DNA from: an uncultured Bacteroidales bacterium
GTDB taxonomy: Bacteria > Bacteroidota > Bacteroidia > Bacteroidales > UBA932
Length of the DNA stretch: 64,000 nt
Direction: 5' to 3'
NCBI GenBank assembly: GCA_900318565.1
Contig: ONLD01000001.1
Coordinates: 57,052 to 121,051, forward strand
The notes below the pieces were generated by a model that ran no database searches, was not told the DNA's origin, and was given only the letters and a program-made list of their open reading frames with translations. This document shows, in pieces, positions 1-64,000 of the stretch. A program made the position numbers and the translations under genes. Positions within the stretch are counted from its first letter, which is position 1. Each line of letters begins with the position of its first letter.

Positions 1-380
1 ATCGCGACGGCGACGCCTACACCTTCCCTCTCGAATACGACAAGCACTACTGGAGCCGCTACAAGACCGACGAGCAGAACGCCAAGGCCCTCTATCCGAG
101 AGCGACCCTGACCAACTCCGCCAAGAACGACTACGAGCAGACCTCCGACTACTGGCTCTTCAACGGCGGATACTTCCGTATGAAGAACATCACCCTCAGC
201 TACACCATCCCCGAGCGCATCACCAAGGCTATCAAGATGCAGAGAATCCGCATCTACGGCAGCGCCACGGATCCTTTCTCCATCGACAACTTCCCGCAGG
301 GCTGGGATCCTGAGTCCTACACCAACCTCAGCGCCTATATGACCCGCACCTTCACTGTCGGTGCCCAGATTACCTTCTAA
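1..380 (+). CDS. SusC/RagA-type TonB-dependent outer-membrane receptor, C-terminal end (partial)
   Basis: The reading frame (first full codon at base 3) is open from the window edge to the TAA at 378-380 and encodes about 125 residues. They have the features of the last strands of a SusC/RagA barrel: the stretch Y-W-L-F-N-G-G-Y-F-R-M-K-N followed by alternating aromatic strands and a terminal T-V-G-A-Q-I-T-F. SusC proteins form the outer-membrane channel that imports oligosaccharides captured by the SusD lid. The ATG at 180 is internal, not a start. Downstream genes follow after 3 bases, so this is the first visible gene of an operon ending at the terminator near 4700. The substrate cannot be told from this fragment. 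Confidence 0.93.
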   Translation, partial: RDGDAYTFPLEYDKHYWSRYKTDEQNAKALYPRATLTNSAKNDYEQTSDYWLFNGGYFRMKNITLSYTIPERITKAIKMQRIRIYGSATDPFSIDNFPQGWDPESYTNLSAYMTRTFTVGAQITF

Positions 381-383
381 CAA

Positions 384-1769
384 ATGACAAAGATGAAAAA
401 GTATTTAAGCATACTCGCCTGCGCCATTATGGCATTCGCCTGCAATCCGAAGGTCAATCCCGACGACGAGGCAAAGGAATATGCCGGCAGCAGGGCAAGC
501 GTGGAACTCTCCACCTCCGAGCGTCTTCCCGCTGAAGGCGCCACCCTCACGGCCGTCGTGCACCGCAGCCCGGCGTTTACGGTGTCCGTCCCCAAGACAG
601 CCGACTGGCTCAGCTGCTCGGTAGCCGACAGCGTCGTGACCGTCAACGTCAAGGCCAACACCTCCGCCGTCGCGCGTGCGGCCCGCCTGAGCGTCATCGA
701 CAAGGAGATGGACATCTCCATCACCAGTTTTGACGTGGTCCAGAACGGCTCCGACAAAGACGTCGAGCCCGTCAAGTACAAAGAGTTCAGCGTCAGCGCC
801 GAATCCCTGCTGGCAAAGGCCGACGATACGTCTGCAAGCTTCACCGTGACTTCCGAAGTGCCCTGGACCGTCTCCACCGACAATCCCCAGTTCACAGCTG
901 ATCCCGCATCCGGCGACGGTACCGGCCAGGTGTCCATCAAGTTCCCGGCCAACAAGACGTCCGATGAAATCAACGTCGTGATTACCGTCAGCACTTCTTC
1001 CGCCGAGGTACGCCAGAATTCCTATACCATTTCTCTCAAGCAGGAAGCCGCCAAGAGCAGAGAAGGGGCCGTAAAGCCCGCTCCCGGCACTGTGCTGGCA
1101 GAGTGGGAATTCGATACGCCCCACGTGGACGCCCTCAGGGCCGGCGGCATAGAAGGAGTCGCCAATGAAGATGACGCCGCCCCCGGCAACGTCGGCAATC
1201 CTTACGTGCCCTCCAACGTCTCCGGAAAAGGCAAGCTGGAATACTACAACGGTTCCGACAAGTCCGCTGTCTCCACGAAGAAGAACAAGCGCCGTATCGG
1301 CGAGCGCGGAGAGCTGGCCGTGTACTGCTCCTGGGTGGGCGACTGGTTCACCTGGACCGCGGAGGCCGACAAGCCCCTTGCGGCAGGCACCAAGTTCCAG
1401 CTCAACTTCGTCCTCCGTCCCAGCCACGAAGACACGCCTAAATACTGGAAGTGCGAGTATCTGGACGGCGACAAGTGGGTAGAGCTTGAGACCATCAGCC
1501 TCGATTTCCACAAAGACGCCGCCGGCACCGCAGAGGATCCGAAGCAGATCAACTGCTTCATCAAGGAGACCGCGACGTTGACCGCAGACACTCCTTACGC
1601 CCAGTTCCGCTTCACCTGTACCCAGAATGCGAGGTGCTACGACGGAGCCCCCATCGAGACCTTCACGTCCAAGTATGTGCTCCGCTTCGCCGGCAAATGG
1701 TCTGATGCCTCGGAGGAAAACAAGTATCTCCAGGTCCCCGAAAATCCCAAGATCGTGGTTGTAGAATAA
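384..1769 (+). CDS. BACON-domain surface lipoprotein
   Basis: 461-residue lipoprotein; the lipobox is A-F-A-C with the modified Cys at about residue 20. A short N-terminal Ig-like stretch is followed by a BACON domain (about residues 133-222; F-S-V-S-A-E pattern ending in S-L-K-Q-E). The C-terminal ~230 residues form a domain without a name I can give; it recurs in the lipoprotein at 3513. BACON domains usually act as spacers or glycan/mucin-binding modules in Bacteroidota surface proteins. The gene lies between susC and susD, an unusual place, since the two normally adjoin. ATGs at 384 and 393 are both possible. Probably a surface glycan-binding protein (SGBP) for this uptake system; substrate unknown. 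Confidence 0.82.
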   Translation: MTKMKKYLSILACAIMAFACNPKVNPDDEAKEYAGSRASVELSTSERLPAEGATLTAVVHRSPAFTVSVPKTADWLSCSVADSVVTVNVKANTSAVARAARLSVIDKEMDISITSFDVVQNGSDKDVEPVKYKEFSVSAESLLAKADDTSASFTVTSEVPWTVSTDNPQFTADPASGDGTGQVSIKFPANKTSDEINVVITVSTSSAEVRQNSYTISLKQEAAKSREGAVKPAPGTVLAEWEFDTPHVDALRAGGIEGVANEDDAAPGNVGNPYVPSNVSGKGKLEYYNGSDKSAVSTKKNKRRIGERGELAVYCSWVGDWFTWTAEADKPLAAGTKFQLNFVLRPSHEDTPKYWKCEYLDGDKWVELETISLDFHKDAAGTAEDPKQINCFIKETATLTADTPYAQFRFTCTQNARCYDGAPIETFTSKYVLRFAGKWSDASEENKYLQVPENPKIVVVE

Positions 1770-1787
1770 CGCTAAAAGACACTGAAA

Positions 1788-3500
1788 ATGAAAAAGTATA
1801 TATTCACAGCACTTGCAGCAGCGGCCTTGATGACCGCCTGCGTGGACCTCGACCTCAGTCCGAAGAGCCAGGGTTCCAGCGAAAACTGGTACTCCACGGC
1901 CCAGGAGCTCGAGCTCTCGCTCAACGCCCTGTACTCGCCCTCGATGTGGTACACCGAGGCCTGGCGCCTCTGGCCTACCGACCGCTGGACCGACGACTGG
2001 AACCAGCGCGTCCAGTCCTACGACTGGCTGGCCGGCACCATCTCCACCACCTGGAGCGAGGGCGCCAAGCACTGGGCCAATTATTACAAAGGCATAGCCC
2101 GCGCAAACACCATCATCGAGAGCGTGGAAAAAGCCAAGGAGAACCTTTCCGAAGAGCAGATCCGGCAATACACCGGAGAAGCCAAGTTCTTCAGGGCTTC
2201 GTTCTATACCTACCTCATTTTCCTCTACGGCGACGTGCCTTACTACGACAAGTATATGACTCTCGAGCAGGCTTACGAGATGGGACGCAAGGACCGCAAC
2301 TACATCCTTGAGAGGATTTACGAAGACTTCGATGCGGCTGCCGACGCCCTGCCTACATCCTACGCCAAGGCTCAGCGCGTCACCAAGGGTGCAGCCCTCG
2401 CTATGAAGGCCCGCGCCGCCCTGTTTATGAACGACTGGGCAACCTGCGCCGCCGCTGCAAAGGCCTGTATGGACCTGGGAGTGTACTCCCTGCACGAGGA
2501 CTACCGCGAGCTCTTCCTGTCGAAGACCAAGACCAGCCCGGAAGTCATTTTCGCCCTGCCCGCATCCAACGAGCTCGGTATCCACTCCTACGACGAGGCG
2601 GCGACACGCAGCTTCTACCCCCGCAACAACGGCGGCACCTCCGTGGCCCAGCCGACCTGGCAACTGTTCTTCGCCTACACCTGCACGGACGGAAAGAACG
2701 TCGAGGATTCTCCCCTGTACGACCCGGCCCATCCATTTGCCAACCGTGACCCTCGTCTGAGCGAGGTCATAGTGCCTTTCGACAGCGAGTTTATGGACTA
2801 CATCTACAATCCCCGTCCCAGCGCCACCCAGACCCTTCAGGTTTCTACCGGCAAGATGGTCAAGAACAACGACACCAAGCCCGTCTCCAAGGACTGCTCC
2901 TACAACGGTCTCGTGCTCAAGAAGGGCATCGACGAAGAGTGGATTGACGACCGCCTGACCGACAGCCCGATGCGCATCATCCGCTACGGCGACGTGCTCC
3001 TGATGTACGCCGAATCCAAGATGGAGCTCGGCCAGATCGACGCCGATCTGTTCAAGGCAGTCAACAGCGTCCGCGCCCGCGCCTACAAGTGCGGCGTCGG
3101 CGAGACCGGCAAGTACCCCGCCATCACCGAGACGAATCAGACCGCCCTCCGCAGGATACTGCGCAACGAGCGCCGCTGCGAGCTCGCGTGGGAGAACCGC
3201 CGCTGGTTCGACGTGATGCGCTGGAAGATGGCTGAGGAATGCTTCACGATGCCTATCTACGGTCTGCCCGGCAACGAGCAGAGCGCCGAAAACGAGAAGA
3301 CCGGTTACTGGCCCTGGCCCAAGGACTTCCGTCCGCATATGAAAGCCAGCTCCGCAATCGATATCTCCGACATCGAAAACTATCCTAAATATTTCACTAT
3401 CAATCAGAGAGGCGCTTTCGTAGCCCGCGAGTACCTCTTCCCCATCCCGGAGAACGAGCGCGTGGTCTGCCCCAACCTGACCCAGAATCCCGGTTATTAA
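1788..3500 (+). CDS. RagB/SusD family nutrient-uptake outer-membrane lipoprotein
   Basis: 570 residues with a lipobox (L-M-T-A-C, Cys18) and the SusD family pattern: an N-terminal TPR-like helical region (A-K-F-F-R-A-S-F-Y-T-Y-L near residue 140), the middle I-I-R-Y-G-D-V-L-L-M-Y-A-E motif, and the C-terminal segment with R-R-I-L-R-N-E-R-R-C-E-L-A and R-R-W-F-D-V-M-R-W, ending in L-T-Q-N-P-G-Y. SusD proteins sit over the SusC channel as a hinged lid that captures glycans. The gene follows the BACON lipoprotein after 18 bases and is followed after 12 bases by another. Together with the SusC end at 1-380 it makes a standard SusCD importer with two accessory lipoproteins. Confidence 0.96.
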   Translation: MKKYIFTALAAAALMTACVDLDLSPKSQGSSENWYSTAQELELSLNALYSPSMWYTEAWRLWPTDRWTDDWNQRVQSYDWLAGTISTTWSEGAKHWANYYKGIARANTIIESVEKAKENLSEEQIRQYTGEAKFFRASFYTYLIFLYGDVPYYDKYMTLEQAYEMGRKDRNYILERIYEDFDAAADALPTSYAKAQRVTKGAALAMKARAALFMNDWATCAAAAKACMDLGVYSLHEDYRELFLSKTKTSPEVIFALPASNELGIHSYDEAATRSFYPRNNGGTSVAQPTWQLFFAYTCTDGKNVEDSPLYDPAHPFANRDPRLSEVIVPFDSEFMDYIYNPRPSATQTLQVSTGKMVKNNDTKPVSKDCSYNGLVLKKGIDEEWIDDRLTDSPMRIIRYGDVLLMYAESKMELGQIDADLFKAVNSVRARAYKCGVGETGKYPAITETNQTALRRILRNERRCELAWENRRWFDVMRWKMAEECFTMPIYGLPGNEQSAENEKTGYWPWPKDFRPHMKASSAIDISDIENYPKYFTINQRGAFVAREYLFPIPENERVVCPNLTQNPGY

Positions 3501-3512
3501 TATTTTTGAATT

Positions 3513-4664
3513 ATGAAAAAAGTATTATTCCTTATCGCCGCGGCAGCAATGTTTGCCGTCTCCTGCGGCGAGAGCAACAAACCCGACGACAACGGTCCCA
3601 AGAAAGAGGATGAGGCCAAACTGGAGCTCAGCACTTCCGCCATTTCCGTCCTCGCGACCGACACTTCAGCAAGCTTCAGCGTGACTGCCAACTGCCCCTG
3701 GAAAGTCTCCAGTGACAATTCCCAGTTCTCGGTCAGCCCCGCTTCCGGCAACGGCAACGGATCCGTGACCGTATCCTTCCCTGCCAATGAATTCACATCC
3801 GCAGTCTCTGCCAACATCACAGTCGCAAGCGACGGCGTGAGCCCGCAGAAGACTATGACCGTCAAGATTACCCAGGCCGCGGCCGAGGCGAAACCCGATC
3901 CCCAGCCCCAGCCGGAGCCCCAGAGCGACACTACTTACCTTGCCCGCTGGTGGCTGGATGAGTCCCAGGTACCGGTCCTCAGCACCCACTTTACCGAAGA
4001 GGCCAAGGTTGACGGCAACCCTAACCCCGACGCCTGCCTGCCCGGCAGCGGCGGCTACTATGTCGAGCCGAACGTGGCCGGGAAAGGCCGCATAGAGTTC
4101 TACAACGGCATTGACAAGTTGAGCATCAACCCCAAGGGCCGCGTCAAGAGGGTTATCGGCAAGTACGGCGGTATCGTCAGCTACGGCACCTGGAAGGGAG
4201 ATTACTATCTGCTGACCGCAGAGACCGACAGCGCCCTCCCTGCCGATACCAAGATCTACACCTTCTTCGCACTCCGCGCCAATGTTGAGAACGTGCCCAA
4301 GTACTGGATGGTGGAGATACTCGACGGCGATACCTGGAAGCCCTACCTCGAGACCAAGAAGGTCACCGTGGAAGGCGAAGGGGAAGTCGAGTACAACCTC
4401 GAGCTCGTGTATGACAACGGAGCAGAGAAGCCTTGCATCGATTCTATAGTGGACAGCGATTACAAGCTGACCGCTCCCACGAAAGACGTCAAGGTCCGCA
4501 TCCTCGCCGTATCCAGCGCTTATGCTTACGGCGAAGGTCTGCCCGAAGTCATTGGCGACAGCGCCATCAAGGCCAAGAACCCTGTTACCATCCTCGTCGG
4601 CAACCGCCTGAGCGAGACCGGCAACCCGGTTCTGCACCACACTATGATCTGCACCGTGAAGTAA
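3513..4664 (+). CDS. BACON-domain surface lipoprotein (paralog of the 384-1769 protein)
   Basis: 383-residue lipoprotein (lipobox V-S-C, Cys at about residue 18). One BACON domain occupies about residues 30-122, then a Pro/Gln linker (P-D-P-Q-P-Q-P-E-P-Q), then a C-terminal domain that parallels that of the 461-residue protein: both contain V-[AS]-G-K-G-[RK]-[IL]-E-[FY]-Y-N-G-[IS]-D-K, a [KR]-R-[VR]-I-G core and P-K-Y-W. The two probably arose by duplication and both serve as surface glycan-binding proteins of this SusCD system. It is the last gene of the unit; a strong terminator follows 13 bases after the stop codon. Confidence 0.82.
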   Translation: MKKVLFLIAAAAMFAVSCGESNKPDDNGPKKEDEAKLELSTSAISVLATDTSASFSVTANCPWKVSSDNSQFSVSPASGNGNGSVTVSFPANEFTSAVSANITVASDGVSPQKTMTVKITQAAAEAKPDPQPQPEPQSDTTYLARWWLDESQVPVLSTHFTEEAKVDGNPNPDACLPGSGGYYVEPNVAGKGRIEFYNGIDKLSINPKGRVKRVIGKYGGIVSYGTWKGDYYLLTAETDSALPADTKIYTFFALRANVENVPKYWMVEILDGDTWKPYLETKKVTVEGEGEVEYNLELVYDNGAEKPCIDSIVDSDYKLTAPTKDVKVRILAVSSAYAYGEGLPEVIGDSAIKAKNPVTILVGNRLSETGNPVLHHTMICTVK

Positions 4665-4677
4665 AGATTTGTCCCCG

Positions 4678-4723
4678 GTCCGGGAACAGTCAGTCTCACG
4701 CTGAGCTGTTCCCGGACTTTTTT
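4678..4723 (+). terminator. Rho-independent terminator of the SusC/SusD operon
   Basis: A perfect 12-bp inverted repeat (GTCCGGGAACAG at 4678-4689 and its complement at 4706-4717) with a 16-nt loop is followed at once by six T residues. It lies 13 bases after the stop codon of the last lipoprotein gene and separates the glycan-uptake operon from the two metallo-beta-lactamase-fold genes. Confidence 0.93.
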
Positions 4724-4777
4724 GCTTATTTATGTGGAAGGGACGCACGGCCGTCTTATAGTTTTAATTGGATTTAT

Positions 4778-6172
4778 ATGAAGCATTTTTTTTATATCAT
4801 TTTTGCCGCAGTATTGCTCATCGGATGCGAGGAACAGTATGTTCCTCCCACCCCGGGAGGGAAGACAAACCCGGAGACGGAAACTACTGATCCTGCGATA
4901 GATGTCAAGGTGGGAGGGGTCCTGCCCGACTGGCAGGAAGGCTATCTAGACATACACTCCATCAACGGCGGCCGCGGTGAAGCCTTCTACTACATCTTCC
5001 CAGACGGCACCACGATGCTTTGCGATGCAGCAGGTGCGCCCCCGGCAGAACTCCACAACTATGGCAACGACTCCCAGGGCGTGCCTTCCAAGCCCAGCGT
5101 ATCTGTGGGCAGCGGCGCCCTGATCGTCAAATACATCCAGCACTTTGCCCCGTCGGTCGCCGGCGGCCGCCTGGACTATTTTATGACTTCCCACTACCAC
5201 GGCGACCACATCGGCTCGTGGCGTGACAACTATAGCAAGTTCGGTTGGACTCCATTCGACAAGGACGGCAACAAGGTCAGCGCCGTCAACCTCAACGCAG
5301 GCGGCTTCCTCCTCAACGGCATTGCAGAAGTCGGCCTGTCCATCCCCATCGACAAGGTGCTTGACCGCGGCGACTGGGCGTCCCGTCCCTCCGCCGATTA
5401 CTACGACGACGGCGGCAAGAAGCGCTACCAGCTGTATGTGAATTATCTCGACTATGCAGCCCGCAAGCAGGGCACCGTGCGCGAGACCCTGCAGATAGGG
5501 CACGACGACCAGATAGTCCTCAAGCACGACAAGGCCAGGTACCCGGCTTTCAGCGTGCGCACGATAGCCTCCGGCGGCGACATCTGGACCGGCAGCGGCA
5601 CCTCAGTCAACACCACTTACGTGCCCTCGGCGGAAGAGTGCGCGAAAAACCACGCTGCCTGGAGCATCGGCGAGAACATTTTCTCCAATGTGTTTATGCT
5701 CAAGTACGGCAGCTTCGACTTCTTCAGCGGCGGTGACATCCAGTACACCGGCAAGTCCAACTACTCCTGGAAAGATATAGAGCTGCCGATTTCCAAGGTA
5801 GTCGGGAGAGTGGAAGGTATGAAAGCCAGCCACCACAGCACGGCCAACACCAACAGCGCAGAGCTTCTCGGCGCACTCAAGCCCGAATTCTATATCGCAG
5901 GCGTGTGGAGGGACGTGCAGCCCAACCCCGCCACGCTGAAGAGGGTCTATAAAGCCAACGCTTCCGTGCGCATCTTCTGCACCAACCTGGCGGAGAGCAA
6001 TGTCGCGACCCTGAAGAGCGAGGGCATCGACCCTTCTTCCTTCCTCACCACCGGAGGCCACGTCGTCGTGCGTGTGCTTCCTGAAGGCAAGAAATACTAC
6101 ATCTACGTGCTGGATGACAGCAACCTGGAATTCAAGGTCAAGGCCAAATTCGGACCTTTCACGGCCCATTAG
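4778..6172 (+). CDS. Metallo-beta-lactamase-fold lipoprotein (ComEC/Rec2-like hydrolase domain)
   Basis: 464 residues from the ATG at 4778, chosen because it begins a clear lipoprotein signal (L-L-I-G-C, Cys17); the open frame runs further upstream without a signal. The MBL-fold metal motif T-S-H-Y-H-G-D-H-I-G gives His139, His141, Asp143 and His144. Later ligands are suggested by G-G-D-I (in F-F-S-G-G-D-I-Q) and K-A-S-H-H-S-T, the latter typical of ComEC/Rec2-type MBL domains. Members of this fold hydrolyse phosphodiesters, lactones or other esters; the substrate is unknown. It is membrane-anchored outside the cytoplasm. The next gene, 26 bases downstream, is a paralog with the same T-P-P-T-P-G stretch after the lipid anchor. 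Confidence 0.82.
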   Translation: MKHFFYIIFAAVLLIGCEEQYVPPTPGGKTNPETETTDPAIDVKVGGVLPDWQEGYLDIHSINGGRGEAFYYIFPDGTTMLCDAAGAPPAELHNYGNDSQGVPSKPSVSVGSGALIVKYIQHFAPSVAGGRLDYFMTSHYHGDHIGSWRDNYSKFGWTPFDKDGNKVSAVNLNAGGFLLNGIAEVGLSIPIDKVLDRGDWASRPSADYYDDGGKKRYQLYVNYLDYAARKQGTVRETLQIGHDDQIVLKHDKARYPAFSVRTIASGGDIWTGSGTSVNTTYVPSAEECAKNHAAWSIGENIFSNVFMLKYGSFDFFSGGDIQYTGKSNYSWKDIELPISKVVGRVEGMKASHHSTANTNSAELLGALKPEFYIAGVWRDVQPNPATLKRVYKANASVRIFCTNLAESNVATLKSEGIDPSSFLTTGGHVVVRVLPEGKKYYIYVLDDSNLEFKVKAKFGPFTAH

Positions 6173-6198
6173 CAGAATTAATCTAGAAACGTAAGACT

Positions 6199-7575
6199 AT
6201 GAAACGAATGTTACTGATGTCTTTAGCCGCGGCGGTGCTGCTTGCCGGGTGCGAGGAGCCCTACACCCCGCCTACTCCCGGAGCACAAAAGGACGACGAA
6301 AGACAGACAGCCGGGGCGAAGGTCGGGCAGACCCTGCCCGCCTGGAGCGAAGGGATGCTTGACATCCATTTTATCAACACCACCACGGGCGAGTGTACTT
6401 TCCTGATTTTCCCTGACGGCACGCAGATGCTCGTGGACGCCGCCGGCTCCATAAACGCGACCGGAGCCGTGGGCAGTACCACCAACACCGGCATCCGCAG
6501 CCGCTGGGACCCGACTAAAGACCCTTCGTTCCGGGCCGGCAAATTCATAGCCGACTACATCAAGGACTGTATGGTCTGGACCGGCAACCGTAAACTTGAC
6601 TATGTCATCGACACCCACTTCCACGCCGACCATTTCGGCGGCTACAGCTCCTCCCTCCCAGTGTCCGACCTGTCTCCGGCCTACCGCAAGCAGAGTCTTC
6701 CCGAAGTGCTGGACCTGATACCGGCAGGTAAGCTGATGGACCGCGGCTGGCCCGACTACAACTATCCCTTTGATATGCAGAAGCACTACTCCACCGTGAA
6801 GAATTATGTGGCGGCGGTCAAATGGCACGTAGCCAACAGGGGCCTCGTCGCAGAGCGCTTCAAGGCCGGTTCCGCCGACCAGGTGACTCTGCTCTCCCGC
6901 CCCGGCGACTACCCCGAATTCCGCTTCCGCAACATCGCGGTCAACGGTGAAATATGGGACGGTACAGAGGCAGGAGGCGCCAAGGCCACCTTCCCTGCCC
7001 TTTCGGAGATTAAAGTGGCGAACCCGCTGTCGGTCGGCAACGCTGACAACTGCCCGGAGGAGAACCACTGCACCACCGTGTTCAAGCTCAGTTACGGCAA
7101 GTTCGACTTCTTCCACGGCGGCGACGCGCAGTATGACGGCTGCTCCACCTTCGCGTGGAAGGATATGGAGACCGCAGTGGCCAAGGCAGCCGGAGCCGTG
7201 GACGTGATGAAGGCCGACCACCACGGCGTCACCAATACCAACGGATACGGCTACGTGGCAAAGAACGGCCACGTGTGCGAGGCTATGAAATACCTCAATC
7301 CACGCTGCTGGATCGTCAACAGCTGGACCGACGGACACCCGCGCCAGCCTGTTTACGAAGGCGTATGCTCTTACGTGCCCGGAGCCGATGTCTTCATCAC
7401 CAATAGCTGCTCCGCTATGACCTCCTATAAGAACTGGAACCGCGTAAAGTCGTCTGACGGCCACATCGTGGTGCGCGTGGAGAAGGGCGGAGCACATTAC
7501 TCCATCTACACCCTCACCGACTCCGACGGGAAAAAGACAATAAAGCACATCGCCGGCCCCTACTCTTCGCGCTAG
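6199..7575 (+). CDS. Metallo-beta-lactamase-fold lipoprotein, paralog of the preceding gene
   Basis: 458 residues with a lipobox (L-L-A-G-C, Cys18) and the metal-binding motif D-T-H-F-H-A-D-H-F-G-G at about residues 137-147. Further conserved parts are F-F-H-G-G-D-A-Q-Y and K-A-D-H-H-G-V. The first 60 residues resemble the previous protein closely (E-E-P-Y-T-P-P-T-P-G, then L-P-x-W-x-E-G-x-L-D-I-H). It is probably cotranscribed with its neighbour. The insertion after the HxHxDH motif differs between the two, which suggests different substrates. It ends 517 bases before the stop of the convergent methyltransferase gene. Confidence 0.82.
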   Translation: MKRMLLMSLAAAVLLAGCEEPYTPPTPGAQKDDERQTAGAKVGQTLPAWSEGMLDIHFINTTTGECTFLIFPDGTQMLVDAAGSINATGAVGSTTNTGIRSRWDPTKDPSFRAGKFIADYIKDCMVWTGNRKLDYVIDTHFHADHFGGYSSSLPVSDLSPAYRKQSLPEVLDLIPAGKLMDRGWPDYNYPFDMQKHYSTVKNYVAAVKWHVANRGLVAERFKAGSADQVTLLSRPGDYPEFRFRNIAVNGEIWDGTEAGGAKATFPALSEIKVANPLSVGNADNCPEENHCTTVFKLSYGKFDFFHGGDAQYDGCSTFAWKDMETAVAKAAGAVDVMKADHHGVTNTNGYGYVAKNGHVCEAMKYLNPRCWIVNSWTDGHPRQPVYEGVCSYVPGADVFITNSCSAMTSYKNWNRVKSSDGHIVVRVEKGGAHYSIYTLTDSDGKKTIKHIAGPYSSR

Positions 7576-7645
7576 CCGCGGGGCTGCGCTTCGAACCGGC
7601 CCGGCGGGCTGCGCACTTCGAGCTGGCTGCCGGGCCCTGGCCTGA

Positions 7646-7824
7646 ATTCGACATTCTCAGGCCCGAAACCGTGCGCAAACCGCCATTCCGGCCCGGATTC
7701 GGCATTCTCAGGCCAGACACCGCGCGCAAACCGCCATTCCGGCCCGGATTCGGCATTCTCAGGCCCGACACCGCGCGCAAACCGCCATTCCGGCCCCGAT
7801 TCGGCATTCTCAGGCCCGACACCA
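7646..7824. repeat. 51-bp tandem repeat array, about 3.5 copies
   Basis: The phrase ATTCgrCATTCTCAGG starts at 7646, 7697, 7748 and 7799, exactly 51 bases apart, and CCGCCATTCCGGCCCG starts at 7680, 7731 and 7782 (last copy with one change). The array lies between two convergent genes. Since 51 is a multiple of 3, it gives an open frame with a 17-residue repeat (P-P-F-R-P-G core), but there is no sign of translation. The same core and the same 51-bp period recur at 63657, and a related 51-bp array fills 53219-53728. Confidence 0.9.
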
Positions 7825-7860
7825 AGGGAAAGCCGACAATTTGCTGTGTCCCGGGAATAG

Positions 7861-7945
7861 TTTGTCCTTGAAAACTGCGGTATTTAAGGACAAACACCAC
7901 CGGAAACTGTACCTTGTCCTTGAAAACCTGTATTTTCAAGGACAA
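7861..7945. repeat. Two consecutive related hairpins between convergent genes
   Basis: Hairpin 1: TTTGTCCTT (7861-7869) pairs with AAGGACAAA (7886-7894). Hairpin 2: TTGTCCTTGAAAA (7914-7926) pairs perfectly over 13 bp with 7933-7945 around a 6-nt loop. Both left arms share TTGTCCTTGAAAA, so they are diverged tandem copies about 53 bp apart. They may act as a bidirectional transcription barrier between the MBL gene and the methyltransferase gene, although neither is followed by a real T-run. The rest of 7576-8092 shows no gene. Confidence 0.7.
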
Positions 7946-8092
7946 TAGGCAGCCAAGGTTCCAGGATATGGCTCCTCCCGGCTGGGTTTCAAAGTGCGGT
8001 TACCTTGAACACGGAAACCGGGCAGGCGGGGCCAGGGAAGGCAGGTTAGCGGCACGAGAGCGGGGGAAGGCTCTACGGTATGACTTACGGGA

Positions 8093-9175
8093 CTAGCGCT
8101 CGAGGCGGACGACGATGGAGAGGGGGAGGACCTTTCCGAATTTGTCACTGAGGGCCAGTTCGCCGGAGGTAATCACGGCCGGAGAATCTTTCTTTATTCC
8201 GAAGGCTTCGCGCACAAGGGTTTCGCCCAGGGCTGCGCTGTAGCCGTTGGAGTAGAGGTTCAGAACCATAAACCCGTGCGGCGCAAGGATTTGAGCCACG
8301 GTGCGGAGCATCTCGAAGAGGCACTCGTCCAGTTTCCACTTCTCGCCGTCGGGGCCGTGCCCGTAGGCGGGAGGGTCGAGGATGATGCCGTCGTAGGTGT
8401 TGCCGCGGCGCGCCTCCCTGCGGGCGAATTTCATCGCGTCCTCGACGACCCAGCGGATGCCGCTCATCTGCGAAAGTCCCTGCGCCCCCGGACTCAAGGG
8501 GAGGTCACCACCGGAGGACCCGGACAAAGCCTCGGTATGTTCGAGGTTCTGGCGGGCCCAGGTGACGACCTGGCGCACGGAATCGAGGTGCGTGACCTCG
8601 GCTCCTCCGGCACGCGCCGCAAGGGACGCCGCTCCGGTGTATGCGAAAAGGTTGAGCACCTTCGGTTTCTCCATCGAGAGGCACTTGCGGTAGATGAAGT
8701 CCCAGTTCGGCGCCTGCTCCGGGAACACGCCAACGTGCTTAAAGCTCGTCAACCCGAGCCGGAGATCGAAACCGCCGGCAGTTCCGGGACCCGTCTCAGA
8801 AAACCTTCGCTTCGCTCGTCCCTCCCACTGCGCTCCGCTTGTGAGCCCCTCCCGTTCAAGCGGCCACGGGCGGCCACTGTTTTCGGATGAGGGTCCCGGA
8901 ACTGCCAGCTGATACCGTATCCACCACTGGTCGTCCATACGGCGAAGGCGCTCCCAGGTGCCGCTGTCTTCCTTGCCGGCCTTGCCGAATCCGGCGCCGG
9001 GCTTGAAGCGGGTATGCGAAAGGCGGTTCCACTCGGCCAAGGGGAGGCTCCTGCCCCACAGGGCCTTGGGCTCCGGACGGGCAAGCACGAAAGAGCCGAA
9101 ACGCTCCAGTTTCTCGCCCTCGCCGCTGTCCAGCAGCTCATAATCACGCCAAGAAGAATCAGGAAATTCTATCAT
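8093..9175 (-). CDS. Class I SAM-dependent rRNA methyltransferase (RlmI/RlmK-like)
   Basis: 360 residues. The SAM-binding motif is V-L-N-L-F-A-Y-T-G-A-A-S-L-A, followed by an acidic loop (H-L-D-S-V) and the catalytic-loop motif I-L-D-P-P-A-Y-G-H-G. Just before motif I is L-G-L-T-S-F-K-H-V-G-V-F-P-E-Q, typical of PF10672-type enzymes that methylate 23S rRNA bases. Two insertions interrupt the usual fold: about 43 residues before the L-R-L-G-L-T-S-F segment, which correspond exactly to a palindromic element (8777-8906), and about 20 Gly/Ser/Pro-rich residues before R-W-V-V-E-D-A. Both are in frame and all motifs remain, so the enzyme may still work. A TATCTTTG promoter box lies 4 bases upstream of the start codon. 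Confidence 0.88.
   Translation of the reverse strand: MIEFPDSSWRDYELLDSGEGEKLERFGSFVLARPEPKALWGRSLPLAEWNRLSHTRFKPGAGFGKAGKEDSGTWERLRRMDDQWWIRYQLAVPGPSSENSGRPWPLEREGLTSGAQWEGRAKRRFSETGPGTAGGFDLRLGLTSFKHVGVFPEQAPNWDFIYRKCLSMEKPKVLNLFAYTGAASLAARAGGAEVTHLDSVRQVVTWARQNLEHTEALSGSSGGDLPLSPGAQGLSQMSGIRWVVEDAMKFARREARRGNTYDGIILDPPAYGHGPDGEKWKLDECLFEMLRTVAQILAPHGFMVLNLYSNGYSAALGETLVREAFGIKKDSPAVITSGELALSDKFGKVLPLSIVVRLER
8777..8906. mobile_element. Palindromic 130-bp element inserted inside the methyltransferase gene
   Basis: Bases 8777-8792 (GGCAGTTCCGGGACCC) and 8891-8906 form a perfect 16-bp inverted repeat. Complementarity continues imperfectly inward (GAAAAC near 8797 with GTTTTC at 8879). The segment falls exactly on a stretch of the methyltransferase that has no counterpart in the family pattern and reads as a basic, Arg/Gly/Glu/Ser-rich peptide. 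It carries no gene. In organisation it resembles the palindromic repeats that insert in frame into coding genes in Rickettsia (RPE). I saw no second complete copy in this window and no clear target-site duplication. Confidence 0.65.
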
Positions 9176-9178
9176 TCT

Positions 9179-9186
9179 GCAAAGAT
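9179..9186 (-). promoter_or_regulatory. -7 promoter box (TATCTTTG) of the methyltransferase gene
   Basis: On the minus strand TATCTTTG matches the Bacteroidota -7 consensus TAnnTTTG. Only 3 bases separate it from the ATG ending at 9175, so the transcript would start at or near the start codon (leaderless). No clear -33 TTTG is visible. Confidence 0.55.
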
Positions 9187-9200
9187 ACCGTTTTTTTTAT

Positions 9201-9208
9201 TAACTTTG
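9201..9208 (+). promoter_or_regulatory. -7 promoter box (TAACTTTG) of pgk
   Basis: TAACTTTG matches TAnnTTTG and lies 22 bases upstream of the pgk ATG. The run TTTTTTTTATTAA just before it is AT-rich, in contrast to the surrounding GC-rich DNA. It is divergent from the methyltransferase promoter box at 9179-9186. Confidence 0.6.
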
Positions 9209-9229
9209 TGAGATTTATAATTCAAGACT

Positions 9230-10483
9230 ATGCAACAGCACATTGATTCTTACGATTTCACCGGCAAAAAAGCCATCGTACGCGTTGACTTCAACGTTCC
9301 CCTCAATGAGAATTTCGAAATTACCGACGACACCCGCATCCGTGCGGCGATGCCTACCCTGAAGAAGGTGCTCGCAGGCGGCGGCTCCCTCATCATAATG
9401 TCGCACCTCGGCCGTCCCAAGGGGGTCGCCGACAAATTCTCCCTCCGCCACATCCTCGCCCACGTCAGCGAGTGTCTCGGAGTCCCCGTGAAGTTCGCTC
9501 CCGACTGCCAGAAGGCCCAGGCCGAAGTTGCAGCCCTTAAACCCGGCGAGGCCCTCCTGCTCGAGAACCTCCGCTTCTACGCAGAGGAAGAAGGTAAGCC
9601 CCGCGGACTCGCAGAGGACGCTTCCGACGAGGAGAAGAAGGCCGCAAAGGCAGCCGTCAAGGCTTCCCAGAAGGAATTCGTCAAGACTCTCGCTTCATAC
9701 GCAGACTGCTACATCAACGACGCATTCGGCACCGCCCACCGCGCCCACGCCTCCACCGCCCTCATCGCCGACTACTTCCCCAATGACAAGATGTTCGGCT
9801 ACCTGATGGAAGGCGAAATCAAGGCCATCGACAACGTGCTCAAGAATGCCCAGCACCCCTTCACCGCCATCATCGGCGGCAGCAAGGTCTCCAGCAAGCT
9901 CGCAGTTCTGGAGAATATGCTCGAGAAAGTGGACAACCTCATCATCGGCGGCGGTATGGGCTATACCTTCATCAAGGCCGAAGGCGGCAAGATCGGCAAC
10001 TCCCTGCACGAGGACGAGCTTATCCCTCAGGCAAAGGAAATCCTCGCCAAGGCAAAGGAGAAGGGTGTCAACATCTACCTTTCCGTCCAGACCCTCGTCG
10101 CTGACGACTTCAGCGCCGACGCCCACACCCAGATAGTCCCCTCGCACGAAATTCCCGACGGTTGGGAAGGCGTCGATGCAGGTCCCGAGTCCCAGGAGCG
10201 CTGGGGCAAGGTGATTCTCGACTCCAAGACCATCCTCTGGAACGGCCCCGTGGGCGTGTTCGAGATCGCGCCTTTCGCAAAAGGCACCCTCAAGATTGCC
10301 GAGTTCCTCGCTGAAGCTACCGCAAAGGGCGCCTACACCCTCGTGGGCGGCGGCGACTCCGTGGCGGCAGTGACCCAGATGGGCTTCGCAAAGAAGGTCA
10401 GCTACGTCTCCACCGGCGGCGGCGCTATGCTCGAGGCCCTGGAAGGCAAGGAGCTCCCCGGCATCGCAGCGATCAGGAAGTAG
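9230..10483 (+). CDS. pgk: Phosphoglycerate kinase
   Basis: 417 residues, a normal length for the family. It transfers phosphate between 1,3-bisphosphoglycerate and ADP in glycolysis, in the cytoplasm. The family signature is visible near the N terminus ([12 protein letters not shown]), followed by the substrate-binding [14 protein letters not shown], the [13 protein letters not shown] segment and the C-terminal nucleotide-binding G-G-G-D-S-V-A-A-V and S-T-G-G-G-A-M-L-E. The start at 9230 gives the usual N terminus. It is probably transcribed alone from the promoter at 9201. The stop codon lies within the first copy of a 33-bp direct repeat. Confidence 0.98.
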
Positions 10484-10610
10484 CTTCCTGACCGCCGCGA
10501 TGCGGCTACTATCCCCCTGCACCCCCAAGGGACGGGGGAAAGGATTCCCCCGGGACCCCCTTCTGTCGCTTCGCTCCGAAGTAGCTTCCTGACCGCTGCG
10601 TTACGGCTAC
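10477..10610. repeat. 33-bp direct repeats flanking a C/G-run segment after pgk
   Basis: GAAGTAGCTTCCTGACCGC starts both copies, at 10477-10509 and 10578-10610; the 33-bp copies differ at three positions and are 101 bp apart. The first copy contains the pgk stop codon, which lies in the loop of an 8-bp dyad (TCAGGAAG/CTTCCTGA). Between the copies are C- and G-runs able to pair with each other. It could serve as the pgk terminator or be a small repeat element; I see no gene here. Confidence 0.65.
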
Positions 10611-10616
10611 ATTATT

Positions 10617-10647
10617 TTTGCTAAATAACAAAGTTTTAGTATCTTTG
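10617..10647 (+). promoter_or_regulatory. Promoter of rpsP-rimM
   Basis: TTTG (10617-10620) and TATCTTTG (10640-10647) are separated by 19 bp, an almost ideal match to the Bacteroidota sigma-70 promoter (TTTG-N19-21-TAnnTTTG). Transcription would begin around 10652, leaving a leader of about 50 nt before rpsP. Confidence 0.8.
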
Positions 10648-10674
10648 CAGTCCGCTCTCGGGTAGGGCGGACTG
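10648..10674 (+). promoter_or_regulatory. Leader hairpin upstream of rpsP
   Basis: CAGTCCGC (10648-10655) pairs perfectly with GCGGACTG (10667-10674) around an 11-nt loop, directly at the predicted transcription start and 30 bases before the rpsP ATG. It could stabilise the mRNA or take part in ribosomal-protein feedback control; neither is shown by the sequence alone. Confidence 0.5.
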
Positions 10675-10704
10675 ATTTATTAACTATTAAACAACAGATT
10701 CACA

Positions 10705-11259
10705 ATGGCTGTTAAGATTCGTTTACAGCGCCACGGTAAGAAGAATTTCGCATTCTTCCACATTGTAGTGGCAGACGCACGCTCCCCGCGTGACGGTCGT
10801 TACATCGAGCAGATCGGCTCCTACAACCCCAACACCAACCCTGCAACCATCGCTCTCAATTTCGAGCGCGCCCTTGCTTGGGTGAAGGTCGGTGCAGAGC
10901 CCACTCTCACTGCCCGCCGCATTCTCTCCTATGAAGGTGTCCTCCTTCGCCACCACCTCGACGGCGGTGTCGCCAAGGGCGCTCTGACCCAGGAAGCTGC
11001 AGACAAGAAGTGGAACGACTGGAAGGCTCAGAGGGATGAGAAGATCGAGGCCAAGAAGACCGGCCTGAAGAACGCCGCCATCGAGGCCCGCAAGGCCGCC
11101 AAGGCTGAAGAGGCCAAGGTCAACGAGGCCCGCGCCGAGGCTATCGCCAAGAAGGCCGCCGAGCTCGCCGCCAAGGAAGCCGCCGAGAAGGCTGCTGCCG
11201 AGGCTCCCGCTGAAGAAGCTGCCGAGACCCCTGCAGAGGAGACTCCCGCAGAGGCATAA
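10705..11259 (+). CDS. rpsP: 30S ribosomal protein S16 with long C-terminal tail
   Basis: 184 residues. The first ~80 are the conserved S16 fold (M-A-V-K-I-R-L-Q-R-H-G-K-K; D-A-R-S-P-R-D-G-R-Y-I-E-Q-I-G-S-Y-N-P), which helps assemble the 30S subunit. The remaining ~100 residues are a Lys/Ala/Glu-rich, probably helical tail ending in repeats of P-A-E-E-x-A-E-T. Long S16 tails are common in Bacteroidota, so this is not an assembly error. The gene has its own promoter at 10617-10647 and is followed after 2 bases by rimM, the S16-linked maturation factor, a conserved pair. Confidence 0.97.
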   Translation: MAVKIRLQRHGKKNFAFFHIVVADARSPRDGRYIEQIGSYNPNTNPATIALNFERALAWVKVGAEPTLTARRILSYEGVLLRHHLDGGVAKGALTQEAADKKWNDWKAQRDEKIEAKKTGLKNAAIEARKAAKAEEAKVNEARAEAIAKKAAELAAKEAAEKAAAEAPAEEAAETPAEETPAEA

Positions 11260-11261
11260 GG

Positions 11262-11729
11262 ATGCTTCCCGTAGCCAAAATTTTGAAATCCAACGGCATC
11301 GAAGGCGATGTCCTTATCGGACTGTCCGGAATCGATGTCGAGGGTATCGACCCAAAGGAACCGGTGTACGTCGTTTTCGACGGACTGCCGGTTCCCTTTT
11401 TTATCGAAAAAATATCCCCTAAAGGCTCGTCGAAGGCCATCGTCCACCTGACCGACGTGGACTCCCTGCAGGATGCGGAGGAGATAGTCGGCAAGGAAAT
11501 CTGTCTGGACGCCGAAGAAGATGACGAAGCCGAAGAGGACTTCACCGGCTGGACGCTCTACGACGGAGACACCCCCGTCGGCACCATCACCGGCATCGAG
11601 GACATTCCCGGCAACCCCTGCCTCTGCGTGGGGGACTCCCTCGTGCCGCTGCACGAAGATTTTCTGGTCCACGCCGACCCCGAGACCAGGCGCCTGGTGA
11701 TGAATTTGCCGGACGGCTTGCTCAATTAA
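11262..11729 (+). CDS. rimM: Ribosome maturation factor RimM
   Basis: 155 residues, slightly shorter than typical RimM (about 170). RimM binds S19 and the 30S head during 16S rRNA maturation. The N-terminal barrel includes V-A-K-I-L-K-S-N-G-I-E-G-D-V and the P-V-Y-V-x-F-D-G-L-P-V-P-F-F-I stretch; the C-terminal PRC-barrel-like part carries V-G-x-I-x-G-I-E-D-I-P-G-N and ends with a typical V-M-N-L-P-D-G-L-L. Its place directly after rpsP supports the call. The start lies 2 bases after the rpsP stop, indicating translational coupling. Confidence 0.93.
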   Translation: MLPVAKILKSNGIEGDVLIGLSGIDVEGIDPKEPVYVVFDGLPVPFFIEKISPKGSSKAIVHLTDVDSLQDAEEIVGKEICLDAEEDDEAEEDFTGWTLYDGDTPVGTITGIEDIPGNPCLCVGDSLVPLHEDFLVHADPETRRLVMNLPDGLLN

Positions 11730-11738
11730 GGCTTCCAA

Positions 11739-11754
11739 TCGTACAATTGTACGA
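11739..11754. promoter_or_regulatory. 16-bp perfect palindrome upstream of the zincin-like lipoprotein gene
   Basis: TCGTACAATTGTACGA (11739-11754) is a perfect palindrome 10 bases after the rimM stop. A second dyad, TTTACG-A-CGTAAA, lies just upstream of the lipoprotein ATG at 11811. These could be operator sites for the downstream gene or a factor-dependent terminator; there is no T-run. Confidence 0.45.
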
Positions 11755-11810
11755 AACGCAGGGACGGTTTACGAAAAATAGCCTAGCTTTACGACGTAAA
11801 TCAGCCCGCT

Positions 11811-13862
11811 ATGAGACTCATAACCAAAATCACGGTTCTCCTTGGCGCCTGCCTGCTAGTGCTGAGCGCCTGCAAAAAAGAAGAAGAAATCATAAAACCT
11901 GCCATCGGCGTCAAGAGTGCCGACTGGCAGACCGTACCCTCATCCGGAGGCACGATCAGCCTCAACGACATTTCCATCGAGTTCCCTGCCGGAGCCTTCG
12001 GCAAGGAGAGCAAGGTCGCCATCACTCCCGTGCCGAAGGGCAAGGTGGATGAAGCGGACGGCCGCGAACTGTCAGAATTCTACCAGATTGTTTTCCCTTC
12101 CGAAGGCACGCAGAAGCCGTTCACCATCAAAATAAACTACAGCGGCGATATCAAGCGGGTGGCCGTGCTCGCCCAGTCCCCGAAGAGGGAGCGCTACACC
12201 GGCAAAAAAGGCCTCCACGCAGCGCTGCTGAGTTCCGTGAAAGATGACGGCTTCGTCAGCGCCGAAATTCCCGACGTAAGCCAGGCCGAAGGCGAGCAGC
12301 CTTTCTTCACCGTGGGCCTTGTGGACGCGTCGCTCTCAGCCGCGCCCGCCACCAAAGCAGGCAATATCCTGTACTACACCGTGGACTGGTGCGTACCGCT
12401 GAAAGAGCAGGCGAAATACGATAAATACCGCGAAGACATCCTGGAAATTATCCGCACTGAAATCGGCACGGCCGCAAGAATCTTCGGGCAGCTCGGAATC
12501 GAGCCCTCCCCGGAATCAGTGGAATATGTCATCACGCCAGTCAGCGGCGGCAACTGGGGTCAGCACTGCTCAGATCAATATGTCAAGACCAACGGAACCG
12601 TGGAAATTGACATCAACCAGTTCTATAAACTTGTATCAAAGGGGAAGCCCTACGATTCCGACCTCTACGGCCAGCTTCAACAGACAATAGCCCACGAGAC
12701 CTTCCATTGGATCCACGAGGCGGTGTATGATCCCCGGTGTGCGACCGTCATCAACATCGTGCAAGGCAATGAATGGTCGATGCTGTCAGAAGCCGTCGCG
12801 ACCTGGCTTGAGAAATTCACGGGAAACAAGAGAATCAGTGAAAACTGCCCGACCTTTTCGGAAAGCCTGATCAAAGCATTCTTCTGCGCCGGAGATGACT
12901 TCCAAAGCACAGGCTACGGTATGGGCCTTTTCATCGAATGGCTGTCAAATAAATCTTCCGACAAGCAAATCGTGAAGATTCTCGAGTATCAGCGGGACAA
13001 CGGGGGATGGACATCTTCCGCCTCGCTCCGCGCCGCCTTCGACAAGGTACTAAAGGACAATAAGTTGGAGTTCTTCAAGCCAGCCGACAACTGGAACAAA
13101 TTCATCTGGGAGGTCATCCAGAACAAGTTTGACGACAGAGTGGAGTCATCAAAGGCGCGTAACAGTTTCGGACTTGAGTACAGAGCAAAAGTCGAGCACG
13201 CTACAAACACATTCACCAACGCCGAAATCTATAATTTCGGACTTGGGATGCAGCAGGTGGTTCTCAATCAATCTATGAAAGATAAAATGAGCGGCAACCC
13301 CGGACTCTCACTTGCTTTCACCCAGAAAGAAGACAAGGTCAAGACTTGGGTATGCGACTCCAAATGGAACATAATCGGGCTCGTCGAGAAAAACAAGCCC
13401 TTTGCGGTGGACGGCAAGACAGCCCTGGCGGAGAATGTTTGCTGCTACCTGCTTCACGAAAGGCTGGAGCAGGACACGAAGCCTGACATCATCAAGGGAA
13501 ATATTCTTGCCGAGATAGTGCCCTGGCCCACTTTCGTATCGATTGCGGTCGAAAACGGATACCTCCAGGACTACTACGACTGGAGCAATGACGAAATCAC
13601 CGTCACCCTGACCTCCAACGGATATCTCGTGAAAGCCGATTACCCCGGAGGCGCCCACCTGGAATTCAAGATAGGCTGGGTCAACAACCGCTTCGCGGAT
13701 ATTGCCAACGTGTATCTCAAAGTGGACTACGACTCAAGCAAGGGCCTGAGTGCGGGGCTCATAAAACTGGACTACAGCCAGGGAAGCTCAATAGAAAAGA
13801 GCCTGCGGTGGAAAGGCACCTACCAGGGCAAGGAAATCATCGTCTCCTGCCGCTTAAAGTAG
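11811..13862 (+). CDS. Large lipoprotein with a zincin-like HExxH motif
   Basis: 683 residues with a lipobox (V-L-S-A-C, Cys21). Residues ~45-110 resemble a ZU5-like beta domain (G-G-T-I-S-L, then F-P-A-G-A-F, then S-K-V-A-I-T-P-V). A gluzincin-like active site follows: H-E-T-F-H (His295, Glu296, His299), with a probable third ligand Glu327 in L-S-E-A-V-A-T-W, matching the HExxH...E arrangement. The C-terminal ~300 residues look like several beta domains. It is probably a surface- or periplasm-anchored metallopeptidase of unknown substrate. Its last bases overlap by 9 the stop region of the convergent gene at 13854. Function rests on the motif only. Confidence 0.72.
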   Translation: MRLITKITVLLGACLLVLSACKKEEEIIKPAIGVKSADWQTVPSSGGTISLNDISIEFPAGAFGKESKVAITPVPKGKVDEADGRELSEFYQIVFPSEGTQKPFTIKINYSGDIKRVAVLAQSPKRERYTGKKGLHAALLSSVKDDGFVSAEIPDVSQAEGEQPFFTVGLVDASLSAAPATKAGNILYYTVDWCVPLKEQAKYDKYREDILEIIRTEIGTAARIFGQLGIEPSPESVEYVITPVSGGNWGQHCSDQYVKTNGTVEIDINQFYKLVSKGKPYDSDLYGQLQQTIAHETFHWIHEAVYDPRCATVINIVQGNEWSMLSEAVATWLEKFTGNKRISENCPTFSESLIKAFFCAGDDFQSTGYGMGLFIEWLSNKSSDKQIVKILEYQRDNGGWTSSASLRAAFDKVLKDNKLEFFKPADNWNKFIWEVIQNKFDDRVESSKARNSFGLEYRAKVEHATNTFTNAEIYNFGLGMQQVVLNQSMKDKMSGNPGLSLAFTQKEDKVKTWVCDSKWNIIGLVEKNKPFAVDGKTALAENVCCYLLHERLEQDTKPDIIKGNILAEIVPWPTFVSIAVENGYLQDYYDWSNDEITVTLTSNGYLVKADYPGGAHLEFKIGWVNNRFADIANVYLKVDYDSSKGLSAGLIKLDYSQGSSIEKSLRWKGTYQGKEIIVSCRLK

Positions 13863-14945
13863 GCTTCCCACCACGAAGAGGCAGCTGTCGGGCCGGTACA
13901 AATCCTGTCGGATGTACTCCCGGTAGCTGCCTTTTTCAATGTAGAAACGGTAGTAGCGACCGTTGTCGATAATCACCGGGCCCATAGGATGCCGGGCCAG
14001 GAGAGCATTCAGTTCTTCCAGAAGCGCGTCGTCAAAATCTATGATTCTGCTGACAAAGGCGGCATTGCCGAGGCTGTCGGCAAGGAAAATCTTGCCGCCC
14101 ACAGCATCCGCCACGGTAGGCTCTTCCATAGGCTGCCCCTGCGTATCATACACGACAACGCCCGTCTCCGGCGGATACCAGGACCAGAAAGGCAGTTGCT
14201 CCCGCACGGCAGCAGGCTTCAGGGCATCCACGGCAAGGGCCCCGTCATACATTACCCTAAACAGGCTGTCAGCCTCCCTGCCGGGCAGCTTCGAAAGGGC
14301 CGTCAATGCTGCATCGTAATCCTCCGGAAGAGAAAAACGCTGCCTGGCAACAATATATGCCTGCTGCCCTTGACCTATCCGGGTCCGGAGATCCTTTCGC
14401 ATCTGGCGGCGTTCCTTAATGATCAGCAGCGGATTACGCACATACAGCCAGCCGCGCCGGCGCGCGTCCCGGACCAGTTCGATACGGGAGATGTAGCCGT
14501 AGTCACGGTTGCGCACGGGCAGCACGACTGTGCTGTCAGCAAACTGGTCCAGCCTGCCCGCCTTTATCCTTCCGTCCTCGATGCCGTAGTAGCGGCTGAT
14601 GTGCGATAGGGGAATGTCCAGGTCCGTGAGCAGCGTATCGGCAGTCTCGCGGAAATCCGCAGCCCGGCGGATATGGTTATTGCGCCTCTTCTCCACGAAG
14701 TCGGAAAAGTATATGCCCTTTACCCCTTCGGTCAGGGGCCCGATACGCGCTATCTTCTCTTCCGAAAGGTCCACGAAGGCCGTGCCGGTGGCCGTAAGGC
14801 CGAGGTGGCGACGCACCGAAAGCCAAGCCGCCCCTATGTTCTGCCCCAGAATGCCGTCCGAGCAAGATACGGTCACGCCCGGCAGCAATGCCAGGAGAGC
14901 AGCCGCGACCAACGGTAAGCGAAGGGTATGCCGCCGGGAATACAT
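13854..14945 (-). CDS. Uncharacterised lipoprotein
   Basis: 363 residues starting with a Sec signal and a probable lipobox (V-T-V-S-C, Cys28). I do not recognise the family. The middle is rich in Arg/Tyr and charged residues (R-N-R-D-Y-G-Y-I-S-R-I; I-K-E-R-R-Q-M-R-K-D) with no catalytic motif I can see. It begins 11 bases after the stop of the DUF5686 gene and probably belongs to the same minus-strand transcript (sufC-sufD-ispE-DUF5686-this gene). No functional link is apparent. Confidence 0.7.
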   Translation of the reverse strand: MYSRRHTLRLPLVAAALLALLPGVTVSCSDGILGQNIGAAWLSVRRHLGLTATGTAFVDLSEEKIARIGPLTEGVKGIYFSDFVEKRRNNHIRRAADFRETADTLLTDLDIPLSHISRYYGIEDGRIKAGRLDQFADSTVVLPVRNRDYGYISRIELVRDARRRGWLYVRNPLLIIKERRQMRKDLRTRIGQGQQAYIVARQRFSLPEDYDAALTALSKLPGREADSLFRVMYDGALAVDALKPAAVREQLPFWSWYPPETGVVVYDTQGQPMEEPTVADAVGGKIFLADSLGNAAFVSRIIDFDDALLEELNALLARHPMGPVIIDNGRYYRFYIEKGSYREYIRQDLYRPDSCLFVVGSLL

Positions 14946-14956
14946 ACGAGGATGCG

Positions 14957-17488
14957 TCAGAAGCGCATTTCCATTCCTACGTTGATGGTCCAGAGACGGC
15001 GTGCGGGCACCACGTCTCCGTTTGGAAGAGTCTTCTCCCTGTGGGTGAGCCTCCAGATGAAGTCCACGCGCAGCAGGCGGAAGATGTTGGACACTCCGGC
15101 GCCCAGCTCGACATAGGGCTCATTGCCCATAGGCTGCATCATACCGAAGGTGTTGTATTCGGGGAACTTCATAAGCGCCCCGTAGCGGGGGTCGGTGCCG
15201 TTGTTGCGGTCGCTCAGGGTGCCGTAGGCTATCTTGGCGGAGACTTCTTCACGCAGCTGAAGCTTGCGTATCAGGGGAATCTTGCCGAGGAAGAAGCCGT
15301 TGAAAGTATGGTACCAGATAAGCGAAGCCCATTTGTCGGCGGCAAACTCGAAATACTCCATACAGGAGAAGGCGCTCTTGTCCAGGATGTTGGTGGCGTT
15401 GCCCTCGAACATCTGCAGGTTCATCCAGGGCACCTGGCCTATGATGGCACCGGCGTTGACGTGAAGGTCCGACATACCCATAGGAGGCACGCGGAACTTC
15501 CAGTCCACGAAAAGTTGCGGCTTGAAATATCCCACGTCGCCCTGGCGTATGCCGGGCACCGAGCCGGTCAAGTCGATGGTCAATATAGGATAATTGGTAT
15601 GGATGAAAGCCTTCTGGAAATAGCCGCGGTTGACGGTTTCTTCCTTGGAGAAACGCCCTGTCAGGCGCAGCTCGTTGACCGCCACGCTGCCCACGGGGCT
15701 GAGGCTGCCGTCGGGGTTCCACCGCTCCATAGGCACGAAGGGATTGGCATACCAGCGCTTCAGGGCCACGCCCGCGAACATATTGAAATCCATCGAGAAT
15801 TCGTGCTCATACAGTGCCGAGAAGTTGCTCTGCAGCGCAAGCTTGGACTCCCGTCCCCAGATGGAACTCAGGATATTTCCGCTCGTCAGGTTGCTGTTTC
15901 CCTTTCCGAGCTGCACGGCATCATAGGACGCATCCAGCGTCAGCTTGCGCCACGGGTCCTTGCCGAACTTGCGCTCATAGGTCACACCTCCCTTGAGCTT
16001 GCGGTCCTTGAAGCCATAGGCGATGAAGCCCGTCCAGCGGAAATCGGTACTCAGGTTCTTGGAGGTATGGATGCCGATGCGCGGTTTGAAACCTTCGAGG
16101 TTATTGGAGCTGATGATGCTCATATACGGACCGAAGCCCACGGGCCCCACGTCCCAGTATTCGTTGACGAGGGTGTAGATAGTGTTGTACACGCCCTTGT
16201 AGAGCGGCACGTCCTGAATCTGGTTCACCATCGTGTAGATGCCTTTCTCGCGGGCGCTCAGCTCGTAGGGACGGGCCTGGTCCCAGAACTCGTCGTCCTT
16301 GTGGTTGGCCTCTGGCAGCACCTTGACGATGCCGTCCGGCGTCAGGGCCTGTACTTCCGACTCGAAGTCCAGCTCGGAATAATTCAGCTGGCGCATTCCG
16401 ATGACGGACATCACCCTCGAAGAGTCCCCGAGCGCAATCGAGAAGTCGGCGTAGAGCTTGTCCTGGCTGTAGAACCAGGTCGAGTCCGGAAGACGCTGGT
16501 AGTCAGCCTCTATGACGATGTCGCGCAGCCAGTTGACATTGCCGCCGTGCTTCATCTTGGCCTTGATGCTGCGCAGGGCGAATTCCTCAGCGTCTATGCG
16601 CATCTCGCCGTCGAGGGCCGGGCTGGATATGCCGTTCTTGGGATGGTAGCGCACGAGATAGGTCTTGCGGCCGTCCACCTGGAGGGTGTCGATGATAAAG
16701 TAATTGTAGTACAGCAGGCCGCCGCTCTGGATGGGCGAAGGGAACTCCACGTTGAAGCTGTTGATGAAGGGACGGTAGAAATTGGCCTTCAGGTGCATAC
16801 TGCCGGTAAACTGGCTGAGCAGGTTGTGCTCGGGGTTGATGCCGGAGATGCGGTTGGCGAGCACGGTCTCGCTGTCGGCCTCCGGGTCGGCAGTATGGCG
16901 CCTCTCTACGACCGTCTCCGAAATCATAGCCGGCAGGTAGGGCACGCCGCTGACCACGGACGTATCCATATAATCGAACACGAAGCCGAAATCCTTGAGG
17001 AAGCGCTTGTTGGTAAGCTGCTCCTTGGGATGCGTCAGGTCGAGCTCCATCTTGTTGTACACCTTGCACTTGAAGTGCGGGCGCAAGTCGGGGTCGTTGC
17101 GGGCGCGGTGCTTGTCGATGTTGGCGAGGAGGCGCTTGATCTTGCGGTTGTCGGCCTTCACGAAGGAGCCGTTGAGGCGGTTGTCCGTCAGGCGCATCTT
17201 GAAATTGACTTCCGTAAAGGCTCCGTGCTTGATGGGAACTTCCAGGGTATCGTAGCCGAGAAGCTGGCATACAAGCACCTTCACGGAAGGGTCGCGGGTC
17301 TCCAGGGTGTACTTGCCGTCGATGTCGGCGGTGAGGCCTATCGTCGTGCCTTTAAAGTATATACCGGCGAAAGGAATGGGCTCGCCCGTGTCGGCGTCAG
17401 TCACCGTGCCGCGGACTTTCGTGGTCTGGGCGAGGGCGCTGACGGCAAAACCGAGGAGCAGGGCAAGTATGACGGTACATTTCCGCAT
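14957..17488 (-). CDS. DUF5686 / carboxypeptidase-regulatory-like outer-membrane protein
   Basis: 843 residues from the ATG at 17488, chosen because it starts a Sec signal (M-R-K-C-T-V-I-L-A-L-L-L-G) with cleavage after A-L-A-Q; the open frame extends further upstream without a signal. An N-terminal CarboxypepD_reg-like beta domain (T-K-V-R-G-T-V-T-D-A-D-T-G-E-P-I-P-F-A) is followed by a long region with barrel-like aromatic strands typical of DUF5686 proteins, ending in W-T-I-N-V-G-M-E-M-R-F, a terminal-Phe signal for outer-membrane assembly. Function is unknown; these proteins are common in Bacteroidota envelopes. A -7 box (TATCTTTG) lies just upstream. Confidence 0.85.
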   Translation of the reverse strand: MRKCTVILALLLGFAVSALAQTTKVRGTVTDADTGEPIPFAGIYFKGTTIGLTADIDGKYTLETRDPSVKVLVCQLLGYDTLEVPIKHGAFTEVNFKMRLTDNRLNGSFVKADNRKIKRLLANIDKHRARNDPDLRPHFKCKVYNKMELDLTHPKEQLTNKRFLKDFGFVFDYMDTSVVSGVPYLPAMISETVVERRHTADPEADSETVLANRISGINPEHNLLSQFTGSMHLKANFYRPFINSFNVEFPSPIQSGGLLYYNYFIIDTLQVDGRKTYLVRYHPKNGISSPALDGEMRIDAEEFALRSIKAKMKHGGNVNWLRDIVIEADYQRLPDSTWFYSQDKLYADFSIALGDSSRVMSVIGMRQLNYSELDFESEVQALTPDGIVKVLPEANHKDDEFWDQARPYELSAREKGIYTMVNQIQDVPLYKGVYNTIYTLVNEYWDVGPVGFGPYMSIISSNNLEGFKPRIGIHTSKNLSTDFRWTGFIAYGFKDRKLKGGVTYERKFGKDPWRKLTLDASYDAVQLGKGNSNLTSGNILSSIWGRESKLALQSNFSALYEHEFSMDFNMFAGVALKRWYANPFVPMERWNPDGSLSPVGSVAVNELRLTGRFSKEETVNRGYFQKAFIHTNYPILTIDLTGSVPGIRQGDVGYFKPQLFVDWKFRVPPMGMSDLHVNAGAIIGQVPWMNLQMFEGNATNILDKSAFSCMEYFEFAADKWASLIWYHTFNGFFLGKIPLIRKLQLREEVSAKIAYGTLSDRNNGTDPRYGALMKFPEYNTFGMMQPMGNEPYVELGAGVSNIFRLLRVDFIWRLTHREKTLPNGDVVPARRLWTINVGMEMRF

Positions 17489-17495
17489 AGAAATG

Positions 17496-17503
17496 CAAAG
17501 ATA
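17496..17503 (-). promoter_or_regulatory. -7 promoter box (TATCTTTG) before the DUF5686 gene
   Basis: TATCTTTG on the minus strand, 7 bases upstream of the ATG ending at 17488. No clear -33 TTTG is visible at the expected distance, so this may be a secondary promoter within the sufC transcript. Confidence 0.5.
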
Positions 17504-17540
17504 GCAATTTCTGCTATAGGTTGGACCGATTCGGGAGAAT

Positions 17541-18332
17541 TTAGTCCTTTGCAAAGATTCCGAACACGGACGAGCCGCTGCCAGACATAGCGGCATACAA
17601 GGCTCCTTCGGAGTAAAAACGGGCAATAAGCTCAGGGATTTCCGGGTGGCGCGGACAAACCGATGCCTCGAAATCATTTACGACAAGTCCCTTCCATTCC
17701 CGCAGAGGCCTGCGCAAGGACTCCGCCAGGCTCGGCTCGCCGGGGACATATTCACGCGGCGTAATGCCGGCATAGGCTTCGCGGGTGCTGACCGCCACGG
17801 GCTTCCCGCTGCCGTCGAGGGGGATTCCAACGCGAATCTCGCAAGCTGACAGGTCGATGTCGAAAGCTTCCAGCACTTCTCCCCTGCCGCTTCCCAGCAT
17901 AGGCCGGGAATACACGAAAAACGCGCAGTCGGAGCCGAGGCGGGCGGCGTAAGCGGCGAGGGCGGCATCATCAAGGCCAAGGTCCCCTATGGAATTCAGG
18001 GCCCTGAGCATATACGCCGCGTCGGCCGAACCGCCTCCGAGTCCGGCTCCGACGGGAGCGTGCTTTTCGAGACGGATGCTGACTTCCGGAAGCTGCGGAA
18101 AATCGGCCTTTAGAAGGCGCCAGGCCCTGATTGTAAGGTCCTGCATCGGGTCCCAGTCCACTCCTTCCGCCCGCTCGATAGAGATGCCGAGCGAGTCAGC
18201 CGGCTCCACTTCAAGGATATCGCCGTAGCCGTAGTAAGGCACGAAAAGGGTGTCGAGGTCGTGGTATCCGTCGGGACGGCGCCGAAGCACGCGGAGCCCG
18301 ACATTAATCTTCGTGCAGGTCCGGAGAATCAT
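17541..18332 (-). CDS. ispE: 4-diphosphocytidyl-2-C-methyl-D-erythritol kinase
   Basis: 263 residues, normal for the GHMP-kinase IspE, which phosphorylates CDP-methylerythritol in the non-mevalonate isoprenoid pathway in the cytoplasm. Motif 1 is C-T-K-I-N-V-G-L-R-V-L-R-R-R-P-D-G-Y-H; the ATP-binding loop is P-V-G-A-G-L-G-G-G-S-A-D-A-A (about residue 92); motif 3 is A-A-M-S-G-S-G-S-S-V-F-G-I-F near the C terminus. The start codon overlaps the sufD stop by 4 bases, indicating translational coupling. Confidence 0.96.
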   Translation of the reverse strand: MILRTCTKINVGLRVLRRRPDGYHDLDTLFVPYYGYGDILEVEPADSLGISIERAEGVDWDPMQDLTIRAWRLLKADFPQLPEVSIRLEKHAPVGAGLGGGSADAAYMLRALNSIGDLGLDDAALAAYAARLGSDCAFFVYSRPMLGSGRGEVLEAFDIDLSACEIRVGIPLDGSGKPVAVSTREAYAGITPREYVPGEPSLAESLRRPLREWKGLVVNDFEASVCPRHPEIPELIARFYSEGALYAAMSGSGSSVFGIFAKD

Positions 18333-18889
18333 AGTGCGCGCGCAAGAATCGGAGCGAGGAAAGCCTCAATCTGCATCGCCCTGGCCTCTTCCTCGGGGAT
18401 GCCTCGGCTGCGCATATAGAAAAGTTCCTCCGGATTGAGGTAGCCTGTGGTGGCTCCGTGCGAGCACTCCACGTCGTCGGCGTAGATTTCCAGCTGCGGG
18501 CGCGATTCGGCAACGGCTTCCGCATTCAGCAGCAGGGCGTGGCTCTGCTGGTGCGCGACGGTCTTCGCAGCCCCCGGCGCCACATACACGAGCCCGTCGA
18601 AGCCGGAACGGGCCTTGCCGCCCACGACGCACTTGAAAAGCTGCTCGGAAGTGCAGCCGGGCACATTGTGGCGCACGACGACCTGCAGGCGCACCTGCTC
18701 GTCGGACGAGCACTTCCAGGCCCCGGCAAGGTCAAGCCTGGCGCCCGGCCCGTCGAGGTCTATCTCGAGAGCGTGGGTGAGGCTGACGCCTTCGGGAATG
18801 ATGATGGTCAGCATCAGCGACTCTCCCGCACCCAGGCGCAGCAGCGACGGCATCGGGTCCTTGCCTGCGATAATCAGCTGCTTATCCAT
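18329..18889 (-). CDS. sufD: SufD-like Fe-S assembly scaffold protein, short form
   Basis: 186 residues, less than half the usual SufD length (about 430). It retains the C-terminal part of the SufBD beta-helix: V-E-C-S-H-G-A-T-T-G-Y-L and E-E-L-F-Y-M-R-S-R-G-I-P-E-E-E-A are family signatures, and A-H-Q-Q-S-H-A-L-L-L also fits. SufD pairs with SufB and SufC in the SufBC2D complex, which builds Fe-S clusters. It overlaps the sufC end by 8 bases, as expected for the operon. The N-terminal helical region of normal SufD is absent and I see no remnant of it upstream, since sufC lies there. It could be a minimal but functional form. Confidence 0.85.
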   Translation of the reverse strand: MDKQLIIAGKDPMPSLLRLGAGESLMLTIIIPEGVSLTHALEIDLDGPGARLDLAGAWKCSSDEQVRLQVVVRHNVPGCTSEQLFKCVVGGKARSGFDGLVYVAPGAAKTVAHQQSHALLLNAEAVAESRPQLEIYADDVECSHGATTGYLNPEELFYMRSRGIPEEEARAMQIEAFLAPILARAL

Positions 18890-19634
18890 CTATTCCGTCG
18901 TATCCTTGGGTTTCGATGACATCCACCAGCTCGCGGCCTCCGGAGCGCACGATTCTGCCGGCCTTGAGCACGTGCACCACGTCAGGCACTATGTACTCCA
19001 GCAGGCGCTGGTAGTGGGTAATTACGATGGAGGCCGTCTGCGGAGTGCGCAGGCGGTTCACGCCGTCGGCGACGATGCGGAGCGCATCCACGTCCAGGCC
19101 GCTGTCGGTCTCGTCGAGAATGCTCAGCACGGGCTCCAGCATAGCCATCTGGAAGATTTCGTTGCGCTTCTTCTCGCCTCCCGAGAAGCCCACGTTGACC
19201 TCGCGCTTTGCGAATTCGCCCTTCATCTGCACGAGGGCCATCTTCTCTTTCAGCAGCTTAAGGAACTCCGCGGGGCTGAGCTCAGGCTGCCCGGCAGCCT
19301 TGCGGCGCGCGTTCAGGGCGGCCTTCATAAAGTTGGTTATGCTGACTCCGGGTATCTCCACGGGATACTGGAAACTCAGGAAAATGCCCGCCCAGGAGCG
19401 CTCCTCCGGGGCCATCTCAAGCAGATTGCGTCCGTCGTAGATGACGGAACCTGCCGTGACCTTGTAGTCGGGACGGCCCGCCAGCACGGCGCTCAGCGTC
19501 GATTTGCCGGCTCCGTTGGGCCCCATCACCGCACAGACCTCGCCCCGGCGTATGGTCAGGTTGACGCCTCTGAGTATCTCCCGGCCTTCAATTCCGGCGT
19601 GCAGGTCTTTTATTTCAAGAAGTATATCGTTCAT
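18882..19634 (-). CDS. sufC: Fe-S cluster assembly ATPase SufC
   Basis: 250 residues from the ATG at 19634 (a longer frame to 19661 is unlikely because it would run into the promoter). Walker A is G-P-N-G-A-G-K-S-T-L, the ABC signature is F-S-G-G-E-K-K-R-N-E, and Walker B is L-S-I-L-D-E-T-D-S-G-L-D, where SufC-type proteins keep D-E-T-D-S-G. It is the cytosolic ATPase of the SufBCD scaffold. The usual upstream partner sufB is absent: a promoter and then an unrelated peptidase gene lie there. Confidence 0.97.
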   Translation of the reverse strand: MNDILLEIKDLHAGIEGREILRGVNLTIRRGEVCAVMGPNGAGKSTLSAVLAGRPDYKVTAGSVIYDGRNLLEMAPEERSWAGIFLSFQYPVEIPGVSITNFMKAALNARRKAAGQPELSPAEFLKLLKEKMALVQMKGEFAKREVNVGFSGGEKKRNEIFQMAMLEPVLSILDETDSGLDVDALRIVADGVNRLRTPQTASIVITHYQRLLEYIVPDVVHVLKAGRIVRSGGRELVDVIETQGYDGIDG

Positions 19635-19649
19635 AATCGTCAAATCAGG

Positions 19650-19681
19650 CAAAGATAGCAAGCTTCGGGCAAATAAGCAAA
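19650..19681 (-). promoter_or_regulatory. Promoter of sufC-sufD-ispE
   Basis: On the minus strand TTTG (19681-19678), a 20-bp spacer and TATCTTTG (19657-19650) match the Bacteroidota consensus closely. Transcription would begin about 10 bases before the sufC ATG. It marks the start of a new transcription unit after the 30-kb locus. Confidence 0.8.
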
Positions 19682-19686
19682 GAGCG

Positions 19687-22365
19687 TCAATACAGGTTCC
19701 AGTAAGGGATCAGTTCCGGAGTGCCTCCGGCAAGCTTGAGCTGCTGCTCGCTGAGGAACTCCTTCTCCACTGCCATACGGAACATATAGCGGCGCCACCA
19801 GGCGGCTTCCATCTGGATGTAGCCGTCCTGCCCGCGGGAAAGGCCGAAACTGTTCTCCGCCACCCAGCGGACTACCTTCCCGTCGGCACCGGTCTGCACT
19901 CCGCACATAGCCATCGCGTGGGCCGAAGAGACGTCGCGGCTGAGGAAAAGCTGCTCCTTGCTCATATGCCAGGCCTCGCCCTCGCGCGCCCCTTCAATTG
20001 CAAGGCGCGTGTCGTAGATGCCCTCGTCGGCAAGAGCGTCTTTATAAGTGTCCACGGTGAAGTAGAACTTCCTGGAAGCGCGCAGAGAGCGCATTCCTAT
20101 GACTTCCAAGTCCTCGGCGCTGAGGTTGAGGAAAGTCCACTCAGGGGCGTCGGCGGCGCTCCTGGAGCCCTGCACGCGATAGACTTTGCCGTACGGCCGC
20201 GTGGGGTCGTTCATAAGAATCACATAGCGCTCCTTCAGGTCCCCGAGGCCCAGGGCGTCGCGCCACTCCAGCGGAGTCCACTCGCGGCCCTCCAGGGTGA
20301 AGCGCTCAGGGGGCGTGCCGAGCGTGCGGGATAGCAGCTTCCAGGCTTCGGAAAGAGCTTCCGCGCGCACCGCTTCCGGGTCGGACGACTCGCGAAGGCG
20401 GAGGGCATAGCTGCGAAGCAGCGTGCGCATCGAAGCCAGCAGCGGGCCGGAATTCAGGGCCGTCTCGGTGTCGGGCATCGCCTCCTGGGGCACAATACCG
20501 TATTTATCAATAAGATACAGCGCATTCATAAACTGCCCGCCGTCCCAGGTCGGACGCCGCAGCAGGGTCTCGTTGAAGCGGCTGTCGAGCGGTTCCTTAC
20601 GGTGCTCCCAGATGTTTACCAAGAACAAGTTCGCCTTCTCCAGCATATCGTAGAAATAGGCATAAGCGGTGGAGAAATGCCTCCCGCCGCGAAGCACGTT
20701 GGCCGTAGAGAAGTACCAGCAGCGGCCCGAGCCGGCCTGGTCTGTGATGCCGCTGGCGGGAAGGAACACGTCGAGGCCGAGGGTGTCGGCCCGCATTGCC
20801 GCGCCGGACTCCGACAAGAGCCTGCGGGACTGGTCAGGTATGCTTTCTATGGCTGCCGGTGCCTTGAGGGCGAAACTCTGCACGGGCGGCATTTCGGGCG
20901 CAAGGCTTGCGGGCTGCTCGAACGGCGGCCTGCGGCTGCCCATAAGGGGCCGGAATGTGAAATCGGGACCGCGGCGGCTCTCGAATTCCTCCCGCACGGA
21001 AGCGAGCACTTCGGGCTTGGTGTAGAGCTCGTAGGCAGAAAGGAACAGCACGCGGGCTGCCCCGAGGGCGCCTTTGGTGCCTATCGTGGTGCCGGCGCTA
21101 GAGACCTGCTGCCAGCTGTGGCCTACCCCGCCCGGAGTGAAGCAGGCGTAGCGGAAACTGCCCGTAGGCACCGCCCAAGTCACGTTTCCTACGTCGCTGG
21201 ACACGTATGCTTCGTAGCCCTCATCCGCCGGCGGCACGACCACTCCCAGGCGGTCTATCAGCGAAGCGTCCACCCCTGACTGCGAGGCCACCTCGCGGGC
21301 AAACTCCATCTCGCGCGCATCCAGCTTGATGCCGCCGACCGTCTCCAGGCTGCGCCCCACAAGGGCCGCCATCGCTTCGTTGGGCAGGCGCTCGTAGTTG
21401 CCGGAGAGCAGCTCGTAGTCCATCGTAGTGCCCGTGCCGAGGGCTGCGCCGCGGGCGGCGTCAAGGGCCCTTTCCAACAGCTGCCCCACCACTTCCCGCG
21501 ACGGGCTGCGGAAATAGTAGCGCACGCTCGCCTTGTCGGGCACCACGTTGGGAGCCTTGCCCCCGTCGGTGATGATATAGTGGATGCGGCTCGTCTGCGG
21601 CACGTGCTCACGCATCATATTTATCATATAATCAAGCGCTTCGACGGCATCCAGCGCGGAGCGTCCCTCCTCCGGGGCCCCGGAGGCGTGCGAAGAGCGC
21701 CCGCGGAAAGTAAACTCCACCTGCACGTTGGCAAGGCCGGAAGCCTTGTTAACGGTATTACGGGTGTCGGGATGCCAGTCGAGCATAGCGTCGAGGCCCT
21801 CGAACACGCCGGCGCGCATCATATAGGCCTTGCCGCCACCGCCTTCCTCAGCCGGGCAGCCGAAGAGCTTGATCGTGCCCCGGTGACCTTCGGCGAGCCA
21901 TTTGGAGGCCGCCACCGCGCCTGCCACAGAACCGGTGCCGAGAAGGTTGTGCCCGCAGCCGTGGCCGTTGGCTCCCGGGATGAGGGGCTTGCGGTAAGGG
22001 ACGGTGTCCTGCGACATTCCGGCAAGCGCGTCATACTCGGCCATAATGCCGATTACCGGCGAACCGGCCCCGTAACTTGCCACGAAGGCAGTCGGGATGC
22101 CGCCGGCTCCCCTCTCCACCGTGAATCCGCAGCTCTCCAGGTACGAGGCCCACTGCTCCGCGCTGCGGACTTCCTCGTAGCAGGTCTCCGCATAGTTCCA
22201 TATGCGCTTCTGCAGCGAGTCGTAGAGATGGAAACTGCTCTCTATGTGCCTCAGGCCGGCGGCGGGAGAATTCTTCACCCGCTTCTTCCCTATTGCGAAG
22301 GAACCGGGCGAAGCGGCGCCTATCATCAGCAGGGCCGCACAAAATATTGCAAAAGTCTTTTTCAT
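19687..22365 (-). CDS. Secreted fusion of M20D amidohydrolase and C1B (PepC/bleomycin-hydrolase-like) peptidase
   Basis: 892 residues from the ATG at 22365, with a Sec signal. Residues ~30-450 are an M20D amidohydrolase of the p-aminobenzoyl-glutamate hydrolase (AbgB) type: metal ligands in G-H-G-C-G-H-N, the catalytic pair A-E-E-G, D-W-H-P-D and G-G-V-G-H-S-W. Residues ~510-892 are a C1B cysteine peptidase with a complete active site: Cys549 in S-G-R-C-W-Y-F-S, His in S-S-A-H-A-M-A-M, and Asn in A-E-N-S-F-G. Both halves look intact. Its start is 2 bases past the gltS stop, so it is coupled to a glutamate symporter. Likely role: trimming peptides and releasing glutamate from N-acyl-glutamate compounds outside the cytoplasm. 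I know of no standard family with this fusion. Confidence 0.88.
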   Translation of the reverse strand: MKKTFAIFCAALLMIGAASPGSFAIGKKRVKNSPAAGLRHIESSFHLYDSLQKRIWNYAETCYEEVRSAEQWASYLESCGFTVERGAGGIPTAFVASYGAGSPVIGIMAEYDALAGMSQDTVPYRKPLIPGANGHGCGHNLLGTGSVAGAVAASKWLAEGHRGTIKLFGCPAEEGGGGKAYMMRAGVFEGLDAMLDWHPDTRNTVNKASGLANVQVEFTFRGRSSHASGAPEEGRSALDAVEALDYMINMMREHVPQTSRIHYIITDGGKAPNVVPDKASVRYYFRSPSREVVGQLLERALDAARGAALGTGTTMDYELLSGNYERLPNEAMAALVGRSLETVGGIKLDAREMEFAREVASQSGVDASLIDRLGVVVPPADEGYEAYVSSDVGNVTWAVPTGSFRYACFTPGGVGHSWQQVSSAGTTIGTKGALGAARVLFLSAYELYTKPEVLASVREEFESRRGPDFTFRPLMGSRRPPFEQPASLAPEMPPVQSFALKAPAAIESIPDQSRRLLSESGAAMRADTLGLDVFLPASGITDQAGSGRCWYFSTANVLRGGRHFSTAYAYFYDMLEKANLFLVNIWEHRKEPLDSRFNETLLRRPTWDGGQFMNALYLIDKYGIVPQEAMPDTETALNSGPLLASMRTLLRSYALRLRESSDPEAVRAEALSEAWKLLSRTLGTPPERFTLEGREWTPLEWRDALGLGDLKERYVILMNDPTRPYGKVYRVQGSRSAADAPEWTFLNLSAEDLEVIGMRSLRASRKFYFTVDTYKDALADEGIYDTRLAIEGAREGEAWHMSKEQLFLSRDVSSAHAMAMCGVQTGADGKVVRWVAENSFGLSRGQDGYIQMEAAWWRRYMFRMAVEKEFLSEQQLKLAGGTPELIPYWNLY

Positions 22366-22367
22366 AA

Positions 22368-23702
22368 TCACTTTGAAGGCTTCTTCAGCCAGCCCTTCGC
22401 GACTGCAAGGCCGAGAATCGCCACGCCCGCCATCAGGCAGACGGTCACGAAGAGCCAGCCGAGTCCGTGGCAGAAAGCCAGGGGCGACAGGCTCACGAGG
22501 GCTATTTCCACAGGCGCGATATACAAATATGCGAAGGCATAATCATCCAGGCAGCCGCTCTTGGAATCAGGGTCCGTGATGCGCAGGAGCGCGATTCCCA
22601 TAGCCATCGTGCCGGTAAACCAGCCCCAGGTGAAGATGGATTTCTCGAAGGGCGCGCTCTTGTGGATGCGGTTCCCCACCCAGAACACATAGAACAGTGT
22701 GACCACCAGGCCGGCGGCCAGCAGCACCAGCAGGGGCACGACGAACTTGCCGACAATCTGAAGCTTGATCGAAGCCACGCCGAAGGCCACGAGGTAATCG
22801 GTGAACGCACCGCTGAGGTGCCCTATGATGGGCTTGGAGATGTGTTCTTCGACCTTCGCCCTGGCAAGAATCCAGCGTATGAGTATGCCCACGATGAACG
22901 CGCAGCTGAACACGGGCAGCATCAGCGCGGGCCAGATGAGCGAAATCAGCTTGGCAAGCCCGTAGCCGCCCAGGGCTATCATCGCCACCACGGCGAAGTT
23001 GAAAGTCATCGAGTCCAGGGAGATGGCGGAGAAAGACGCCTTGCCCATACTGACCCTCTTGTCGGGCGGCAGGATACCGGTACGGAGCTCCGGGGAGAGC
23101 TTTTCGAAAGCGCAGATATACTGGGTCTTGCCTCTTGCAGCTCCCCAGGAAATCAGCCACATACCGATGACCACGGAAGCTATGATGCCCACGGTGGCGG
23201 CCGTCATAGCCAGCGACTGCATCTCCTCGACGCCGTACGAGGCGAATGACTCACCGATAGCCGCAGCAGTGCCGTGGCCGCCGCAGAATCCAGCCGGCAT
23301 CGAAAGACCGAAGGACTCGTGGACGGGCCAGATACGGCTGAGCACCCAGAGTCCGAGCGCGCCGCCGAAAGCCCACTGCAGCAGCAGTCCGGCCTGCGAG
23401 TAAGCCCACATACGGCCGATGCGGGAAGTACCGTCGGAGCGGCGTCCGCCAGCAGAAGTGATAGGTATGCAACTGAACACCAGCGCGATAAGAATTCCGG
23501 CATAGGTGCCGAGGTTGTCAGAGAGCGGGAGCCATCCCAACACCTCGGGGCCGAGCAGCAGGGCGGTCAGGCCCGCCAGGAGGCTCGGCGGGATGAAGAA
23601 CTTCTGGATAAGGCGCACCTTGGACCGCAGCAGCTTTCCAAGCAGCAGCAAGAGTGAGACAATACCCACATCAATAAGAAGGGTCCAAGGCGTAAATGTC
23701 AT
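22368..23702 (-). CDS. gltS: Sodium/glutamate symporter, GltS family
   Basis: 444 residues with about 11-12 hydrophobic segments. Recognisable parts are I-P-P-S-L-L-A-G-L near the N terminus, G-F-C-G-G-H-G-T-A-A-A-I-G (the family's glycine-rich hairpin region) and F-V-V-P-L-L-V-L-L-A-A-G-L. GltS imports glutamate with Na+ across the inner membrane. It overlaps the C45-like gene upstream by 4 bases and nearly touches the M20D-C1B gene downstream, so the three are translationally coupled. The context fits uptake of glutamate released by those hydrolases. Confidence 0.88.
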   Translation of the reverse strand: MTFTPWTLLIDVGIVSLLLLLGKLLRSKVRLIQKFFIPPSLLAGLTALLLGPEVLGWLPLSDNLGTYAGILIALVFSCIPITSAGGRRSDGTSRIGRMWAYSQAGLLLQWAFGGALGLWVLSRIWPVHESFGLSMPAGFCGGHGTAAAIGESFASYGVEEMQSLAMTAATVGIIASVVIGMWLISWGAARGKTQYICAFEKLSPELRTGILPPDKRVSMGKASFSAISLDSMTFNFAVVAMIALGGYGLAKLISLIWPALMLPVFSCAFIVGILIRWILARAKVEEHISKPIIGHLSGAFTDYLVAFGVASIKLQIVGKFVVPLLVLLAAGLVVTLFYVFWVGNRIHKSAPFEKSIFTWGWFTGTMAMGIALLRITDPDSKSGCLDDYAFAYLYIAPVEIALVSLSPLAFCHGLGWLFVTVCLMAGVAILGLAVAKGWLKKPSK

Positions 23703-24832
23703 AGCGAGAAACGGTTTTTGTATTTGACAAAGCGCCGGTCAGCGCCGCTGTTGTACTTATCCACCGCCTCGGCGTCAAAGCCGGAGCGGCGCATCTTGCG
23801 GGTGAGGCAGCGCCCCTTGCGCATCTCCCGCCTCTCGGCGCAGCGGACCTTGCGCTCAATGCGGCGCAGAGCCCGGGCATCGACCATCTTGACCTCCGAC
23901 TCATCGGAGTGCACGCTGAGGTACAGGGCCACGGCAAGGCGGTTGGCTTCGGCACGCCCGGTAAGGCATTCCGGGATACGGGAACCCGCCGCCACCCACA
24001 CGGGGACGGCATAGCAGCAGGGAGTGTAGCCCGGGGCGCACCACATCATTCCGGAGTCCAGGGGCTCGCCGGGGGCGGGCCCTTCGATGACTACGCAGGC
24101 CGTGGTGGTGCTGCGCGGGATGAAGTCGTGCTCCTCCAGCAGGCCGCTGCGGGTGGCGCGGAGGGCGTCGGTGCCGTCCTTGTAGAAGGTCCTCCCGGCA
24201 GTGAAGAAGAACTCCGGAGTGAAAGTCTTCCGCCCTTCCATCAGGCCGCCTATGGTGCGGAAGCGCTCGAAGCCCTTCCCCCTGCCTTCCTCGCCCGTGA
24301 GCGAGTAATTGGTGCGGTAGAGATAACCGCCGGGGGAGACGTCGAAGCGCGTCCAGCTGCTGTCAGAGACCTCGAAATAAGCCGCTCCGCCTTCGGCGTC
24401 GATCAGCGCGAAATTGGTGCTGAGCAGCATCGGCCGGGGCATTTCCTGCAGCATACGCTCGAAATCGTCCACTGTCCGGCAGCATCCGAGGGCGCGCGCC
24501 ATCAGAGGGCCCGCCTTGGTGTCGAATCCCAGGGAATCGGGGCGAAGGTTGTAGGAAAGGTTGTTGACGATGGCAAAGCCCGCGGCGTTGAGCCCGGCGT
24601 AAGCAAGGGTACAGAGGCTGTCCCGCGTGGGGAACAGGGCCGTGTAGGGTATTTCCACGCCCTCGCTTATGTGGACGATGCGGTTGTACGGGTCGGAAGC
24701 GTCACGCTGCTTCCAGAGCATAGGACGCCCGGACGCGCTCGCGCCCGCCGACACGATAGCGGTCGTGCAGGCGAGGGCTTCGCCGCCCAGAAACAGCAGG
24801 AATCCTGCGAGTATGGCCCCGATGCGTCTCAT
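23699..24832 (-). CDS. Exported Ntn-hydrolase (C45 / linear amide C-N hydrolase type)
   Basis: 377 residues. The signal peptide ends A-L-A just before Cys22, so signal cleavage would expose the N-terminal nucleophile: C-T-T-A-I-V-S-A-G-A-S-A-S-G-R-P-M-L-W-K-Q-R-D follows the pattern of the choloylglycine-hydrolase/acyl-CoA:6-aminopenicillanate acyltransferase superfamily. Later N-N-L-S-Y-N-L and R-T-N-Y-S fit the fold's conserved Asn and Arg/Asn sites. These enzymes cleave amide bonds in small molecules or peptides. The C-terminal ~60 residues are rich in Arg/Lys. It overlaps its neighbours on both sides by 4 bases. The substrate is unknown; a cell-wall peptide or N-acyl amino acid would fit the locus. 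Confidence 0.78.
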   Translation of the reverse strand: MRRIGAILAGFLLFLGGEALACTTAIVSAGASASGRPMLWKQRDASDPYNRIVHISEGVEIPYTALFPTRDSLCTLAYAGLNAAGFAIVNNLSYNLRPDSLGFDTKAGPLMARALGCCRTVDDFERMLQEMPRPMLLSTNFALIDAEGGAAYFEVSDSSWTRFDVSPGGYLYRTNYSLTGEEGRGKGFERFRTIGGLMEGRKTFTPEFFFTAGRTFYKDGTDALRATRSGLLEEHDFIPRSTTTACVVIEGPAPGEPLDSGMMWCAPGYTPCCYAVPVWVAAGSRIPECLTGRAEANRLAVALYLSVHSDESEVKMVDARALRRIERKVRCAERREMRKGRCLTRKMRRSGFDAEAVDKYNSGADRRFVKYKNRFSL

Positions 24833-26019
24833 TTGCGGATTTTATAGCCCCAGTAGGCGTAGAACATAATAAGCAGGTAGAACGGCAGGCATATCCAGTA
24901 GGCGTTCTGATTCCCCACCCAGTCCTTCATCGAGCCGAAGAGCAGCGGGATGAGGGCGCCGCCGCCGATGGAAGCCACCAGCAGCGAGGAGCCTTTCTTC
25001 GTGAACTTGCCGAGGTCCACGATGGCAAGCGGCCAGATGGCGGGATACATCAGCGAGCAGGCGAAGCTGAGCAGAGCCACGCACCACACGGAGACCTGCG
25101 GAGGCGTCAGCACGATGAGCAGCGAATCCACCACGGCCAGCCAGGTGCAGATGCGGAGCGCCTTCACCTGGGAAATGAACTTGGGAATGCACAGGATGCC
25201 TATTACGTAGCCCGCGGCCATTCCTATGCCGGGCCAGATGGTGTAGCTCTCGGGGTTGGGAAGGCCGAGGCCCTGGGCATAGTCGAGCACGGTCAGCAGC
25301 GCCAGGTTCTCCACGCCCACATAGACAAAGAGCGCCAGGGCGCCGAGCACCAGGTGCGGGAACTCCCAGATGCTCTTCTTGCCGGCGGCGTAGGGGCAGT
25401 CCTCCTCGTTCTCTTCGCCCTGCGCCTTGATTTCCTCGAGCGGGGCGAAGATGGTCACGATGCCCAGAAGCACCACGACGCCGATGATGATGAGCAGCGG
25501 CGTGTCGAGGTCCTGAAGTCCCACGGCCTCGATGGGCTTGCGGGTCACGGCGGCGATGAACACGGAGGGCAGCGCCAGGGCTATGGAGTTGCATATACCC
25601 ATTATGCTGATGCGGCGTGCGGCACTGTCGATGGGCCCGAGTATGGTCACATAGGGGTTGATCGCGGCCTGGAGCACGGTATTGGCCGTGCCGCTGATGA
25701 AGCAGGCGAGAAGGTAGAGGGCGAAACTCTCGAGCCGCGCCGCCGGGATAAAGAGGCCGAATGCTATCGCAAACATAAAGAAGCTCAGCGACATAGTCTT
25801 CTTGTAGCCTATCTTGGCAATGATGCTCGATGCGGGGAAGCTGAACACCAGGAAGGCCAGGAAGGTGGCTGCGATGACCAGGTAACTCTGCGCCGAAGTA
25901 AGATGCAGATTATTCTCCAGGAACGGCACGAAATAGCCGTTGATACCCGTGGCGAACCCCACGGTAAAAAACATCATCCCTATAAATGCCAGGGGAACAA
26001 TATAATTCTTATTCGCCAT
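24829..26019 (-). CDS. FHS-family sugar MFS transporter (FucP/NagP-like)
   Basis: 396 residues with 12 predicted membrane segments. The stretch G-T-A-N-T-V-L-Q-A-A-I-N-P-Y-V-T-I-L-G-P after the fourth helix pair is typical of the fucose/glucose-galactose/GlcNAc proton symporters used by Bacteroidota. It overlaps the kinase gene by 11 bases and the C45 gene by 4. Beside an amino-sugar kinase, MurQ and two GH20 enzymes, the likely cargo is GlcNAc or MurNAc; specificity cannot be read from the sequence. Confidence 0.87.
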   Translation of the reverse strand: MANKNYIVPLAFIGMMFFTVGFATGINGYFVPFLENNLHLTSAQSYLVIAATFLAFLVFSFPASSIIAKIGYKKTMSLSFFMFAIAFGLFIPAARLESFALYLLACFISGTANTVLQAAINPYVTILGPIDSAARRISIMGICNSIALALPSVFIAAVTRKPIEAVGLQDLDTPLLIIIGVVVLLGIVTIFAPLEEIKAQGEENEEDCPYAAGKKSIWEFPHLVLGALALFVYVGVENLALLTVLDYAQGLGLPNPESYTIWPGIGMAAGYVIGILCIPKFISQVKALRICTWLAVVDSLLIVLTPPQVSVWCVALLSFACSLMYPAIWPLAIVDLGKFTKKGSSLLVASIGGGALIPLLFGSMKDWVGNQNAYWICLPFYLLIMFYAYWGYKIRK

Positions 26020-26863
26020 TGTTCAGATGATATTTGATAAGTCCTTCCATAGGGGCCTGAAGGATATTGCCCATACGCATACCGAATTCTTCTACGACAT
26101 TCTGCAGAAGAGGCCTGAAGTAATATGCCACCGAGCCCACGGCGTTGAAGGTATAAGTCTGATAGTCAGGATAATGGGTAACTATGAGCTTAAAGAACTG
26201 CCGGAAGGCGTCGGTGACGAGGTCCGGGAAATAGGGGTCGAAATCCAGATTTGCGGCGATGAACTTGGCATACTGGGCGCAGAAGCGGTTGGGGAAAGGC
26301 TTGGTGTATATTATATCCAGCAGCTCATCGTTGTTATGGCCCAGTTCCTTACCCACGAGTTCATATACTTTCGGCGGCATATTGCGGCGTATGTAGTCAG
26401 TAATCATACGCTTGCCCAGATTGGCCCCGCTGCCTTCGTCTCCGAGGATGAAACCGCAGCTGTCCACGTTCAGGCCCTCGTTGCAGCCGTCGTAGAGGCA
26501 GCTGTTGGCGCCAGTGCCGAGAATCGCGGCGAAGCCGGGCTCGGTCTGCAGAAGCGCACGGCAGGAAGCCAGGGTGTCCATAGCGATAAATACCTTCCCC
26601 GCCTTGGTGAAGACCTTCAGCAGCGTCTCCTCCATAAAGGGATACTGGAGAGGGGTCACGCCGGCACCGTAAAAGTAAATCTCGCTGACTTCATCCACGG
26701 GAAAGCCCTCGGGCAGGCTGGACTTGATGTCCTCGACTATCTGGGGACCGGTAATATAGTTGGGGTTATATCCCTGAGTAAAGAATCCTATGCGGGTCCG
26801 ACCGTCCTTGCTCACACAAGCCCATTCGGTCTTAGAAGCTCCGCTGTCTGCTATAAGTATCAT
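26009..26863 (-). CDS. BadF/BadG-family amino-sugar kinase (GlcNAc or MurNAc kinase, NagK/MurK-like)
   Basis: 284 residues, the normal length. ASKHA-fold motifs are present: phosphate-1 loop A-D-S-G-A-S-K-T-E-W at the N terminus, phosphate-2 loop I-L-G-T-G-A-N-S near residue 116, and F-I-L-G-D-E-G-S-G-A-N-L-G. Bacteroidota members of this family phosphorylate GlcNAc, and in Tannerella a relative (MurK) phosphorylates MurNAc before MurQ acts. With murQ encoded 12 kb upstream in the same locus, MurNAc is a credible substrate; GlcNAc is equally possible. It is cytoplasmic. Confidence 0.87.
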   Translation of the reverse strand: MILIADSGASKTEWACVSKDGRTRIGFFTQGYNPNYITGPQIVEDIKSSLPEGFPVDEVSEIYFYGAGVTPLQYPFMEETLLKVFTKAGKVFIAMDTLASCRALLQTEPGFAAILGTGANSCLYDGCNEGLNVDSCGFILGDEGSGANLGKRMITDYIRRNMPPKVYELVGKELGHNNDELLDIIYTKPFPNRFCAQYAKFIAANLDFDPYFPDLVTDAFRQFFKLIVTHYPDYQTYTFNAVGSVAYYFRPLLQNVVEEFGMRMGNILQAPMEGLIKYHLNNGE

Positions 26864-26875
26864 ATTTATAAGTTG

Positions 26876-29113
26876 TTAGTTTTCAAACATACCGTTAAGG
26901 TCCGGCACTCCTCCGAGCCCGTAGCGGAACAGCACCACGCCAGTAGCCTTCGTGCCGGCGAAGAGGGAGCAGTCGCTGCGAATTTTGGAATCGCTCATAG
27001 GCACCGTGCTTGCGCTGTCCGTATCTTCGTAGGTGGTGAGGCCAGCCCAGACCTGCGCCGGGGCGCCCTTGGTCGCAAAGTGGTTTGCCACGTTGACCGC
27101 CCAGGCCTGCCCGCCGCTGCGATAGCCGCCGGTACGGAAATAAATCATCGGAATCAGGATGTCCATATATTTTCCCATCTGGGCAGGATTCTGGCCATAG
27201 TAGTATTCACTGTCGGGCTCCGGCATCAGCGCGGCAGACAGGATGATATCCGGATTCGCGGCCTTGGTCGCGGCATTAATCTGGCGGCAGAACTCCGTGA
27301 CGCAGCCCGTGGCGGTGATTTCTGCGGAGGGGTTGTGCTTGTAGGCCGTGCCTCCGAAACGGATGTAGTCCAGGTGGATGCCGTCCACGCCGTAGCCGAC
27401 GTATTTGACGGCCCTGCCGATGACTTCGTCGAAGTATTCCTGGTCGTAGCGGTTGTTTTCGTCATCGACTGGATTGACCCAGCTGCCGCCACTGTAGAAG
27501 CACTGGAGCCAGATGTGTACTTTCAGGCCCTGGGCGTGCGCCGACTTGATGAACGCCAGGGTCGATGAGAGGCCGTGGCTGGTAAACGCCACCTCGTGCA
27601 GGAAGATGTTCTGAATGTTGTTGCCCGCGAGCACGTCTAGGTTGACGGAATTCATATACTGCGACCAGAGCCAGATGCCGGTATTGGAGTCCTTGTCGGA
27701 CACGCGCCCGGACTGGAACAGTTCGCAGCGGATGATGGCATCGTCCGGCACTTCCGTACCCTTCTCGAAGCCGTTGTCCAGCATATACTTGAAGAAGAAG
27801 GCATAGGTGAGCAATGCCCGCATCGAACAGAAGCTGCCGGTGTATGCTGTAATCGGGGCCCTTGGATAGGTGCACATATTGGTGATTGCCTGGCCGCTCT
27901 GGAAGTTGAGCGAGCGCTGCGCCCAGTTGTCCAGCACATCGGTCCCGACCACGTGCGAGACGCCTTCCGTGGTGCGGAAATAGCCGCCGTTGCCGGGGGC
28001 CTCGTTGTAGGGATTCGCACCCCAGTAGTAGCCGTGGGTCTCTGGGACGGGAGTCTCGCCCATCGACTGTGCGCCGCCCGCGAGGGCCGGGATGGAGCCG
28101 GCTCCGTAGTGGGTGCGGTCGAGTCCGTCGTAACCGCGGATCAGCAGATAGCTGCGCAGGGCGGTCTCAAGCATATCGGCGGTGTTGTAGGTCTTGCCGC
28201 CCACCTTTATCGTGGTGGTGGAAGGTACGTAGTGCGCTCCGGGCACGTTCCAGTCGCCGCCGGAGTAGTTCTCGCCCTTGAGCAGGTCGATGGTACCGAC
28301 GGTAGCGGCCCAGATATCCAGGATTTTGATGTATTCCTGCGCAAACGCCTTTATGGTAGCGATGCCTTCGTAAGCGAAGACCGGCGTAGGATACACCGTG
28401 CCGGCGGCAAGCGTCACGGCGCCGGACTTCTTAACCATAGAGAGGCCGCCTGTATCAACTATCTTGACGGAAAAGCCTTTGGAGTAATTCCCCGGTGGCA
28501 CGGCGACGTACACCGTAACCGCCTCGGCGCCAAGGGTCTTGCCCACGGGCACGCGCACCGTCTTGTCCGCGGCGGCCGTGGACGAGGGCGTCAGGGCCCC
28601 GGATGCGTAATCGAGATGGAATGCGCCGCTCACCTGCTCGCCGCCGAGGCCGGAGAACTCCACATAGTCAATGGACGGAGAACCGCTGCCGGCTTTAATC
28701 TGAAGTTTGATTACGGCCGCTATAGCCTTGAAGGTCAGATGGTCCCCGGACACCGCATAAGCCGCCATAGGAAGCGCGGTCTGCTCCGCAGGAAGGCTGA
28801 CGGCGCCTTCGGAAGTCCATATGGATGAGGGATAGACGCCCTTCTTCTCTGCCGCAAGGGTCTGAGCGAAAGTGAAATCCGCTTTTGCAGCAGGAGAAGC
28901 GACGGAAACAGGCTGCGACGCCACTCCGTTGACACAGATTGCATCTCCCGATTCCCAATACACTTTATTGCCGTCGATGAGCGTCTTGCCGCTTTCAAGC
29001 CCCGCAGTGATGATGGTGCCGGCAGCGGACTCGACTCCCTCAAGCGCCTTGGAACAGCCGGAAACAAAAACGATGACGGAAAGAAAAGATGCTAAAATCC
29101 GTGTCAGCTGCAT
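26876..29113 (-). CDS. Lipoprotein: fimbrillin-like domain, PMBR-like module and GHL10-like glycosidase domain
   Basis: 745 residues, lipobox F-V-S-G-C (Cys20). Residues ~25-250 follow the fimbrillin-like pattern (K-V-Y-W-E-S-G-D-A-I-C-V-N-G). Residues ~255-460 are one copy of the repeated module seen in this locus: A-Q-E-Y-I-K-I-L-D-I-W, then I-K-V-G-G-K-T-Y-N-T-A-D-M-L-E-T-A-L-R-S-Y, then V-L-D-N-W-A-Q-R-S and T-N-M-C-T-Y-P-R. Its core matches the pseudomurein-binding-repeat pattern. From ~465 a GHL10-like (beta/alpha)8 domain follows: G-I-W-L-W-S, H-I-W-L-Q-C-F-Y, G-V-D-G-I-H-L-D-Y-I-R-F-G-G, S-A-A-L-M-P-E-P, V-V-L-F-R-Y-G-L-G. It looks like a surface-anchored wall-binding hydrolase; the bond cleaved is unknown. 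Confidence 0.72.
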   Translation of the reverse strand: MQLTRILASFLSVIVFVSGCSKALEGVESAAGTIITAGLESGKTLIDGNKVYWESGDAICVNGVASQPVSVASPAAKADFTFAQTLAAEKKGVYPSSIWTSEGAVSLPAEQTALPMAAYAVSGDHLTFKAIAAVIKLQIKAGSGSPSIDYVEFSGLGGEQVSGAFHLDYASGALTPSSTAAADKTVRVPVGKTLGAEAVTVYVAVPPGNYSKGFSVKIVDTGGLSMVKKSGAVTLAAGTVYPTPVFAYEGIATIKAFAQEYIKILDIWAATVGTIDLLKGENYSGGDWNVPGAHYVPSTTTIKVGGKTYNTADMLETALRSYLLIRGYDGLDRTHYGAGSIPALAGGAQSMGETPVPETHGYYWGANPYNEAPGNGGYFRTTEGVSHVVGTDVLDNWAQRSLNFQSGQAITNMCTYPRAPITAYTGSFCSMRALLTYAFFFKYMLDNGFEKGTEVPDDAIIRCELFQSGRVSDKDSNTGIWLWSQYMNSVNLDVLAGNNIQNIFLHEVAFTSHGLSSTLAFIKSAHAQGLKVHIWLQCFYSGGSWVNPVDDENNRYDQEYFDEVIGRAVKYVGYGVDGIHLDYIRFGGTAYKHNPSAEITATGCVTEFCRQINAATKAANPDIILSAALMPEPDSEYYYGQNPAQMGKYMDILIPMIYFRTGGYRSGGQAWAVNVANHFATKGAPAQVWAGLTTYEDTDSASTVPMSDSKIRSDCSLFAGTKATGVVLFRYGLGGVPDLNGMFEN

Positions 29114-29131
29114 AACTCAATCTTTAAATGG

Positions 29132-29162
29132 GGACAGCAGGGGCGGTCGGGCCCCTGCTGCC
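29132..29162 (-). promoter_or_regulatory. Intergenic hairpin after the 803-residue gene
   Basis: CAGCAGGGGC (29135-29144) pairs with 29151-29160 around the loop GGTCGG, between two genes of the same transcript. On the minus strand there is no T-run after the stem, so it is not a classical terminator. A hairpin with a different stem but nearly the same loop (GGTCAG) follows the 1216-residue gene at 33750. It may protect the 3' end of processed mRNA or cause partial attenuation. Confidence 0.65.
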
Positions 29163-29171
29163 AAAAAAGTT

Positions 29172-31583
29172 TTATTCCACACCCAAAAGTTCGGAACGGA
29201 TACTCTGGGAGCCGGCCAAACCATCGGCCTTCTCAAGATTGTTGTCAAGCATATACTCGAAGAAGAAGGCGTAGGTAATCAGAGCCCTCATTGAGCTGAA
29301 ACTTCCGGTATATGAAGTTATGGGTCCGCGCGGATAGGTGCACATATTCGATATAGTCTTTCCGTTCTGGAAGTTAAGGGCGCGCATAGCCCAATTGTCG
29401 AGCACATCTATGCTTGCAACGTGTGAGGTACCGGACGTAGTACGGAAATACCCGCCGTTGCCGGATGTCTCGTTGTATGGACTTGCGCCCCACATATATC
29501 CGTGGGTTTCAGGCACATTCGTCTCACTCATACTTTTAGCGCCGTCAGCCAGGGCGGCTATCGAGCCGGCACCGACACTGGTCCGGTCAAGTCCGTTGTA
29601 GCCGCGGACCAGAAGATAACTCCTGATGGCTGTTTCGAACATATCGGCCGTGTTGTAAGTCTTGCCGCCCACCGTTATCGTGGTCGTGGAAGGGATGTAA
29701 TGAGCATTCTCTACATTATAGCTGCCGCCGGTATAGCTCTCACCCTTGAGCAAGTCTATGGTACCGGTGGTATTATCCCAGATTTCCAGGATCTTAACGT
29801 ACTCCTGCGCGAAGTCCTTGATAGTGGCAGGAGCCGGAGCCGTGTACTCCGCCTGGCTGACTTTAATCTCAAGGCCCTCGGTGACATTGCCGCCGCTGAT
29901 AGTGACCTTGCCCTCGCGGGCCGCTCCGGTGTTGGCCGCTACGCTCACATCTACAGTAATCTTGCCGGCGCTGCCGGATGAAGGACTTACTGTAATCCAG
30001 CCGTCCGAGGCAGTCGCAGTCCAGTCAGTGTAGGCATCAAAGGACGCCGCCTGGGTCTGGGCGTCACAGCCGAACGAGAGCCCGGTCGTGGTAAGCTTGA
30101 TATCGGGCCTGTTCTGTGTCTCCAGTCCGAAGAGCTCTGAGCGGATGACCACGTCGGCGCCAAGTGCGTCTGCCTTGTCCAAGTTGTTGTCAAGCATATA
30201 CTTGAAGAAGAATGCATAGGTGAGCAGGGCGCGTCCGGAACTGAAGCAGCCGCCGTAGTTGGTGATGGGATCACGGGGATAGCCGCAAAGGTTGGTAATC
30301 ACCTTGTCGTGGGTCATTGCCCAGTTGACTGACCTCTGGGCCCAGTTGTCCAGAATCACGGGATCCACCTGGCCATAATACTGCAGGCCGCCGATTGTCT
30401 TGTACAGATAGCCGCCGTTGCTGCTCTCGATAAGAGGACTGCCGAATTTATAGCCGTGGGTCTGAGGAACCGGCGCGTCCATTGAAACGGGAGTCGTGCT
30501 CGCAAAGGCGCCCCAGCCGGCCACGTTGGTGGCGTTGCCGTCCCAGCCGCGAAGCAGCAGATAGGAGCGGAGTGCGGTCTCAAGCATATCGCCGGTGGTA
30601 TAGGTCTTGTCGCCGACCGTAACGGTGAAGTCACTTGGCACATAGTGTGCGTTCTCGACCACATCGGTGTCGCCATCCTGCGCCAGAGCCCAGTTGGAAG
30701 TGCGCTTGATTGTCCCGACATTTTTCTCCCACTCGTCCAGGATCTTCACATAAGCCTTGGCGAATGCCTTGATGGTGCCGTCGTCCTCGAATTCGGTCAC
30801 GGGAGTGGGATACACGGTGCCGGCTTTGAGGGTAATGGCGGCAGCGTGCTTGATCATTGAAGCTCCGCCAGCATCGACCACCTTGACCGTGAAGCCTTTG
30901 GAATAATTTGCCGGAGGCACGGCGATGAACACGGCAGTCTGTCCGGCCCCCAGGGTTTTGCCCACCGAGACTCTGACAGCCTTGTCGGAGTCTGAATATG
31001 AAGGCAGAGAAGAAATGGTGCCGGAGGAATAATCCACGCTGAACTCACCGCTCACCTGCTCGCCGTTGTTGCCGGAGAACTCGACATACTCGATGGGGGC
31101 GGAAGTTGATCCAGCCGTGAGTCCGACTTTGATGACAGCTGCTATGTGCTTGAATTTAAGGCTGTTTCCCGATTCGGCATAAGCCACCATCGGCAGGGCG
31201 TTCTGTCCGAAAGACACGTCGGTGCCTGCTCCCTGCTCGGAGGGCAGGAGGATAGAGCCCTCGGCTTTCCAGACAGAGGCCGGATAGACTGCCTTCTTGG
31301 CTTCTGCAAGGGTCTCGGAGAATTCGAAGTCCGCCTTGGCGGCGGGAGCCTCGATTTTAAGGGACTCGGATTTGATTCCATTGACGGCAATGGCATCACC
31401 GGCTTCCCAATAAACTTTCTTACCGTCCGGCTGGAGGGCGGTCTTGGTGTCATTCAAACCGGCTGTAATGACGGTGCCGCCCTTTCCAAAGGGGGTCTCG
31501 TCGCCGATTTCAGCTACCTTGGAGCATCCCGCTGCAAGGGCGAGGACTGCGAGAGCAGACGCAAAGATTCTTAATGTCTTCAT
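29172..31583 (-). CDS. Lipoprotein: fimbrillin-like domain, PMBR-like module, BACON-like domain, second PMBR-like module
   Basis: 803 residues, lipobox L-A-A-G-C (Cys20). Domain order: fimbrillin-like sandwich (~25-265; K-K-V-Y-W-E-A-G-D-A-I-A-V-N-G), module 1 (~270-485), BACON-like domain (~490-580; A-S-D-G-W-I-T-V-S-P-S-S-G), module 2 (~588-803). Each module has an A-x-x-Y-V-K-I-L-x-x-W helix, an H-Y-[VI]-P...V-G-[DG]-K-T-Y-[NT]-T core and a second half with [VI]-L-D-N-W-A-x-R. No catalytic domain is visible, so this is probably a surface wall-binding protein. It ends S-E-L-L-G-V-E, like the final repeats of the 1216-residue protein. Confidence 0.72.
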   Translation of the reverse strand: MKTLRIFASALAVLALAAGCSKVAEIGDETPFGKGGTVITAGLNDTKTALQPDGKKVYWEAGDAIAVNGIKSESLKIEAPAAKADFEFSETLAEAKKAVYPASVWKAEGSILLPSEQGAGTDVSFGQNALPMVAYAESGNSLKFKHIAAVIKVGLTAGSTSAPIEYVEFSGNNGEQVSGEFSVDYSSGTISSLPSYSDSDKAVRVSVGKTLGAGQTAVFIAVPPANYSKGFTVKVVDAGGASMIKHAAAITLKAGTVYPTPVTEFEDDGTIKAFAKAYVKILDEWEKNVGTIKRTSNWALAQDGDTDVVENAHYVPSDFTVTVGDKTYTTGDMLETALRSYLLLRGWDGNATNVAGWGAFASTTPVSMDAPVPQTHGYKFGSPLIESSNGGYLYKTIGGLQYYGQVDPVILDNWAQRSVNWAMTHDKVITNLCGYPRDPITNYGGCFSSGRALLTYAFFFKYMLDNNLDKADALGADVVIRSELFGLETQNRPDIKLTTTGLSFGCDAQTQAASFDAYTDWTATASDGWITVSPSSGSAGKITVDVSVAANTGAAREGKVTISGGNVTEGLEIKVSQAEYTAPAPATIKDFAQEYVKILEIWDNTTGTIDLLKGESYTGGSYNVENAHYIPSTTTITVGGKTYNTADMFETAIRSYLLVRGYNGLDRTSVGAGSIAALADGAKSMSETNVPETHGYMWGASPYNETSGNGGYFRTTSGTSHVASIDVLDNWAMRALNFQNGKTISNMCTYPRGPITSYTGSFSSMRALITYAFFFEYMLDNNLEKADGLAGSQSIRSELLGVE

Positions 31584-31595
31584 AGGTCAAACATT

Positions 31596-31718
31596 TTAAA
31601 TCCAAGGAATCTCTTCTCCTGTCTCCAGGTCTTCGATATCCCCGCTCGCGGCGATAAGCGAATAGGTCAGCATTTCCAGAAATTCAATTTCCGGGGCGAG
31701 ATAAGATGTTTTTTTCAT
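31596..31718 (-). CDS. Small 40-residue protein
   Basis: A clean ORF begins M-K-K-T-S-Y-L-A-P-E-I-E-F-L and ends with G-E-E-I-P-W-I. It sits 12 bases from each neighbour, the same spacing used between several real genes of this operon. The M-K-K-x-Y-x-x-P-E-x-E leader followed by an A-A-S-G-D stretch is a pattern seen in many tiny Bacteroidales proteins encoded beside surface lipoproteins; their role is unknown. There is no lipobox and no membrane helix. Confidence 0.7.
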   Translation of the reverse strand: MKKTSYLAPEIEFLEMLTYSLIAASGDIEDLETGEEIPWI

Positions 31719-31730
31719 AGGATTGATAAA

Positions 31731-32615
31731 TTATTTTGTTTTCAATTCATTCAGGTCGGGAAGGTCACCAAGGCCGTAGCGGAAGAGCACAACGCCCTCG
31801 GCCATAGTGGAATCCCTGAACATACGGCAGTCGCGAAGGATTCCGTCGGCATCCATAGGCACCACTTTCTCGGTCTCCGTGTCCACGTAGGTGGTCAGTC
31901 CGGCCCACACCTTGGCGGGAGCGCCCTTGGTGGCGAAGTGGTCGGCGACCATCTTGGCCCACGGAGCGCCGCCGGAGCGGTAGGAATCACAGTGGAAGTA
32001 AATCATAGGCATCAGGATGTCGATGTACTGTCCCATCTGGGCAGGGTCCTGGCCGTAGTAGTACTCGCTGTCGGGTTCGGGCATCAGGGCGGCCGACAGG
32101 ATAATGTCCGGATTCGCGGCCTTGGTCGCGGCATTGATCTGGCGGCAGAACTCGGTCACGCAGCCCGTGGCTGTGATTTCCTCGGAAGGATTGTGCTTGT
32201 GGGCGGTGCCGCCGAAGCGGATGTAATCCAGGTGGATGCCGTCCACGCCGTAGCCCACGTACTTGACCGCACGCTCAATCACCTCGTCGAAGTATTCCTG
32301 GTCGTAGCAGTTGAGCGAATCCTTGACGGGATTGATCCACTTGCCGTCCTTGTAGAAGCACTGGAACCAGATGTGCACTTTCATCCCACGCTTCTGCGCC
32401 TCTTTCACGAAGGCGAGGGTGGAATCCACTCCGTGGCGCTCGAAAGCCACCTCGTGCAGGATGATGTTGCCGATGTCCTTGCGGGCGAATTCGTCCAGAT
32501 CGACATCATTCATATACTTGGACCACAGCCAGATACCGTTGGTATTGGGCTCAGCGGCAGGCTTGCAGGCGGCGAGGGCCAGCGCAAGGAAAAGAAAACT
32601 AAGGAATCGTTTCAT
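31731..32615 (-). CDS. GHL10-like glycosidase-fold lipoprotein (catalytic domain alone)
   Basis: 294 residues, lipobox A-L-A-A-C (Cys17), followed almost at once by the GHL10-like domain: G-I-W-L-W-S-K-Y-M-N, H-I-W-F-Q-C-F-Y, Y-G-V-D-G-I-H-L-D-Y-I-R-F-G-G, A-A-L-M-P-E-P-D-S-E-Y-Y-Y-G-Q, W-A-G-L-T-T-Y, G-V-V-L-F-R-Y-G-L-G. It is strikingly similar to the C-terminal half of the 745-residue protein, so one arose by duplication and gain or loss of the binding domains. Asp and Glu in H-L-D-Y and M-P-E-P are candidate catalytic residues. It is probably a membrane-anchored glycan hydrolase. Confidence 0.77.
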   Translation of the reverse strand: MKRFLSFLFLALALAACKPAAEPNTNGIWLWSKYMNDVDLDEFARKDIGNIILHEVAFERHGVDSTLAFVKEAQKRGMKVHIWFQCFYKDGKWINPVKDSLNCYDQEYFDEVIERAVKYVGYGVDGIHLDYIRFGGTAHKHNPSEEITATGCVTEFCRQINAATKAANPDIILSAALMPEPDSEYYYGQDPAQMGQYIDILMPMIYFHCDSYRSGGAPWAKMVADHFATKGAPAKVWAGLTTYVDTETEKVVPMDADGILRDCRMFRDSTMAEGVVLFRYGLGDLPDLNELKTK

Positions 32616-32626
32616 ATCTCAGTGTA

Positions 32627-33730
32627 TCAGAAAGGAAGCTCTTTGTAGCGGCCGTTGAATTTCTCCATACCCTTCCAGGTCGGGAAGCCGAAGGTGGCGT
32701 TGTTGTTGGAAGGGTCGCTGACCCACCATCTGCCGCCGGCCCAGATTTCAGGAATCACGTGGCCGATGACGCCGGAGGACTGGAAGTAGCACTGACCGTG
32801 CATATAGCGGGCGGGGATGCCGGCTGCGCGGCACATTGCGAGGGTGGCGTGGGTGAGGTCGCAGCAGTTGCCGCCCTTGGCCTTGATGGTGTTGACCGAG
32901 CCTTTGCTGGTGTTCATATAGTTCTCCCACTCCCACTCGTCACGGGCATATTCAAAAATGGCTTTTGCCTTCTGGATATCGGTAGCGCCCTCAGGAAGTT
33001 TCGCGAGGGCGGCGTCCTTGGCCGCAATGACCACGGGATCGTCGATGGCGCAGTTGGCAGTCTTGCGCAGGAAGTCGGAACCCCAGGTGCATACCTTCTC
33101 GGGGAACTTCAGGTTGTGCTTGTAGTAGTAGAACGCACGGCAGAGGGCCGCACCGTAGTCGCGTGAGATGAAGTTGCCTATATACTTGACGCCGTCCTTG
33201 AACGGGGTGTCGTAGGTATAGGTGAATGTGCTGTCTTTCGCGAAGCCGGGGCAGCTGATGGTGCCGAATGACACGTAGTTGGGCATCGAGCCGTGCTTGA
33301 CGCCGTAGGCATAAGCCTTATCCGCGGCCCAGGTCAGGGCTTCCAGCGAGATGGTGTCCTGCTCGAAGGTATTGTTCTGCTCGTTGCCGCCCCAGGTCAT
33401 ACGCAAGGGCACGTCAACTTCCTCGTCCTCCCAGTGCTCGGGATCTTCCTGGATGCGCTTCAGCAGAAGGCAGGCGGCGGCCATATACTGGCCCTTGCCG
33501 TAAAGAATGCCCTCCACGTTGACGGAAGCGGGAAGCAGGTCGGTCTCGACGAAAGTCTCATAAGCCTTGGCGAGTTCTTCCACGAAGAATCCGTTGTACT
33601 CTTTAGCGGTAAATTCGGTAGGAACCGGCTCCTGTTCATCGGTGTCGGCAGGCTTGCCTCCCTGCTGGCAGGCGCAGGCCCCGAAAAGCAGGGCCGTACA
33701 AGCCAAAATGATAAATGCAAACTTCTTCAT
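32627..33730 (-). CDS. Transglutaminase-fold cysteine peptidase lipoprotein with PMBR-like segments (PeiW/PeiP-like architecture)
   Basis: 367 residues from the ATG at 33730; lipobox-like L-F-G-A-C (Cys19). The C-terminal ~100 residues are a transglutaminase-like core with a full Cys-His-Asp triad: Cys289 in G-G-N-C-C-D-L-T-H, His324 in G-V-I-G-H-V, Asp339 in W-W-V-S-D-P-S. Between them, C-R-A-A-G-I-P-A-R-Y-M-H-G-Q-C is typical of the peptidase type found in methanogen wall proteins. The N-terminal part has two PMBR-like segments (~43-94 with L-L-P-A-S-V-N-V-E-G; ~128-210 with G-S-M-P-N-Y-V-S-F-G). Phage enzymes PeiW/PeiP (MEROPS C71), which cut the Ala-epsilon-Lys bond of pseudomurein, combine these two parts. 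Cleavage of wall cross-links is inferred; other peptide substrates are possible. Confidence 0.75.
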   Translation of the reverse strand: MKKFAFIILACTALLFGACACQQGGKPADTDEQEPVPTEFTAKEYNGFFVEELAKAYETFVETDLLPASVNVEGILYGKGQYMAAACLLLKRIQEDPEHWEDEEVDVPLRMTWGGNEQNNTFEQDTISLEALTWAADKAYAYGVKHGSMPNYVSFGTISCPGFAKDSTFTYTYDTPFKDGVKYIGNFISRDYGAALCRAFYYYKHNLKFPEKVCTWGSDFLRKTANCAIDDPVVIAAKDAALAKLPEGATDIQKAKAIFEYARDEWEWENYMNTSKGSVNTIKAKGGNCCDLTHATLAMCRAAGIPARYMHGQCYFQSSGVIGHVIPEIWAGGRWWVSDPSNNNATFGFPTWKGMEKFNGRYKELPF

Positions 33731-33749
33731 AATCAATAGGTATTTGGGA

Positions 33750-33777
33750 GCAAAGGGGGCGGTCAGGCCCCCTTTGC
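33750..33777 (-). promoter_or_regulatory. Intergenic hairpin after the 1216-residue gene
   Basis: A perfect 11-bp stem (GCAAAGGGGGC, 33750-33760, with 33767-33777) closes the loop GGTCAG. It lies between the PMBR-module lipoprotein and the transglutaminase gene. Its loop is nearly the same as that of the hairpin at 29132-29162, while the stems differ in sequence and stay paired. Confidence 0.7.
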
Positions 33778-33789
33778 CAAAAGTAAATC

Positions 33790-35841
33790 TTATTCCACAC
33801 CGAAGAGTTCGGAACGGATTTCCACGTTTGCTCCCAGATCACTGACACTGGCCTTCTCAAGATTGTTGTCAAGCATATACTTGAAGAAGTGGGCGTAGGT
33901 AATCAGGGCGCGCATCGCGCTGAAGCATCCCTTGTAGTCGGTGATGCTGTGGTCGGCGCGGGGATAGGTGCACATATTGGTGATTGCCTGGCCGTGCTGG
34001 AAGTTGACGGACCTCTGGGCCCAGTTGTCCAGGATGCGGATTTCTACCTTATGGAAGATTTCCTTCTCGCCATCAAGCTTGCGGAGATAGCCTCCGTTGG
34101 AAGGCTCTGCGTAAGGATAGTTGCCATAATAGTACTTGTGGGTCTCGGGGAGATCGGCGCTCATACTGACAGGACTCACCTGAGGAATGTTGCCGAAGCC
34201 GTTCTTCTCGGTCTCGTTGCCGTCGTAGCCGCGGAGGAGCAGGTAGCTGCGGAGTGCAAGCTCGAGCATATCGGCGGTGTTGTAAGTCTTGCCTCCTACG
34301 GTGATGGTCGTAGCCATAGGCACATAGTGTGCGTTCTCGACGAGGGACTGGGAAGCGGGATCGTGGGTCTCGGCATCACTCTTCATCACATAGTCCACGG
34401 TGCCGGTGGTCTTCTCCCAGATGTCCAGGATCTTCACGTACTCCTTGGCGAAGTCCTTGATGGTGGCCTTTGCGGGCTCCGGTGCAGCCTCCACGCCGAA
34501 GAGCTCGGAACGGATGATCTGGCTGCCTTCTATACCGTCAGCCTTCTCAAGATTGTTGTCAAGCATATACTTGAAGAAGTGGGCGTAGGTAATCAGGGCG
34601 CGCATCGCGCTGAAGCATCCCTTGTAGTCGGTGATGTTGTGGTCGGCGCGGGGATAGGTGCACATATTGGTGATGGACTGGCCGTGCTGGAAGTTGACGG
34701 ACCTCTGAGCCCAGTTGTCCAGGATGCGGACCTCGACCTGACGGTAGATTTCCTTATCGCCATCGACCTTGCAAAGATATCCGCCGTTGGAAGGCTCTGC
34801 GTAAGGATAGTTTCCGAAGTAATAATTGTGGGTCTCGGGAACTGGGGCGCTCATAGGGAGAGGATTATACTTGGGGATGTTGCCGAAGCCGTTCTTCTCG
34901 GTCTCGTTGCCGTCGTAGCCGCGGAGGAACAGGAAGCTGCGGAGAGCTGTCTCAAGCATATCGGCGGTGTTGTAGGTCTTGCCGCCAACGGTGATGGTCG
35001 TAGCCATAGGCACATAGTGTGCGTTCTCCACGAGAGTCTGGGAAGCAGCGTCGATGCTCTCGGTATCGCTCTTCTTCACATAATCGATGGTACCGGTGGT
35101 CTTCTCCCAGATATCCAGAATCTTAACATACTCCTTGGCGAAGTCCTTGATCGTGACAGGCATCTCAGCTTGGCTTCCCTCTTCGTTGCCGAAGAGTTCG
35201 GAGCGGATCACCACGTCAGCGGCAATACCGTCGGCCTTCTCAAGATTGTTGTCGAGCATATACTTGAAGAAGTATGCGTAAGTCAGAAGAGCACGTCCGG
35301 AACTGAAGCATCCCTTGTAATTGGTGATGTTGTGGTCGGCGCGGGGATAGGTGCAGAAATTGGTGATATCCTTTCCGTGCTGGAAATTCACAGACCTCTG
35401 GGCCCAGTTGTCAAGGATGACAGGATCAACCTGGCAATGGATTTCCTTTTCGCCTTCGAGTTTCACAAGAGGGCCGCCGTTGCTGCTCTCGATGAGAGGT
35501 TTGCCCCAAGTGTACTCGTGCGTATTGGGAACCGTTGCGCTCATTGTGACAGGATTATACTTAGGGATGTTGCCGAAGCCGTTCTTCTCGGTCTCGTTGC
35601 CGTCCCAGCCGCGGAGAAGCAGATAGCTGCGGAGAGCTGTCTCAAGCATATCGGCAGTATTGTAAGTCTTGCCTCCCACGACAATGGTGTAGTCATTAGG
35701 CACATAGTGCACATTCTCTACTACATCTTCATCGGTATCTTTGGCTATCTCCCAGTTGGAGAGACGGTTGATATTGCCGACGTGTGAAGCCCATACATTG
35801 ATAATCTTCACATACTCCTGAGCGAAGTCTTTAATGGTAGC
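33790..35841 (-). repeat. Three tandem ~690-bp coding repeats
   Basis: The three C-terminal modules of the 1216-residue protein are repeated at DNA level. For example, the phrase AAGATTGTTGTCAAGCATAT starts at 33858 and 34549, and a one-base variant at about 35242, steps of about 691-693 bp. Long stretches are identical between copies, so homologous recombination could change the copy number. Related but more diverged copies lie in the 803- and 745-residue genes. Confidence 0.85.
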
Positions 35842-37440
35842 CTCGCTGGGCGCGGTATATTTAACCTGGTTGATGGCTATTTCAATGCCGTCGGTCACAT
35901 TGCCGCCCTTCACGATCACCTTGCCTTCACGGGCGTCGCCCTGGTTGGCGGCGACAGTGATCTTAAGGGTGATGTCTCCGGCCGCTCCGGAAGCGGGCTC
36001 AACGGTAATCCAGTTCTCGGATGCGGTTGCGGTCCAAGCCTTCTTTGCAGTGAAAGTGGCTTCCTTGGTCTGCTCCGTGCAGTCGAAATCAAGCTTCTTG
36101 GTCTTTACTTCGATGTCGGGCATAGCCACGCCGTAGAGGTCGTAGTTGAGGTGTACGTCCTTGGTGGCGTCCCATACATTCTCGGTGATGTCGTTCTTGA
36201 GCAGGTAGTCATAGAAGCGGATCATAATGAGGAATGTACGCATAGCGGAAATGGTGCCGCTGTAGTCGCCGAAGTTGATCACGCTTTCGCCCTTGCCGAA
36301 CTGCTGGAAGTTACCGATTGCAGGAGTGTCGAACTGGGTGCAGCGGGTCAGGTACCAGCCAAGTTCGTGTGCGAGGAACTCGACCGTACAAGGCAGGGTC
36401 TCGGAGAAGTTGATGATGGGACCGTCGTTGGTATTCTCATACCAAGGATAGGCGTTGAAGCCGGTCACGGTAGCGTAGTCTGCAGGAGCAGGCATAGTCT
36501 CGTTGAGGGACGCACCGTTGGCCATAGTATGCACGAAGGGATTGCGGGTAGGCTGGAGCAAGGAAGAGCCTTCCTTGGTCACGAGATCCATAATACCCTG
36601 GGCAGCAATGCTCCAGCACTGTGCGGCGTTGTATTCGACGCCGTCCACGGTGATGTGGTGGATGGGGAACTTGGCCTCATCGTACATCTCGCCGTCCTTA
36701 TAGCCGCCGGAATACTCGATAGGAATGAAGTGGACGTTCTTCCAGGCGGTGTTGTTGGCGGTACAGTGCGAACCGTCGGCATCGACGGTACCCACGGTCT
36801 TCTCCCACACGTCGAGATAGGTGACGAGCTGCTGTGCGAAAGCCTTCAGGGTGTTGGAAGCGCCCTTGTAGCCTGCATCCACGCTCTCGGGGAGCTTGCC
36901 GTCAGCCTTGTACTGGGCGAGCACGCGGGAGATGACGATGGTGGCACGGTCGGTCGAGAAAGCGATCCAGTTGCCGTTGCGGGTGTAGTTGGTCTGGTTG
37001 GGGACCTCGCGCTTCTCGGCAATACTCGCTATAATTCTCTTGGCCACGTTGACCAGGTCTTCGGTCTCATCGCCGTTCTTGGGACCGTTGGCTACCTGGA
37101 TGGTCTCCTTGTCGTAGCTGTCCCTCTCGGGATGAGAAGCGGGCTTGACTTCGATTACCTCGATGTCATCCTTGACACCGGAATTGATGTTTACCAGAGC
37201 ATTGCAGATTGCATACTGGTACTGGGCAATGCTGAAGTCCTTGTCGCCGATTTTGAAAGACTCGGGGAAGGCTTCTTCAGTTTCCCAGGCGCCGTAGGCG
37301 GTTGCGGCCGCATCCACAATCTGTGACAGGGGGAATTTGCCGAGACTGTTGGGGTCAGTCTCCTGCTTTTCCTTGTGGCAAGCTGTGAAAGACAGCAGAG
37401 CAGCTGCTGCAGCGAGCAAGAAAAAACGGAATTTTTTCAT
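33790..37440 (-). CDS. Giant multi-repeat lipoprotein with PMBR-like modules and a BACON-like domain
   Basis: 1216 residues from the ATG at 37440; the longer open frame lacks a signal. Lipobox S-F-T-A-C (Cys21). Residues ~33-86 are the clearest PMBR-like repeat: P-L-S-Q-I-V-D-A-A, F-P-E-S-F-K-I-G-D-K-D-F-S-I-A-Q-Y-Q-Y-A-I. Further PMBR-like segments lie at ~127-187 (K-R-I-I-A-S-I, E-V-P-N-Q) and ~195-290. A BACON-like domain (~440-527) is followed by three near-identical ~228-residue modules to the C terminus. I see no catalytic motif. In methanogens and their phages PMBRs bind pseudomurein, so this is probably the main surface adhesin or wall-binding protein of the locus. It starts 37 bases after the preceding gene. 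Confidence 0.74.
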   Translation of the reverse strand: MKKFRFFLLAAAAALLSFTACHKEKQETDPNSLGKFPLSQIVDAAATAYGAWETEEAFPESFKIGDKDFSIAQYQYAICNALVNINSGVKDDIEVIEVKPASHPERDSYDKETIQVANGPKNGDETEDLVNVAKRIIASIAEKREVPNQTNYTRNGNWIAFSTDRATIVISRVLAQYKADGKLPESVDAGYKGASNTLKAFAQQLVTYLDVWEKTVGTVDADGSHCTANNTAWKNVHFIPIEYSGGYKDGEMYDEAKFPIHHITVDGVEYNAAQCWSIAAQGIMDLVTKEGSSLLQPTRNPFVHTMANGASLNETMPAPADYATVTGFNAYPWYENTNDGPIINFSETLPCTVEFLAHELGWYLTRCTQFDTPAIGNFQQFGKGESVINFGDYSGTISAMRTFLIMIRFYDYLLKNDITENVWDATKDVHLNYDLYGVAMPDIEVKTKKLDFDCTEQTKEATFTAKKAWTATASENWITVEPASGAAGDITLKITVAANQGDAREGKVIVKGGNVTDGIEIAINQVKYTAPSEATIKDFAQEYVKIINVWASHVGNINRLSNWEIAKDTDEDVVENVHYVPNDYTIVVGGKTYNTADMLETALRSYLLLRGWDGNETEKNGFGNIPKYNPVTMSATVPNTHEYTWGKPLIESSNGGPLVKLEGEKEIHCQVDPVILDNWAQRSVNFQHGKDITNFCTYPRADHNITNYKGCFSSGRALLTYAYFFKYMLDNNLEKADGIAADVVIRSELFGNEEGSQAEMPVTIKDFAKEYVKILDIWEKTTGTIDYVKKSDTESIDAASQTLVENAHYVPMATTITVGGKTYNTADMLETALRSFLFLRGYDGNETEKNGFGNIPKYNPLPMSAPVPETHNYYFGNYPYAEPSNGGYLCKVDGDKEIYRQVEVRILDNWAQRSVNFQHGQSITNMCTYPRADHNITDYKGCFSAMRALITYAHFFKYMLDNNLEKADGIEGSQIIRSELFGVEAAPEPAKATIKDFAKEYVKILDIWEKTTGTVDYVMKSDAETHDPASQSLVENAHYVPMATTITVGGKTYNTADMLELALRSYLLLRGYDGNETEKNGFGNIPQVSPVSMSADLPETHKYYYGNYPYAEPSNGGYLRKLDGEKEIFHKVEIRILDNWAQRSVNFQHGQAITNMCTYPRADHSITDYKGCFSAMRALITYAHFFKYMLDNNLEKASVSDLGANVEIRSELFGVE

Positions 37441-37477
37441 AATGCTGAATTTTGAGTTAATAATAAGTGTAATAGTG

Positions 37478-38815
37478 TTATTTCCATAAATCATTGATAT
37501 CGGGGAATGTGCCGAGCTGGTAACGGAACAGCACCACTCCGGCGGAACGGGTATCCGCCATAAGGTCGATGTCCCGGCGCAGGGCCTCAGCCGACATTCC
37601 CTTCGTGGAAGCGTCGTAGGTCTGGATTCCGGCCCAGGACACTCCGCCGCTCTTCGCGGCCTGGTCGGCATAGTAGTTGGCCCTGTCCTGGAAAGAGGAA
37701 TCGCTGAAATTGTAGGAACCGTAACGGTAAATCATAGGCATCAGTATGTGGATGTACTGAGCCATCTGGGAAGGAATCTGTCCGTAATACTGGCTGGAGT
37801 TGGGCTCCGGCATCAGCGCGGCTGAGGTCACAAGTCCCTCGTCGAAGCCGTCGCAAATCTCCCGAATCTCCCGGCAGCAGCGGTTGACGGCATTGACGGA
37901 ATTCACTTCCGCGGTGTGGTTGTGCTTGGAGGCGGTGCCGCCGAAACGGATGTAGTCGAGGTGCACGCCCTTGACGCCCCAGGTCTGCAGATAGCCCGTG
38001 GCCTCTTTGCGTATGCGCTCGTACACGTCCTCGCGGAAGCTCTTGGTGGCGTCGTCGATGGGACTGACCCATCCTCCGTCATAGAAGCACTGCAGCCACA
38101 CGTGGACGGCGAGCCCGATTTCGTCGGCTATCTGTATGCACTTTATAGCCTGCTGACGGTAGCTCTTGGTCTCGAAGCCGGCATAGTTGAGAAGCAGGTG
38201 GTCGTAGCCCAGTTCCTTGAGGCGGCGAAGCTTGGCGCCGTCATCAGCGGTAAGGTCGCTCAGGTGCGAACCCCAGGCCCAGACGGCCGTCGGCTTGGTC
38301 TTGGAAAGGTCGAACACGGTGTTCTCTCGGCCGCAGCTGGAGTAGGTCATCGCCTTGAACTCGCCGCTGCCGTCGGGAATGCGCTGATAGGCGCCGAAAT
38401 AGCCGAGGGAGCGGAAGTCCTCTGTGCGGTTGAAAGAATCCACGGGAGCGGCCGCCTTTTCGCCAAGAATAAGGGTAAACGGCTCCGCGGAAGAAATCTC
38501 GCATTGCAGCGCACTGTCCCCGGAGCTGATTACCTTGCGCTCACCGGGAGCAAGGCTTCCCGACAAATCGGCGATCTTCAGGTTGGTGAAATATGTGTCG
38601 GAGAGGAAGAGTGACAATCCGTCGAGGGAGATTGACTCTTCGGACGTGTTCAGGACCTCCACCCAGGAATCAAACTCCTCGTTTTCGTGGTGGGCCGCTA
38701 TCTCATTGATTACAATCCCTTTGTACTTCGCGGCAGAGTCGGTGTCGGACTGGGGGTTGCAAGCGGCCAGGAGAGCGGGCAGTAAGGCACAGGCCAGGAT
38801 GCGCGTCAGTTTCAT
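37478..38815 (-). CDS. Lipoprotein: lamin-tail-like domain plus GHL10-like glycosidase domain
   Basis: 445 residues, lipobox L-L-A-A-C (Cys19). Residues ~33-130 match the lamin-tail domain pattern (I-V-I-N-E-I-A-A-H-H, then S-W-V-E-V-L-N-T-S-E-E-S-I-S-L-D-G), a beta domain often found on secreted hydrolases. The rest is the third GHL10-like domain of the locus: H-V-W-L-Q-C-F-Y-D-G-G-W, W-G-V-K-G-V-H-L-D-Y-I-R-F-G-G, A-A-L-M-P-E-P-N-S-S-Q-Y-Y-G-Q, V-V-L-F-R-Y-Q-L-G. It is more diverged from the other two than they are from each other. The start overlaps the murQ stop by 4 bases. Probably a membrane-anchored glycan hydrolase. Confidence 0.77.
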   Translation of the reverse strand: MKLTRILACALLPALLAACNPQSDTDSAAKYKGIVINEIAAHHENEEFDSWVEVLNTSEESISLDGLSLFLSDTYFTNLKIADLSGSLAPGERKVISSGDSALQCEISSAEPFTLILGEKAAAPVDSFNRTEDFRSLGYFGAYQRIPDGSGEFKAMTYSSCGRENTVFDLSKTKPTAVWAWGSHLSDLTADDGAKLRRLKELGYDHLLLNYAGFETKSYRQQAIKCIQIADEIGLAVHVWLQCFYDGGWVSPIDDATKSFREDVYERIRKEATGYLQTWGVKGVHLDYIRFGGTASKHNHTAEVNSVNAVNRCCREIREICDGFDEGLVTSAALMPEPNSSQYYGQIPSQMAQYIHILMPMIYRYGSYNFSDSSFQDRANYYADQAAKSGGVSWAGIQTYDASTKGMSAEALRRDIDLMADTRSAGVVLFRYQLGTFPDINDLWK

Positions 38816-39639
38816 AATTTGCCTTGGGCTTTAAGGTATTCTTCGGCTTTCACCAGACCGCCGGTCTTCTTGATGACCTCTTCGCAGAACTCGTAACTGA
38901 GCTGGGGGTTGCGCTCCACCATCGTGCGGGTGAGGCGGTCGATGACTTTGTTGTTGATAAGGTTGGCACAGACCATACGGTTGCCCTGCACGCGGCCGAG
39001 GCGCACCATAATGACGGTGCTTATCATATCGCACATCAGCTTCTGGGAGGTGCCGGACTTCATACGGGTGCTGCCGGTAATGAATTCGGGACCCATCACG
39101 ATTTCGATAGGATAGTCCACATAGGAGGAAATAGGGGAACCGGGATTGTTGCAGATGCTTCCGCAAGGGATGCCGTGCTCCTTGCAGGCCTTCATCGCGG
39201 CCATCACATAGGGGGTGTTGCCGCTGGCGGAAATGCCCACGACGATATCCTTGGGAGTGATGTGGTGCTTGTCGCGCAGGGTCCTCCAGCCTTCTTCCAC
39301 GTCGTCTTCGGCCTCTTCGAGGTCAAGGACCAGGTTCTCCACGCCGCCGGCGAGCACTGCCTGCCATATTTCAGGATCCACGCCGTAGGTGTTGGGGACT
39401 TCCAGCACGTCCAGCACGCCGAGTTTGCCGCCGGTGCCGGCTCCGAGCCAGAAGAAGCGGCCGCCTGCGCGGAGTTGGCTCTCAATGGCCGTACAGAGCT
39501 TTTCTATGTCGGGAAGCACCGCTTCGATTGCGAGGGGCACTTTCTTGTCTTCGGTGTTGATGTCACGCAGCAGTTCAGCTACGGATTTTGTCTCAAGATG
39601 GTCGTACAGGGACGGCTGTTCAGTTAGTCTTACACTCAT
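38812..39639 (-). CDS. murQ: N-acetylmuramic acid 6-phosphate etherase
   Basis: 275 residues, slightly short but within the family range. MurQ cleaves D-lactate from MurNAc-6-phosphate to give GlcNAc-6-phosphate in the cytoplasm. SIS-domain signatures are clear: W-L-G-A-G-T-G-G-K-L-G-V-L-D-V-L-E (usual form G-A-G-T-S-G-R-L-G-V-L-D-A-S-E), G-I-S-A-S-G-N-T-P-Y-V, and T-R-M-K-S-G-T-S-Q-K-L. The first loop has G-G-K in place of S-G-R, a modest departure. Its presence shows that muramic acid, hence bacterial peptidoglycan, is a likely input to the locus. Confidence 0.93.
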   Translation of the reverse strand: MSVRLTEQPSLYDHLETKSVAELLRDINTEDKKVPLAIEAVLPDIEKLCTAIESQLRAGGRFFWLGAGTGGKLGVLDVLEVPNTYGVDPEIWQAVLAGGVENLVLDLEEAEDDVEEGWRTLRDKHHITPKDIVVGISASGNTPYVMAAMKACKEHGIPCGSICNNPGSPISSYVDYPIEIVMGPEFITGSTRMKSGTSQKLMCDMISTVIMVRLGRVQGNRMVCANLINNKVIDRLTRTMVERNPQLSYEFCEEVIKKTGGLVKAEEYLKAQGKL

Positions 39640-39647
39640 TTCTTTCG

Positions 39648-41492
39648 TTATTTAAAGTCTTTATATTTTATGTTTCCGATTCTTTTTCCGTCGCGGTATG
39701 CCGCAGCGGTGACCCTCTGCTGGCGGTTTATGACGAAAGGTCCTTCGTACAGCGTCGAGGAGGCGGCAGGGGCGCTTCCGTCCAGGGTGTAGCGGATTTC
39801 GGCTCCGGGAGCGTCAACGCTCATAGTGACCACCTTGCTGTATTCCGTATCTTTATGGAAGTCGATGAAGGGGTCCCAGAAATTGCGGCAGTACTGCACG
39901 CCAAGGCGGTCAAGACGGCCCAGGTGGGTCTCCAGGCGCCTCGTGAAACCGTCCCAGTCCTTGCCGGCTCTGGACCAGCCGGCCTCTGCAATCGCGCACA
40001 TACGAGGCCAGGCCATATACTCCACGCGCGCCGGAGTGGGCATATATTCCGTCCAGACGCATCCTTCGACTCCTATTATATACCTGCGCTCCTGCTCGGT
40101 CAGCACGGCGGGCACGGGTTCGTAGTCGTACATCGTGCGAAGCAGGGTGGGGCCGCCCATTGCAAGGGGCTCGCTGTCCGGATCGCCCTGCCAGTAGTCG
40201 AGGTAGTACTTGGGATATGGCGACATCACGACTTCGTGGTGCTGCTGGGCGGCTTTGATTCCGCCTTCCTCTCCCAGCCACGACATCACCTTGGCGTTAG
40301 GGGCAAGGCCTCCCTGGAGGATTTCGTCCCAGCCGATAATCTGGCGGCCCTTGGAGTTGATGTAGCGCTCCATACGCTGGATAAACCAGCTCTGGAGCTC
40401 GAATTCGTCCTTGAGGCCTTCGCGCTTGATGAGCGCCTGGCAGTGCGGGCACTGCTTCCAGCTGGTCTTGGGGCACTCGTCGCCGCCGATGTGTATCAGC
40501 TCCGAAGGGAAGAGCTCGATGACCTCGTCGAACACGTCTTCGAGGAACTTGAAGGTCTCCTCCTTGGGGCAGTACACCTGACGGAAGATGCCCCAGCGGG
40601 TGGCGGTCTCGTAGTGGTCTTCCAGCCCGCAGCTGAGCTCCGGGTAGCAGGAGATGGCGGCGAGGCTGTGGCCGGGAATCTCGATTTCGGGAATTATGGT
40701 CACATAACGCTCGGCGGCGTATTGTACGAGGTCGCGCACTTCTTCCTGGCTGTAGAAGCCGCCGTAGGGCTTGCCGTCATAAATGCCGGAGCTGAGCGAA
40801 CCCACCACGGTCTCTTTACGCCACTGGCCTTTCTCGGTCAGGAGAGGGTATTTCTTGATTTCGAGCCTCCAGCCCTGGTCTTCGGTCAGATGCCAGTGGA
40901 AGCGGTTGACCTTGTGGAGGGCCATCAGGTCGATGTAGCGCTTCAGGAAGGGAATGTCGAAGAAATGCAGGCAGCAGTCGAGGTGCATTCCGCGGTAGGG
41001 GAAGCGGGGCTCGTCTTCGATATCGCAGCAGGGCAGCGCCCATTCCACTCCCCTCTGGGGGGCGGATGCGAAAACGGCATCGGGAAGGAGCTGCAGGATG
41101 GTCTGTAGGGCGTAAAACGCGCCCGCGCCGCTGCCATACTCCACCCTTACCATATCCGGGCGGACTATAAGGCTGTAAGCCTCTTCCTTCAGTCCGGCGT
41201 CCAGCCAGAAGATGCCCTTCTCGCCGCGGTGTCTCAGCGGGTCGTCGCTGACTACCTTCAGAGTGAACCCGGCGGCCTCTTTGAGGCGGTCGTTGAAGAA
41301 GCCCACGGTGCGCAGCACGGCTGAATCGCCCGCCTCGACGAAAAGGGTCGTGCCTTTGTCGATGCGGAAAGAGCCCTCACCCATCTGCAGGAAGCCCGGC
41401 TGAGGGATAATCTGCGGCTCAGCCGGCCCCTGCACCTTCGCGCAGGACACCAGCAGCACCGCCAGAATTATAAGTCCCCTTCTACTTACCAT
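39648..41492 (-). CDS. GH20 beta-N-acetylhexosaminidase lipoprotein with C-terminal chitobiase-type domain
   Basis: 614 residues from the ATG at 41492, chosen for its lipobox (L-L-V-S-C, Cys17). An N-terminal GH20b-type alpha/beta domain is followed by the catalytic barrel: F-H-W-H-L-T-E-D-Q-G-W-R near residue 200 and the catalytic pair Asp338-Glu339 in H-I-G-G-D-E-C-P. A short C-terminal domain has the pattern I-R-Y-T-L-D-G-S-A-P, as in chitobiase/hexosaminidase C-terminal domains. It removes terminal beta-linked GlcNAc or GalNAc outside the cytoplasm. Its start overlaps the preceding GH20 gene by 11 bases. Confidence 0.94.
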   Translation of the reverse strand: MVSRRGLIILAVLLVSCAKVQGPAEPQIIPQPGFLQMGEGSFRIDKGTTLFVEAGDSAVLRTVGFFNDRLKEAAGFTLKVVSDDPLRHRGEKGIFWLDAGLKEEAYSLIVRPDMVRVEYGSGAGAFYALQTILQLLPDAVFASAPQRGVEWALPCCDIEDEPRFPYRGMHLDCCLHFFDIPFLKRYIDLMALHKVNRFHWHLTEDQGWRLEIKKYPLLTEKGQWRKETVVGSLSSGIYDGKPYGGFYSQEEVRDLVQYAAERYVTIIPEIEIPGHSLAAISCYPELSCGLEDHYETATRWGIFRQVYCPKEETFKFLEDVFDEVIELFPSELIHIGGDECPKTSWKQCPHCQALIKREGLKDEFELQSWFIQRMERYINSKGRQIIGWDEILQGGLAPNAKVMSWLGEEGGIKAAQQHHEVVMSPYPKYYLDYWQGDPDSEPLAMGGPTLLRTMYDYEPVPAVLTEQERRYIIGVEGCVWTEYMPTPARVEYMAWPRMCAIAEAGWSRAGKDWDGFTRRLETHLGRLDRLGVQYCRNFWDPFIDFHKDTEYSKVVTMSVDAPGAEIRYTLDGSAPAASSTLYEGPFVINRQQRVTAAAYRDGKRIGNIKYKDFK

Positions 41493-43296
41493 AACTGCTG
41501 AAAAACTCTTTCGTAACGGTCTTGCCCAGAGGCTGTCCCTTGGCTGTAAAGGCACGGGCCTTGATGACCGCGTCCTTGTCAACCATAAACGGATTTCCGT
41601 CATAGACAGGAGAATCCGCGGTAGGCTCGCTACCGTCCAGCGTGTAGTGCACCACGCCGTCAGGATAATCCAGCTCCAGATTCATAGGCTTCGGGAACGG
41701 AAGACGACGGTCGTAGTCGAAAATAACTTCGTAATACACAGGGCAGTAGCCGATGTGCTTCATATCCAGACGACGCAGAATCTTCGGCATACGCATCCGG
41801 AAACTCTCCCAGTCCTTGTTGGGACGGCTCGTCCAGGCCACCTCGGCCGCGGCGACGTTGCGCGGGAATGCCATCCACTCCGCCTTCTCGCTGTCGGGAA
41901 TATACTCTGTCCAGAGGCAGGTTTCGTAACCTATAATATATTTCTTGCTCAAGTCGGGAATGGAATCCACCGCAGGATAATAGTTGTACACCTTCTTCAG
42001 GGGCATAAACACCTCCTGCGCCAGGTCGTCCGGCTGGTCGTCCTGATGGTTGTCAAGGTAGCACCAGCGGTTCGGGGTCAGCACCACGCGGATGCCGCGG
42101 CGGATACCGCGAGCTGCGGGGGCGTGGCCGCGGTAGGACATTGCGATAGGATCCTCAAGGGCGCCGCCGTCCAGGATCTCATCCCAGCCGATGACGGTCT
42201 TGCCGTGCTCCTTGAGGAAATCGCCAATACGCTTCACGAAGAAGGTCTGGAGCTCCTCGACGTCCTTGAGACCGAGCACCTTCATAAGGTCCTGGCAGTA
42301 CTGGCTCTCACGATACACATCCTTCGGGGCCTCGTCGCCGCCGATGTGGTAGTAAGGCGAAGGGAAGAGTTCGAACAGTTCCGTGAACACATCCTCCAGG
42401 AACTGGAAGGTGCGGGCAGTAGGAGCATAGAGGTTCTTCCAGATGCCCCAGCGGGTTTCCACCTCATAGCTGCGCTCGGGGAAGCAACTCAGCTCGGGAT
42501 ATGCGGCAATGGCGGCGGTGCTGTGGCCGGGGATTTCCACCTCCGGTATCACGGTCACGCACCTCCTGCGGGCGTACTCCACGACCTCGCGGATGTCGTC
42601 CTTGGTGTAGAATCCGCCGTGCGGAATGCCGTTGCCTATCCAGCTGTGGAACGCCGTCTCCTTGCGCCAGGCACCGATTTCGGTGAGGCGCGGATACTTG
42701 TCGATCTGGATGCGCCATCCCTGGTCCTCGGTCAGATGCCAGTGGAACATATTCTGCTTGTGCATTGCCATCAGGTCGATGAACTTCATCACCTCCTCCT
42801 TGGGGAAGAAATAGCGTCCGGAGTCGAACAGGAAGCCGCGGTAGGCAAATTCCGGCTCGTCTTCAATCTTGCAGCAGGGAGCCTCCCACTTGACTTTCTT
42901 CACGGGAGTGTCCGAGAAAATCTCGGCCGGAAGCAGTTGCAGGAAGGTCTGCAGTCCGTAGAAAGCACCCGGCACGTCGGAAGCCTCAACGAGCACCTCG
43001 GAAGGGCTGACGCTGAGCTTGTAGGCTTCTTTGCCGAGCCCCCCGATCTTGCGGAGCACGATTCCGGAGCCTTTGCCGTCGAGGGCGAATCCGGTGGAAG
43101 CCTTGACCGTGGAGGTGAAATCCTCGGCGATTTCTTTGAATTCAGGCGCCTCGACCAGCAGCCGGCTCGTCTTGCCAATCACAAACGAACCATCGGCGGG
43201 AGTTAGGCTCCTGGGAGTAGGGACTATATCGTAGCGGGGAGGCTGGCTCACCGGCGCCACGGTAAGTAAGGCAGCAAGCAGAAAGGATAGTATCAT
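41482..43296 (-). CDS. GH20 beta-N-acetylhexosaminidase, secreted
   Basis: 604 residues with a Sec signal (no lipobox). The domain plan is as in its neighbour: GH20b-like N-terminal domain, catalytic barrel with F-H-W-H-L-T-E-D-Q-G-W-R, catalytic Asp321-Glu322 in H-I-G-G-D-E-A-P, and a C-terminal domain with V-H-Y-T-L-D-G-S-E-P. The lack of a lipid anchor suggests a periplasmic location, complementing the anchored paralog. It overlaps the ceramidase-like gene by 4 bases. Confidence 0.94.
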   Translation of the reverse strand: MILSFLLAALLTVAPVSQPPRYDIVPTPRSLTPADGSFVIGKTSRLLVEAPEFKEIAEDFTSTVKASTGFALDGKGSGIVLRKIGGLGKEAYKLSVSPSEVLVEASDVPGAFYGLQTFLQLLPAEIFSDTPVKKVKWEAPCCKIEDEPEFAYRGFLFDSGRYFFPKEEVMKFIDLMAMHKQNMFHWHLTEDQGWRIQIDKYPRLTEIGAWRKETAFHSWIGNGIPHGGFYTKDDIREVVEYARRRCVTVIPEVEIPGHSTAAIAAYPELSCFPERSYEVETRWGIWKNLYAPTARTFQFLEDVFTELFELFPSPYYHIGGDEAPKDVYRESQYCQDLMKVLGLKDVEELQTFFVKRIGDFLKEHGKTVIGWDEILDGGALEDPIAMSYRGHAPAARGIRRGIRVVLTPNRWCYLDNHQDDQPDDLAQEVFMPLKKVYNYYPAVDSIPDLSKKYIIGYETCLWTEYIPDSEKAEWMAFPRNVAAAEVAWTSRPNKDWESFRMRMPKILRRLDMKHIGYCPVYYEVIFDYDRRLPFPKPMNLELDYPDGVVHYTLDGSEPTADSPVYDGNPFMVDKDAVIKARAFTAKGQPLGKTVTKEFFSSYGK

Positions 43297-44651
43297 AGTG
43301 CGTTGGTAATTGTCTTTTCAATTGCTCTTGAATAGACTTCCGGCATTTTGTCCGAAAGCGGATAGGGAGCCTTGATATATACGTGCATCTGGTCGATTTC
43401 ATACTCGTAGCCCTTGCGGTACTCGTACGCGTGGGCGGAAGGGAGATATGAATTCTGACCGTTGGTGTAGCCGGCGAAGATGACGGTGCGGCCGGGGAAA
43501 TGTTTGCGGGCTTCCATCTGGTACTCGCAGAAAGGCTCGCCCTGGGTGAAGTAGAATAGGATGCCGTTGATGTTGACGGCGCCCATAGTGAAGTCCAGGG
43601 TATTGCGCACCTTGCCCTCGGCGAAGCGGCTGAGAATCAGATTCTTCCAACCTTCGACATCCTCGTTCCAGCTCCAGTTGAGGGAGAGCTCGCCGCCCCA
43701 TTTCTCTATCAGTTCGGCGGCGTGCGCCTCGACGGCCTCGGGAGTCACTTCGGCGATGCGGAACGGCAGGCCCACGGTGTCATTGACAACTTTGAACTCT
43801 CCGTCCGGCCGCACGGCCTCGAATTTCACCTTCAGCAGCGAATCAGCCAGGCAGCGGCCGCATTCTTCGGCATACTCGGCCATCTTCGGGCCTTCCGCCG
43901 GGTCCATATTGCCCGCAGCCCCGGTCAGCTGGAACACGTCGCCGCCCCAGGCCTCGCGCAGAATCTTGCTGTACACGCCGGGATAGTCCGAAGACACCAG
44001 AAGGCTCTTCGGTCCCATACAGACGGGGTGGCAGGCGAGGTTGACCACGGACACGACCGGAGCGCCGCTCTTCTCGAGGAAACGGACCACGTACACGTCG
44101 CGGTCCACGGGGCCGGTTTTCTCGCAGCGGTTGCCGTTGATGCTGGTCTGCGCCTTGCCGACTTGCATTTTAAAAGGACGGAAGGCCGCCTCATCCGTGA
44201 TGGTCTTCACTGCGTTCTCGACCAGCACCCGGTGCAGGCGTTCCTTGTGGGAGTAGTTGCTCCCGCCGGGTTCCGCCCTCCAGCCGCCGTTGCGCGGGGC
44301 GGAGTGGGTGTGGATGCAGTGCATAAAGATACGGTCGAGCGGCAGACCGCTCTTCTCCGCTATCTCCTTGCGCCATTCCAGGCTCAGGTCTGGAGAAATC
44401 TCCATCAGGTCGTTGGAGATGATGCATACTTTGTCCGTGCCCTTCCCCACCACGAGGCAGTGGGTGTTCAGGGGAAGATGCAGGTCCGTGGAAAGGTCGT
44501 TGCGCGCCGCAAATCCGGCAAGCATAGTGTGCTCGCCCTCCACGGTGGAAATGTCGGCTGCGTTGTAGTTGAGCACCAGTTCCTCCCCCCGGCATCCGCA
44601 AAGGATACCGAGGAGAATGAGAACCGGTAAATATAAGCGTTTAATAAACAT
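43293..44651 (-). CDS. Neutral/alkaline ceramidase-like lipoprotein amidase
   Basis: 452 residues, lipobox L-C-G-C (Cys19). It matches the N-terminal catalytic domain of neutral ceramidases: M-L-A-G-F-A-A-R near the start, the zinc-binding stretch C-I-H-T-H-S-A-P, A-C-H-P-V-C-M-G with a further metal His, and G-A-A-G-N-M-D-P at the place of the G-N-x-G-D-x-S-P nucleophile region, where the usual Ser is less obvious. The true substrate of such short Bacteroidota members is not known; it need not be ceramide, and an N-acyl amino sugar or lipid amide would fit the locus. It overlaps the SusD gene end by 11 bases. Confidence 0.76.
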   Translation of the reverse strand: MFIKRLYLPVLILLGILCGCRGEELVLNYNAADISTVEGEHTMLAGFAARNDLSTDLHLPLNTHCLVVGKGTDKVCIISNDLMEISPDLSLEWRKEIAEKSGLPLDRIFMHCIHTHSAPRNGGWRAEPGGSNYSHKERLHRVLVENAVKTITDEAAFRPFKMQVGKAQTSINGNRCEKTGPVDRDVYVVRFLEKSGAPVVSVVNLACHPVCMGPKSLLVSSDYPGVYSKILREAWGGDVFQLTGAAGNMDPAEGPKMAEYAEECGRCLADSLLKVKFEAVRPDGEFKVVNDTVGLPFRIAEVTPEAVEAHAAELIEKWGGELSLNWSWNEDVEGWKNLILSRFAEGKVRNTLDFTMGAVNINGILFYFTQGEPFCEYQMEARKHFPGRTVIFAGYTNGQNSYLPSAHAYEYRKGYEYEIDQMHVYIKAPYPLSDKMPEVYSRAIEKTITNAL

Positions 44652-46671
44652 ATCCGGGATTCTGTACGAGAGTACCCTGAGTCTTGTCTATTTCAGGCTG
44701 AGGGATAGGCATAAGATAATTAGGATAATCTTCGGGATTCTCGACGCCGGGCTTGTTGGAACAGGTAAGCGAGCCGGACTGAGGCTTGATGTTGCGGCCC
44801 TTGTTGGGGAACCATTTCTGAGTGGGGGAAATGGTGAGGCAGCATTCGCCATAGTCCACGGTGTAGGTCTTGCCCTTCCACACATAGTTGACGATGTAAG
44901 CCACGTCGTTGCCGTTGTTCTTCTGGATGTAGCCCTCGCGCTCGCTGGTGTTGGCCCAATAGTAATTGCGGTTCTTGTTGGCGAGAGGAGCGGGCTGCAC
45001 GCAGCGGTAGAGAGTCTCCACCTTGCTGCCCTTCTCAAGGCGCATCGTGCGGGTGCCGGCGAAAGGCACGTTCTCATAACCGGTGGCTATCTTGAGACGG
45101 CGGGTGTCGAAGTAGCGGAAAGACTCGAAAGCGAGTTCGATACGGCGCTCATTTACCACCTCGTCCCACAGGGCGTCGCCGGATTCGGTCACCTCGGGCA
45201 TCATAACGTCAGCCCTGCCGCGCACCTTGTTGAGATAGGTGCGGCACTCGCCTTCACGGCCGGTCTGGAATGCGGCTTCTGCCATATTCAGATACATCTC
45301 GCCGAGACGGAACCAAGGATAGACCACGTTGCCGATAAGGGATTCGGAGATGTACTTGTTGGGCATATACCACTTGGTCAGGCCGCTGCCGCCGGTGTTG
45401 GTCAGGTCGATCTGGTCGCTGGCCTTCTTGGAGGTCACAGGCTCTTTCTTGCCCTTGTCGAAATCACTGACTTCAGTGTTTTCATAAAGCAGGTAAAGAT
45501 TGAGGGGAGTCTCGTTGGCGCCGCCGTTCTTGTCTGTCCACTTGTAAATCTTTCCGGGATAGATAATGCAGTGCTCGAAACGAGGGTCACGGTTCTTGAA
45601 AGGCTGCAGGGGGTCGTAGCCGGAGCCTTCCTCGAAGATCTTCTTGCCGTTCTTCATCTCATAGTCGAGCCACATAGCCTGGGTGGGGTTGAAGCTCTCC
45701 CAGCCGCCGCCGCCGAAGTCCATAAGGGAATAGAAAAGCTGGGCCTTGTGCGGCTGGCCGCTGCTCTGGACGAAATATTTGCCCCAGATGATCTCAGGGG
45801 AGTTGCCGTCGGTCCAGAAGCCGTCGTAAGTATCGTCGAGGGAATATGCACCGTCCACGTCTGCGCGGTCGCAGATAGCCTTGGCTGCTTTATATGCTTC
45901 CTCCCACTTATCCTTGGAATAAGTGCCGCGGAACACGCCGCCGGTCGGGAAGTTGGGATCGTTGAACAGAGGAGAAGCCGCGATGAGGGTCAGGCGGCAG
46001 CGGAGAGCCAGCACGCAGTCCTTGTGGACGCGGCCCTGGGCGGTCCCGGTCTTCTCGGGCAGCAGGGAATAAGCTGCATCGAGGTCGTCTTTGATGAATT
46101 GGACACAATCGTCGAAGTCGGCGCGCTGCTCATTGAATTCGGCACCGAGGTCTTCGTGGGGCTTGTCCACCAGGACCACGCCGCCGTAACGCTGGATCAG
46201 GTTGGTGTAGGCCCAGGCGCGGAGGAAATAAGCCTCGCCGAGCAGACGGTCCTTGGCGGCCTCTGTCATACTGGAGCCCTTCTCATTGACGAAACGGATG
46301 AAGTAGTTGAGACGGTAGATGTACTCATAGGCACGGTCCCATATATTCAGGAAGGTGGTGCGGGTGGGGTGGGCGGGACCGCCGTGGTTCTGGTCGACGA
46401 TGTTGCTCGGGGTCATTGAGCCGTCGGCGATATAACGGGTGGAAGTGCCGCCGTAGCGGAAAAAGCCTTCGTCTGAAATACAACCTGTGTTGCCCTCGGT
46501 GAAAGGATCGGGAAGCACGGTATAGATGGCGTTGATATAGCTCTCGGCAAGAGCGTCGCTGTTGAATACAGCTTCTTCAGAGAGCTTGTCCAGCGGCTTC
46601 TTGTCCAGGAAACCGTCGTTGCAGGCGGTCAGCAGGGACAGGGTTGCAAGAATGTAGAATATCTTTTTCAT
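44641..46671 (-). CDS. RagB/SusD family outer-membrane lipoprotein
   Basis: 676 residues, lipobox L-L-T-A-C (Cys17). Family hallmarks are A-Y-F-L-R-A-W-A-Y-T-N-L (helical region), P-W-F-R-L-G-E-M-Y-L-N-M-A-E-A, V-N-E-R-R-I-E-L-A-F-E-S-F-R-Y-F-D-T-R-R and the terminal Q-N-P-G-Y. It is the lid and capture protein of the SusC next to it (12 bases apart), importing the oligosaccharides or glycopeptides produced by this locus. The long length suggests a large ligand site. Confidence 0.96.
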   Translation of the reverse strand: MKKIFYILATLSLLTACNDGFLDKKPLDKLSEEAVFNSDALAESYINAIYTVLPDPFTEGNTGCISDEGFFRYGGTSTRYIADGSMTPSNIVDQNHGGPAHPTRTTFLNIWDRAYEYIYRLNYFIRFVNEKGSSMTEAAKDRLLGEAYFLRAWAYTNLIQRYGGVVLVDKPHEDLGAEFNEQRADFDDCVQFIKDDLDAAYSLLPEKTGTAQGRVHKDCVLALRCRLTLIAASPLFNDPNFPTGGVFRGTYSKDKWEEAYKAAKAICDRADVDGAYSLDDTYDGFWTDGNSPEIIWGKYFVQSSGQPHKAQLFYSLMDFGGGGWESFNPTQAMWLDYEMKNGKKIFEEGSGYDPLQPFKNRDPRFEHCIIYPGKIYKWTDKNGGANETPLNLYLLYENTEVSDFDKGKKEPVTSKKASDQIDLTNTGGSGLTKWYMPNKYISESLIGNVVYPWFRLGEMYLNMAEAAFQTGREGECRTYLNKVRGRADVMMPEVTESGDALWDEVVNERRIELAFESFRYFDTRRLKIATGYENVPFAGTRTMRLEKGSKVETLYRCVQPAPLANKNRNYYWANTSEREGYIQKNNGNDVAYIVNYVWKGKTYTVDYGECCLTISPTQKWFPNKGRNIKPQSGSLTCSNKPGVENPEDYPNYLMPIPQPEIDKTQGTLVQNPGYVY

Positions 46672-46683
46672 AATGGGCTCTGA

Positions 46684-49600
46684 TTAGAAGGTTACTTTGA
46701 CACCGAAGTTGAAAATCCTGACCTGAGGATAGGTCTGGTATCCTTCGTCACTGGTCTCCGGGTCGACGTTCTTCAACTCGGAGAAGGTGAGGAGGTTGTA
46801 GCCGGCGGCATAGACGCGGATGTTCTTGATTCCGACCTGGTGGCCGAACACGGCACCGGGCAGGGTGTAGCCGATTTCGAGGTTCTTCAGACGCAGGAAC
46901 GCGGCATTGCGGTAGTAGTAGGAAGTACGATACACGCCGCCGTTTCCGATGTTGGAGGCGATACGGGGATGGTCGGTATCCTTGTTGTCAAGAGTCCAGG
47001 CGTTGACTGCCGCATCCATCTCGATATTGCCGGACACGGGGTCGGTCAGAGGAGCGTAGTAGTAACGGGCACGGGCCTGTCCCTGGAGGAGGAGCGAGAG
47101 GTCGAAGTTCTTCCACTGCAGGTCGCCGTTGAGACCGAATACAATCTGCGGCACCGCGGTGAGGTCCATCCTCATACGGTCGTTGGAATCGATCTTGCCG
47201 TCTTTGTCGAGGTCCTCGAAGTAGAAGTCACCGAGACCGGCGCCGGACATCTGGGGATGATTCTCGATGTCCTCGAAGCTGCGGTTGATACCGGCAACCT
47301 GGTAGATAAGGGATGCGCCCATAGGATGGCCGGTCTGGTTCATATATTGATGATTCTCGTCGTAAGGAGTCTCATCCATAAACTCGATGGTGTTCTTGGC
47401 GTACATAATGTTGCCTGCAACCCTGTATCGGAGGTCGCCCACCTTGTTTTCGTGGTTGAGCTGGAGCTCGACACCCTTGTTGGACACGATGCCGATGTTC
47501 TCGTCGGGCAGGTTGCTGGTCAGACCGGTATAGTACGGCACTGAAGCGTTGCGGGTGCAGAGGATGTTGCTGCGGCGGGTGTAGAAGCCTTCGAGTTCCC
47601 ATCCGAAGAGACCGTTGTGGATGTTTCCGTCCAGACCGATATTCCAGGTACGGGCGACTTCCCAGGTGATGTTGGGATTGGGCACGCCGTTGGGAATGAT
47701 GTAGTTGACTTCCTTGTTGTCATAGAGGGCACGGTAGGAAGTGCTGGAGGAGTATTCATAGGTGGAGAGATACTGGAACGCGGCCACCTGGTCGTTACCC
47801 TGCTCGCCGTAGGAAGCACGTATCTTGAGGTTGGAGAGCCAGGGGGCGTTGTCCTTGAGGAAAGGCTCCTCGGAAATACGCCAACCCATAGAGACTCCGG
47901 GGAATATACCCCAGCGCTTGTCTGCGGGGAAGTTCTCGCTTCCGTCGAAACGGACGAGGGCCTGAATCATATACTTGCTCTTGTAGTCATATCCGATACG
48001 GCCGAAGAAAGAGCGGCGGGCCGTTTCGGAAGCGAAGCCGCCGATTTTGTAGTAGGCCTTGTCGGCGTTGCCGGCGAAGAACTCGTCAAGGATGTCGGAA
48101 TCGTATTTCTCGATGGCGGCATTGAAATAGTCGCGGCGGTAGTTGCTCTGCTCGAAACCTGCGAGGGCGGTCACGTGGTGGCCGTTGAAATCGCGGTCGT
48201 AGTTGATGTTGGCGTTGACGGTGACGGTGTGGTAGTTGTTCTGGCTCTCATTGAGGGTAGGAGTCGTGAACACGCCGCTGTCGCGCAGACGGTAGGTCTC
48301 CGTGATTTCGTCGTAGGAGTAGCACGGCCAGTTCTTGGACCAGTTCTTATGGAAGTTGTTGTGCACGTCGTATGCGAGCACTGCGTTGATTGACAGGCCC
48401 TTGGTAATGGCGTGGAGGTCGTAGTTGCCGCGGAACGTGGTGTTGATGGTGTTGTAGGTCGTGTTGTCGTAACCGGTAAGGTTCTGCACGAGGGCCGCGG
48501 GGTTGGCGCCGCTGCGCAGGTTGCCGTTGGGATAGTAGGGAGCGCCGGATGCATAGCGGCGGGTCGTGATGTAGAAGATACCGTAGGAGTCGCTCGGGTA
48601 AGCCGAGTAGTTCTTGTGCTGCTGACGCACGTTCAGGTCAACGCCGAGCTTGAAGTCCTTGGTCACCTGGATATCCACGTTGGAGCGCACGTTGTACTGG
48701 TTGTAGTTGGTAGCGGACTTGACGTAGATACCGTCCTGGTACTGACCGTTGAACTGCAGGAAGTAGCTGACCTTGCCGGCGCCGCCCTGCAGGCTGACTC
48801 CGTACTTGTGCTGGGAGGAGAAGGGCTTGATGATCTCCTTGAACCAGTTGGTATTGGGGTAGTTGATGGGGTCGTCCTGGTCGATGTAGTGCTGAATCTG
48901 CTCTTCGGTGTAGATAGGGGAAGCACCGGTAATCGCACGGGCTGCGTTGTAAGCCTTTGCAAATGCGACGGCGTCCGCCATCTCGACCAGGCGGGTCGGA
49001 GACTGCATACCATAGTCGTAGGAGAAGGTCACGCTGGGGGTGCCGTCGGTGCGGCCGCGCTTCGTGGTCACGAGGATGACGCCGTTGGCGGAACGTGCAC
49101 CGTAGATAGCTGCGGAAGCATCCTTCAGGACGTTGACGCTCTCGATTTCATCACCGGTCAGACGGGAGAACTCATCGCCACGTCCGGGCACGCCGTCGAT
49201 GATGATGAGCGGGGAGTTGTTGCCGAGAGTCGAACGGCCGCGGATATACATAACCGCATCGTCCCTACCAGGCTCACCGGAACGGTTGTTGACGATGACG
49301 CCGGAGATACGGCCTGCAAGACCCTGGGAGAGGTTGACCGAAGAGTTCTTCACGAGGTCTTCACCGGTGGTGCTGGCCACGGAACCGGTCAGGGTCACCT
49401 TGCGCTGGCTGCCGTAGCCGATGGCCACGGCCTCGTCGAGCACGAGGTTGTCGTCTTTAAGGGCAAAATCGATGGTCGTGCGCCCTTCGACCTTAACCGA
49501 CAGCTCCTCATAGCCCATCAAGTTTGCAGTGATGGTGGCGTTGGGGGAGACGTTGCTTAAGGAATAAGCGCCGTCCACATCGGTCATAGAGCCGTTCTGG

Positions 49601-49752
49601 GTGCCTTTCACGATAACCATAGCGCCGGGGAGGGGCTCCCCTTTGCTGTCAGTCACGCGACCCTGCACACGGATGCGGTTCTGGGCCCCGACGGGCAAAG
49701 AAACCGCCAGCGCAAGAGCCGCCAACAGAATAGTGAATAGATGTTTTTTCAT
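46684..49752 (-). CDS. SusC/RagA-type TonB-dependent receptor
   Basis: 1022 residues: Sec signal, CarboxypepD_reg-like domain (V-Q-G-R-V-T-D-S-K-G-E-P-L-P-G-A), TonB box/plug region (A-V-A-I-G-Y-G-S-Q-R, then D-A-S-A-A-I-Y-G-A-R-S-A-N-G-V-I-L-V-T-T-K), and the barrel ending in F-N-F-G-V-K-V-T-F. It is the first gene of the 30-kb minus-strand locus and the outer-membrane entry route. There is no N-terminal extension for anti-sigma signalling, and no sigma/anti-sigma or hybrid regulator is encoded beside it. Confidence 0.97.
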   Translation of the reverse strand: MKKHLFTILLAALALAVSLPVGAQNRIRVQGRVTDSKGEPLPGAMVIVKGTQNGSMTDVDGAYSLSNVSPNATITANLMGYEELSVKVEGRTTIDFALKDDNLVLDEAVAIGYGSQRKVTLTGSVASTTGEDLVKNSSVNLSQGLAGRISGVIVNNRSGEPGRDDAVMYIRGRSTLGNNSPLIIIDGVPGRGDEFSRLTGDEIESVNVLKDASAAIYGARSANGVILVTTKRGRTDGTPSVTFSYDYGMQSPTRLVEMADAVAFAKAYNAARAITGASPIYTEEQIQHYIDQDDPINYPNTNWFKEIIKPFSSQHKYGVSLQGGAGKVSYFLQFNGQYQDGIYVKSATNYNQYNVRSNVDIQVTKDFKLGVDLNVRQQHKNYSAYPSDSYGIFYITTRRYASGAPYYPNGNLRSGANPAALVQNLTGYDNTTYNTINTTFRGNYDLHAITKGLSINAVLAYDVHNNFHKNWSKNWPCYSYDEITETYRLRDSGVFTTPTLNESQNNYHTVTVNANINYDRDFNGHHVTALAGFEQSNYRRDYFNAAIEKYDSDILDEFFAGNADKAYYKIGGFASETARRSFFGRIGYDYKSKYMIQALVRFDGSENFPADKRWGIFPGVSMGWRISEEPFLKDNAPWLSNLKIRASYGEQGNDQVAAFQYLSTYEYSSSTSYRALYDNKEVNYIIPNGVPNPNITWEVARTWNIGLDGNIHNGLFGWELEGFYTRRSNILCTRNASVPYYTGLTSNLPDENIGIVSNKGVELQLNHENKVGDLRYRVAGNIMYAKNTIEFMDETPYDENHQYMNQTGHPMGASLIYQVAGINRSFEDIENHPQMSGAGLGDFYFEDLDKDGKIDSNDRMRMDLTAVPQIVFGLNGDLQWKNFDLSLLLQGQARARYYYAPLTDPVSGNIEMDAAVNAWTLDNKDTDHPRIASNIGNGGVYRTSYYYRNAAFLRLKNLEIGYTLPGAVFGHQVGIKNIRVYAAGYNLLTFSELKNVDPETSDEGYQTYPQVRIFNFGVKVTF

Positions 49753-49785
49753 ACTGTATTGCTAAAGTTATTAGTTTCAAGCCAT

Positions 49786-49793
49786 CAAATATA
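49786..49793 (-). promoter_or_regulatory. -7 promoter box (TATATTTG) of the 30-kb cell-wall utilization locus
   Basis: TATATTTG on the minus strand lies 33 bases before the susC ATG in an AT-rich stretch (49787-49840) that stands out from the surroundings. The -33 element is weak. It is the only good promoter I see on the minus strand between here and 19687 at an intergenic site, so the 18 genes may be one transcript. Confidence 0.6.
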
Positions 49794-49872
49794 GTGTTTT
49801 TTTCGGAAAATTAGCTATTTTTACAACTATAATAATAGGGCCATTTGGCCGTTCATTGCCAGTTATTTGCTT

Positions 49873-50781
49873 ATGAGTTACGGAACTATCTATTTTGCAG
49901 GCGGTTGCTTCTGGGGCACCGAACACTTTTTCAAGGGTGTGGACGGCGTAGTTTCCACTATGCCGGGCTATGCTAACGGGACTCTGGACAATCCTTCCTA
50001 CGAACAAGTCTATACCGATTCCACAGGCCACGCCGAGACGGTGCAGGTCATCTATGACCCCGCGCGGGTGCCGCTCGGGAAGCTTGTGCGGCTTTTCTTC
50101 GCCAGCATCGACCCCCTCGCGCTGAACCGCCAGGGGCACGACGTCGGCACGCGCTACCGCACGGGCATCTTCTACACCGACCCTTCCGAGAGGGCGGTAA
50201 TCGAAGCGGAATTCGCCCGGCAGGAGCAGCGCCTCGGGCAGTATCCGGTGACGGAACTGCAGCCCCTGCAGAGTTTCTGGCCGGCCGAAGAAAGGCACAG
50301 GGACTACCTCGGCAAGAACACGTCGGGCTACTGCCACCTGCCCCTCCGCGCATTCAAGTATCTGCGTCTGTACCAAGACCTTGAGCTTCTTCTCGGCGAC
50401 GAGAAAGACCCGGTCGCAAGGCAGGCCCAGACAGCCGCGCTGCTTCAGGAAAGGATGGGCTTTTTCTGGACCGGGTTCTATCAGGTCCAGGGCGACGAAC
50501 TGGTGCTGGGGCCCTTCCAGGGTCCCGTGGCCTGCTTCCGGATCGCCCGCGGCCGCGGAGTGTGCGGCACCGCCTTCGAGAAGAAGCGCACCATAGTCGT
50601 GCCCGATGTGGAAGAGTTCCCCGGCCACATCGCCTGCAGCAGCCTGTCGCGTTCGGAAATCGTGGTCCCGGTGGTGCGGGACGGAGCGGTCAGGGCCGTG
50701 CTGGACATCGACAGCACCTCCGTCGGATTCTTTGACAAAACCGACGCCGTCTGGCTGGAAATGGTAGCCGAGATAGTGTAG
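49873..50781 (+). CDS. msrA: Fusion of methionine-S-sulfoxide reductase MsrA and free Met-R-sulfoxide reductase (fRMsr, GAF)
   Basis: 302 residues from the ATG at 49873. Residues 1-~155 are MsrA: catalytic Cys12 in G-G-C-F-W-G, then Y-A-N-G, G-H-A-E-T-V-Q-V and R-T-G-I-F-Y. Residues ~170-302 are a GAF-type fRMsr with all three expected cysteines (G-P-V-A-C-F, G-V-C-G-T-A, H-I-A-C-S-S), plus D-I-D-S at the end. Together they would reduce protein and free Met-S-sulfoxide and free Met-R-sulfoxide in the cytoplasm. More commonly MsrA is fused to MsrB; this pairing is less usual. It diverges from the 30-kb locus. Confidence 0.9.
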   Translation: MSYGTIYFAGGCFWGTEHFFKGVDGVVSTMPGYANGTLDNPSYEQVYTDSTGHAETVQVIYDPARVPLGKLVRLFFASIDPLALNRQGHDVGTRYRTGIFYTDPSERAVIEAEFARQEQRLGQYPVTELQPLQSFWPAEERHRDYLGKNTSGYCHLPLRAFKYLRLYQDLELLLGDEKDPVARQAQTAALLQERMGFFWTGFYQVQGDELVLGPFQGPVACFRIARGRGVCGTAFEKKRTIVVPDVEEFPGHIACSSLSRSEIVVPVVRDGAVRAVLDIDSTSVGFFDKTDAVWLEMVAEIV

Positions 50782-50837
50782 GCGGCTTTTGGCAAGGTCT
50801 TTGTAAATGTATGGTTAAACCATTAAATTACTGCCTT

Positions 50838-51938
50838 ATGAAGACTTACAACTACCTTCTCTCGGCGCTTCTCGCCCTCGCATTTTTCGGAGTGTCCGCA
50901 AATGCACAGCAGCCTGCCCGCCGCAACGGCTCCAACGGAGTGACCGCTCGTCAGGAGAACAAGGTGGAAAGGCAGCAGAACAAGGTTGACAAGGTCCAGA
51001 TGCCTACCAACCTCAGCAATCAGAACGCAACCGACCTCAAGGTCCGCGACGCCCGCATCAAAGAAACGCCCCAGGGAAGCTACGGCACCACCGACCGCAC
51101 TCCCAGGGTCAACGGCAACGGCGGCAGCAGCGGTTCCGGCTATGGTAACGGCGGTTCCGCTTACGGCAACGGCGGTTCCGGTTACGGCAACAGGCCTCCT
51201 CAGGGTGGCAGCAGCGGTTCCGGCTACGGCAACCGGCCTCCTCAGGGCGGCAACAACGGCTCCGGCTACGGCAACCGGCCTCCTCAGGGCGGCAACAACG
51301 GCTCCGGCTACGGTAACCGGCCTCCTCAGGGTGGCAACAACAACGGCAGCTACGGCGGTTCCGGCTATGGCAACCGGCCTCCTCAGGGCGGCAACAACGG
51401 CTCCGGCTACGGCAACCGGCCTCCTCAGGGTGGCGGCAGCGGCTCCGGCTACGGCAATCGGCCTCCTCAGGGAATCCCCGAAGTAGCGCGCCGCCCGGCC
51501 CTGCCTCCGGTAATAGTGTACAGCAGGCCTGAAATCTACGAGCGCACCAACGCCAACAGCATTGTGGTCAACACCCTCTTCTCCTCCAAGGCAGAAGCCT
51601 ACGACTACATCGCCGCGCTCCTCGACGCCCGCTACTACACCCTCACCTCCTACGGCAACAACTACAACCGCATCATAAGCGACGTGGCGTTCATCCCGAC
51701 TCCGTTCGACTGGACGAACCCGATGACCCACAACCAGTTCAAAATGCAGTTCGACATCTCCCGCGTCTTCGGCACGGTCAGAGTCACGATAACCGCATAC
51801 TGGCGCGAATCGGTGCTCTCCACCGGCTTCACGAGGCTGCGCTTCCAGCCCAGTGACCGCTACAGCACATACTACGCCTGGAGGGTCCTCGAGGACTTCG
51901 CATCCGAAATCCCTCACACGGCAATCCGCTATAACTAG
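50838..51938 (+). CDS. Secreted protein with Gly/Asn/Pro repeat region and C-terminal conserved domain
   Basis: 366 residues from the ATG at 50838, which starts a Sec signal cleaved after A-N-A-Q. Residues ~25-90 are charged and Gln/Asn-rich; ~95-215 hold seven copies of G-S-G-Y-G-N-R-P-P-Q-G separated by G/N/S; the last ~130 residues form a compact alpha/beta-like domain (S-S-K-A-E-A-Y-D-Y-I-A-A-L-L-D-A-R-Y-Y) of a kind seen in Bacteroidota secreted proteins of unknown function. The repeat part is probably disordered. It is followed by a strong terminator. Confidence 0.8.
   Translation: MKTYNYLLSALLALAFFGVSANAQQPARRNGSNGVTARQENKVERQQNKVDKVQMPTNLSNQNATDLKVRDARIKETPQGSYGTTDRTPRVNGNGGSSGSGYGNGGSAYGNGGSGYGNRPPQGGSSGSGYGNRPPQGGNNGSGYGNRPPQGGNNGSGYGNRPPQGGNNNGSYGGSGYGNRPPQGGNNGSGYGNRPPQGGGSGSGYGNRPPQGIPEVARRPALPPVIVYSRPEIYERTNANSIVVNTLFSSKAEAYDYIAALLDARYYTLTSYGNNYNRIISDVAFIPTPFDWTNPMTHNQFKMQFDISRVFGTVRVTITAYWRESVLSTGFTRLRFQPSDRYSTYYAWRVLEDFASEIPHTAIRYN
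51163..51473 (+). repeat. In-frame tandem repeats within the Gly/Asn-rich protein gene
   Basis: Seven near-identical DNA copies encode G-S-G-Y-G-N-R-P-P-Q-G with spacers of 2-8 codons; the usual step is 42 bp. Such runs often change length by slippage, and all spacing seen here is a multiple of 3, so the frame is kept. Confidence 0.85.
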
Positions 51939-51957
51939 GGTATTTTCATACACACTT

Positions 51958-51990
51958 GAGGCCGGCACCACGGATGCCGGCCTCTTTTTT
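51958..51990 (+). terminator. Rho-independent terminator
   Basis: GAGGCCGGCA (51958-51967) pairs perfectly with TGCCGGCCTC (51975-51984) around a 7-nt loop, followed by six T residues. It lies 19 bases after the stop codon of the repeat protein. Confidence 0.93.
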
Positions 51991-52260
51991 CGCCCCGCCC
52001 CACCTGCCACCGGCCAACTCTCCGCCATCTCAGCCAACTCTCCGCCTCCATCCTGATCCCGTTCCGACCTTCTCCACCTGCCGCCGGCCAACCACCACCT
52101 CCATCCAGACCCCGTTCCGACCTTCTTCTCCTGCCACCGGCCTGTTCCTTCTGCCACCGACCGACTCCGCCGCCGGCCTGAGCCCGCTCCAACCATCTCC
52201 ATCTGCCACCGACCGAGTCCGGCGCCAGCCAAATGCGAAACGCACTTGAAACGATAGCGA
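51991..52260. repeat. Imperfect C-rich repeats
   Basis: CCTGCCaCCGGCC-type units recur at 52003, 52077 and 52130, with a shorter relative near 52150, and GTTCCGACCTTCT occurs twice. Spacing is uneven (74, then 53 bases). No gene is credible here; the long minus-strand frames exist only because the DNA lacks A/T-rich stop codons. Confidence 0.65.
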
Positions 52261-52780
52261 CAGTCTCGTCCCTTCTCAGGCACCGACACCGCTCAAAATC
52301 CCGGAAAAACAGCAGTCTCGTCCCGTCTCCGGCACCGAGACCGCACAAAACCCGGTAAAAACAGCAGTCTCGTCCCTTCCCAAGCACCGAGACCACACAA
52401 AACACCGGAAAAACAGCAGTCTCGTCCCTTCCCAAGCACCTAGACTACACAAAACCCCGGAAAAACAGCAGTCTCGTCCCATCTTAAGCACCGAGACTGC
52501 ATAAAACCCCAGAAAAACAGCAGTCTCGTCCCTTCTCAAGCACCGAGACTACACAAAACCCGGGAAAAACAACAGTCTCGTCCCTTCTCCGGCACCGAGA
52601 CCACACATAACCCCGGAAAAGCAGCAGTCTCGTCCCATCTCCGACACCGAGACCGCACAAAACCACAGAAAAGCAGCAGTCTCGTCCCGTCTCCGGCACC
52701 GACACCGCTCAAAACCACGGAAAAACAGCAGTCTCGTCCCTTCTCAAGCACCTAGACCACACACTACGGAAGGCGGGAAG
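52261..52780. repeat. 52-bp tandem repeat array, 10 copies, each with a stem-loop
   Basis: CAGTCTCGTCCC starts at 52261 and then every 52 bases to 52729, ten copies in all. Inside most copies AGTCTCG and CGAGACT (or CGAGACc) are complementary, giving a 6-7-bp stem with a 15-nt loop. Because 52 is not a multiple of 3, the array cannot encode a simple peptide repeat, although all three minus frames happen to be open. A single diverged copy lies at 52942. Copies vary throughout their length, unlike a CRISPR array. Confidence 0.92.
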
Positions 52781-53218
52781 GAGGGAAAACTCGACGGCCG
52801 TGGGTAGAAGCGCCGGTTTCGCACACGGGAGGCGGAAAAACGCCGCAAAGACAAAGGCAGTACCGCAACGTCGTCCTCTCAGACAAGCGCACGGTAAGCG
52901 AGACGCCCACCAAACGCGGAACGCATTTGAAACGGCAGCGACAGTCTCGTCCCTTCTCAAGCACCGATACCACACACTGCGGAAGGTAGGTAGGGATGGA
53001 GGGAGGGGATAGCTACTACGTTTTGCAAGGGCGTGGCTGGAAAGAAGGGAAAGACGGGGCGGAGCGGCGGCGCAGGGACGAGGCGGGAAGGGAGGGGAAG
53101 GCGAGGCGAAGCGGCGGCGCAGGGACGAGGTAGGAAAAGAGGGGAAGCAGGGGTGGAGCGGCGGCGCAGGGGCGGTCCGGATGTCGGGGAGGAAGGAGGT
53201 GTGGAGGGGAAATCCAGC
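52781..53218. repeat. Composite repeat region between the two large arrays
   Basis: It contains one isolated 51-bp unit (52796-52846) related to the next array, one isolated copy of the 52-bp unit core (52942) with its upstream flank (a counterpart of 52232-52272), and a G-rich part with three 47-bp steps (AGCGGCGGCGCAGGG at 53063, 53110 and 53157). No gene is supported. Confidence 0.7.
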
Positions 53219-53728
53219 GGCCGGGGGCAGAAAGGGCGGTTTCGCACCAGGAACGCAGGGAAACGCAGAGGCCGGGGGCAGAAAGGCCGGTTTCGCACCC
53301 GGGAGGCGGGGAAACGCAGCGGCCGGGGGCAGAAAGGGCGGTTTCGCACCCGGAACGCGGAGAAAAGCCGCGGCCGGGAGCAGAACGGCCGGTTTCGCAC
53401 ACGGGAGGCGGGAAACCGCCGCGGCCGGGGGCAGAACGGCCGGTTTCGCACCCGGGAGGCAGGAAAACGCAGCGGCCGGGGGCATAAAGGCCGGTTTTGC
53501 ACACGGGAGGCGGGGAAGCGCCGCGGCCGGTGGCAGAACGGCCGGTTTCGCACACAGGAGGCGGGAAAACGCAGCGGCCGGGGGCAGAACGACCGGTTTC
53601 GCACCCGGAACGCGGGGAAAAGCAGCGGCCGGGGGCAAAACGGCCGGTTTCGCACCCGGGACGCGGGAAAACGCAGCGGCCGGGGGCAGAAAGGCCAGTT
53701 TTGCACCCGGAACGCGGGGAAGCGCAGG
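53219..53728. repeat. 51-bp tandem repeat array, 10 copies
   Basis: GGCCGGGGGCAGAA-type units start at 53219 and then exactly every 51 bases to 53678. On the minus strand each unit reads as a 17-residue motif with N-R-P-F-C-P-R-P; on the plus strand it is continuous with the frame of the downstream GH92 gene, but that gene has its own signal peptide start at 53762, so the array is judged non-coding. The period and the P-F-x-P core link it to the arrays at 7646 and 63657. Confidence 0.92.
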
Positions 53729-53746
53729 GTTTTCAGGAATATTTAT

Positions 53747-53754
53747 TATTTTTG
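53747..53754 (+). promoter_or_regulatory. -7 promoter box (TATTTTTG) of the GH92 gene
   Basis: TATTTTTG fits TAnnTTTG and lies in a short AT-rich stretch right after the 51-bp array, 7 bases before the ATG at 53762, suggesting an almost leaderless transcript. The -33 element would fall at the end of the last repeat unit. Confidence 0.55.
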
Positions 53755-53761
53755 TTCCGAT

Positions 53762-56542
53762 ATGGTCCGTATTCTCACTATCTTAGCGGTAGCGGCCGCG
53801 ATGTTGGCGCCGCACGCCCCCCTGTCGGCGTCCTTTTCCGCCGGCTCCACCCTGTCAGCCGCCAGGCAGAACCTCACCAGGTACGTCAACCCGTTTGTCG
53901 GGACCGACGCCCACGGGCACACCTTTCCTGGAGCCTGCGCTCCGTTCGGGATGGTGCAGTTCAGCCCCGACTCCCGCCCTAAAGCCGGCGACTGGGACGG
54001 TTGCAGCGGCTACCACTACTCCGATAGCCTCATCTACGGATTCAGCCACACCCATCTTTCCGGCACCGGCTGCGACGACTGGTGCGACGTGCTCATAACC
54101 CCGGGCAGCGGCCCCTGGCGTTTCTCCCACGCGGATGAGAAAGCGGCCCCCGGCTACTACGAAGTGCTGCTCCGGAACGGCTCCGACAAGGTCCTCGCAC
54201 GGGTGACCGCAGGCAGGCGCACCGGAATGCACGAATATAGCTTCAGCGGCCCCGGCAGACCTAAAATCACCCTGGACCTCCGCCACCGCGACCCGCTGGA
54301 CAGTTTCGCTATCCACACCGGCCCGGGCTGGGTCAGCGGATGCCGAGTTTCCAGCAGCTGGGCCCGGAAACAGCACATCTACTTCTACATAGAATTCTCC
54401 GAAGCAGCCACGGCGAGCCTCTCCGACGGCGGCCGAAAAGCCGAATTCAGCTTCAAGGGAAAGAAAGTGACCCTGCGCGCCGCCATCTCCAGCGTCTCGG
54501 AAGAGAACGCCAGGGCCAACCTGATGGCGGAATACCCGCGAAGCTTCGAAAGCCTGCGCAGGCAGACCGGCAAGGAATGGGATAAGTACCTTGGCCTGCT
54601 ACCCTGCCCATACGGAGACAAGGAGCACAAAATGCGCTTCTACACAGCACTTTACCACACCGGCATCCACCCGTCGCTCTACTCGGATGCGGACGGGCGC
54701 TACCGGGGAATGGACGGCGCCGTCCATAAAGCCGACGGCTGGGAACGCTACACCGTGTTCAGCACCTGGGACACGTTCAGGGGCGAGCATCCGCTGCTCT
54801 TCGAAATCCAGCCCGAGCGCAGCGTGGACTTCATCGAATCGATGATTTCGATTTACGAAGAGAACGGCAAGCTGCCGGTCTGGGAACTCTCGGGCTGGGA
54901 GACCGACTGTATGATAGGCTACAACTCCGTGCCAATAATCGCCGAGGCAGTGGCCCGCTGGGGCACAAGGACCGCTGCGGCAACAACCGGCACGGCAGGC
55001 GCTACGGCGACCAAGACCGCTGCGGCAGCAACCGGCACGGCAGCAACCGGCACCACTGGCACCACGACGACACGGGTCCTTTGCGGGCAGGAGGGGAGCG
55101 GCAGGGCGTTCGACCTGGAGAAGGCCTACGAAGCGATGGCCGCGAGCGCCGCGAGGCCTGAGCACGGGATGGAGAGTTTCCGCAGGCACGGCCTCGTGAT
55201 TGCCGACGACGAGCACGAGAGCGTGTCGAAGACCCTCGAGTTTGCCTACGATGACTGGTGCGTGGCCCAGGTTGCGAAGGCCCTCGGCAAAACCGCTGAC
55301 TACGAGCGCTTTATGGAGTCTTCCCAATACTGGCGCAACGTCCTCGACCCCGGCTCCCTCTTTATGCGGGCCCGTCTCAACGGACGCTGGTACAGCCCAT
55401 TCGACCCCCGCGAGGTCAACAACAACTACACCGAAGCCAACTCCTGGCAGTACAGCTTCTTCGTGCCCCAGGACATACCCGGACTCATCGAAGCGTTCGG
55501 AGGCCCCGAGGCCTTCGAGAAACGCCTGGACGCCCTGTTCTCCGCCCCCGAAGGCACTACCGGGCGCACCCAGGCCGACATTACCGGCTGCATCGGCCAG
55601 TACGCCCACGGCAATGAACCCAGCCACCACATCCCCTGGCTCTACTGCGCCGTGGGACGCCCCGACAAGGCGCAGGCCACCGTGGACCGCATCCTGGAGA
55701 CACTCTACTCCTCCGCCCCCGACGGGCTCTGCGGCAACGACGACTGCGGGCAGATGTCGGCGTGGTATGTACTCGCCTCCCTCGGCCGCTACCCCGTCTG
55801 CCCCGGCGCCCCGCGCAGCAAAGCCGCTGCCTTCCCCTCCGGCCGGAAGACCATAGTGACCAACCCCACGTTCGAGATGCCCGCAGACATCTTTACCGAA
55901 AGCGTCGAAGTCTCGCTGAAGGGCGAAGGCGACATCTACTACCGCTGCGGTGAAGGCGTCTTCAATCTCTACACCCAACCCTTCACGGTGGACCGCACCG
56001 GCACCCTGGAAGCCTACTCCATCAAGGACGGCCGCAGCAGTTTCACCACCCGCAGTACCGTCCATAAAGCATTCTCCGACAGAGACATAGAAATCCATTC
56101 ACGCTGCAGCAGCCAGTACACGGCAGGCGGTCCCACTGGCCTCATCGACGGCCGCAGGGGAGGAATCAACTGGCGCACCGGAGGCTGGCAGGGCTATCAG
56201 GACACCGACTTCGAAGCCGTCGTGGACCTCCGCGAGATAAAGGCCGTGAAGAGCGTTGCGGCAGGCTTCCTGCAGGACGCCCGTTCGTGGATATGGATGC
56301 CGAAGAGCGTGGAGTTCGCGGTCTCGGACAACGGCTCGGACTTCACCGTGCTCGGCACCCTCGAAACGCCTGTAAAAGAGCGTGATATGCAGATACAGAC
56401 CTGGGAATGCGCCCTCCCCGCAAGTTGCAAAGCGCGCTTCGTAAGGGTACGGGCAAGCAACTTCGGCACCATCCCCGAGTGGCACCCGGGAGCCGGCTAT
56501 CCCGCCTTCATATTCATCGACGAAATAACCGTAAACATCTGA
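53762..56542 (+). CDS. GH92 exo-alpha-mannosidase with C-terminal F5/8-type C (discoidin-like) domain
   Basis: 926 residues from the ATG at 53762, chosen because it begins a Sec signal and follows a promoter box; the frame runs upstream through repeat DNA only. GH92 marks: Y-V-N-P-F-V-G-T-D, G-F-S-H-T-H-L-S-G-T-G, S-T-W-D-T-F-R, E-A-N-S-W-Q-Y (containing the expected catalytic acid), I-G-Q-Y-A-H-G-N-E-P-S-H-H and N-D-D-C-G-Q-M-S-A-W-Y-V. The last ~150 residues are a discoidin-like domain. GH92 enzymes are Ca2+-dependent and remove alpha-mannose from N-glycans or mannans. An Ala/Thr/Gly-rich insertion (residues ~402-447) lies between I-I-A-E-A-V-A and the conserved F-D-L-E-K-A-Y. It is likely transcribed with the following gene. 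Confidence 0.95.
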   Translation: MVRILTILAVAAAMLAPHAPLSASFSAGSTLSAARQNLTRYVNPFVGTDAHGHTFPGACAPFGMVQFSPDSRPKAGDWDGCSGYHYSDSLIYGFSHTHLSGTGCDDWCDVLITPGSGPWRFSHADEKAAPGYYEVLLRNGSDKVLARVTAGRRTGMHEYSFSGPGRPKITLDLRHRDPLDSFAIHTGPGWVSGCRVSSSWARKQHIYFYIEFSEAATASLSDGGRKAEFSFKGKKVTLRAAISSVSEENARANLMAEYPRSFESLRRQTGKEWDKYLGLLPCPYGDKEHKMRFYTALYHTGIHPSLYSDADGRYRGMDGAVHKADGWERYTVFSTWDTFRGEHPLLFEIQPERSVDFIESMISIYEENGKLPVWELSGWETDCMIGYNSVPIIAEAVARWGTRTAAATTGTAGATATKTAAAATGTAATGTTGTTTTRVLCGQEGSGRAFDLEKAYEAMAASAARPEHGMESFRRHGLVIADDEHESVSKTLEFAYDDWCVAQVAKALGKTADYERFMESSQYWRNVLDPGSLFMRARLNGRWYSPFDPREVNNNYTEANSWQYSFFVPQDIPGLIEAFGGPEAFEKRLDALFSAPEGTTGRTQADITGCIGQYAHGNEPSHHIPWLYCAVGRPDKAQATVDRILETLYSSAPDGLCGNDDCGQMSAWYVLASLGRYPVCPGAPRSKAAAFPSGRKTIVTNPTFEMPADIFTESVEVSLKGEGDIYYRCGEGVFNLYTQPFTVDRTGTLEAYSIKDGRSSFTTRSTVHKAFSDRDIEIHSRCSSQYTAGGPTGLIDGRRGGINWRTGGWQGYQDTDFEAVVDLREIKAVKSVAAGFLQDARSWIWMPKSVEFAVSDNGSDFTVLGTLETPVKERDMQIQTWECALPASCKARFVRVRASNFGTIPEWHPGAGYPAFIFIDEITVNI
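54965..55102 (+). repeat. Low-complexity insertion within the GH92 gene
   Basis: About 46 codons, mostly Ala, Thr and Gly, interrupt a region that is normally a short loop. It contains a near-exact duplication: AGGACCGCTGCGGCA at 54968 and AAGACCGCTGCGGCA at 55013, 45 bases (15 codons) apart, each continuing for about 31 bp. Both flanks match the family again at once, so the insertion is in frame. Confidence 0.75.
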
Positions 56543-56546
56543 CCAT

Positions 56547-57152
56547 ATGGAAAAGAAAATTCTCGATTTCATCACCGGGCTCGGCCGCAACCTGAGCGGC
56601 GGCAAACTCAACCTCGGCAGCATCCTCTCAAAGGCCGGCGTAGCGGCGGGAGGCAAGACCCAGACCTACACGTTCCAGAGCATTCCCAGGACCCTTGCCG
56701 AGCTCCAGGCCCTCCCCGAAGCGGCGATGACCGACCTCTACGCCGTAGCGGCCCTGAGCGTACTGGCACTGACCAGATTCGAAGAAAACCGCGCGGAGAG
56801 CATCGCTATGCTCAATTTCCTCAAAGGCCCCGACGACTGCTCCCCCACTGAAATCCAGCAGATTTCCGACCGTTTTATGGACGGCAAGTTCTACAAGGTC
56901 CGCTCGTTCTTCGAAGGCGCCACCCCGGACAACAACTACACCCCGTCGCGCCCCTACCGCATCAGCGTGTCCTCCAACCCCTATTCCTTTGAAAATGAGG
57001 GCTGGGCGACGCTCTATATGCACTCCGGCGGAGCCGACAACCCCCGTCCCGTGAGACTGCGCAAGAAGCCCAGCACGGGTCAGTGGTTCGTCGTGGAAAT
57101 CCAGTATCTCGGCGACATCAGAGTACCTGCCGCCGAAGACAAGTGGCGCTAG
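56547..57152 (+). CDS. DUF6935-type protein
   Basis: 201 residues without a signal peptide. From about residue 38 it follows the pattern I associate with DUF6935: T-Y-T-F-Q-S-I-P-R-T-L-A-E-L, A-V-A-A-L-S-V-L-A-L, S-I-A-M-L-N-F-L-K-G-P and Y-M-H-S-G-G-A-D-x-P-R-P-V-R-L-R-K-K-P-S-T-G-Q-W. The function is unknown; members occur in gut Bacteroidota and Firmicutes. It starts 4 bases after the GH92 stop and its end overlaps the convergent GH28 gene by 4 bases. Confidence 0.78.
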   Translation: MEKKILDFITGLGRNLSGGKLNLGSILSKAGVAAGGKTQTYTFQSIPRTLAELQALPEAAMTDLYAVAALSVLALTRFEENRAESIAMLNFLKGPDDCSPTEIQQISDRFMDGKFYKVRSFFEGATPDNNYTPSRPYRISVSSNPYSFENEGWATLYMHSGGADNPRPVRLRKKPSTGQWFVVEIQYLGDIRVPAAEDKWR

Positions 57153-58525
57153 TAGCCCAGAAGCCTGACGTCTTCCATCTCCATCATTCCGTCCTCCGGG
57201 ATCTCTGACAAGGTCTCGGAGCAGAAGATGGTGCTGTGCCGAAGCGTAATGCCGTGAATCATCGCAGGCGAGCCCTGAAGCTTCACGCCTATCCGTGCAT
57301 CCCGGCACACCACGCGCTCTATCTCTATGTCGCAGAACTCAGGCAGGAACTGCTCAGTCTGAGCCACGGTGCCCTTTTCGCCCACGGGCACGTTGGCGTA
57401 GCTCGTCTCGAAGACGATTGCCTGGTCACGTATGTCGCTCATTATGACGCCGCTGATGCGCACACGGGAGGTCTTGCCGCCGCGGCCCGGGGCGCTCTTG
57501 AAACGCAGGCCGGTGTCGGTGCCGGAGAACACGTTGTCGCGCACCACCACGTCCGCGATGCCGCCGGAGAACTCGGAGCCTATCACGAAGCCGCCGTGGG
57601 CGTGAAACACGGTGTTGCCGACAATGAGCACGCGCTCCGTGGCTCCGTCCTTCAAGGCAGCAGCGCCGCCGCCCGCCTTGAGGCAGATGCCGTCGTCGCC
57701 CACGTCAACCAGGCAGTCGGCCACCAGCACGTCCTTGGACTGCATCAGGTCGATGCCGTCGCCGTTCTGTGCGTTCCAGGGGCAGCGCACCGTCACGCCG
57801 ACAATCGCCACCTGCGAGCAGCGCTGCGGCACGATGTGGAACTTGGGGGAATTCTGCACCGTCACGCCGCTGATCAGCACGCGCGTGCAGTCGGTCAGCC
57901 GAATCAAGTGCGTACGCAGCTTCTCCTGCTCTTTGTGGCTCGGGGCGATGTTGCCGAAGTGCTTGAGGTTGAAGGGGTACCACAGCTTTCCCTCGTCCTC
58001 GTCGATTCCTCCCATACTGTGGTAGTCACCCCACTCCACGTCGCTTACCTTGCCTCTCTTGACGGCACGCCACCACTCGCCGTTGCCGTCGATGACGCCT
58101 TCGCCGGTGATGCTTATGTCGTGCCGCTTGCTGGCGCTGATGCCGGGCCGCACCTTGCCGTCCTCACCTACGAAGAGCGACTTGTCGGGCGAGAAGAGCA
58201 GAAGCGCGCCCTTCTCCAGGTGAAGGTCAATGCAGTTCTTAAACACGATAGGGCCGGTCAGCCAGATGCCGGAGGGCACGTCCAGATGGCCTCCGCCGCG
58301 CTTGTCCAGGGCGGCGATTGCCTTTCCGAAGGCTTCGGTGTTGAGAATCACGCCGTCACCCACGCCTCCGAAATCGGCCACGGAAACCCGTGTCCCGGGG
58401 ATTACCGGGGCCTGCGGTTCCGAAAGCGGCAAGGGGAGAGATTCATAATAGCGGGCATAGTCGCCGGCAGCGGCCGGGACGCTTGCGAGCAGCAGCAGGG
58501 CTGCAAAAAAGGCTGTCTTATTCAT
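57149..58525 (-). CDS. GH28 polygalacturonase-like glycosidase
   Basis: 458 residues with a Sec signal. The right-handed beta-helix pattern starts with V-A-D-F-G-G-V-G-D-G and T-E-A-F-G-K-A-I; catalytic acids are in N-G-D-G-I-D (Asp256, Asp259) and G-D-D-G-I-C-L-K (Asp277, Asp278), followed by H-A-H-G-G-F-V-I-G-S-E. GH28 enzymes cleave galacturonide or rhamnogalacturonan linkages, so pectin is a likely substrate. It is the last gene of a six-gene operon and overlaps the fucosidase gene by 8 bases. Confidence 0.93.
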   Translation of the reverse strand: MNKTAFFAALLLLASVPAAAGDYARYYESLPLPLSEPQAPVIPGTRVSVADFGGVGDGVILNTEAFGKAIAALDKRGGGHLDVPSGIWLTGPIVFKNCIDLHLEKGALLLFSPDKSLFVGEDGKVRPGISASKRHDISITGEGVIDGNGEWWRAVKRGKVSDVEWGDYHSMGGIDEDEGKLWYPFNLKHFGNIAPSHKEQEKLRTHLIRLTDCTRVLISGVTVQNSPKFHIVPQRCSQVAIVGVTVRCPWNAQNGDGIDLMQSKDVLVADCLVDVGDDGICLKAGGGAAALKDGATERVLIVGNTVFHAHGGFVIGSEFSGGIADVVVRDNVFSGTDTGLRFKSAPGRGGKTSRVRISGVIMSDIRDQAIVFETSYANVPVGEKGTVAQTEQFLPEFCDIEIERVVCRDARIGVKLQGSPAMIHGITLRHSTIFCSETLSEIPEDGMMEMEDVRLLGY

Positions 58526-59927
58526 TTGCCAAACTGTTGTAAAGCGCCACCTCGCTCAGCACGGGGCTGGCTTTGGAAGAAGTGACGGTGATTCTGAGCC
58601 GGTCAGCCGACAACGGCGGAAAACTTAGGATTCGTTTGTATCCAATTGTCGTGCCACGGGCGATTTCGCTCCATTCCCCGCCCGCAAGAGCCTCAACGGT
58701 AAAAGACGCAACACGCTGCCCCAGAGGAATATACTCCTGGAGCACCAGGCGGTCCACAGTTGTCCCGCAAGGCAGTTCCAGCGAGGGCGTAAACTCGGCG
58801 TCGCGGGGCGCCCAGAAAGTGTCGTAATCCCCGTCCGTAAGCTTCTTCAGAGAATACCGGGGCGAGCGGCCTCGGGGGCCCTCTGCCCTGACGCCTAGGG
58901 CAAGATTGACGGCAAACTCCCTCCCGAGCCTTGCCTTCCACTCCATAAGCCGCAGGGAATCGGCCTCCGGGATGCGCCCGCGGGTGTCCGGCGGCACATT
59001 GAGCAGCAGCAGCGAATTCCGCCCTACGCTCTCAAGATAAATACGCATCAGCTCGTCCGTGCTCTTCGGCTCCTCGGTGTCGCGCCAGAACCAACCCGGG
59101 CGTATGGACACGTCGGTTTCCGCCGGAATCCAGCTGGAGCCCCATTTGTTGCCGCACTGCAATGTGTCTACTGGAGGCGAGCCGGCCCCGGGAGTGAAGC
59201 CCTCAGGGCTGAGCGTGCTCCAGTTGTCAGGAGACGCGCTGCCCCTTTCGTTGCCCACCCAGCGGCAGTCCGGGCCCACATCGCTGAACATCACGGCGGC
59301 GGGCTGCAATTCGCGCACGGTCTGCCGGAACAGAGGCCAGTCGTACTCCTGTCTCTTCCCGCCCGGGCCTTCGCCGCAGGCACCGTCGAACCACTGCTCG
59401 AACACGGGTCCGTAGCGCCCGTCGAGGACGCTGCGCAGCGTCCGGGCGTACTTTTCATTGTAGCGCGGCGTGCCATAGTCCGGGTCGTTGCGGTCCCACG
59501 GGGATATGTACACCCCGAACTTCAGCCCGTACTCGCGGCAGGCCTCGGACAGCTCCTTCAGCACGTCCCCGGAGCCGCCGCGCCAGGAGCTCTGCGCCAC
59601 GGTGTGGGTGCTTTCGGGATTCGGCCACAGGCAGAAGCCGTCGTGGTGCTTCGCGGTGACGATTATGCCCTTCATCCCGGCTGCCGCGGCAGTGCGCGCC
59701 CATTGCCGGCAATCCAGGGCCTCGGGATTGAAAAGGTCCTCAGGCTCAGTGCCTTCCCCCCACTCCAGGCCGCTGAAAGTATTGGGCCCGAAATGGCAGA
59801 ACATATTGACTTCCATCTTCTGCCACTCCATCTGCGAGGGCGTGGGCACGGGGCCGCACGGCTCGGGCGCTCCCGCGCAGCAGGCGGCAGCGAGGGGCAG
59901 CAGAAAAAGAAGCATACGGCGAATCAT
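58518..59927 (-). CDS. GH29 alpha-L-fucosidase
   Basis: 469 residues with a lipoprotein-like or Sec signal (L-A-A-A-C-C near residue 16). GH29 landmarks: V-N-M-F-C-H-F-G-P-N-T-F, T-A-K-H-H-D-G-F-C-L-W, F-G-V-Y-I-S-P-W-D-R-N, and the nucleophile Asp181 in F-E-Q-W-F-D-G-A. The C-terminal ~130 residues are a beta-sandwich resembling F5/8-type C domains. It releases alpha-L-fucose from glycans; linkage preference is not evident. With GH28 it could serve pectic rhamnogalacturonan side chains. Confidence 0.93.
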   Translation of the reverse strand: MIRRMLLFLLPLAAACCAGAPEPCGPVPTPSQMEWQKMEVNMFCHFGPNTFSGLEWGEGTEPEDLFNPEALDCRQWARTAAAAGMKGIIVTAKHHDGFCLWPNPESTHTVAQSSWRGGSGDVLKELSEACREYGLKFGVYISPWDRNDPDYGTPRYNEKYARTLRSVLDGRYGPVFEQWFDGACGEGPGGKRQEYDWPLFRQTVRELQPAAVMFSDVGPDCRWVGNERGSASPDNWSTLSPEGFTPGAGSPPVDTLQCGNKWGSSWIPAETDVSIRPGWFWRDTEEPKSTDELMRIYLESVGRNSLLLLNVPPDTRGRIPEADSLRLMEWKARLGREFAVNLALGVRAEGPRGRSPRYSLKKLTDGDYDTFWAPRDAEFTPSLELPCGTTVDRLVLQEYIPLGQRVASFTVEALAGGEWSEIARGTTIGYKRILSFPPLSADRLRITVTSSKASPVLSEVALYNSLANE

Positions 59928-60421
59928 ATGTGCATCTTCTTTTCAAGGATATCCGCTTCCGTGGAGGCGTCGATAATGCTCTGGATGCGACTGTTGATGA
60001 CATTGATGCCCTCGGCGAGCTTGCCGCCGGGCCAGGCGTTGCTCCCTCCCGACCAGATGCTGTCCTCGGGATAAACGATGCTTATGCCCCAGCCGTATCC
60101 GTCGAGCACCTCGAATGGCGGCAGGTAGTGGTCCTTCAGCTTGTGAAGCTTATATTCCGCCGCCGTCCGGCCGATGAATTCAAGCAGGTCGGAAGGAGCC
60201 TTGAGCACGGTGATTTCGGGATTGTGGTCCTTGGAATAGCTGAGCCGTACAACCCCCGTGCTGTCCTTCTCCACCTGGTACCAGGTGATGTAATACGCCA
60301 TCGTGGCGTTGTAGCGGTATTCGTAACTGACGGGGACGCCTTCCGGCTTCTTGCCGGAACCGCAGCCCAGAAGGCTCAGAAGGCAGGAAAAGGCGAGTAT
60401 GGTTTTCATAAGAGCTCTCAT
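59924..60421 (-). CDS. Small lipoprotein of unknown function
   Basis: 165 residues (or 161 from the ATG at 60409, which leaves a better signal); lipobox L-L-G-C. No known domain recognised. It begins within the esterase stop region (4-base overlap) and overlaps the fucosidase start by 4 bases, so it is firmly part of the operon. The pattern of alternating aromatic residues suggests a small beta-rich fold. Confidence 0.72.
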   Translation of the reverse strand: MRALMKTILAFSCLLSLLGCGSGKKPEGVPVSYEYRYNATMAYYITWYQVEKDSTGVVRLSYSKDHNPEITVLKAPSDLLEFIGRTAAEYKLHKLKDHYLPPFEVLDGYGWGISIVYPEDSIWSGGSNAWPGGKLAEGINVINSRIQSIIDASTEADILEKKMHI

Positions 60422-61281
60422 TTTTCAAAGTTTCTGGAAGCGAAAGGAAGGGCGAGGCGCAGGGCCTGGTGCCAATATTCCCAGGTATGCCCCCCGTCGC
60501 GCACACGGAACTCGGTCTTGATGCGGGCGCGGAGCATTTTCTGGTGCAGCTGCTCGCTGAGCACCAGGAGGTAGTCGTCGTCGCCGCAGTCGAAGAACCA
60601 CTTGACGGTGCGCAGTTTCCCGATGGTGGCCTCGTCGGCATTGTCGATGAAGTCAAGGGCTGAATGCTCCATCACGGACCGGCACACGATGTCCAGCTTG
60701 TCTTCAGGCTGGTGCGGACGGCGCACGTTGTCGCTCTTGTTGTCAAGCCAGGCGCTCATAGCATAGCAGCTGGAGAACAGGTCCGGGTGCCGCTGGGCAT
60801 AGACGGTGCTGCCGCCTCCGCCCATCGAGAGGCCCATCACGGCGCGGTGTCCCTTGTCGGAAATGCAGTTGTACTTCGCCTCGACCGCAGGCATAAACTC
60901 CCCGAAGAAGAAATCCTCGTACGGCCAGTCCTTGACGTTGAAATAGCCGTTCTGCACGTTATGCACGTCTTCCGCGCCGGCATTCGGCATCACGATGACC
61001 ATAGGCACGGCTTCGCCCGAAGCAATGAGTTCGTCCGCCACGCCCTTCATCGTGCCGCGCTTCAGCCAGTCCGTGTAGTCGCCGTACAGGCCGTGCAGAA
61101 GATACACTACAGGGTATTTGCGGTCCGACTTGCCGTAGCCGTCCGGAAGATACACGTTATACTTGACGACAGATTTCAGCGCGGTGCTGCTGAGGCTGTC
61201 GGTGACCACCTTTCCGGCCTGCGCCTTTGGCGAGGGCGCAAGCAGCAGGAAAGCGGCTGCAATAAGAATCAACTTTTTCAT
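60418..61281 (-). CDS. Secreted alpha/beta-hydrolase esterase, CE1-like
   Basis: 287 residues from the ATG at 61281, with a Sec signal (A-P-S-P-K-A-Q-A). Typical of the esterase D/feruloyl-acetyl esterase (CE1) group: Y-P-V-V-Y-L-L-H-G-L-Y-G-D-Y, nucleophile Ser in M-G-L-S-M-G-G-G-G-S, an Asp in F-F-D-C-G-D-D-D and His in D-G-G-H-T-W-E-Y-W. It probably removes acetyl or feruloyl groups from plant polysaccharides before GH28/GH29 action. It starts 2 bases after the ABC transporter stop. Confidence 0.87.
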   Translation of the reverse strand: MKKLILIAAAFLLLAPSPKAQAGKVVTDSLSSTALKSVVKYNVYLPDGYGKSDRKYPVVYLLHGLYGDYTDWLKRGTMKGVADELIASGEAVPMVIVMPNAGAEDVHNVQNGYFNVKDWPYEDFFFGEFMPAVEAKYNCISDKGHRAVMGLSMGGGGSTVYAQRHPDLFSSCYAMSAWLDNKSDNVRRPHQPEDKLDIVCRSVMEHSALDFIDNADEATIGKLRTVKWFFDCGDDDYLLVLSEQLHQKMLRARIKTEFRVRDGGHTWEYWHQALRLALPFASRNFEK

Positions 61282-61283
61282 TT

Positions 61284-63077
61284 TCAATTGTTTTGGTCGA
61301 TAGTTCTGGCTATTTTTTCGATGTTCAGGCTGCGCGCCGAAGCATCGATTATGTCTTTGTAGATACCGCCCTTGCGGTACACCTCATCCGGGTCTCCGTG
61401 CTGCTCGACCCGGCCCTGCTTCAGGGCGTACACCACATCGCTGTCTATTATCTGGGAGATATTATGCGAAATGATGATGACGGTGCGGTCTTTCTTGATG
61501 GCGTCGATGCTGTTCTTTATTTGCTCGGTCGCCACGGCATCGAGGCTCGCCGTCGGCTCGTCCAGGAAGATGACAGGCGGGTTCTTCAAAAACATTCGCG
61601 CTATAGCAATCCGCTGCTGCTGGCCGCCGGAAAGGTCTGAGGCCTTGTTGTCGAACTGCTTCGGGAGCGCCATTATCTGGTCGTAGATATAGGACTTCTT
61701 CGCAGCCTCGACGACTTCCTCGTGGGTCGCTCCGGGCTTGCCGTAGAGGATGTTCTCTTCTATGGTGCCGTCGAAAATATGGTTTTTCTGAAGCACAAGG
61801 CCGATGTGGTCGCGGAGGTACTTGGTGTCGTAGTCCGCAAGGTCCACCCCGTCGAGGGTAATCGTACCGCGCTGGGGCGTGTAAAACTTGTCCAACAGGT
61901 TGACTATCGTGCTCTTGCCGGCGCCGGAAAGGCCGACCAGGGCAGTGATATGCCCAGGCTGTATGATCATATCCACTCCGAAGAGGGCCTGATTGCCGTT
62001 GGGGTAGGTGAAGTCCACCCCGGAAAGGCGGAACTCGCCGCGTATCTTCTCGGGACGGAGAGTGCCGCTCGCTTCCACCTCCGCGTCGGAATCCAGGATG
62101 CTGAAGAAGCCCTCTGCGTAGATCAGCGCGTCATTTACGTCGTCGAAGATGCGCTGGAGCTGCGTAATGGGCGCGATGACGTTGGTAAACAGCATCACGT
62201 GGTACATAATCTTTCCTATAGACATCCCGGGGTACTGGATGAGCACGAGGTAAGCGGTCAGGATGATCACCAGCACGGTGCCGACCTGCTTGACGAAGCT
62301 CTTGAGGCCGTCGTAGTAGAAGCTGACGCGGCGGGTCTTGATCTGGTTTTCGGTGACCTGGTTCTGCAGGTCCAACTGCTTGCCGGCCTCGATGGACTCG
62401 CGGTTGAAGGACTTGATGACGTTGATGGAGTCGATTATGTTCTTGATACCCTGGCTCTTGGCCTCACGGTAGCCGCGCATCTCGCGCCGCCAGCCCTTGA
62501 GGCGCTTGGCCTGCCTGTAGGTAATCCAGAAGTACACCGGCACGATGCCCAGGGCCACGAGGCCTACGTACACGTTGGCCGCGAACATAAGGATGAGCGC
62601 GAGGATGGCGCTGGTGAACAGGGGCAGCAGGTCGATGAAGAAGTTCTGCACCGTGCGGGACAAGCTGCTGACGCCCTGGTCGATACGGGCCTGCACCTTG
62701 CCTGTGGCGTTTTCGTCGGAGGAGAAGTAGGCCATACGGAAGGTCAGCACCTTCTCGATGACGCTCTGCGAGAGGTCGCGGGACACGAAGATGCGCATCC
62801 GCTCCCCGAAGTAGTTCTGTGCGAAGTTGATAAGCGCCGAGAGCAGTTCCTTGCCCAGCAGCACGATGGAGATGATGGTCAGGATGCGGGCCGCCTGCGC
62901 CCAGGAGAAATCGGTGCCGATCAGGGCGTTTATGGCATCCACGGTGCGGTCCAGCACGATGGCGTTGACCTGCTGCATCGCGGAGCCTACCAGGGTCAGT
63001 ATCAATGTCACCAGCACCAGCAGGCGGTAGGGCCTCACGAACGGCCGTATGTGCTTGAACAGCTGGATGATATTCAT
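61284..63077 (-). CDS. ABC exporter, fused permease and ATPase (MsbA/lipid-exporter type)
   Basis: 597 residues: six N-terminal membrane helices, then an ATPase domain with Walker A G-L-S-G-A-G-K-S-T, signature D-L-S-G-G-Q-Q-Q-R and Walker B V-I-F-L-D-E-P-T-A-S-L-D, plus the switch His in I-I-S-H-N. Half-size exporters of this type act as dimers and move lipids, drugs or peptides out of the cytoplasm. It overlaps the upstream gene by 4 bases. The link to the carbohydrate enzymes downstream is unclear. Confidence 0.94.
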   Translation of the reverse strand: MNIIQLFKHIRPFVRPYRLLVLVTLILTLVGSAMQQVNAIVLDRTVDAINALIGTDFSWAQAARILTIISIVLLGKELLSALINFAQNYFGERMRIFVSRDLSQSVIEKVLTFRMAYFSSDENATGKVQARIDQGVSSLSRTVQNFFIDLLPLFTSAILALILMFAANVYVGLVALGIVPVYFWITYRQAKRLKGWRREMRGYREAKSQGIKNIIDSINVIKSFNRESIEAGKQLDLQNQVTENQIKTRRVSFYYDGLKSFVKQVGTVLVIILTAYLVLIQYPGMSIGKIMYHVMLFTNVIAPITQLQRIFDDVNDALIYAEGFFSILDSDAEVEASGTLRPEKIRGEFRLSGVDFTYPNGNQALFGVDMIIQPGHITALVGLSGAGKSTIVNLLDKFYTPQRGTITLDGVDLADYDTKYLRDHIGLVLQKNHIFDGTIEENILYGKPGATHEEVVEAAKKSYIYDQIMALPKQFDNKASDLSGGQQQRIAIARMFLKNPPVIFLDEPTASLDAVATEQIKNSIDAIKKDRTVIIISHNISQIIDSDVVYALKQGRVEQHGDPDEVYRKGGIYKDIIDASARSLNIEKIARTIDQNN

Positions 63078-63604
63078 AGCTCAAAGGAGACCGTGACCTG
63101 GCCGTTGTTGACTATTACGGGCTGTATGCGCAGGGTCACGGAGCCCCCGGGACACACATAATCCGAGAGCCATTTGCACAGGCCCATATTGAGATGCCGG
63201 AGCTCGCAACCGTCACCCTCGCGGAACGGATGGTCGAATTTCTCGATTTTCTTGGGGCGGCCATACTGCGCCGTAAGTTCTTTTTGCAGAGCGAGATACT
63301 CGCTCTTGCAAAGCTTCCAGTCGCTGCGTATCGGGCACATTGCATCGACGCCCCGGACGCTCTTGTCTTCCGGACGGTATTTAACCAGGACCGTGCAGTT
63401 GATGCCGCAGAAGGGGCCCTTCAGCAGCACGCCGCTGTCATTCTCCCCGCATAGCTCGAATCCGGCCCCCGCCAGGGCGTCCGAGAACTCCCCTGCCGTA
63501 CCCGCAATCGGGATGCCGGCAAATGAGAGCCCCTGCCCCTGCTGGGCATAGGCGGCGCTGAAAGCCAGCGCCAGCGCCAGGCACAAAAGACATATCTTTT
63601 TCAT
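63074..63604 (-). CDS. Uncharacterised secreted protein
   Basis: 176 residues with a Sec signal (A-A-Y-A-Q). No known family recognised. It contains seven or so cysteines after cleavage and a F-A-G-I-P-I-A-G-T pattern near the mature N terminus. It is the first gene of the six-gene operon; its stop overlaps the ABC gene start by 4 bases. A -7 box sits 5 bases before the ATG. Confidence 0.75.
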   Translation of the reverse strand: MKKICLLCLALALAFSAAYAQQGQGLSFAGIPIAGTAGEFSDALAGAGFELCGENDSGVLLKGPFCGINCTVLVKYRPEDKSVRGVDAMCPIRSDWKLCKSEYLALQKELTAQYGRPKKIEKFDHPFREGDGCELRHLNMGLCKWLSDYVCPGGSVTLRIQPVIVNNGQVTVSFEL

Positions 63605-63609
63605 AACAA

Positions 63610-63617
63610 CAAAGATA
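63610..63617 (-). promoter_or_regulatory. -7 promoter box (TATCTTTG) of the ABC/GH29/GH28 operon
   Basis: TATCTTTG on the minus strand, 5 bases from the ATG ending at 63604, in an AT-rich stretch (63605-63640) unlike the surrounding GC-rich DNA. It implies a nearly leaderless mRNA. Confidence 0.65.
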
Positions 63618-63656
63618 AGAAAAAGAATATATTAATCAAGTCCAAGCACCCGGACG

Positions 63657-63780
63657 CCGCCATTCCGGCCCGCGAACGCCCGTCTCGGGCCCGCAGGCAC
63701 TCGGAATCCGCCATTCCGGCCCGGGAACGCCCATCTTGGGCCCGCGAGACCACGGAATCCGCCATTCCGGCCCGGGAACG
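63657..63780. repeat. 51-bp tandem repeat array, about 2.5 copies
   Basis: CCGCCATTCCGGCCCG starts at 63657, 63708 and 63759, exactly 51 bases apart. The 16-base core is identical to that of the array at 7646-7824, some 56 kb away, while the rest of the unit differs (for example GGAACGCCCATCTTGGG here). It lies between two divergent genes. Confidence 0.9.
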
Positions 63781-63823
63781 ACAACTTTAGTCCCGCAAAA
63801 GCCTCCTTTCGTCACAAGTTTAC

Positions 63824-63841
63824 GATTCTTTCGAAAGAATC
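63824..63841. promoter_or_regulatory. 18-bp perfect palindrome upstream of the last gene
   Basis: GATTCTTTCGAAAGAATC is a perfect palindrome, centred about 57 bases upstream of the -7 box at 63887. Its position fits an activator or repressor site for the gene starting at 63911. The bound protein cannot be named. Confidence 0.55.
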
Positions 63842-63886
63842 AGAAAATTCTGCACCCCGCCCATTGACGGGACCCACTCCTTTTCA

Positions 63887-63894
63887 TAGTTTTG
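63887..63894 (+). promoter_or_regulatory. -7 promoter box (TAGTTTTG)
   Basis: TAGTTTTG matches TAnnTTTG, and TTG at 63864-63866 lies 20 bases upstream at the -33 position. The ATG follows 16 bases after the box. Confidence 0.65.
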
Positions 63895-63910
63895 CGGAAA
63901 ACTTTGAACT

Positions 63911-64000
63911 ATGAAAACGACGACCATCACCCCGGAGCAATTCGCTCAGTACGAAGCTATCATCAGTGAATACGACCGCTTCCGCGTGCTCTCCCAGGAG
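63911..64000 (+). CDS. Start of an unidentified gene (cut by the window end)
   Basis: Thirty codons are visible from the ATG at 63911 (M-K-T-T-T-I-T-P-E-Q-F-A-Q-Y-E-A-I-I-S-E), open to the window end, downstream of a promoter box and a palindrome. There is no signal peptide, so the product is probably cytoplasmic. Too little is present to name a family. Confidence 0.6.
   Translation, partial: MKTTTITPEQFAQYEAIISEYDRFRVLSQE

Follow-up and report, generated by a model that had tools for sequence, protein, structure and literature searches.

Which polymer is attacked by a gut Bacteroidales bacterium that encodes, beside a SusC/SusD pair, a transglutaminase-fold peptidase, repeat lipoproteins, hexosaminidases, and a MurQ-like etherase? 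The locus raising this question lies in the window, i.e., the whole 64,000-nucleotide stretch of DNA analyzed here. An earlier note had read it as a candidate system for degrading cell walls, possibly methanogen pseudomurein. The gene order and domain content given there agree with the open reading frames and with a Pfam scan of 17 of the 18 named genes (all except the 40-residue ORF); all genes lie on the minus strand between positions 19687 and 49752 (Table 1).

Table 1. Features of the locus, in order of transcription; bits are profile scores.
Feature	Coordinates	Strand	Evidence
SusC-like TonB-dependent transporter	46684..49752	-	CarbopepD_reg_2 + Plug
Predicted SusD-like glycan-binding lipoprotein	44641..46671	-	SusD_RagB 146.5 bits
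P0007, neutral-ceramidase-like amidase	43293..44651	-	Ceramidase_alk 26.6 bits, below cut-off 32.1
GH20 beta-N-acetylhexosaminidase a	41482..43296	-	Glyco_hydro_20 357.8 bits
GH20 beta-N-acetylhexosaminidase b	39648..41603	-	Glyco_hydro_20 403.8 bits
P0010, divergent MurQ-like etherase (SIS protein)	38812..39639	-	NF003915 286.8 bits; TIGR00274 236.3 bits
P0006, lamin-tail domain + GHL10/DUF4434-like glycosidase lipoprotein	37478..38815	-	LTD 28.4, DUF4434 17.6 bits, both below cut-off
P0001, 1216-aa repeat lipoprotein (start: internal ATG at 37440)	33790..37440	-	BACON 38.2 bits
P0002, PeiP-like peptidase, PMBR-type region + transglutaminase-fold catalytic domain	32627..33736	-	Transglut_core 66.2 bits
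PMBR motif within P0002, residues 128-157	33266..33355	-	PF09373 22.6 bits (E 3.6e-4) and, in the Pfam scan, 19.1 bits; cut-off 24.9
P0003, GHL10/DUF4015-like glycosidase lipoprotein	31731..32615	-	DUF4015 33 bits, cut-off 27
40-residue ORF	31596..31718	-	ORF call alone
P0004, repeat lipoprotein, BACON + two ~216-aa units	29172..31583	-	BACON 42.3 bits
P0005, repeat unit fused to DUF4015/GHL10-like glycosidase	26876..29113	-	DUF4015 27.2 bits, cut-off 27
P0008, BadF-type amino-sugar kinase	26009..26863	-	phmmer: 1zbs 3.2e-61; Tannerella MurK/K1058 4e-53 to 2e-56
MFS sugar transporter	24829..26019	-	NagP 273 bits (cut-off 625); gluP 213.7 bits (cut-off 202.55)
P0009, C45/AAT Ntn-hydrolase	23699..24832	-	AAT 29.4 bits
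GltS-type sodium/glutamate symporter	22368..23702	-	Glt_symporter 66.6 bits
M20 amidohydrolase-C1B (bleomycin-hydrolase-like) peptidase fusion	19687..22371	-	Peptidase_C1_2 228.5 bits, Peptidase_M20 41.3 bits

With a SusC/SusD pair and co-directional degradative genes, the cluster is a SusCD polysaccharide utilization locus (PUL), and like other Bacteroidota loci of this type it adds lipoproteins, glycosidases, and a transporter to that pair; the lipoprotein nature of the surface proteins is predicted from their N-termini. The catalytic parts of P0006 and P0005 match P0003 at 41% and 73%, respectively. None of the 17 proteins scanned gave a Pfam hit to NlpC/P60, LysM, or Amidase_2/3, or to any domain of lysozyme type, and no talosaminuronic acid utilization gene was recognised. 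The open-licence literature, among the matches listed, contained no PUL for an archaeal wall.

The same gene order recurs in three further genomes (G107, G118, G114) and, as far as contigs extend, in 36 Bacteroidota loci, and is thus beyond chance. SusC heads the locus in these three genomes and in G096. A P0002-type gene (E 1e-57 or better) is present in 5 of 149 genomes of the family; among the 394 other genomes drawn from the class, none has one at 1e-15. P0001-type genes (1e-25, best four candidates per genome scored) occur in the same five genomes; if genomes are treated as independent, the probability of this coincidence is 1/C(149,5) = 1.7e-9. P0003 is found in these five and in G140. 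Near the peptidase of the 36 loci we observed GHL10 (34) and repeats (33), and the adjoining genes include the MFS transporter (30), the BadF kinase (31), and MurQ (26); SusC and SusD were seen in 3 and 10 loci, as the 10 kb flanks rarely extend that far. A reduced module, SusC-SusD-GHL10-repeat-peptidase, is present in L057, and L049 is alike. Titles of 24 of the 36 loci point to ruminant or RUG MAGs, a fraction with no known base rate for comparison. Five other genomes of the family contain a sibling core (ceramidase-like amidase, GH20, MurQ, BadF kinase) with neither P0002-type peptidase nor P0001 repeats; one of these siblings, G052, carries a GH18-GHL10 fusion.

What does the peptidase resemble? 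By its predicted structure and its sequence, P0002 looks like a pseudomurein endoisopeptidase. As in PeiW/PeiP (psiM100/psiM2; MEROPS C71), an N-terminal repeat region related to PMBR precedes a C-terminal transglutaminase fold with Cys/His/Asp. When the AlphaFold model of P0002 (367 residues, pLDDT 87.7) was used for fold searches, as proposed in the earlier note, PeiP (8z4f) ranked first both in PDB (E 1.5e-8, 337 columns) and among viral models (E 1.4e-8, 352 columns), with PeiW (4.7e-3) and PeiR (1e-2) further down the lists. A close second in PDB is 3isr, a transglutaminase-like protein of Cytophaga (1.8e-7), and the transglutaminase-fold proteins retrieved serve many uses. TM-scores between P0002 and PeiP are low (0.32, 0.27), the overall packing being unmatched in the comparison with 8z4f (TMq 0.32, rmsd 16). 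Also unlike PeiW/PeiP, P0002 is bacterial and belongs to a SusCD locus, while its family lacks a C71 profile match, is barely reached by blastp, and has PMBR that are sub-cut-off or undetected.

The top match of P0002 in the phage collection is AXN53416.1 from Methanobacterium virus Drs3, a PMBR protein with 40.9% identity across the catalytic domain (residues 222-369, E 1e-23); plasmid matches reach E 1e-6 at best among the 20 listed of 59 records. Both proteins contain the stretches TANC..[DN]DP and Y[KR]ELPF. The Drs3 protein, named by annotation only, differs in being viral and in having three clear PMBR (62.4 bits), and scores 20.7 bits for C71 (cut-off 22). Residues C291, H326, and D341 (P0002 numbering), equated by eye with the PeiW triad from the motif, are invariant in 35 aligned sequences. 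The C71 profile (PF12386), which the earlier note had suggested as a check, matched none of eight Bacteroidota P0002-type peptidases at E <= 10; hence P0002 is not classed as C71. A PDB profile search with the P0002 family and Drs3 retrieved 3isr (1.8e-10) and no Pei enzyme at E <= 1, and blastp from PeiP reaches 15 of 37 PUL peptidases (best E 0.010). A first tree, including PeiP, PeiW, and vir080, left the PUL, generic, and vir080 rows at one unsplit fork. In a second, 32 PUL peptidases, five from Oscillospiraceae, and Drs3 were separated from 13 ordinary Bacteroidota transglutaminases with support 95/90, at a place where the tool flags meeting long branches (Drs3 and Oscillospiraceae).

The case for PMBR (PF09373, curated cut-off 24.9 bits) is more graded. 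Pfam reports it in two of eight Bacteroidota P0002-type peptidases, P0002 (19.1 bits) and L033 (18.2 bits), both below cut-off, and not even at E <= 10 in L003, L004, L005, L006, L059, and L067; P0001, P0004, and P0005 gave no match. Relatives of P0002 are encoded in five Oscillospiraceae loci, and the three scanned exceed the cut-off with 2, 6, and 5 stretches. By hhalign, the P0001 family and the P0002 N-terminus align with these Oscillospiraceae arrays at 1e-11 and 9e-11, respectively; reversed and unrelated controls, covering the P0001 family, gave 0.19-0.56. P0001 consists of an N-terminal PMBR-related stretch, BACON, and ~216-aa repeat units. The modeled unit (pLDDT 89.4) has no PDB fold match at E <= 0.001, and its profile kinship is weak (4.8e-4 to the P0002 N-terminus, 0.067 to the PMBR arrays). 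A weak score is compatible with function, since PeiR of provirus phi-mru, which is active on methanogens and, unlike P0002, has a C39-type catalytic domain, itself reaches just 12.4 bits for PMBR in Pfam, according to an excerpt of PMC6189367. PMB domains also attached to lysozyme-treated bacterial spheroplasts, as the excerpted text of PMC3124540 has it. The earlier note had stated that its reading would be refuted if neither PMBR or C71 profiles nor the fold matched; we found a sub-threshold PMBR and PeiP as the top fold. Its comparison with PeiW/PeiP is supported by fold, sequence, phylogeny, and profile comparison, with no support from C71 and with Pfam support for PMBR weak and confined, within the locus, to P0002.

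MurQ classically acts on MurNAc-6-P from murein, and the earlier note, which listed the gene, overlooked the resulting conflict with murein MurNAc salvage. P0010 passes the NF003915 subfamily model (cut-off 168) and falls short of the TIGR00274 equivalog (cut-off 302). Comparison of 26 PUL sequences with a second MurQ paralogue, located beside a BadF-type kinase on contig C79 of the same genome, and with two etherase structures revealed the changes TSGR to TGG[KR], PPT to PNT, and VEGAED to LEEAED or LEEMED; two glutamates, presumably the catalytic residues of the etherase, are retained. The PUL-type MurQ is present in all eight peptidase-bearing genomes examined (5 + 3). The kinase P0008 has no Pfam match and a weak NagK match, its phmmer relatives being found in PDB and among Tannerella MurNAc kinases. 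The lactyl pocket of MurK comprises S133-P134-L135 and T94; matched by eye, its S-P-L corresponds to D-S-C in 31 of 32 PUL kinases and to D-S-L in one, and the 32 kinases have Met before the catalytic Asp. Both the MurQ changes and the D-S change also occur in sibling loci without the peptidase, so they are not specific to the Pei locus. The MFS transporter is above the gluP cut-off and below that of NagP. The complete salvage set of Tannerella is MurT-MurK-MurQ. The PUL likewise has a transporter, a BadF-type kinase, and MurQ (MurT and MurK as in literature excerpts); unlike in Tannerella, its copies are divergent and stand beside Pei-like and PMBR-like proteins. K1058, with Arg-Ala at the kinase pocket, nonetheless phosphorylates MurNAc, according to an excerpt of PMC10465942.

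Taken together, we lean modestly toward a locus with which gut Bacteroidales attach to the pseudomurein of methanogen walls (Methanobacteriales), cut it, and feed on it, a preference slightly lowered by the PMBR count. Indirect support for this substrate comes from the methanogen-virus relatives, the many ruminant hosts, and the lack of murein-type domain matches in 17 proteins. Pseudomurein is described in an excerpt of PMC12996149 as having beta-1,3 bonds, exclusively L-amino acids, and epsilon/gamma isopeptide bonds. Computation establishes the gene set and its conservation, the Pei-like architecture and closest fold of P0002, its relationship to the Drs3 enzyme, and that of the P0001 N-terminus to PMBR; which substrate is used, where in the cell, in what sequence, and through which activities is inferred as follows. 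PMBR-type and related repeats of the surface lipoproteins P0001, P0004, and P0005 would hold wall fragments, P0002 would cleave peptide cross-links via its Cys-His-Asp centre, and three GHL10-like enzymes would cut the glycan for import through SusC/SusD. Two GH20 enzymes would release GlcNAc, and three other proteins would strip peptides (the ceramidase-like amidase, the C45 hydrolase, and the M20-C1B fusion); the MFS and GltS proteins would take up amino sugars and glutamate, and the BadF kinase would phosphorylate the sugar. The divergent MurQ has no explained place in this scheme; its presence in all eight genomes, together with the sibling core without peptidase, counts against a pure pseudomurein reading. 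A doubtful extension, argued by chemical analogy, is a repurposed MurQ that splits an O3-linked uronic acid from GlcNAc-6-P: once GH20 had trimmed the GlcNAc termini, N-acetyltalosaminuronate-(1,3)-GlcNAc, an acidic disaccharide, would be imported and 6-phosphorylated, and elimination of the uronic acid would mirror the removal of O3-lactyl from MurNAc-6-P. Such chemistry would explain why a MurQ paralogue accompanies a methanogen-wall enzyme. The same MurQ type in sibling loci without peptidase weighs on this version.

The main rival, possible albeit clearly less probable, is an ordinary bacterial locus for scavenging peptidoglycan (muropeptides), to which a Pei-like peptidase and PMBR-like repeats were added for attacking bacterial walls. 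GH20 would take GlcNAc off GlcNAc-MurNAc, the ceramidase-like amidase would release the peptide, the MFS protein would import MurNAc, BadF would phosphorylate it, and MurQ would remove the lactyl ether. The resemblance of these last three genes to a salvage set for MurNAc of bacterial murein, the NF003915 match and retained glutamates, the homology to Tannerella kinases, and the peptidase-free sibling core all fit, whereas the genome already has a MurQ and BadF-type kinase on C79, the PUL MurQ is altered at conserved motifs and under the TIGR00274 cut-off, the kinase pocket departs from S-P-L, and murein-type peptidase or lysozyme domains went unmatched by Pfam in the 17 proteins.

In an unlikely third reading, the locus would target glycoproteins rich in GlcNAc or debris of mixed microbial origin (methanogen surface glycoproteins, host glycans), and its peptidase would cut isopeptide or other protein bonds rather than wall polymer. 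GH20 and the GH18-GHL10 fusion of G052 are general for N-acetylhexosamine glycans, and transglutaminase-fold proteins have diverse uses; the Drs3/PeiP kinship, the PMBR relation, and the co-occurrence of peptidase and repeats argue otherwise. That the enzymes are an antagonism device, lysing competitors (methanogens) and not serving for feeding, seems very improbable: the nearest known enzymes are indeed viral lysins, but the MFS, BadF kinase, and MurQ genes by the peptidase point to uptake and catabolism, and in the four family genomes followed beyond the 10 kb flanks the locus begins with SusC and SusD.

Pseudomurein-walled methanogens produce much of ruminant methane, and bacteria carrying this cluster may dissolve and eat the walls of these methane-making archaea. 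If bacteria of the same gut do so, this would be a turnover route for methanogen biomass, for which the open-licence literature search, among the matches listed, yielded no paper. The locus would also be a possible store of wall-cutting enzymes active at body temperature, a known Pei enzyme having been reported as inactive at 37 C (reviewed in PMC2989375), and perhaps include the first glycosidases that act on the glycan of pseudomurein. Should murein be the target instead, the link between viral Pei-like enzymes and bacterial muropeptide salvage would itself be new.

The locus is real and conserved. Its genes form a single co-directional run in an assembly of 2.31 Mb and 104 contigs, and the gene content that the earlier note had read there, including SusC, SusD, GH20, MurQ, GHL10-like, repeat-lipoprotein and peptidase genes, is borne out in that run. 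Gene order is near-identical in three further genomes of the family (G107, G118, and G114), and in a fourth (G096) the locus genes are split over two contigs. As far as contigs and 10-kb flanks extend, the set is present at 36 Bacteroidota loci found via P0002, the transglutaminase-fold peptidase. The neighboring genes at these loci include GHL10-like enzymes (34 loci), repeats (33), BadF-type kinases (31), MFS transporters (30), GH20 (27), MurQ (26), SusD (10), and SusC (3), all these counts being limited by the many contigs or flanks that stop early.

Positions of the locus and of individual features (window coordinates unless a contig is named)
Feature	Position	Strand	Remark
Locus	19687-49752	-	
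P0001, repeat lipoprotein	37440 (ATG)	-	1216 residues counted from this ATG
P0002, peptidase	32627-33736	-	
40-residue ORF	31596-31718	-	between GHL10-like and repeat genes
GH92, GH28, and alpha-L-fucosidase genes	53033-59927	+, -, -	outside the locus
Second repeat protein	G000:C102:57612-58286		in region L148

Several variants were observed. On one contig, JAFRSW010000022, the peptidase is present twice at a spacing of about 17.7 kb (L046 and L057), one copy lying within a reduced SusC-SusD-GHL10-repeat-peptidase module; at L057 this module is followed by a second SusC-SusD-Ceram-GH20 run, and L049 is alike. At L052, the module is accompanied by one GH20, BadF, and MFS gene, with no MurQ adjoining. 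The genomes of L057, L049, and L052 all (3/3) contain the MurQ type of the polysaccharide-utilization-type locus (PUL) elsewhere or in the second copy.

The P0002 type is found in 5 of 149 family genomes (E 1e-57 or better), and the P0001 type in the same five; P0003, the GHL10-like glycosidase lipoprotein, occurs in these and one more. In a class sample of 395 genomes, the sole match to P0002 at 1e-15 is the window's own genome. The scan of 84,980 species yielded 41 loci, 36 in Bacteroidales/Bacteroidia metagenome-assembled genomes (MAGs), one of them titled Candidatus Cryptobacteroides, and five in Oscillospiraceae MAGs. The scan returned bacteria alone; as one of the two patterns used requires GNCCD, the absence of archaea is not evidence. 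Titles marking ruminants accompany 24 of the 36 Bacteroidota loci (11 RUG, which we take to be a ruminant marker, 12 RGIG, and 1 reindeer), a raw share of titles; the remaining titles are five SRR run names alone and seven other sample names.

Four of the five Oscillospiraceae MAGs (L069–L073) have titles naming the rectum of water deer or dairy cattle. The large, secreted-looking proteins of the five carry PMBR arrays and, at the C-terminus, a transglutaminase domain that ends in LPF; the three that were scanned combine PMBR arrays with Transglut_core, and a genome search was positive for PMBR in two of three genomes. L069 has two peptidase-like matches, representing one or two genes. Judged by sequence, these are bacterial PMBR-peptidases in a second phylum. 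PMBR in some bacteria has already been reported (PMC2989375; PMC3124540).

P0002 itself matches Transglut_core with 66.2 bits and has one PMBR match under the curated cut-off (19.1 bits in the protein, 22.6 bits in the genome search); for scale, the two PMBR of PeiR, an active enzyme, are reported to score 12.4 bits (PMC6189367). Among eight Bacteroidota peptidases of this type, the Pfam scan detected PMBR in two and C71 in none, and the family profile found no pseudomurein endoisopeptidase (Pei) in PDB at E ≤ 1. The PMBR count and the PDB result slightly lowered our confidence in pseudomurein as the substrate. Since the C71 model is unmatched, membership in C71 was set aside, and P0002 is described as looking built like Pei. 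Among 50,697 phage records, P0002 is matched best by Methanobacterium virus Drs3, through its PMBR protein (40.9%, residues 222–369, E 1e-23). This protein combines three clear PMBR, Transglut_core, and C71 slightly under the cut-off, and therefore bridges the P0002 and Pei types. Plasmid matches comprise 59 records, the best at E 1e-6 among the best 20 of 59. No relatives were found in viral contigs by scans with the P0002 alignment, Drs3, or a Drs3-Oscillospiraceae alignment.

The AlphaFold model of P0002 (pLDDT 87.7) was built on 35 aligned sequences, leaving out 7 of the 41 loci (L035, L036, L038, L043, L064, L065, and L072). PeiP is its first match both in PDB (337 columns) and among viral models (352 columns). 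The TM-scores are low (0.32, 0.27) and the rmsd high, hence the match lies in parts more than in packing. The transglutaminase-like structure 3isr from Cytophaga is a close second in the PDB fold search (1.8e-7) and the top PDB sequence match for P0002, Drs3, and the family profile. In a first catalytic-domain tree including PeiP, PeiW, and the row vir080, the joining point of the PUL enzymes is unresolved, with long branches meeting. A second tree, built without those three rows and without one generic row, and carrying a long-branch warning for Drs3 and Oscillospiraceae, separates 32 PUL enzymes, the five Oscillospiraceae proteins, and Drs3 from 13 generic Bacteroidota enzymes (95/90). L035, L036, L038, L064, and L065, taken to be near copies, were dropped from both trees, and L015, one of 15 generic loci, gave no row.

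By hhalign, the P0001 family is related to the Oscillospiraceae PMBR arrays (1e-11), reversed and unrelated controls giving 0.19–0.56. It is also related to the P0002 N-terminus (5e-19), a kinship part of which may come from lipoprotein-signal residues inside the alignment. A unit of about 216 aa recurs in P0001 and in the lipoproteins P0004 and P0005; aligned from the 26 units matched by a regular expression, it is weakly related to the P0002 N-terminus (4.8e-4) and to PMBR arrays (0.067). Its model (pLDDT 89.4) found no PDB match at E ≤ 0.001 and may represent a new binding fold. On contig C102 of the window's genome, a 988-aa frame contains a repeat unit 93% identical to one of those in P0001; no further locus gene was found in the surrounding 22.4 kb.

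The substrate of MurQ, MurNAc-6-phosphate, is a murein sugar, and the presence of the enzyme could be read as proof of a murein substrate. This was rejected because the MurQ of the PUL is the genome's second copy and has diverged: it is a distinct variant, consistent across 26 sequences, scoring under the TIGR00274 cut-off and over that of NF003915, and the other MurQ of the window's genome adjoins another BadF-type kinase. The PUL type (60% identity or more) is present in 10 of 149 family genomes, including all five with the peptidase. The other five (G052, G034, G067, G140, and G003; L123–L132) have a sibling locus of a ceramidase-like gene, GH20, MurQ, and BadF, with a weakly similar SusC; neither P0002-type peptidases nor P0001 repeats were found in these five genomes. 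In G052, the sibling locus further encodes a C1B peptidase and a GH18-GHL10 fusion; in G140, a GHL10 resembling P0003 lies on a separate contig. As sibling loci share the MurQ changes, these were likewise rejected as proof of a new substrate. The pocket of the PUL kinase, matched by eye to published residue numbers, differs from the Tannerella MurNAc kinase MurK at the space for the lactyl group; K1058 also differs there yet phosphorylates MurNAc (PMC10465942).

Given that sibling loci have the MurQ core without peptidase or repeats, two alternatives follow. Either the entire set is directed at murein and tools against the methanogen wall were recruited in the variant seen in the window, or the set processes polymers in which GlcNAc has an acidic partner, pseudomurein being the one processed by the window's variant. 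We consider murein salvage aided by recruited Pei-like tools rather unlikely and lean slightly toward pseudomurein utilization. The central idea of the earlier note, that the repeats and peptidase resemble PeiW/PeiP, is supported for anatomy and kinship but not as function. Among the open-licence PMC papers listed by searches on the topic, none described a bacterial locus of this kind. Speculatively, MurQ might, by analogy, split an acidic sugar from O3 of GlcNAc-6-P.
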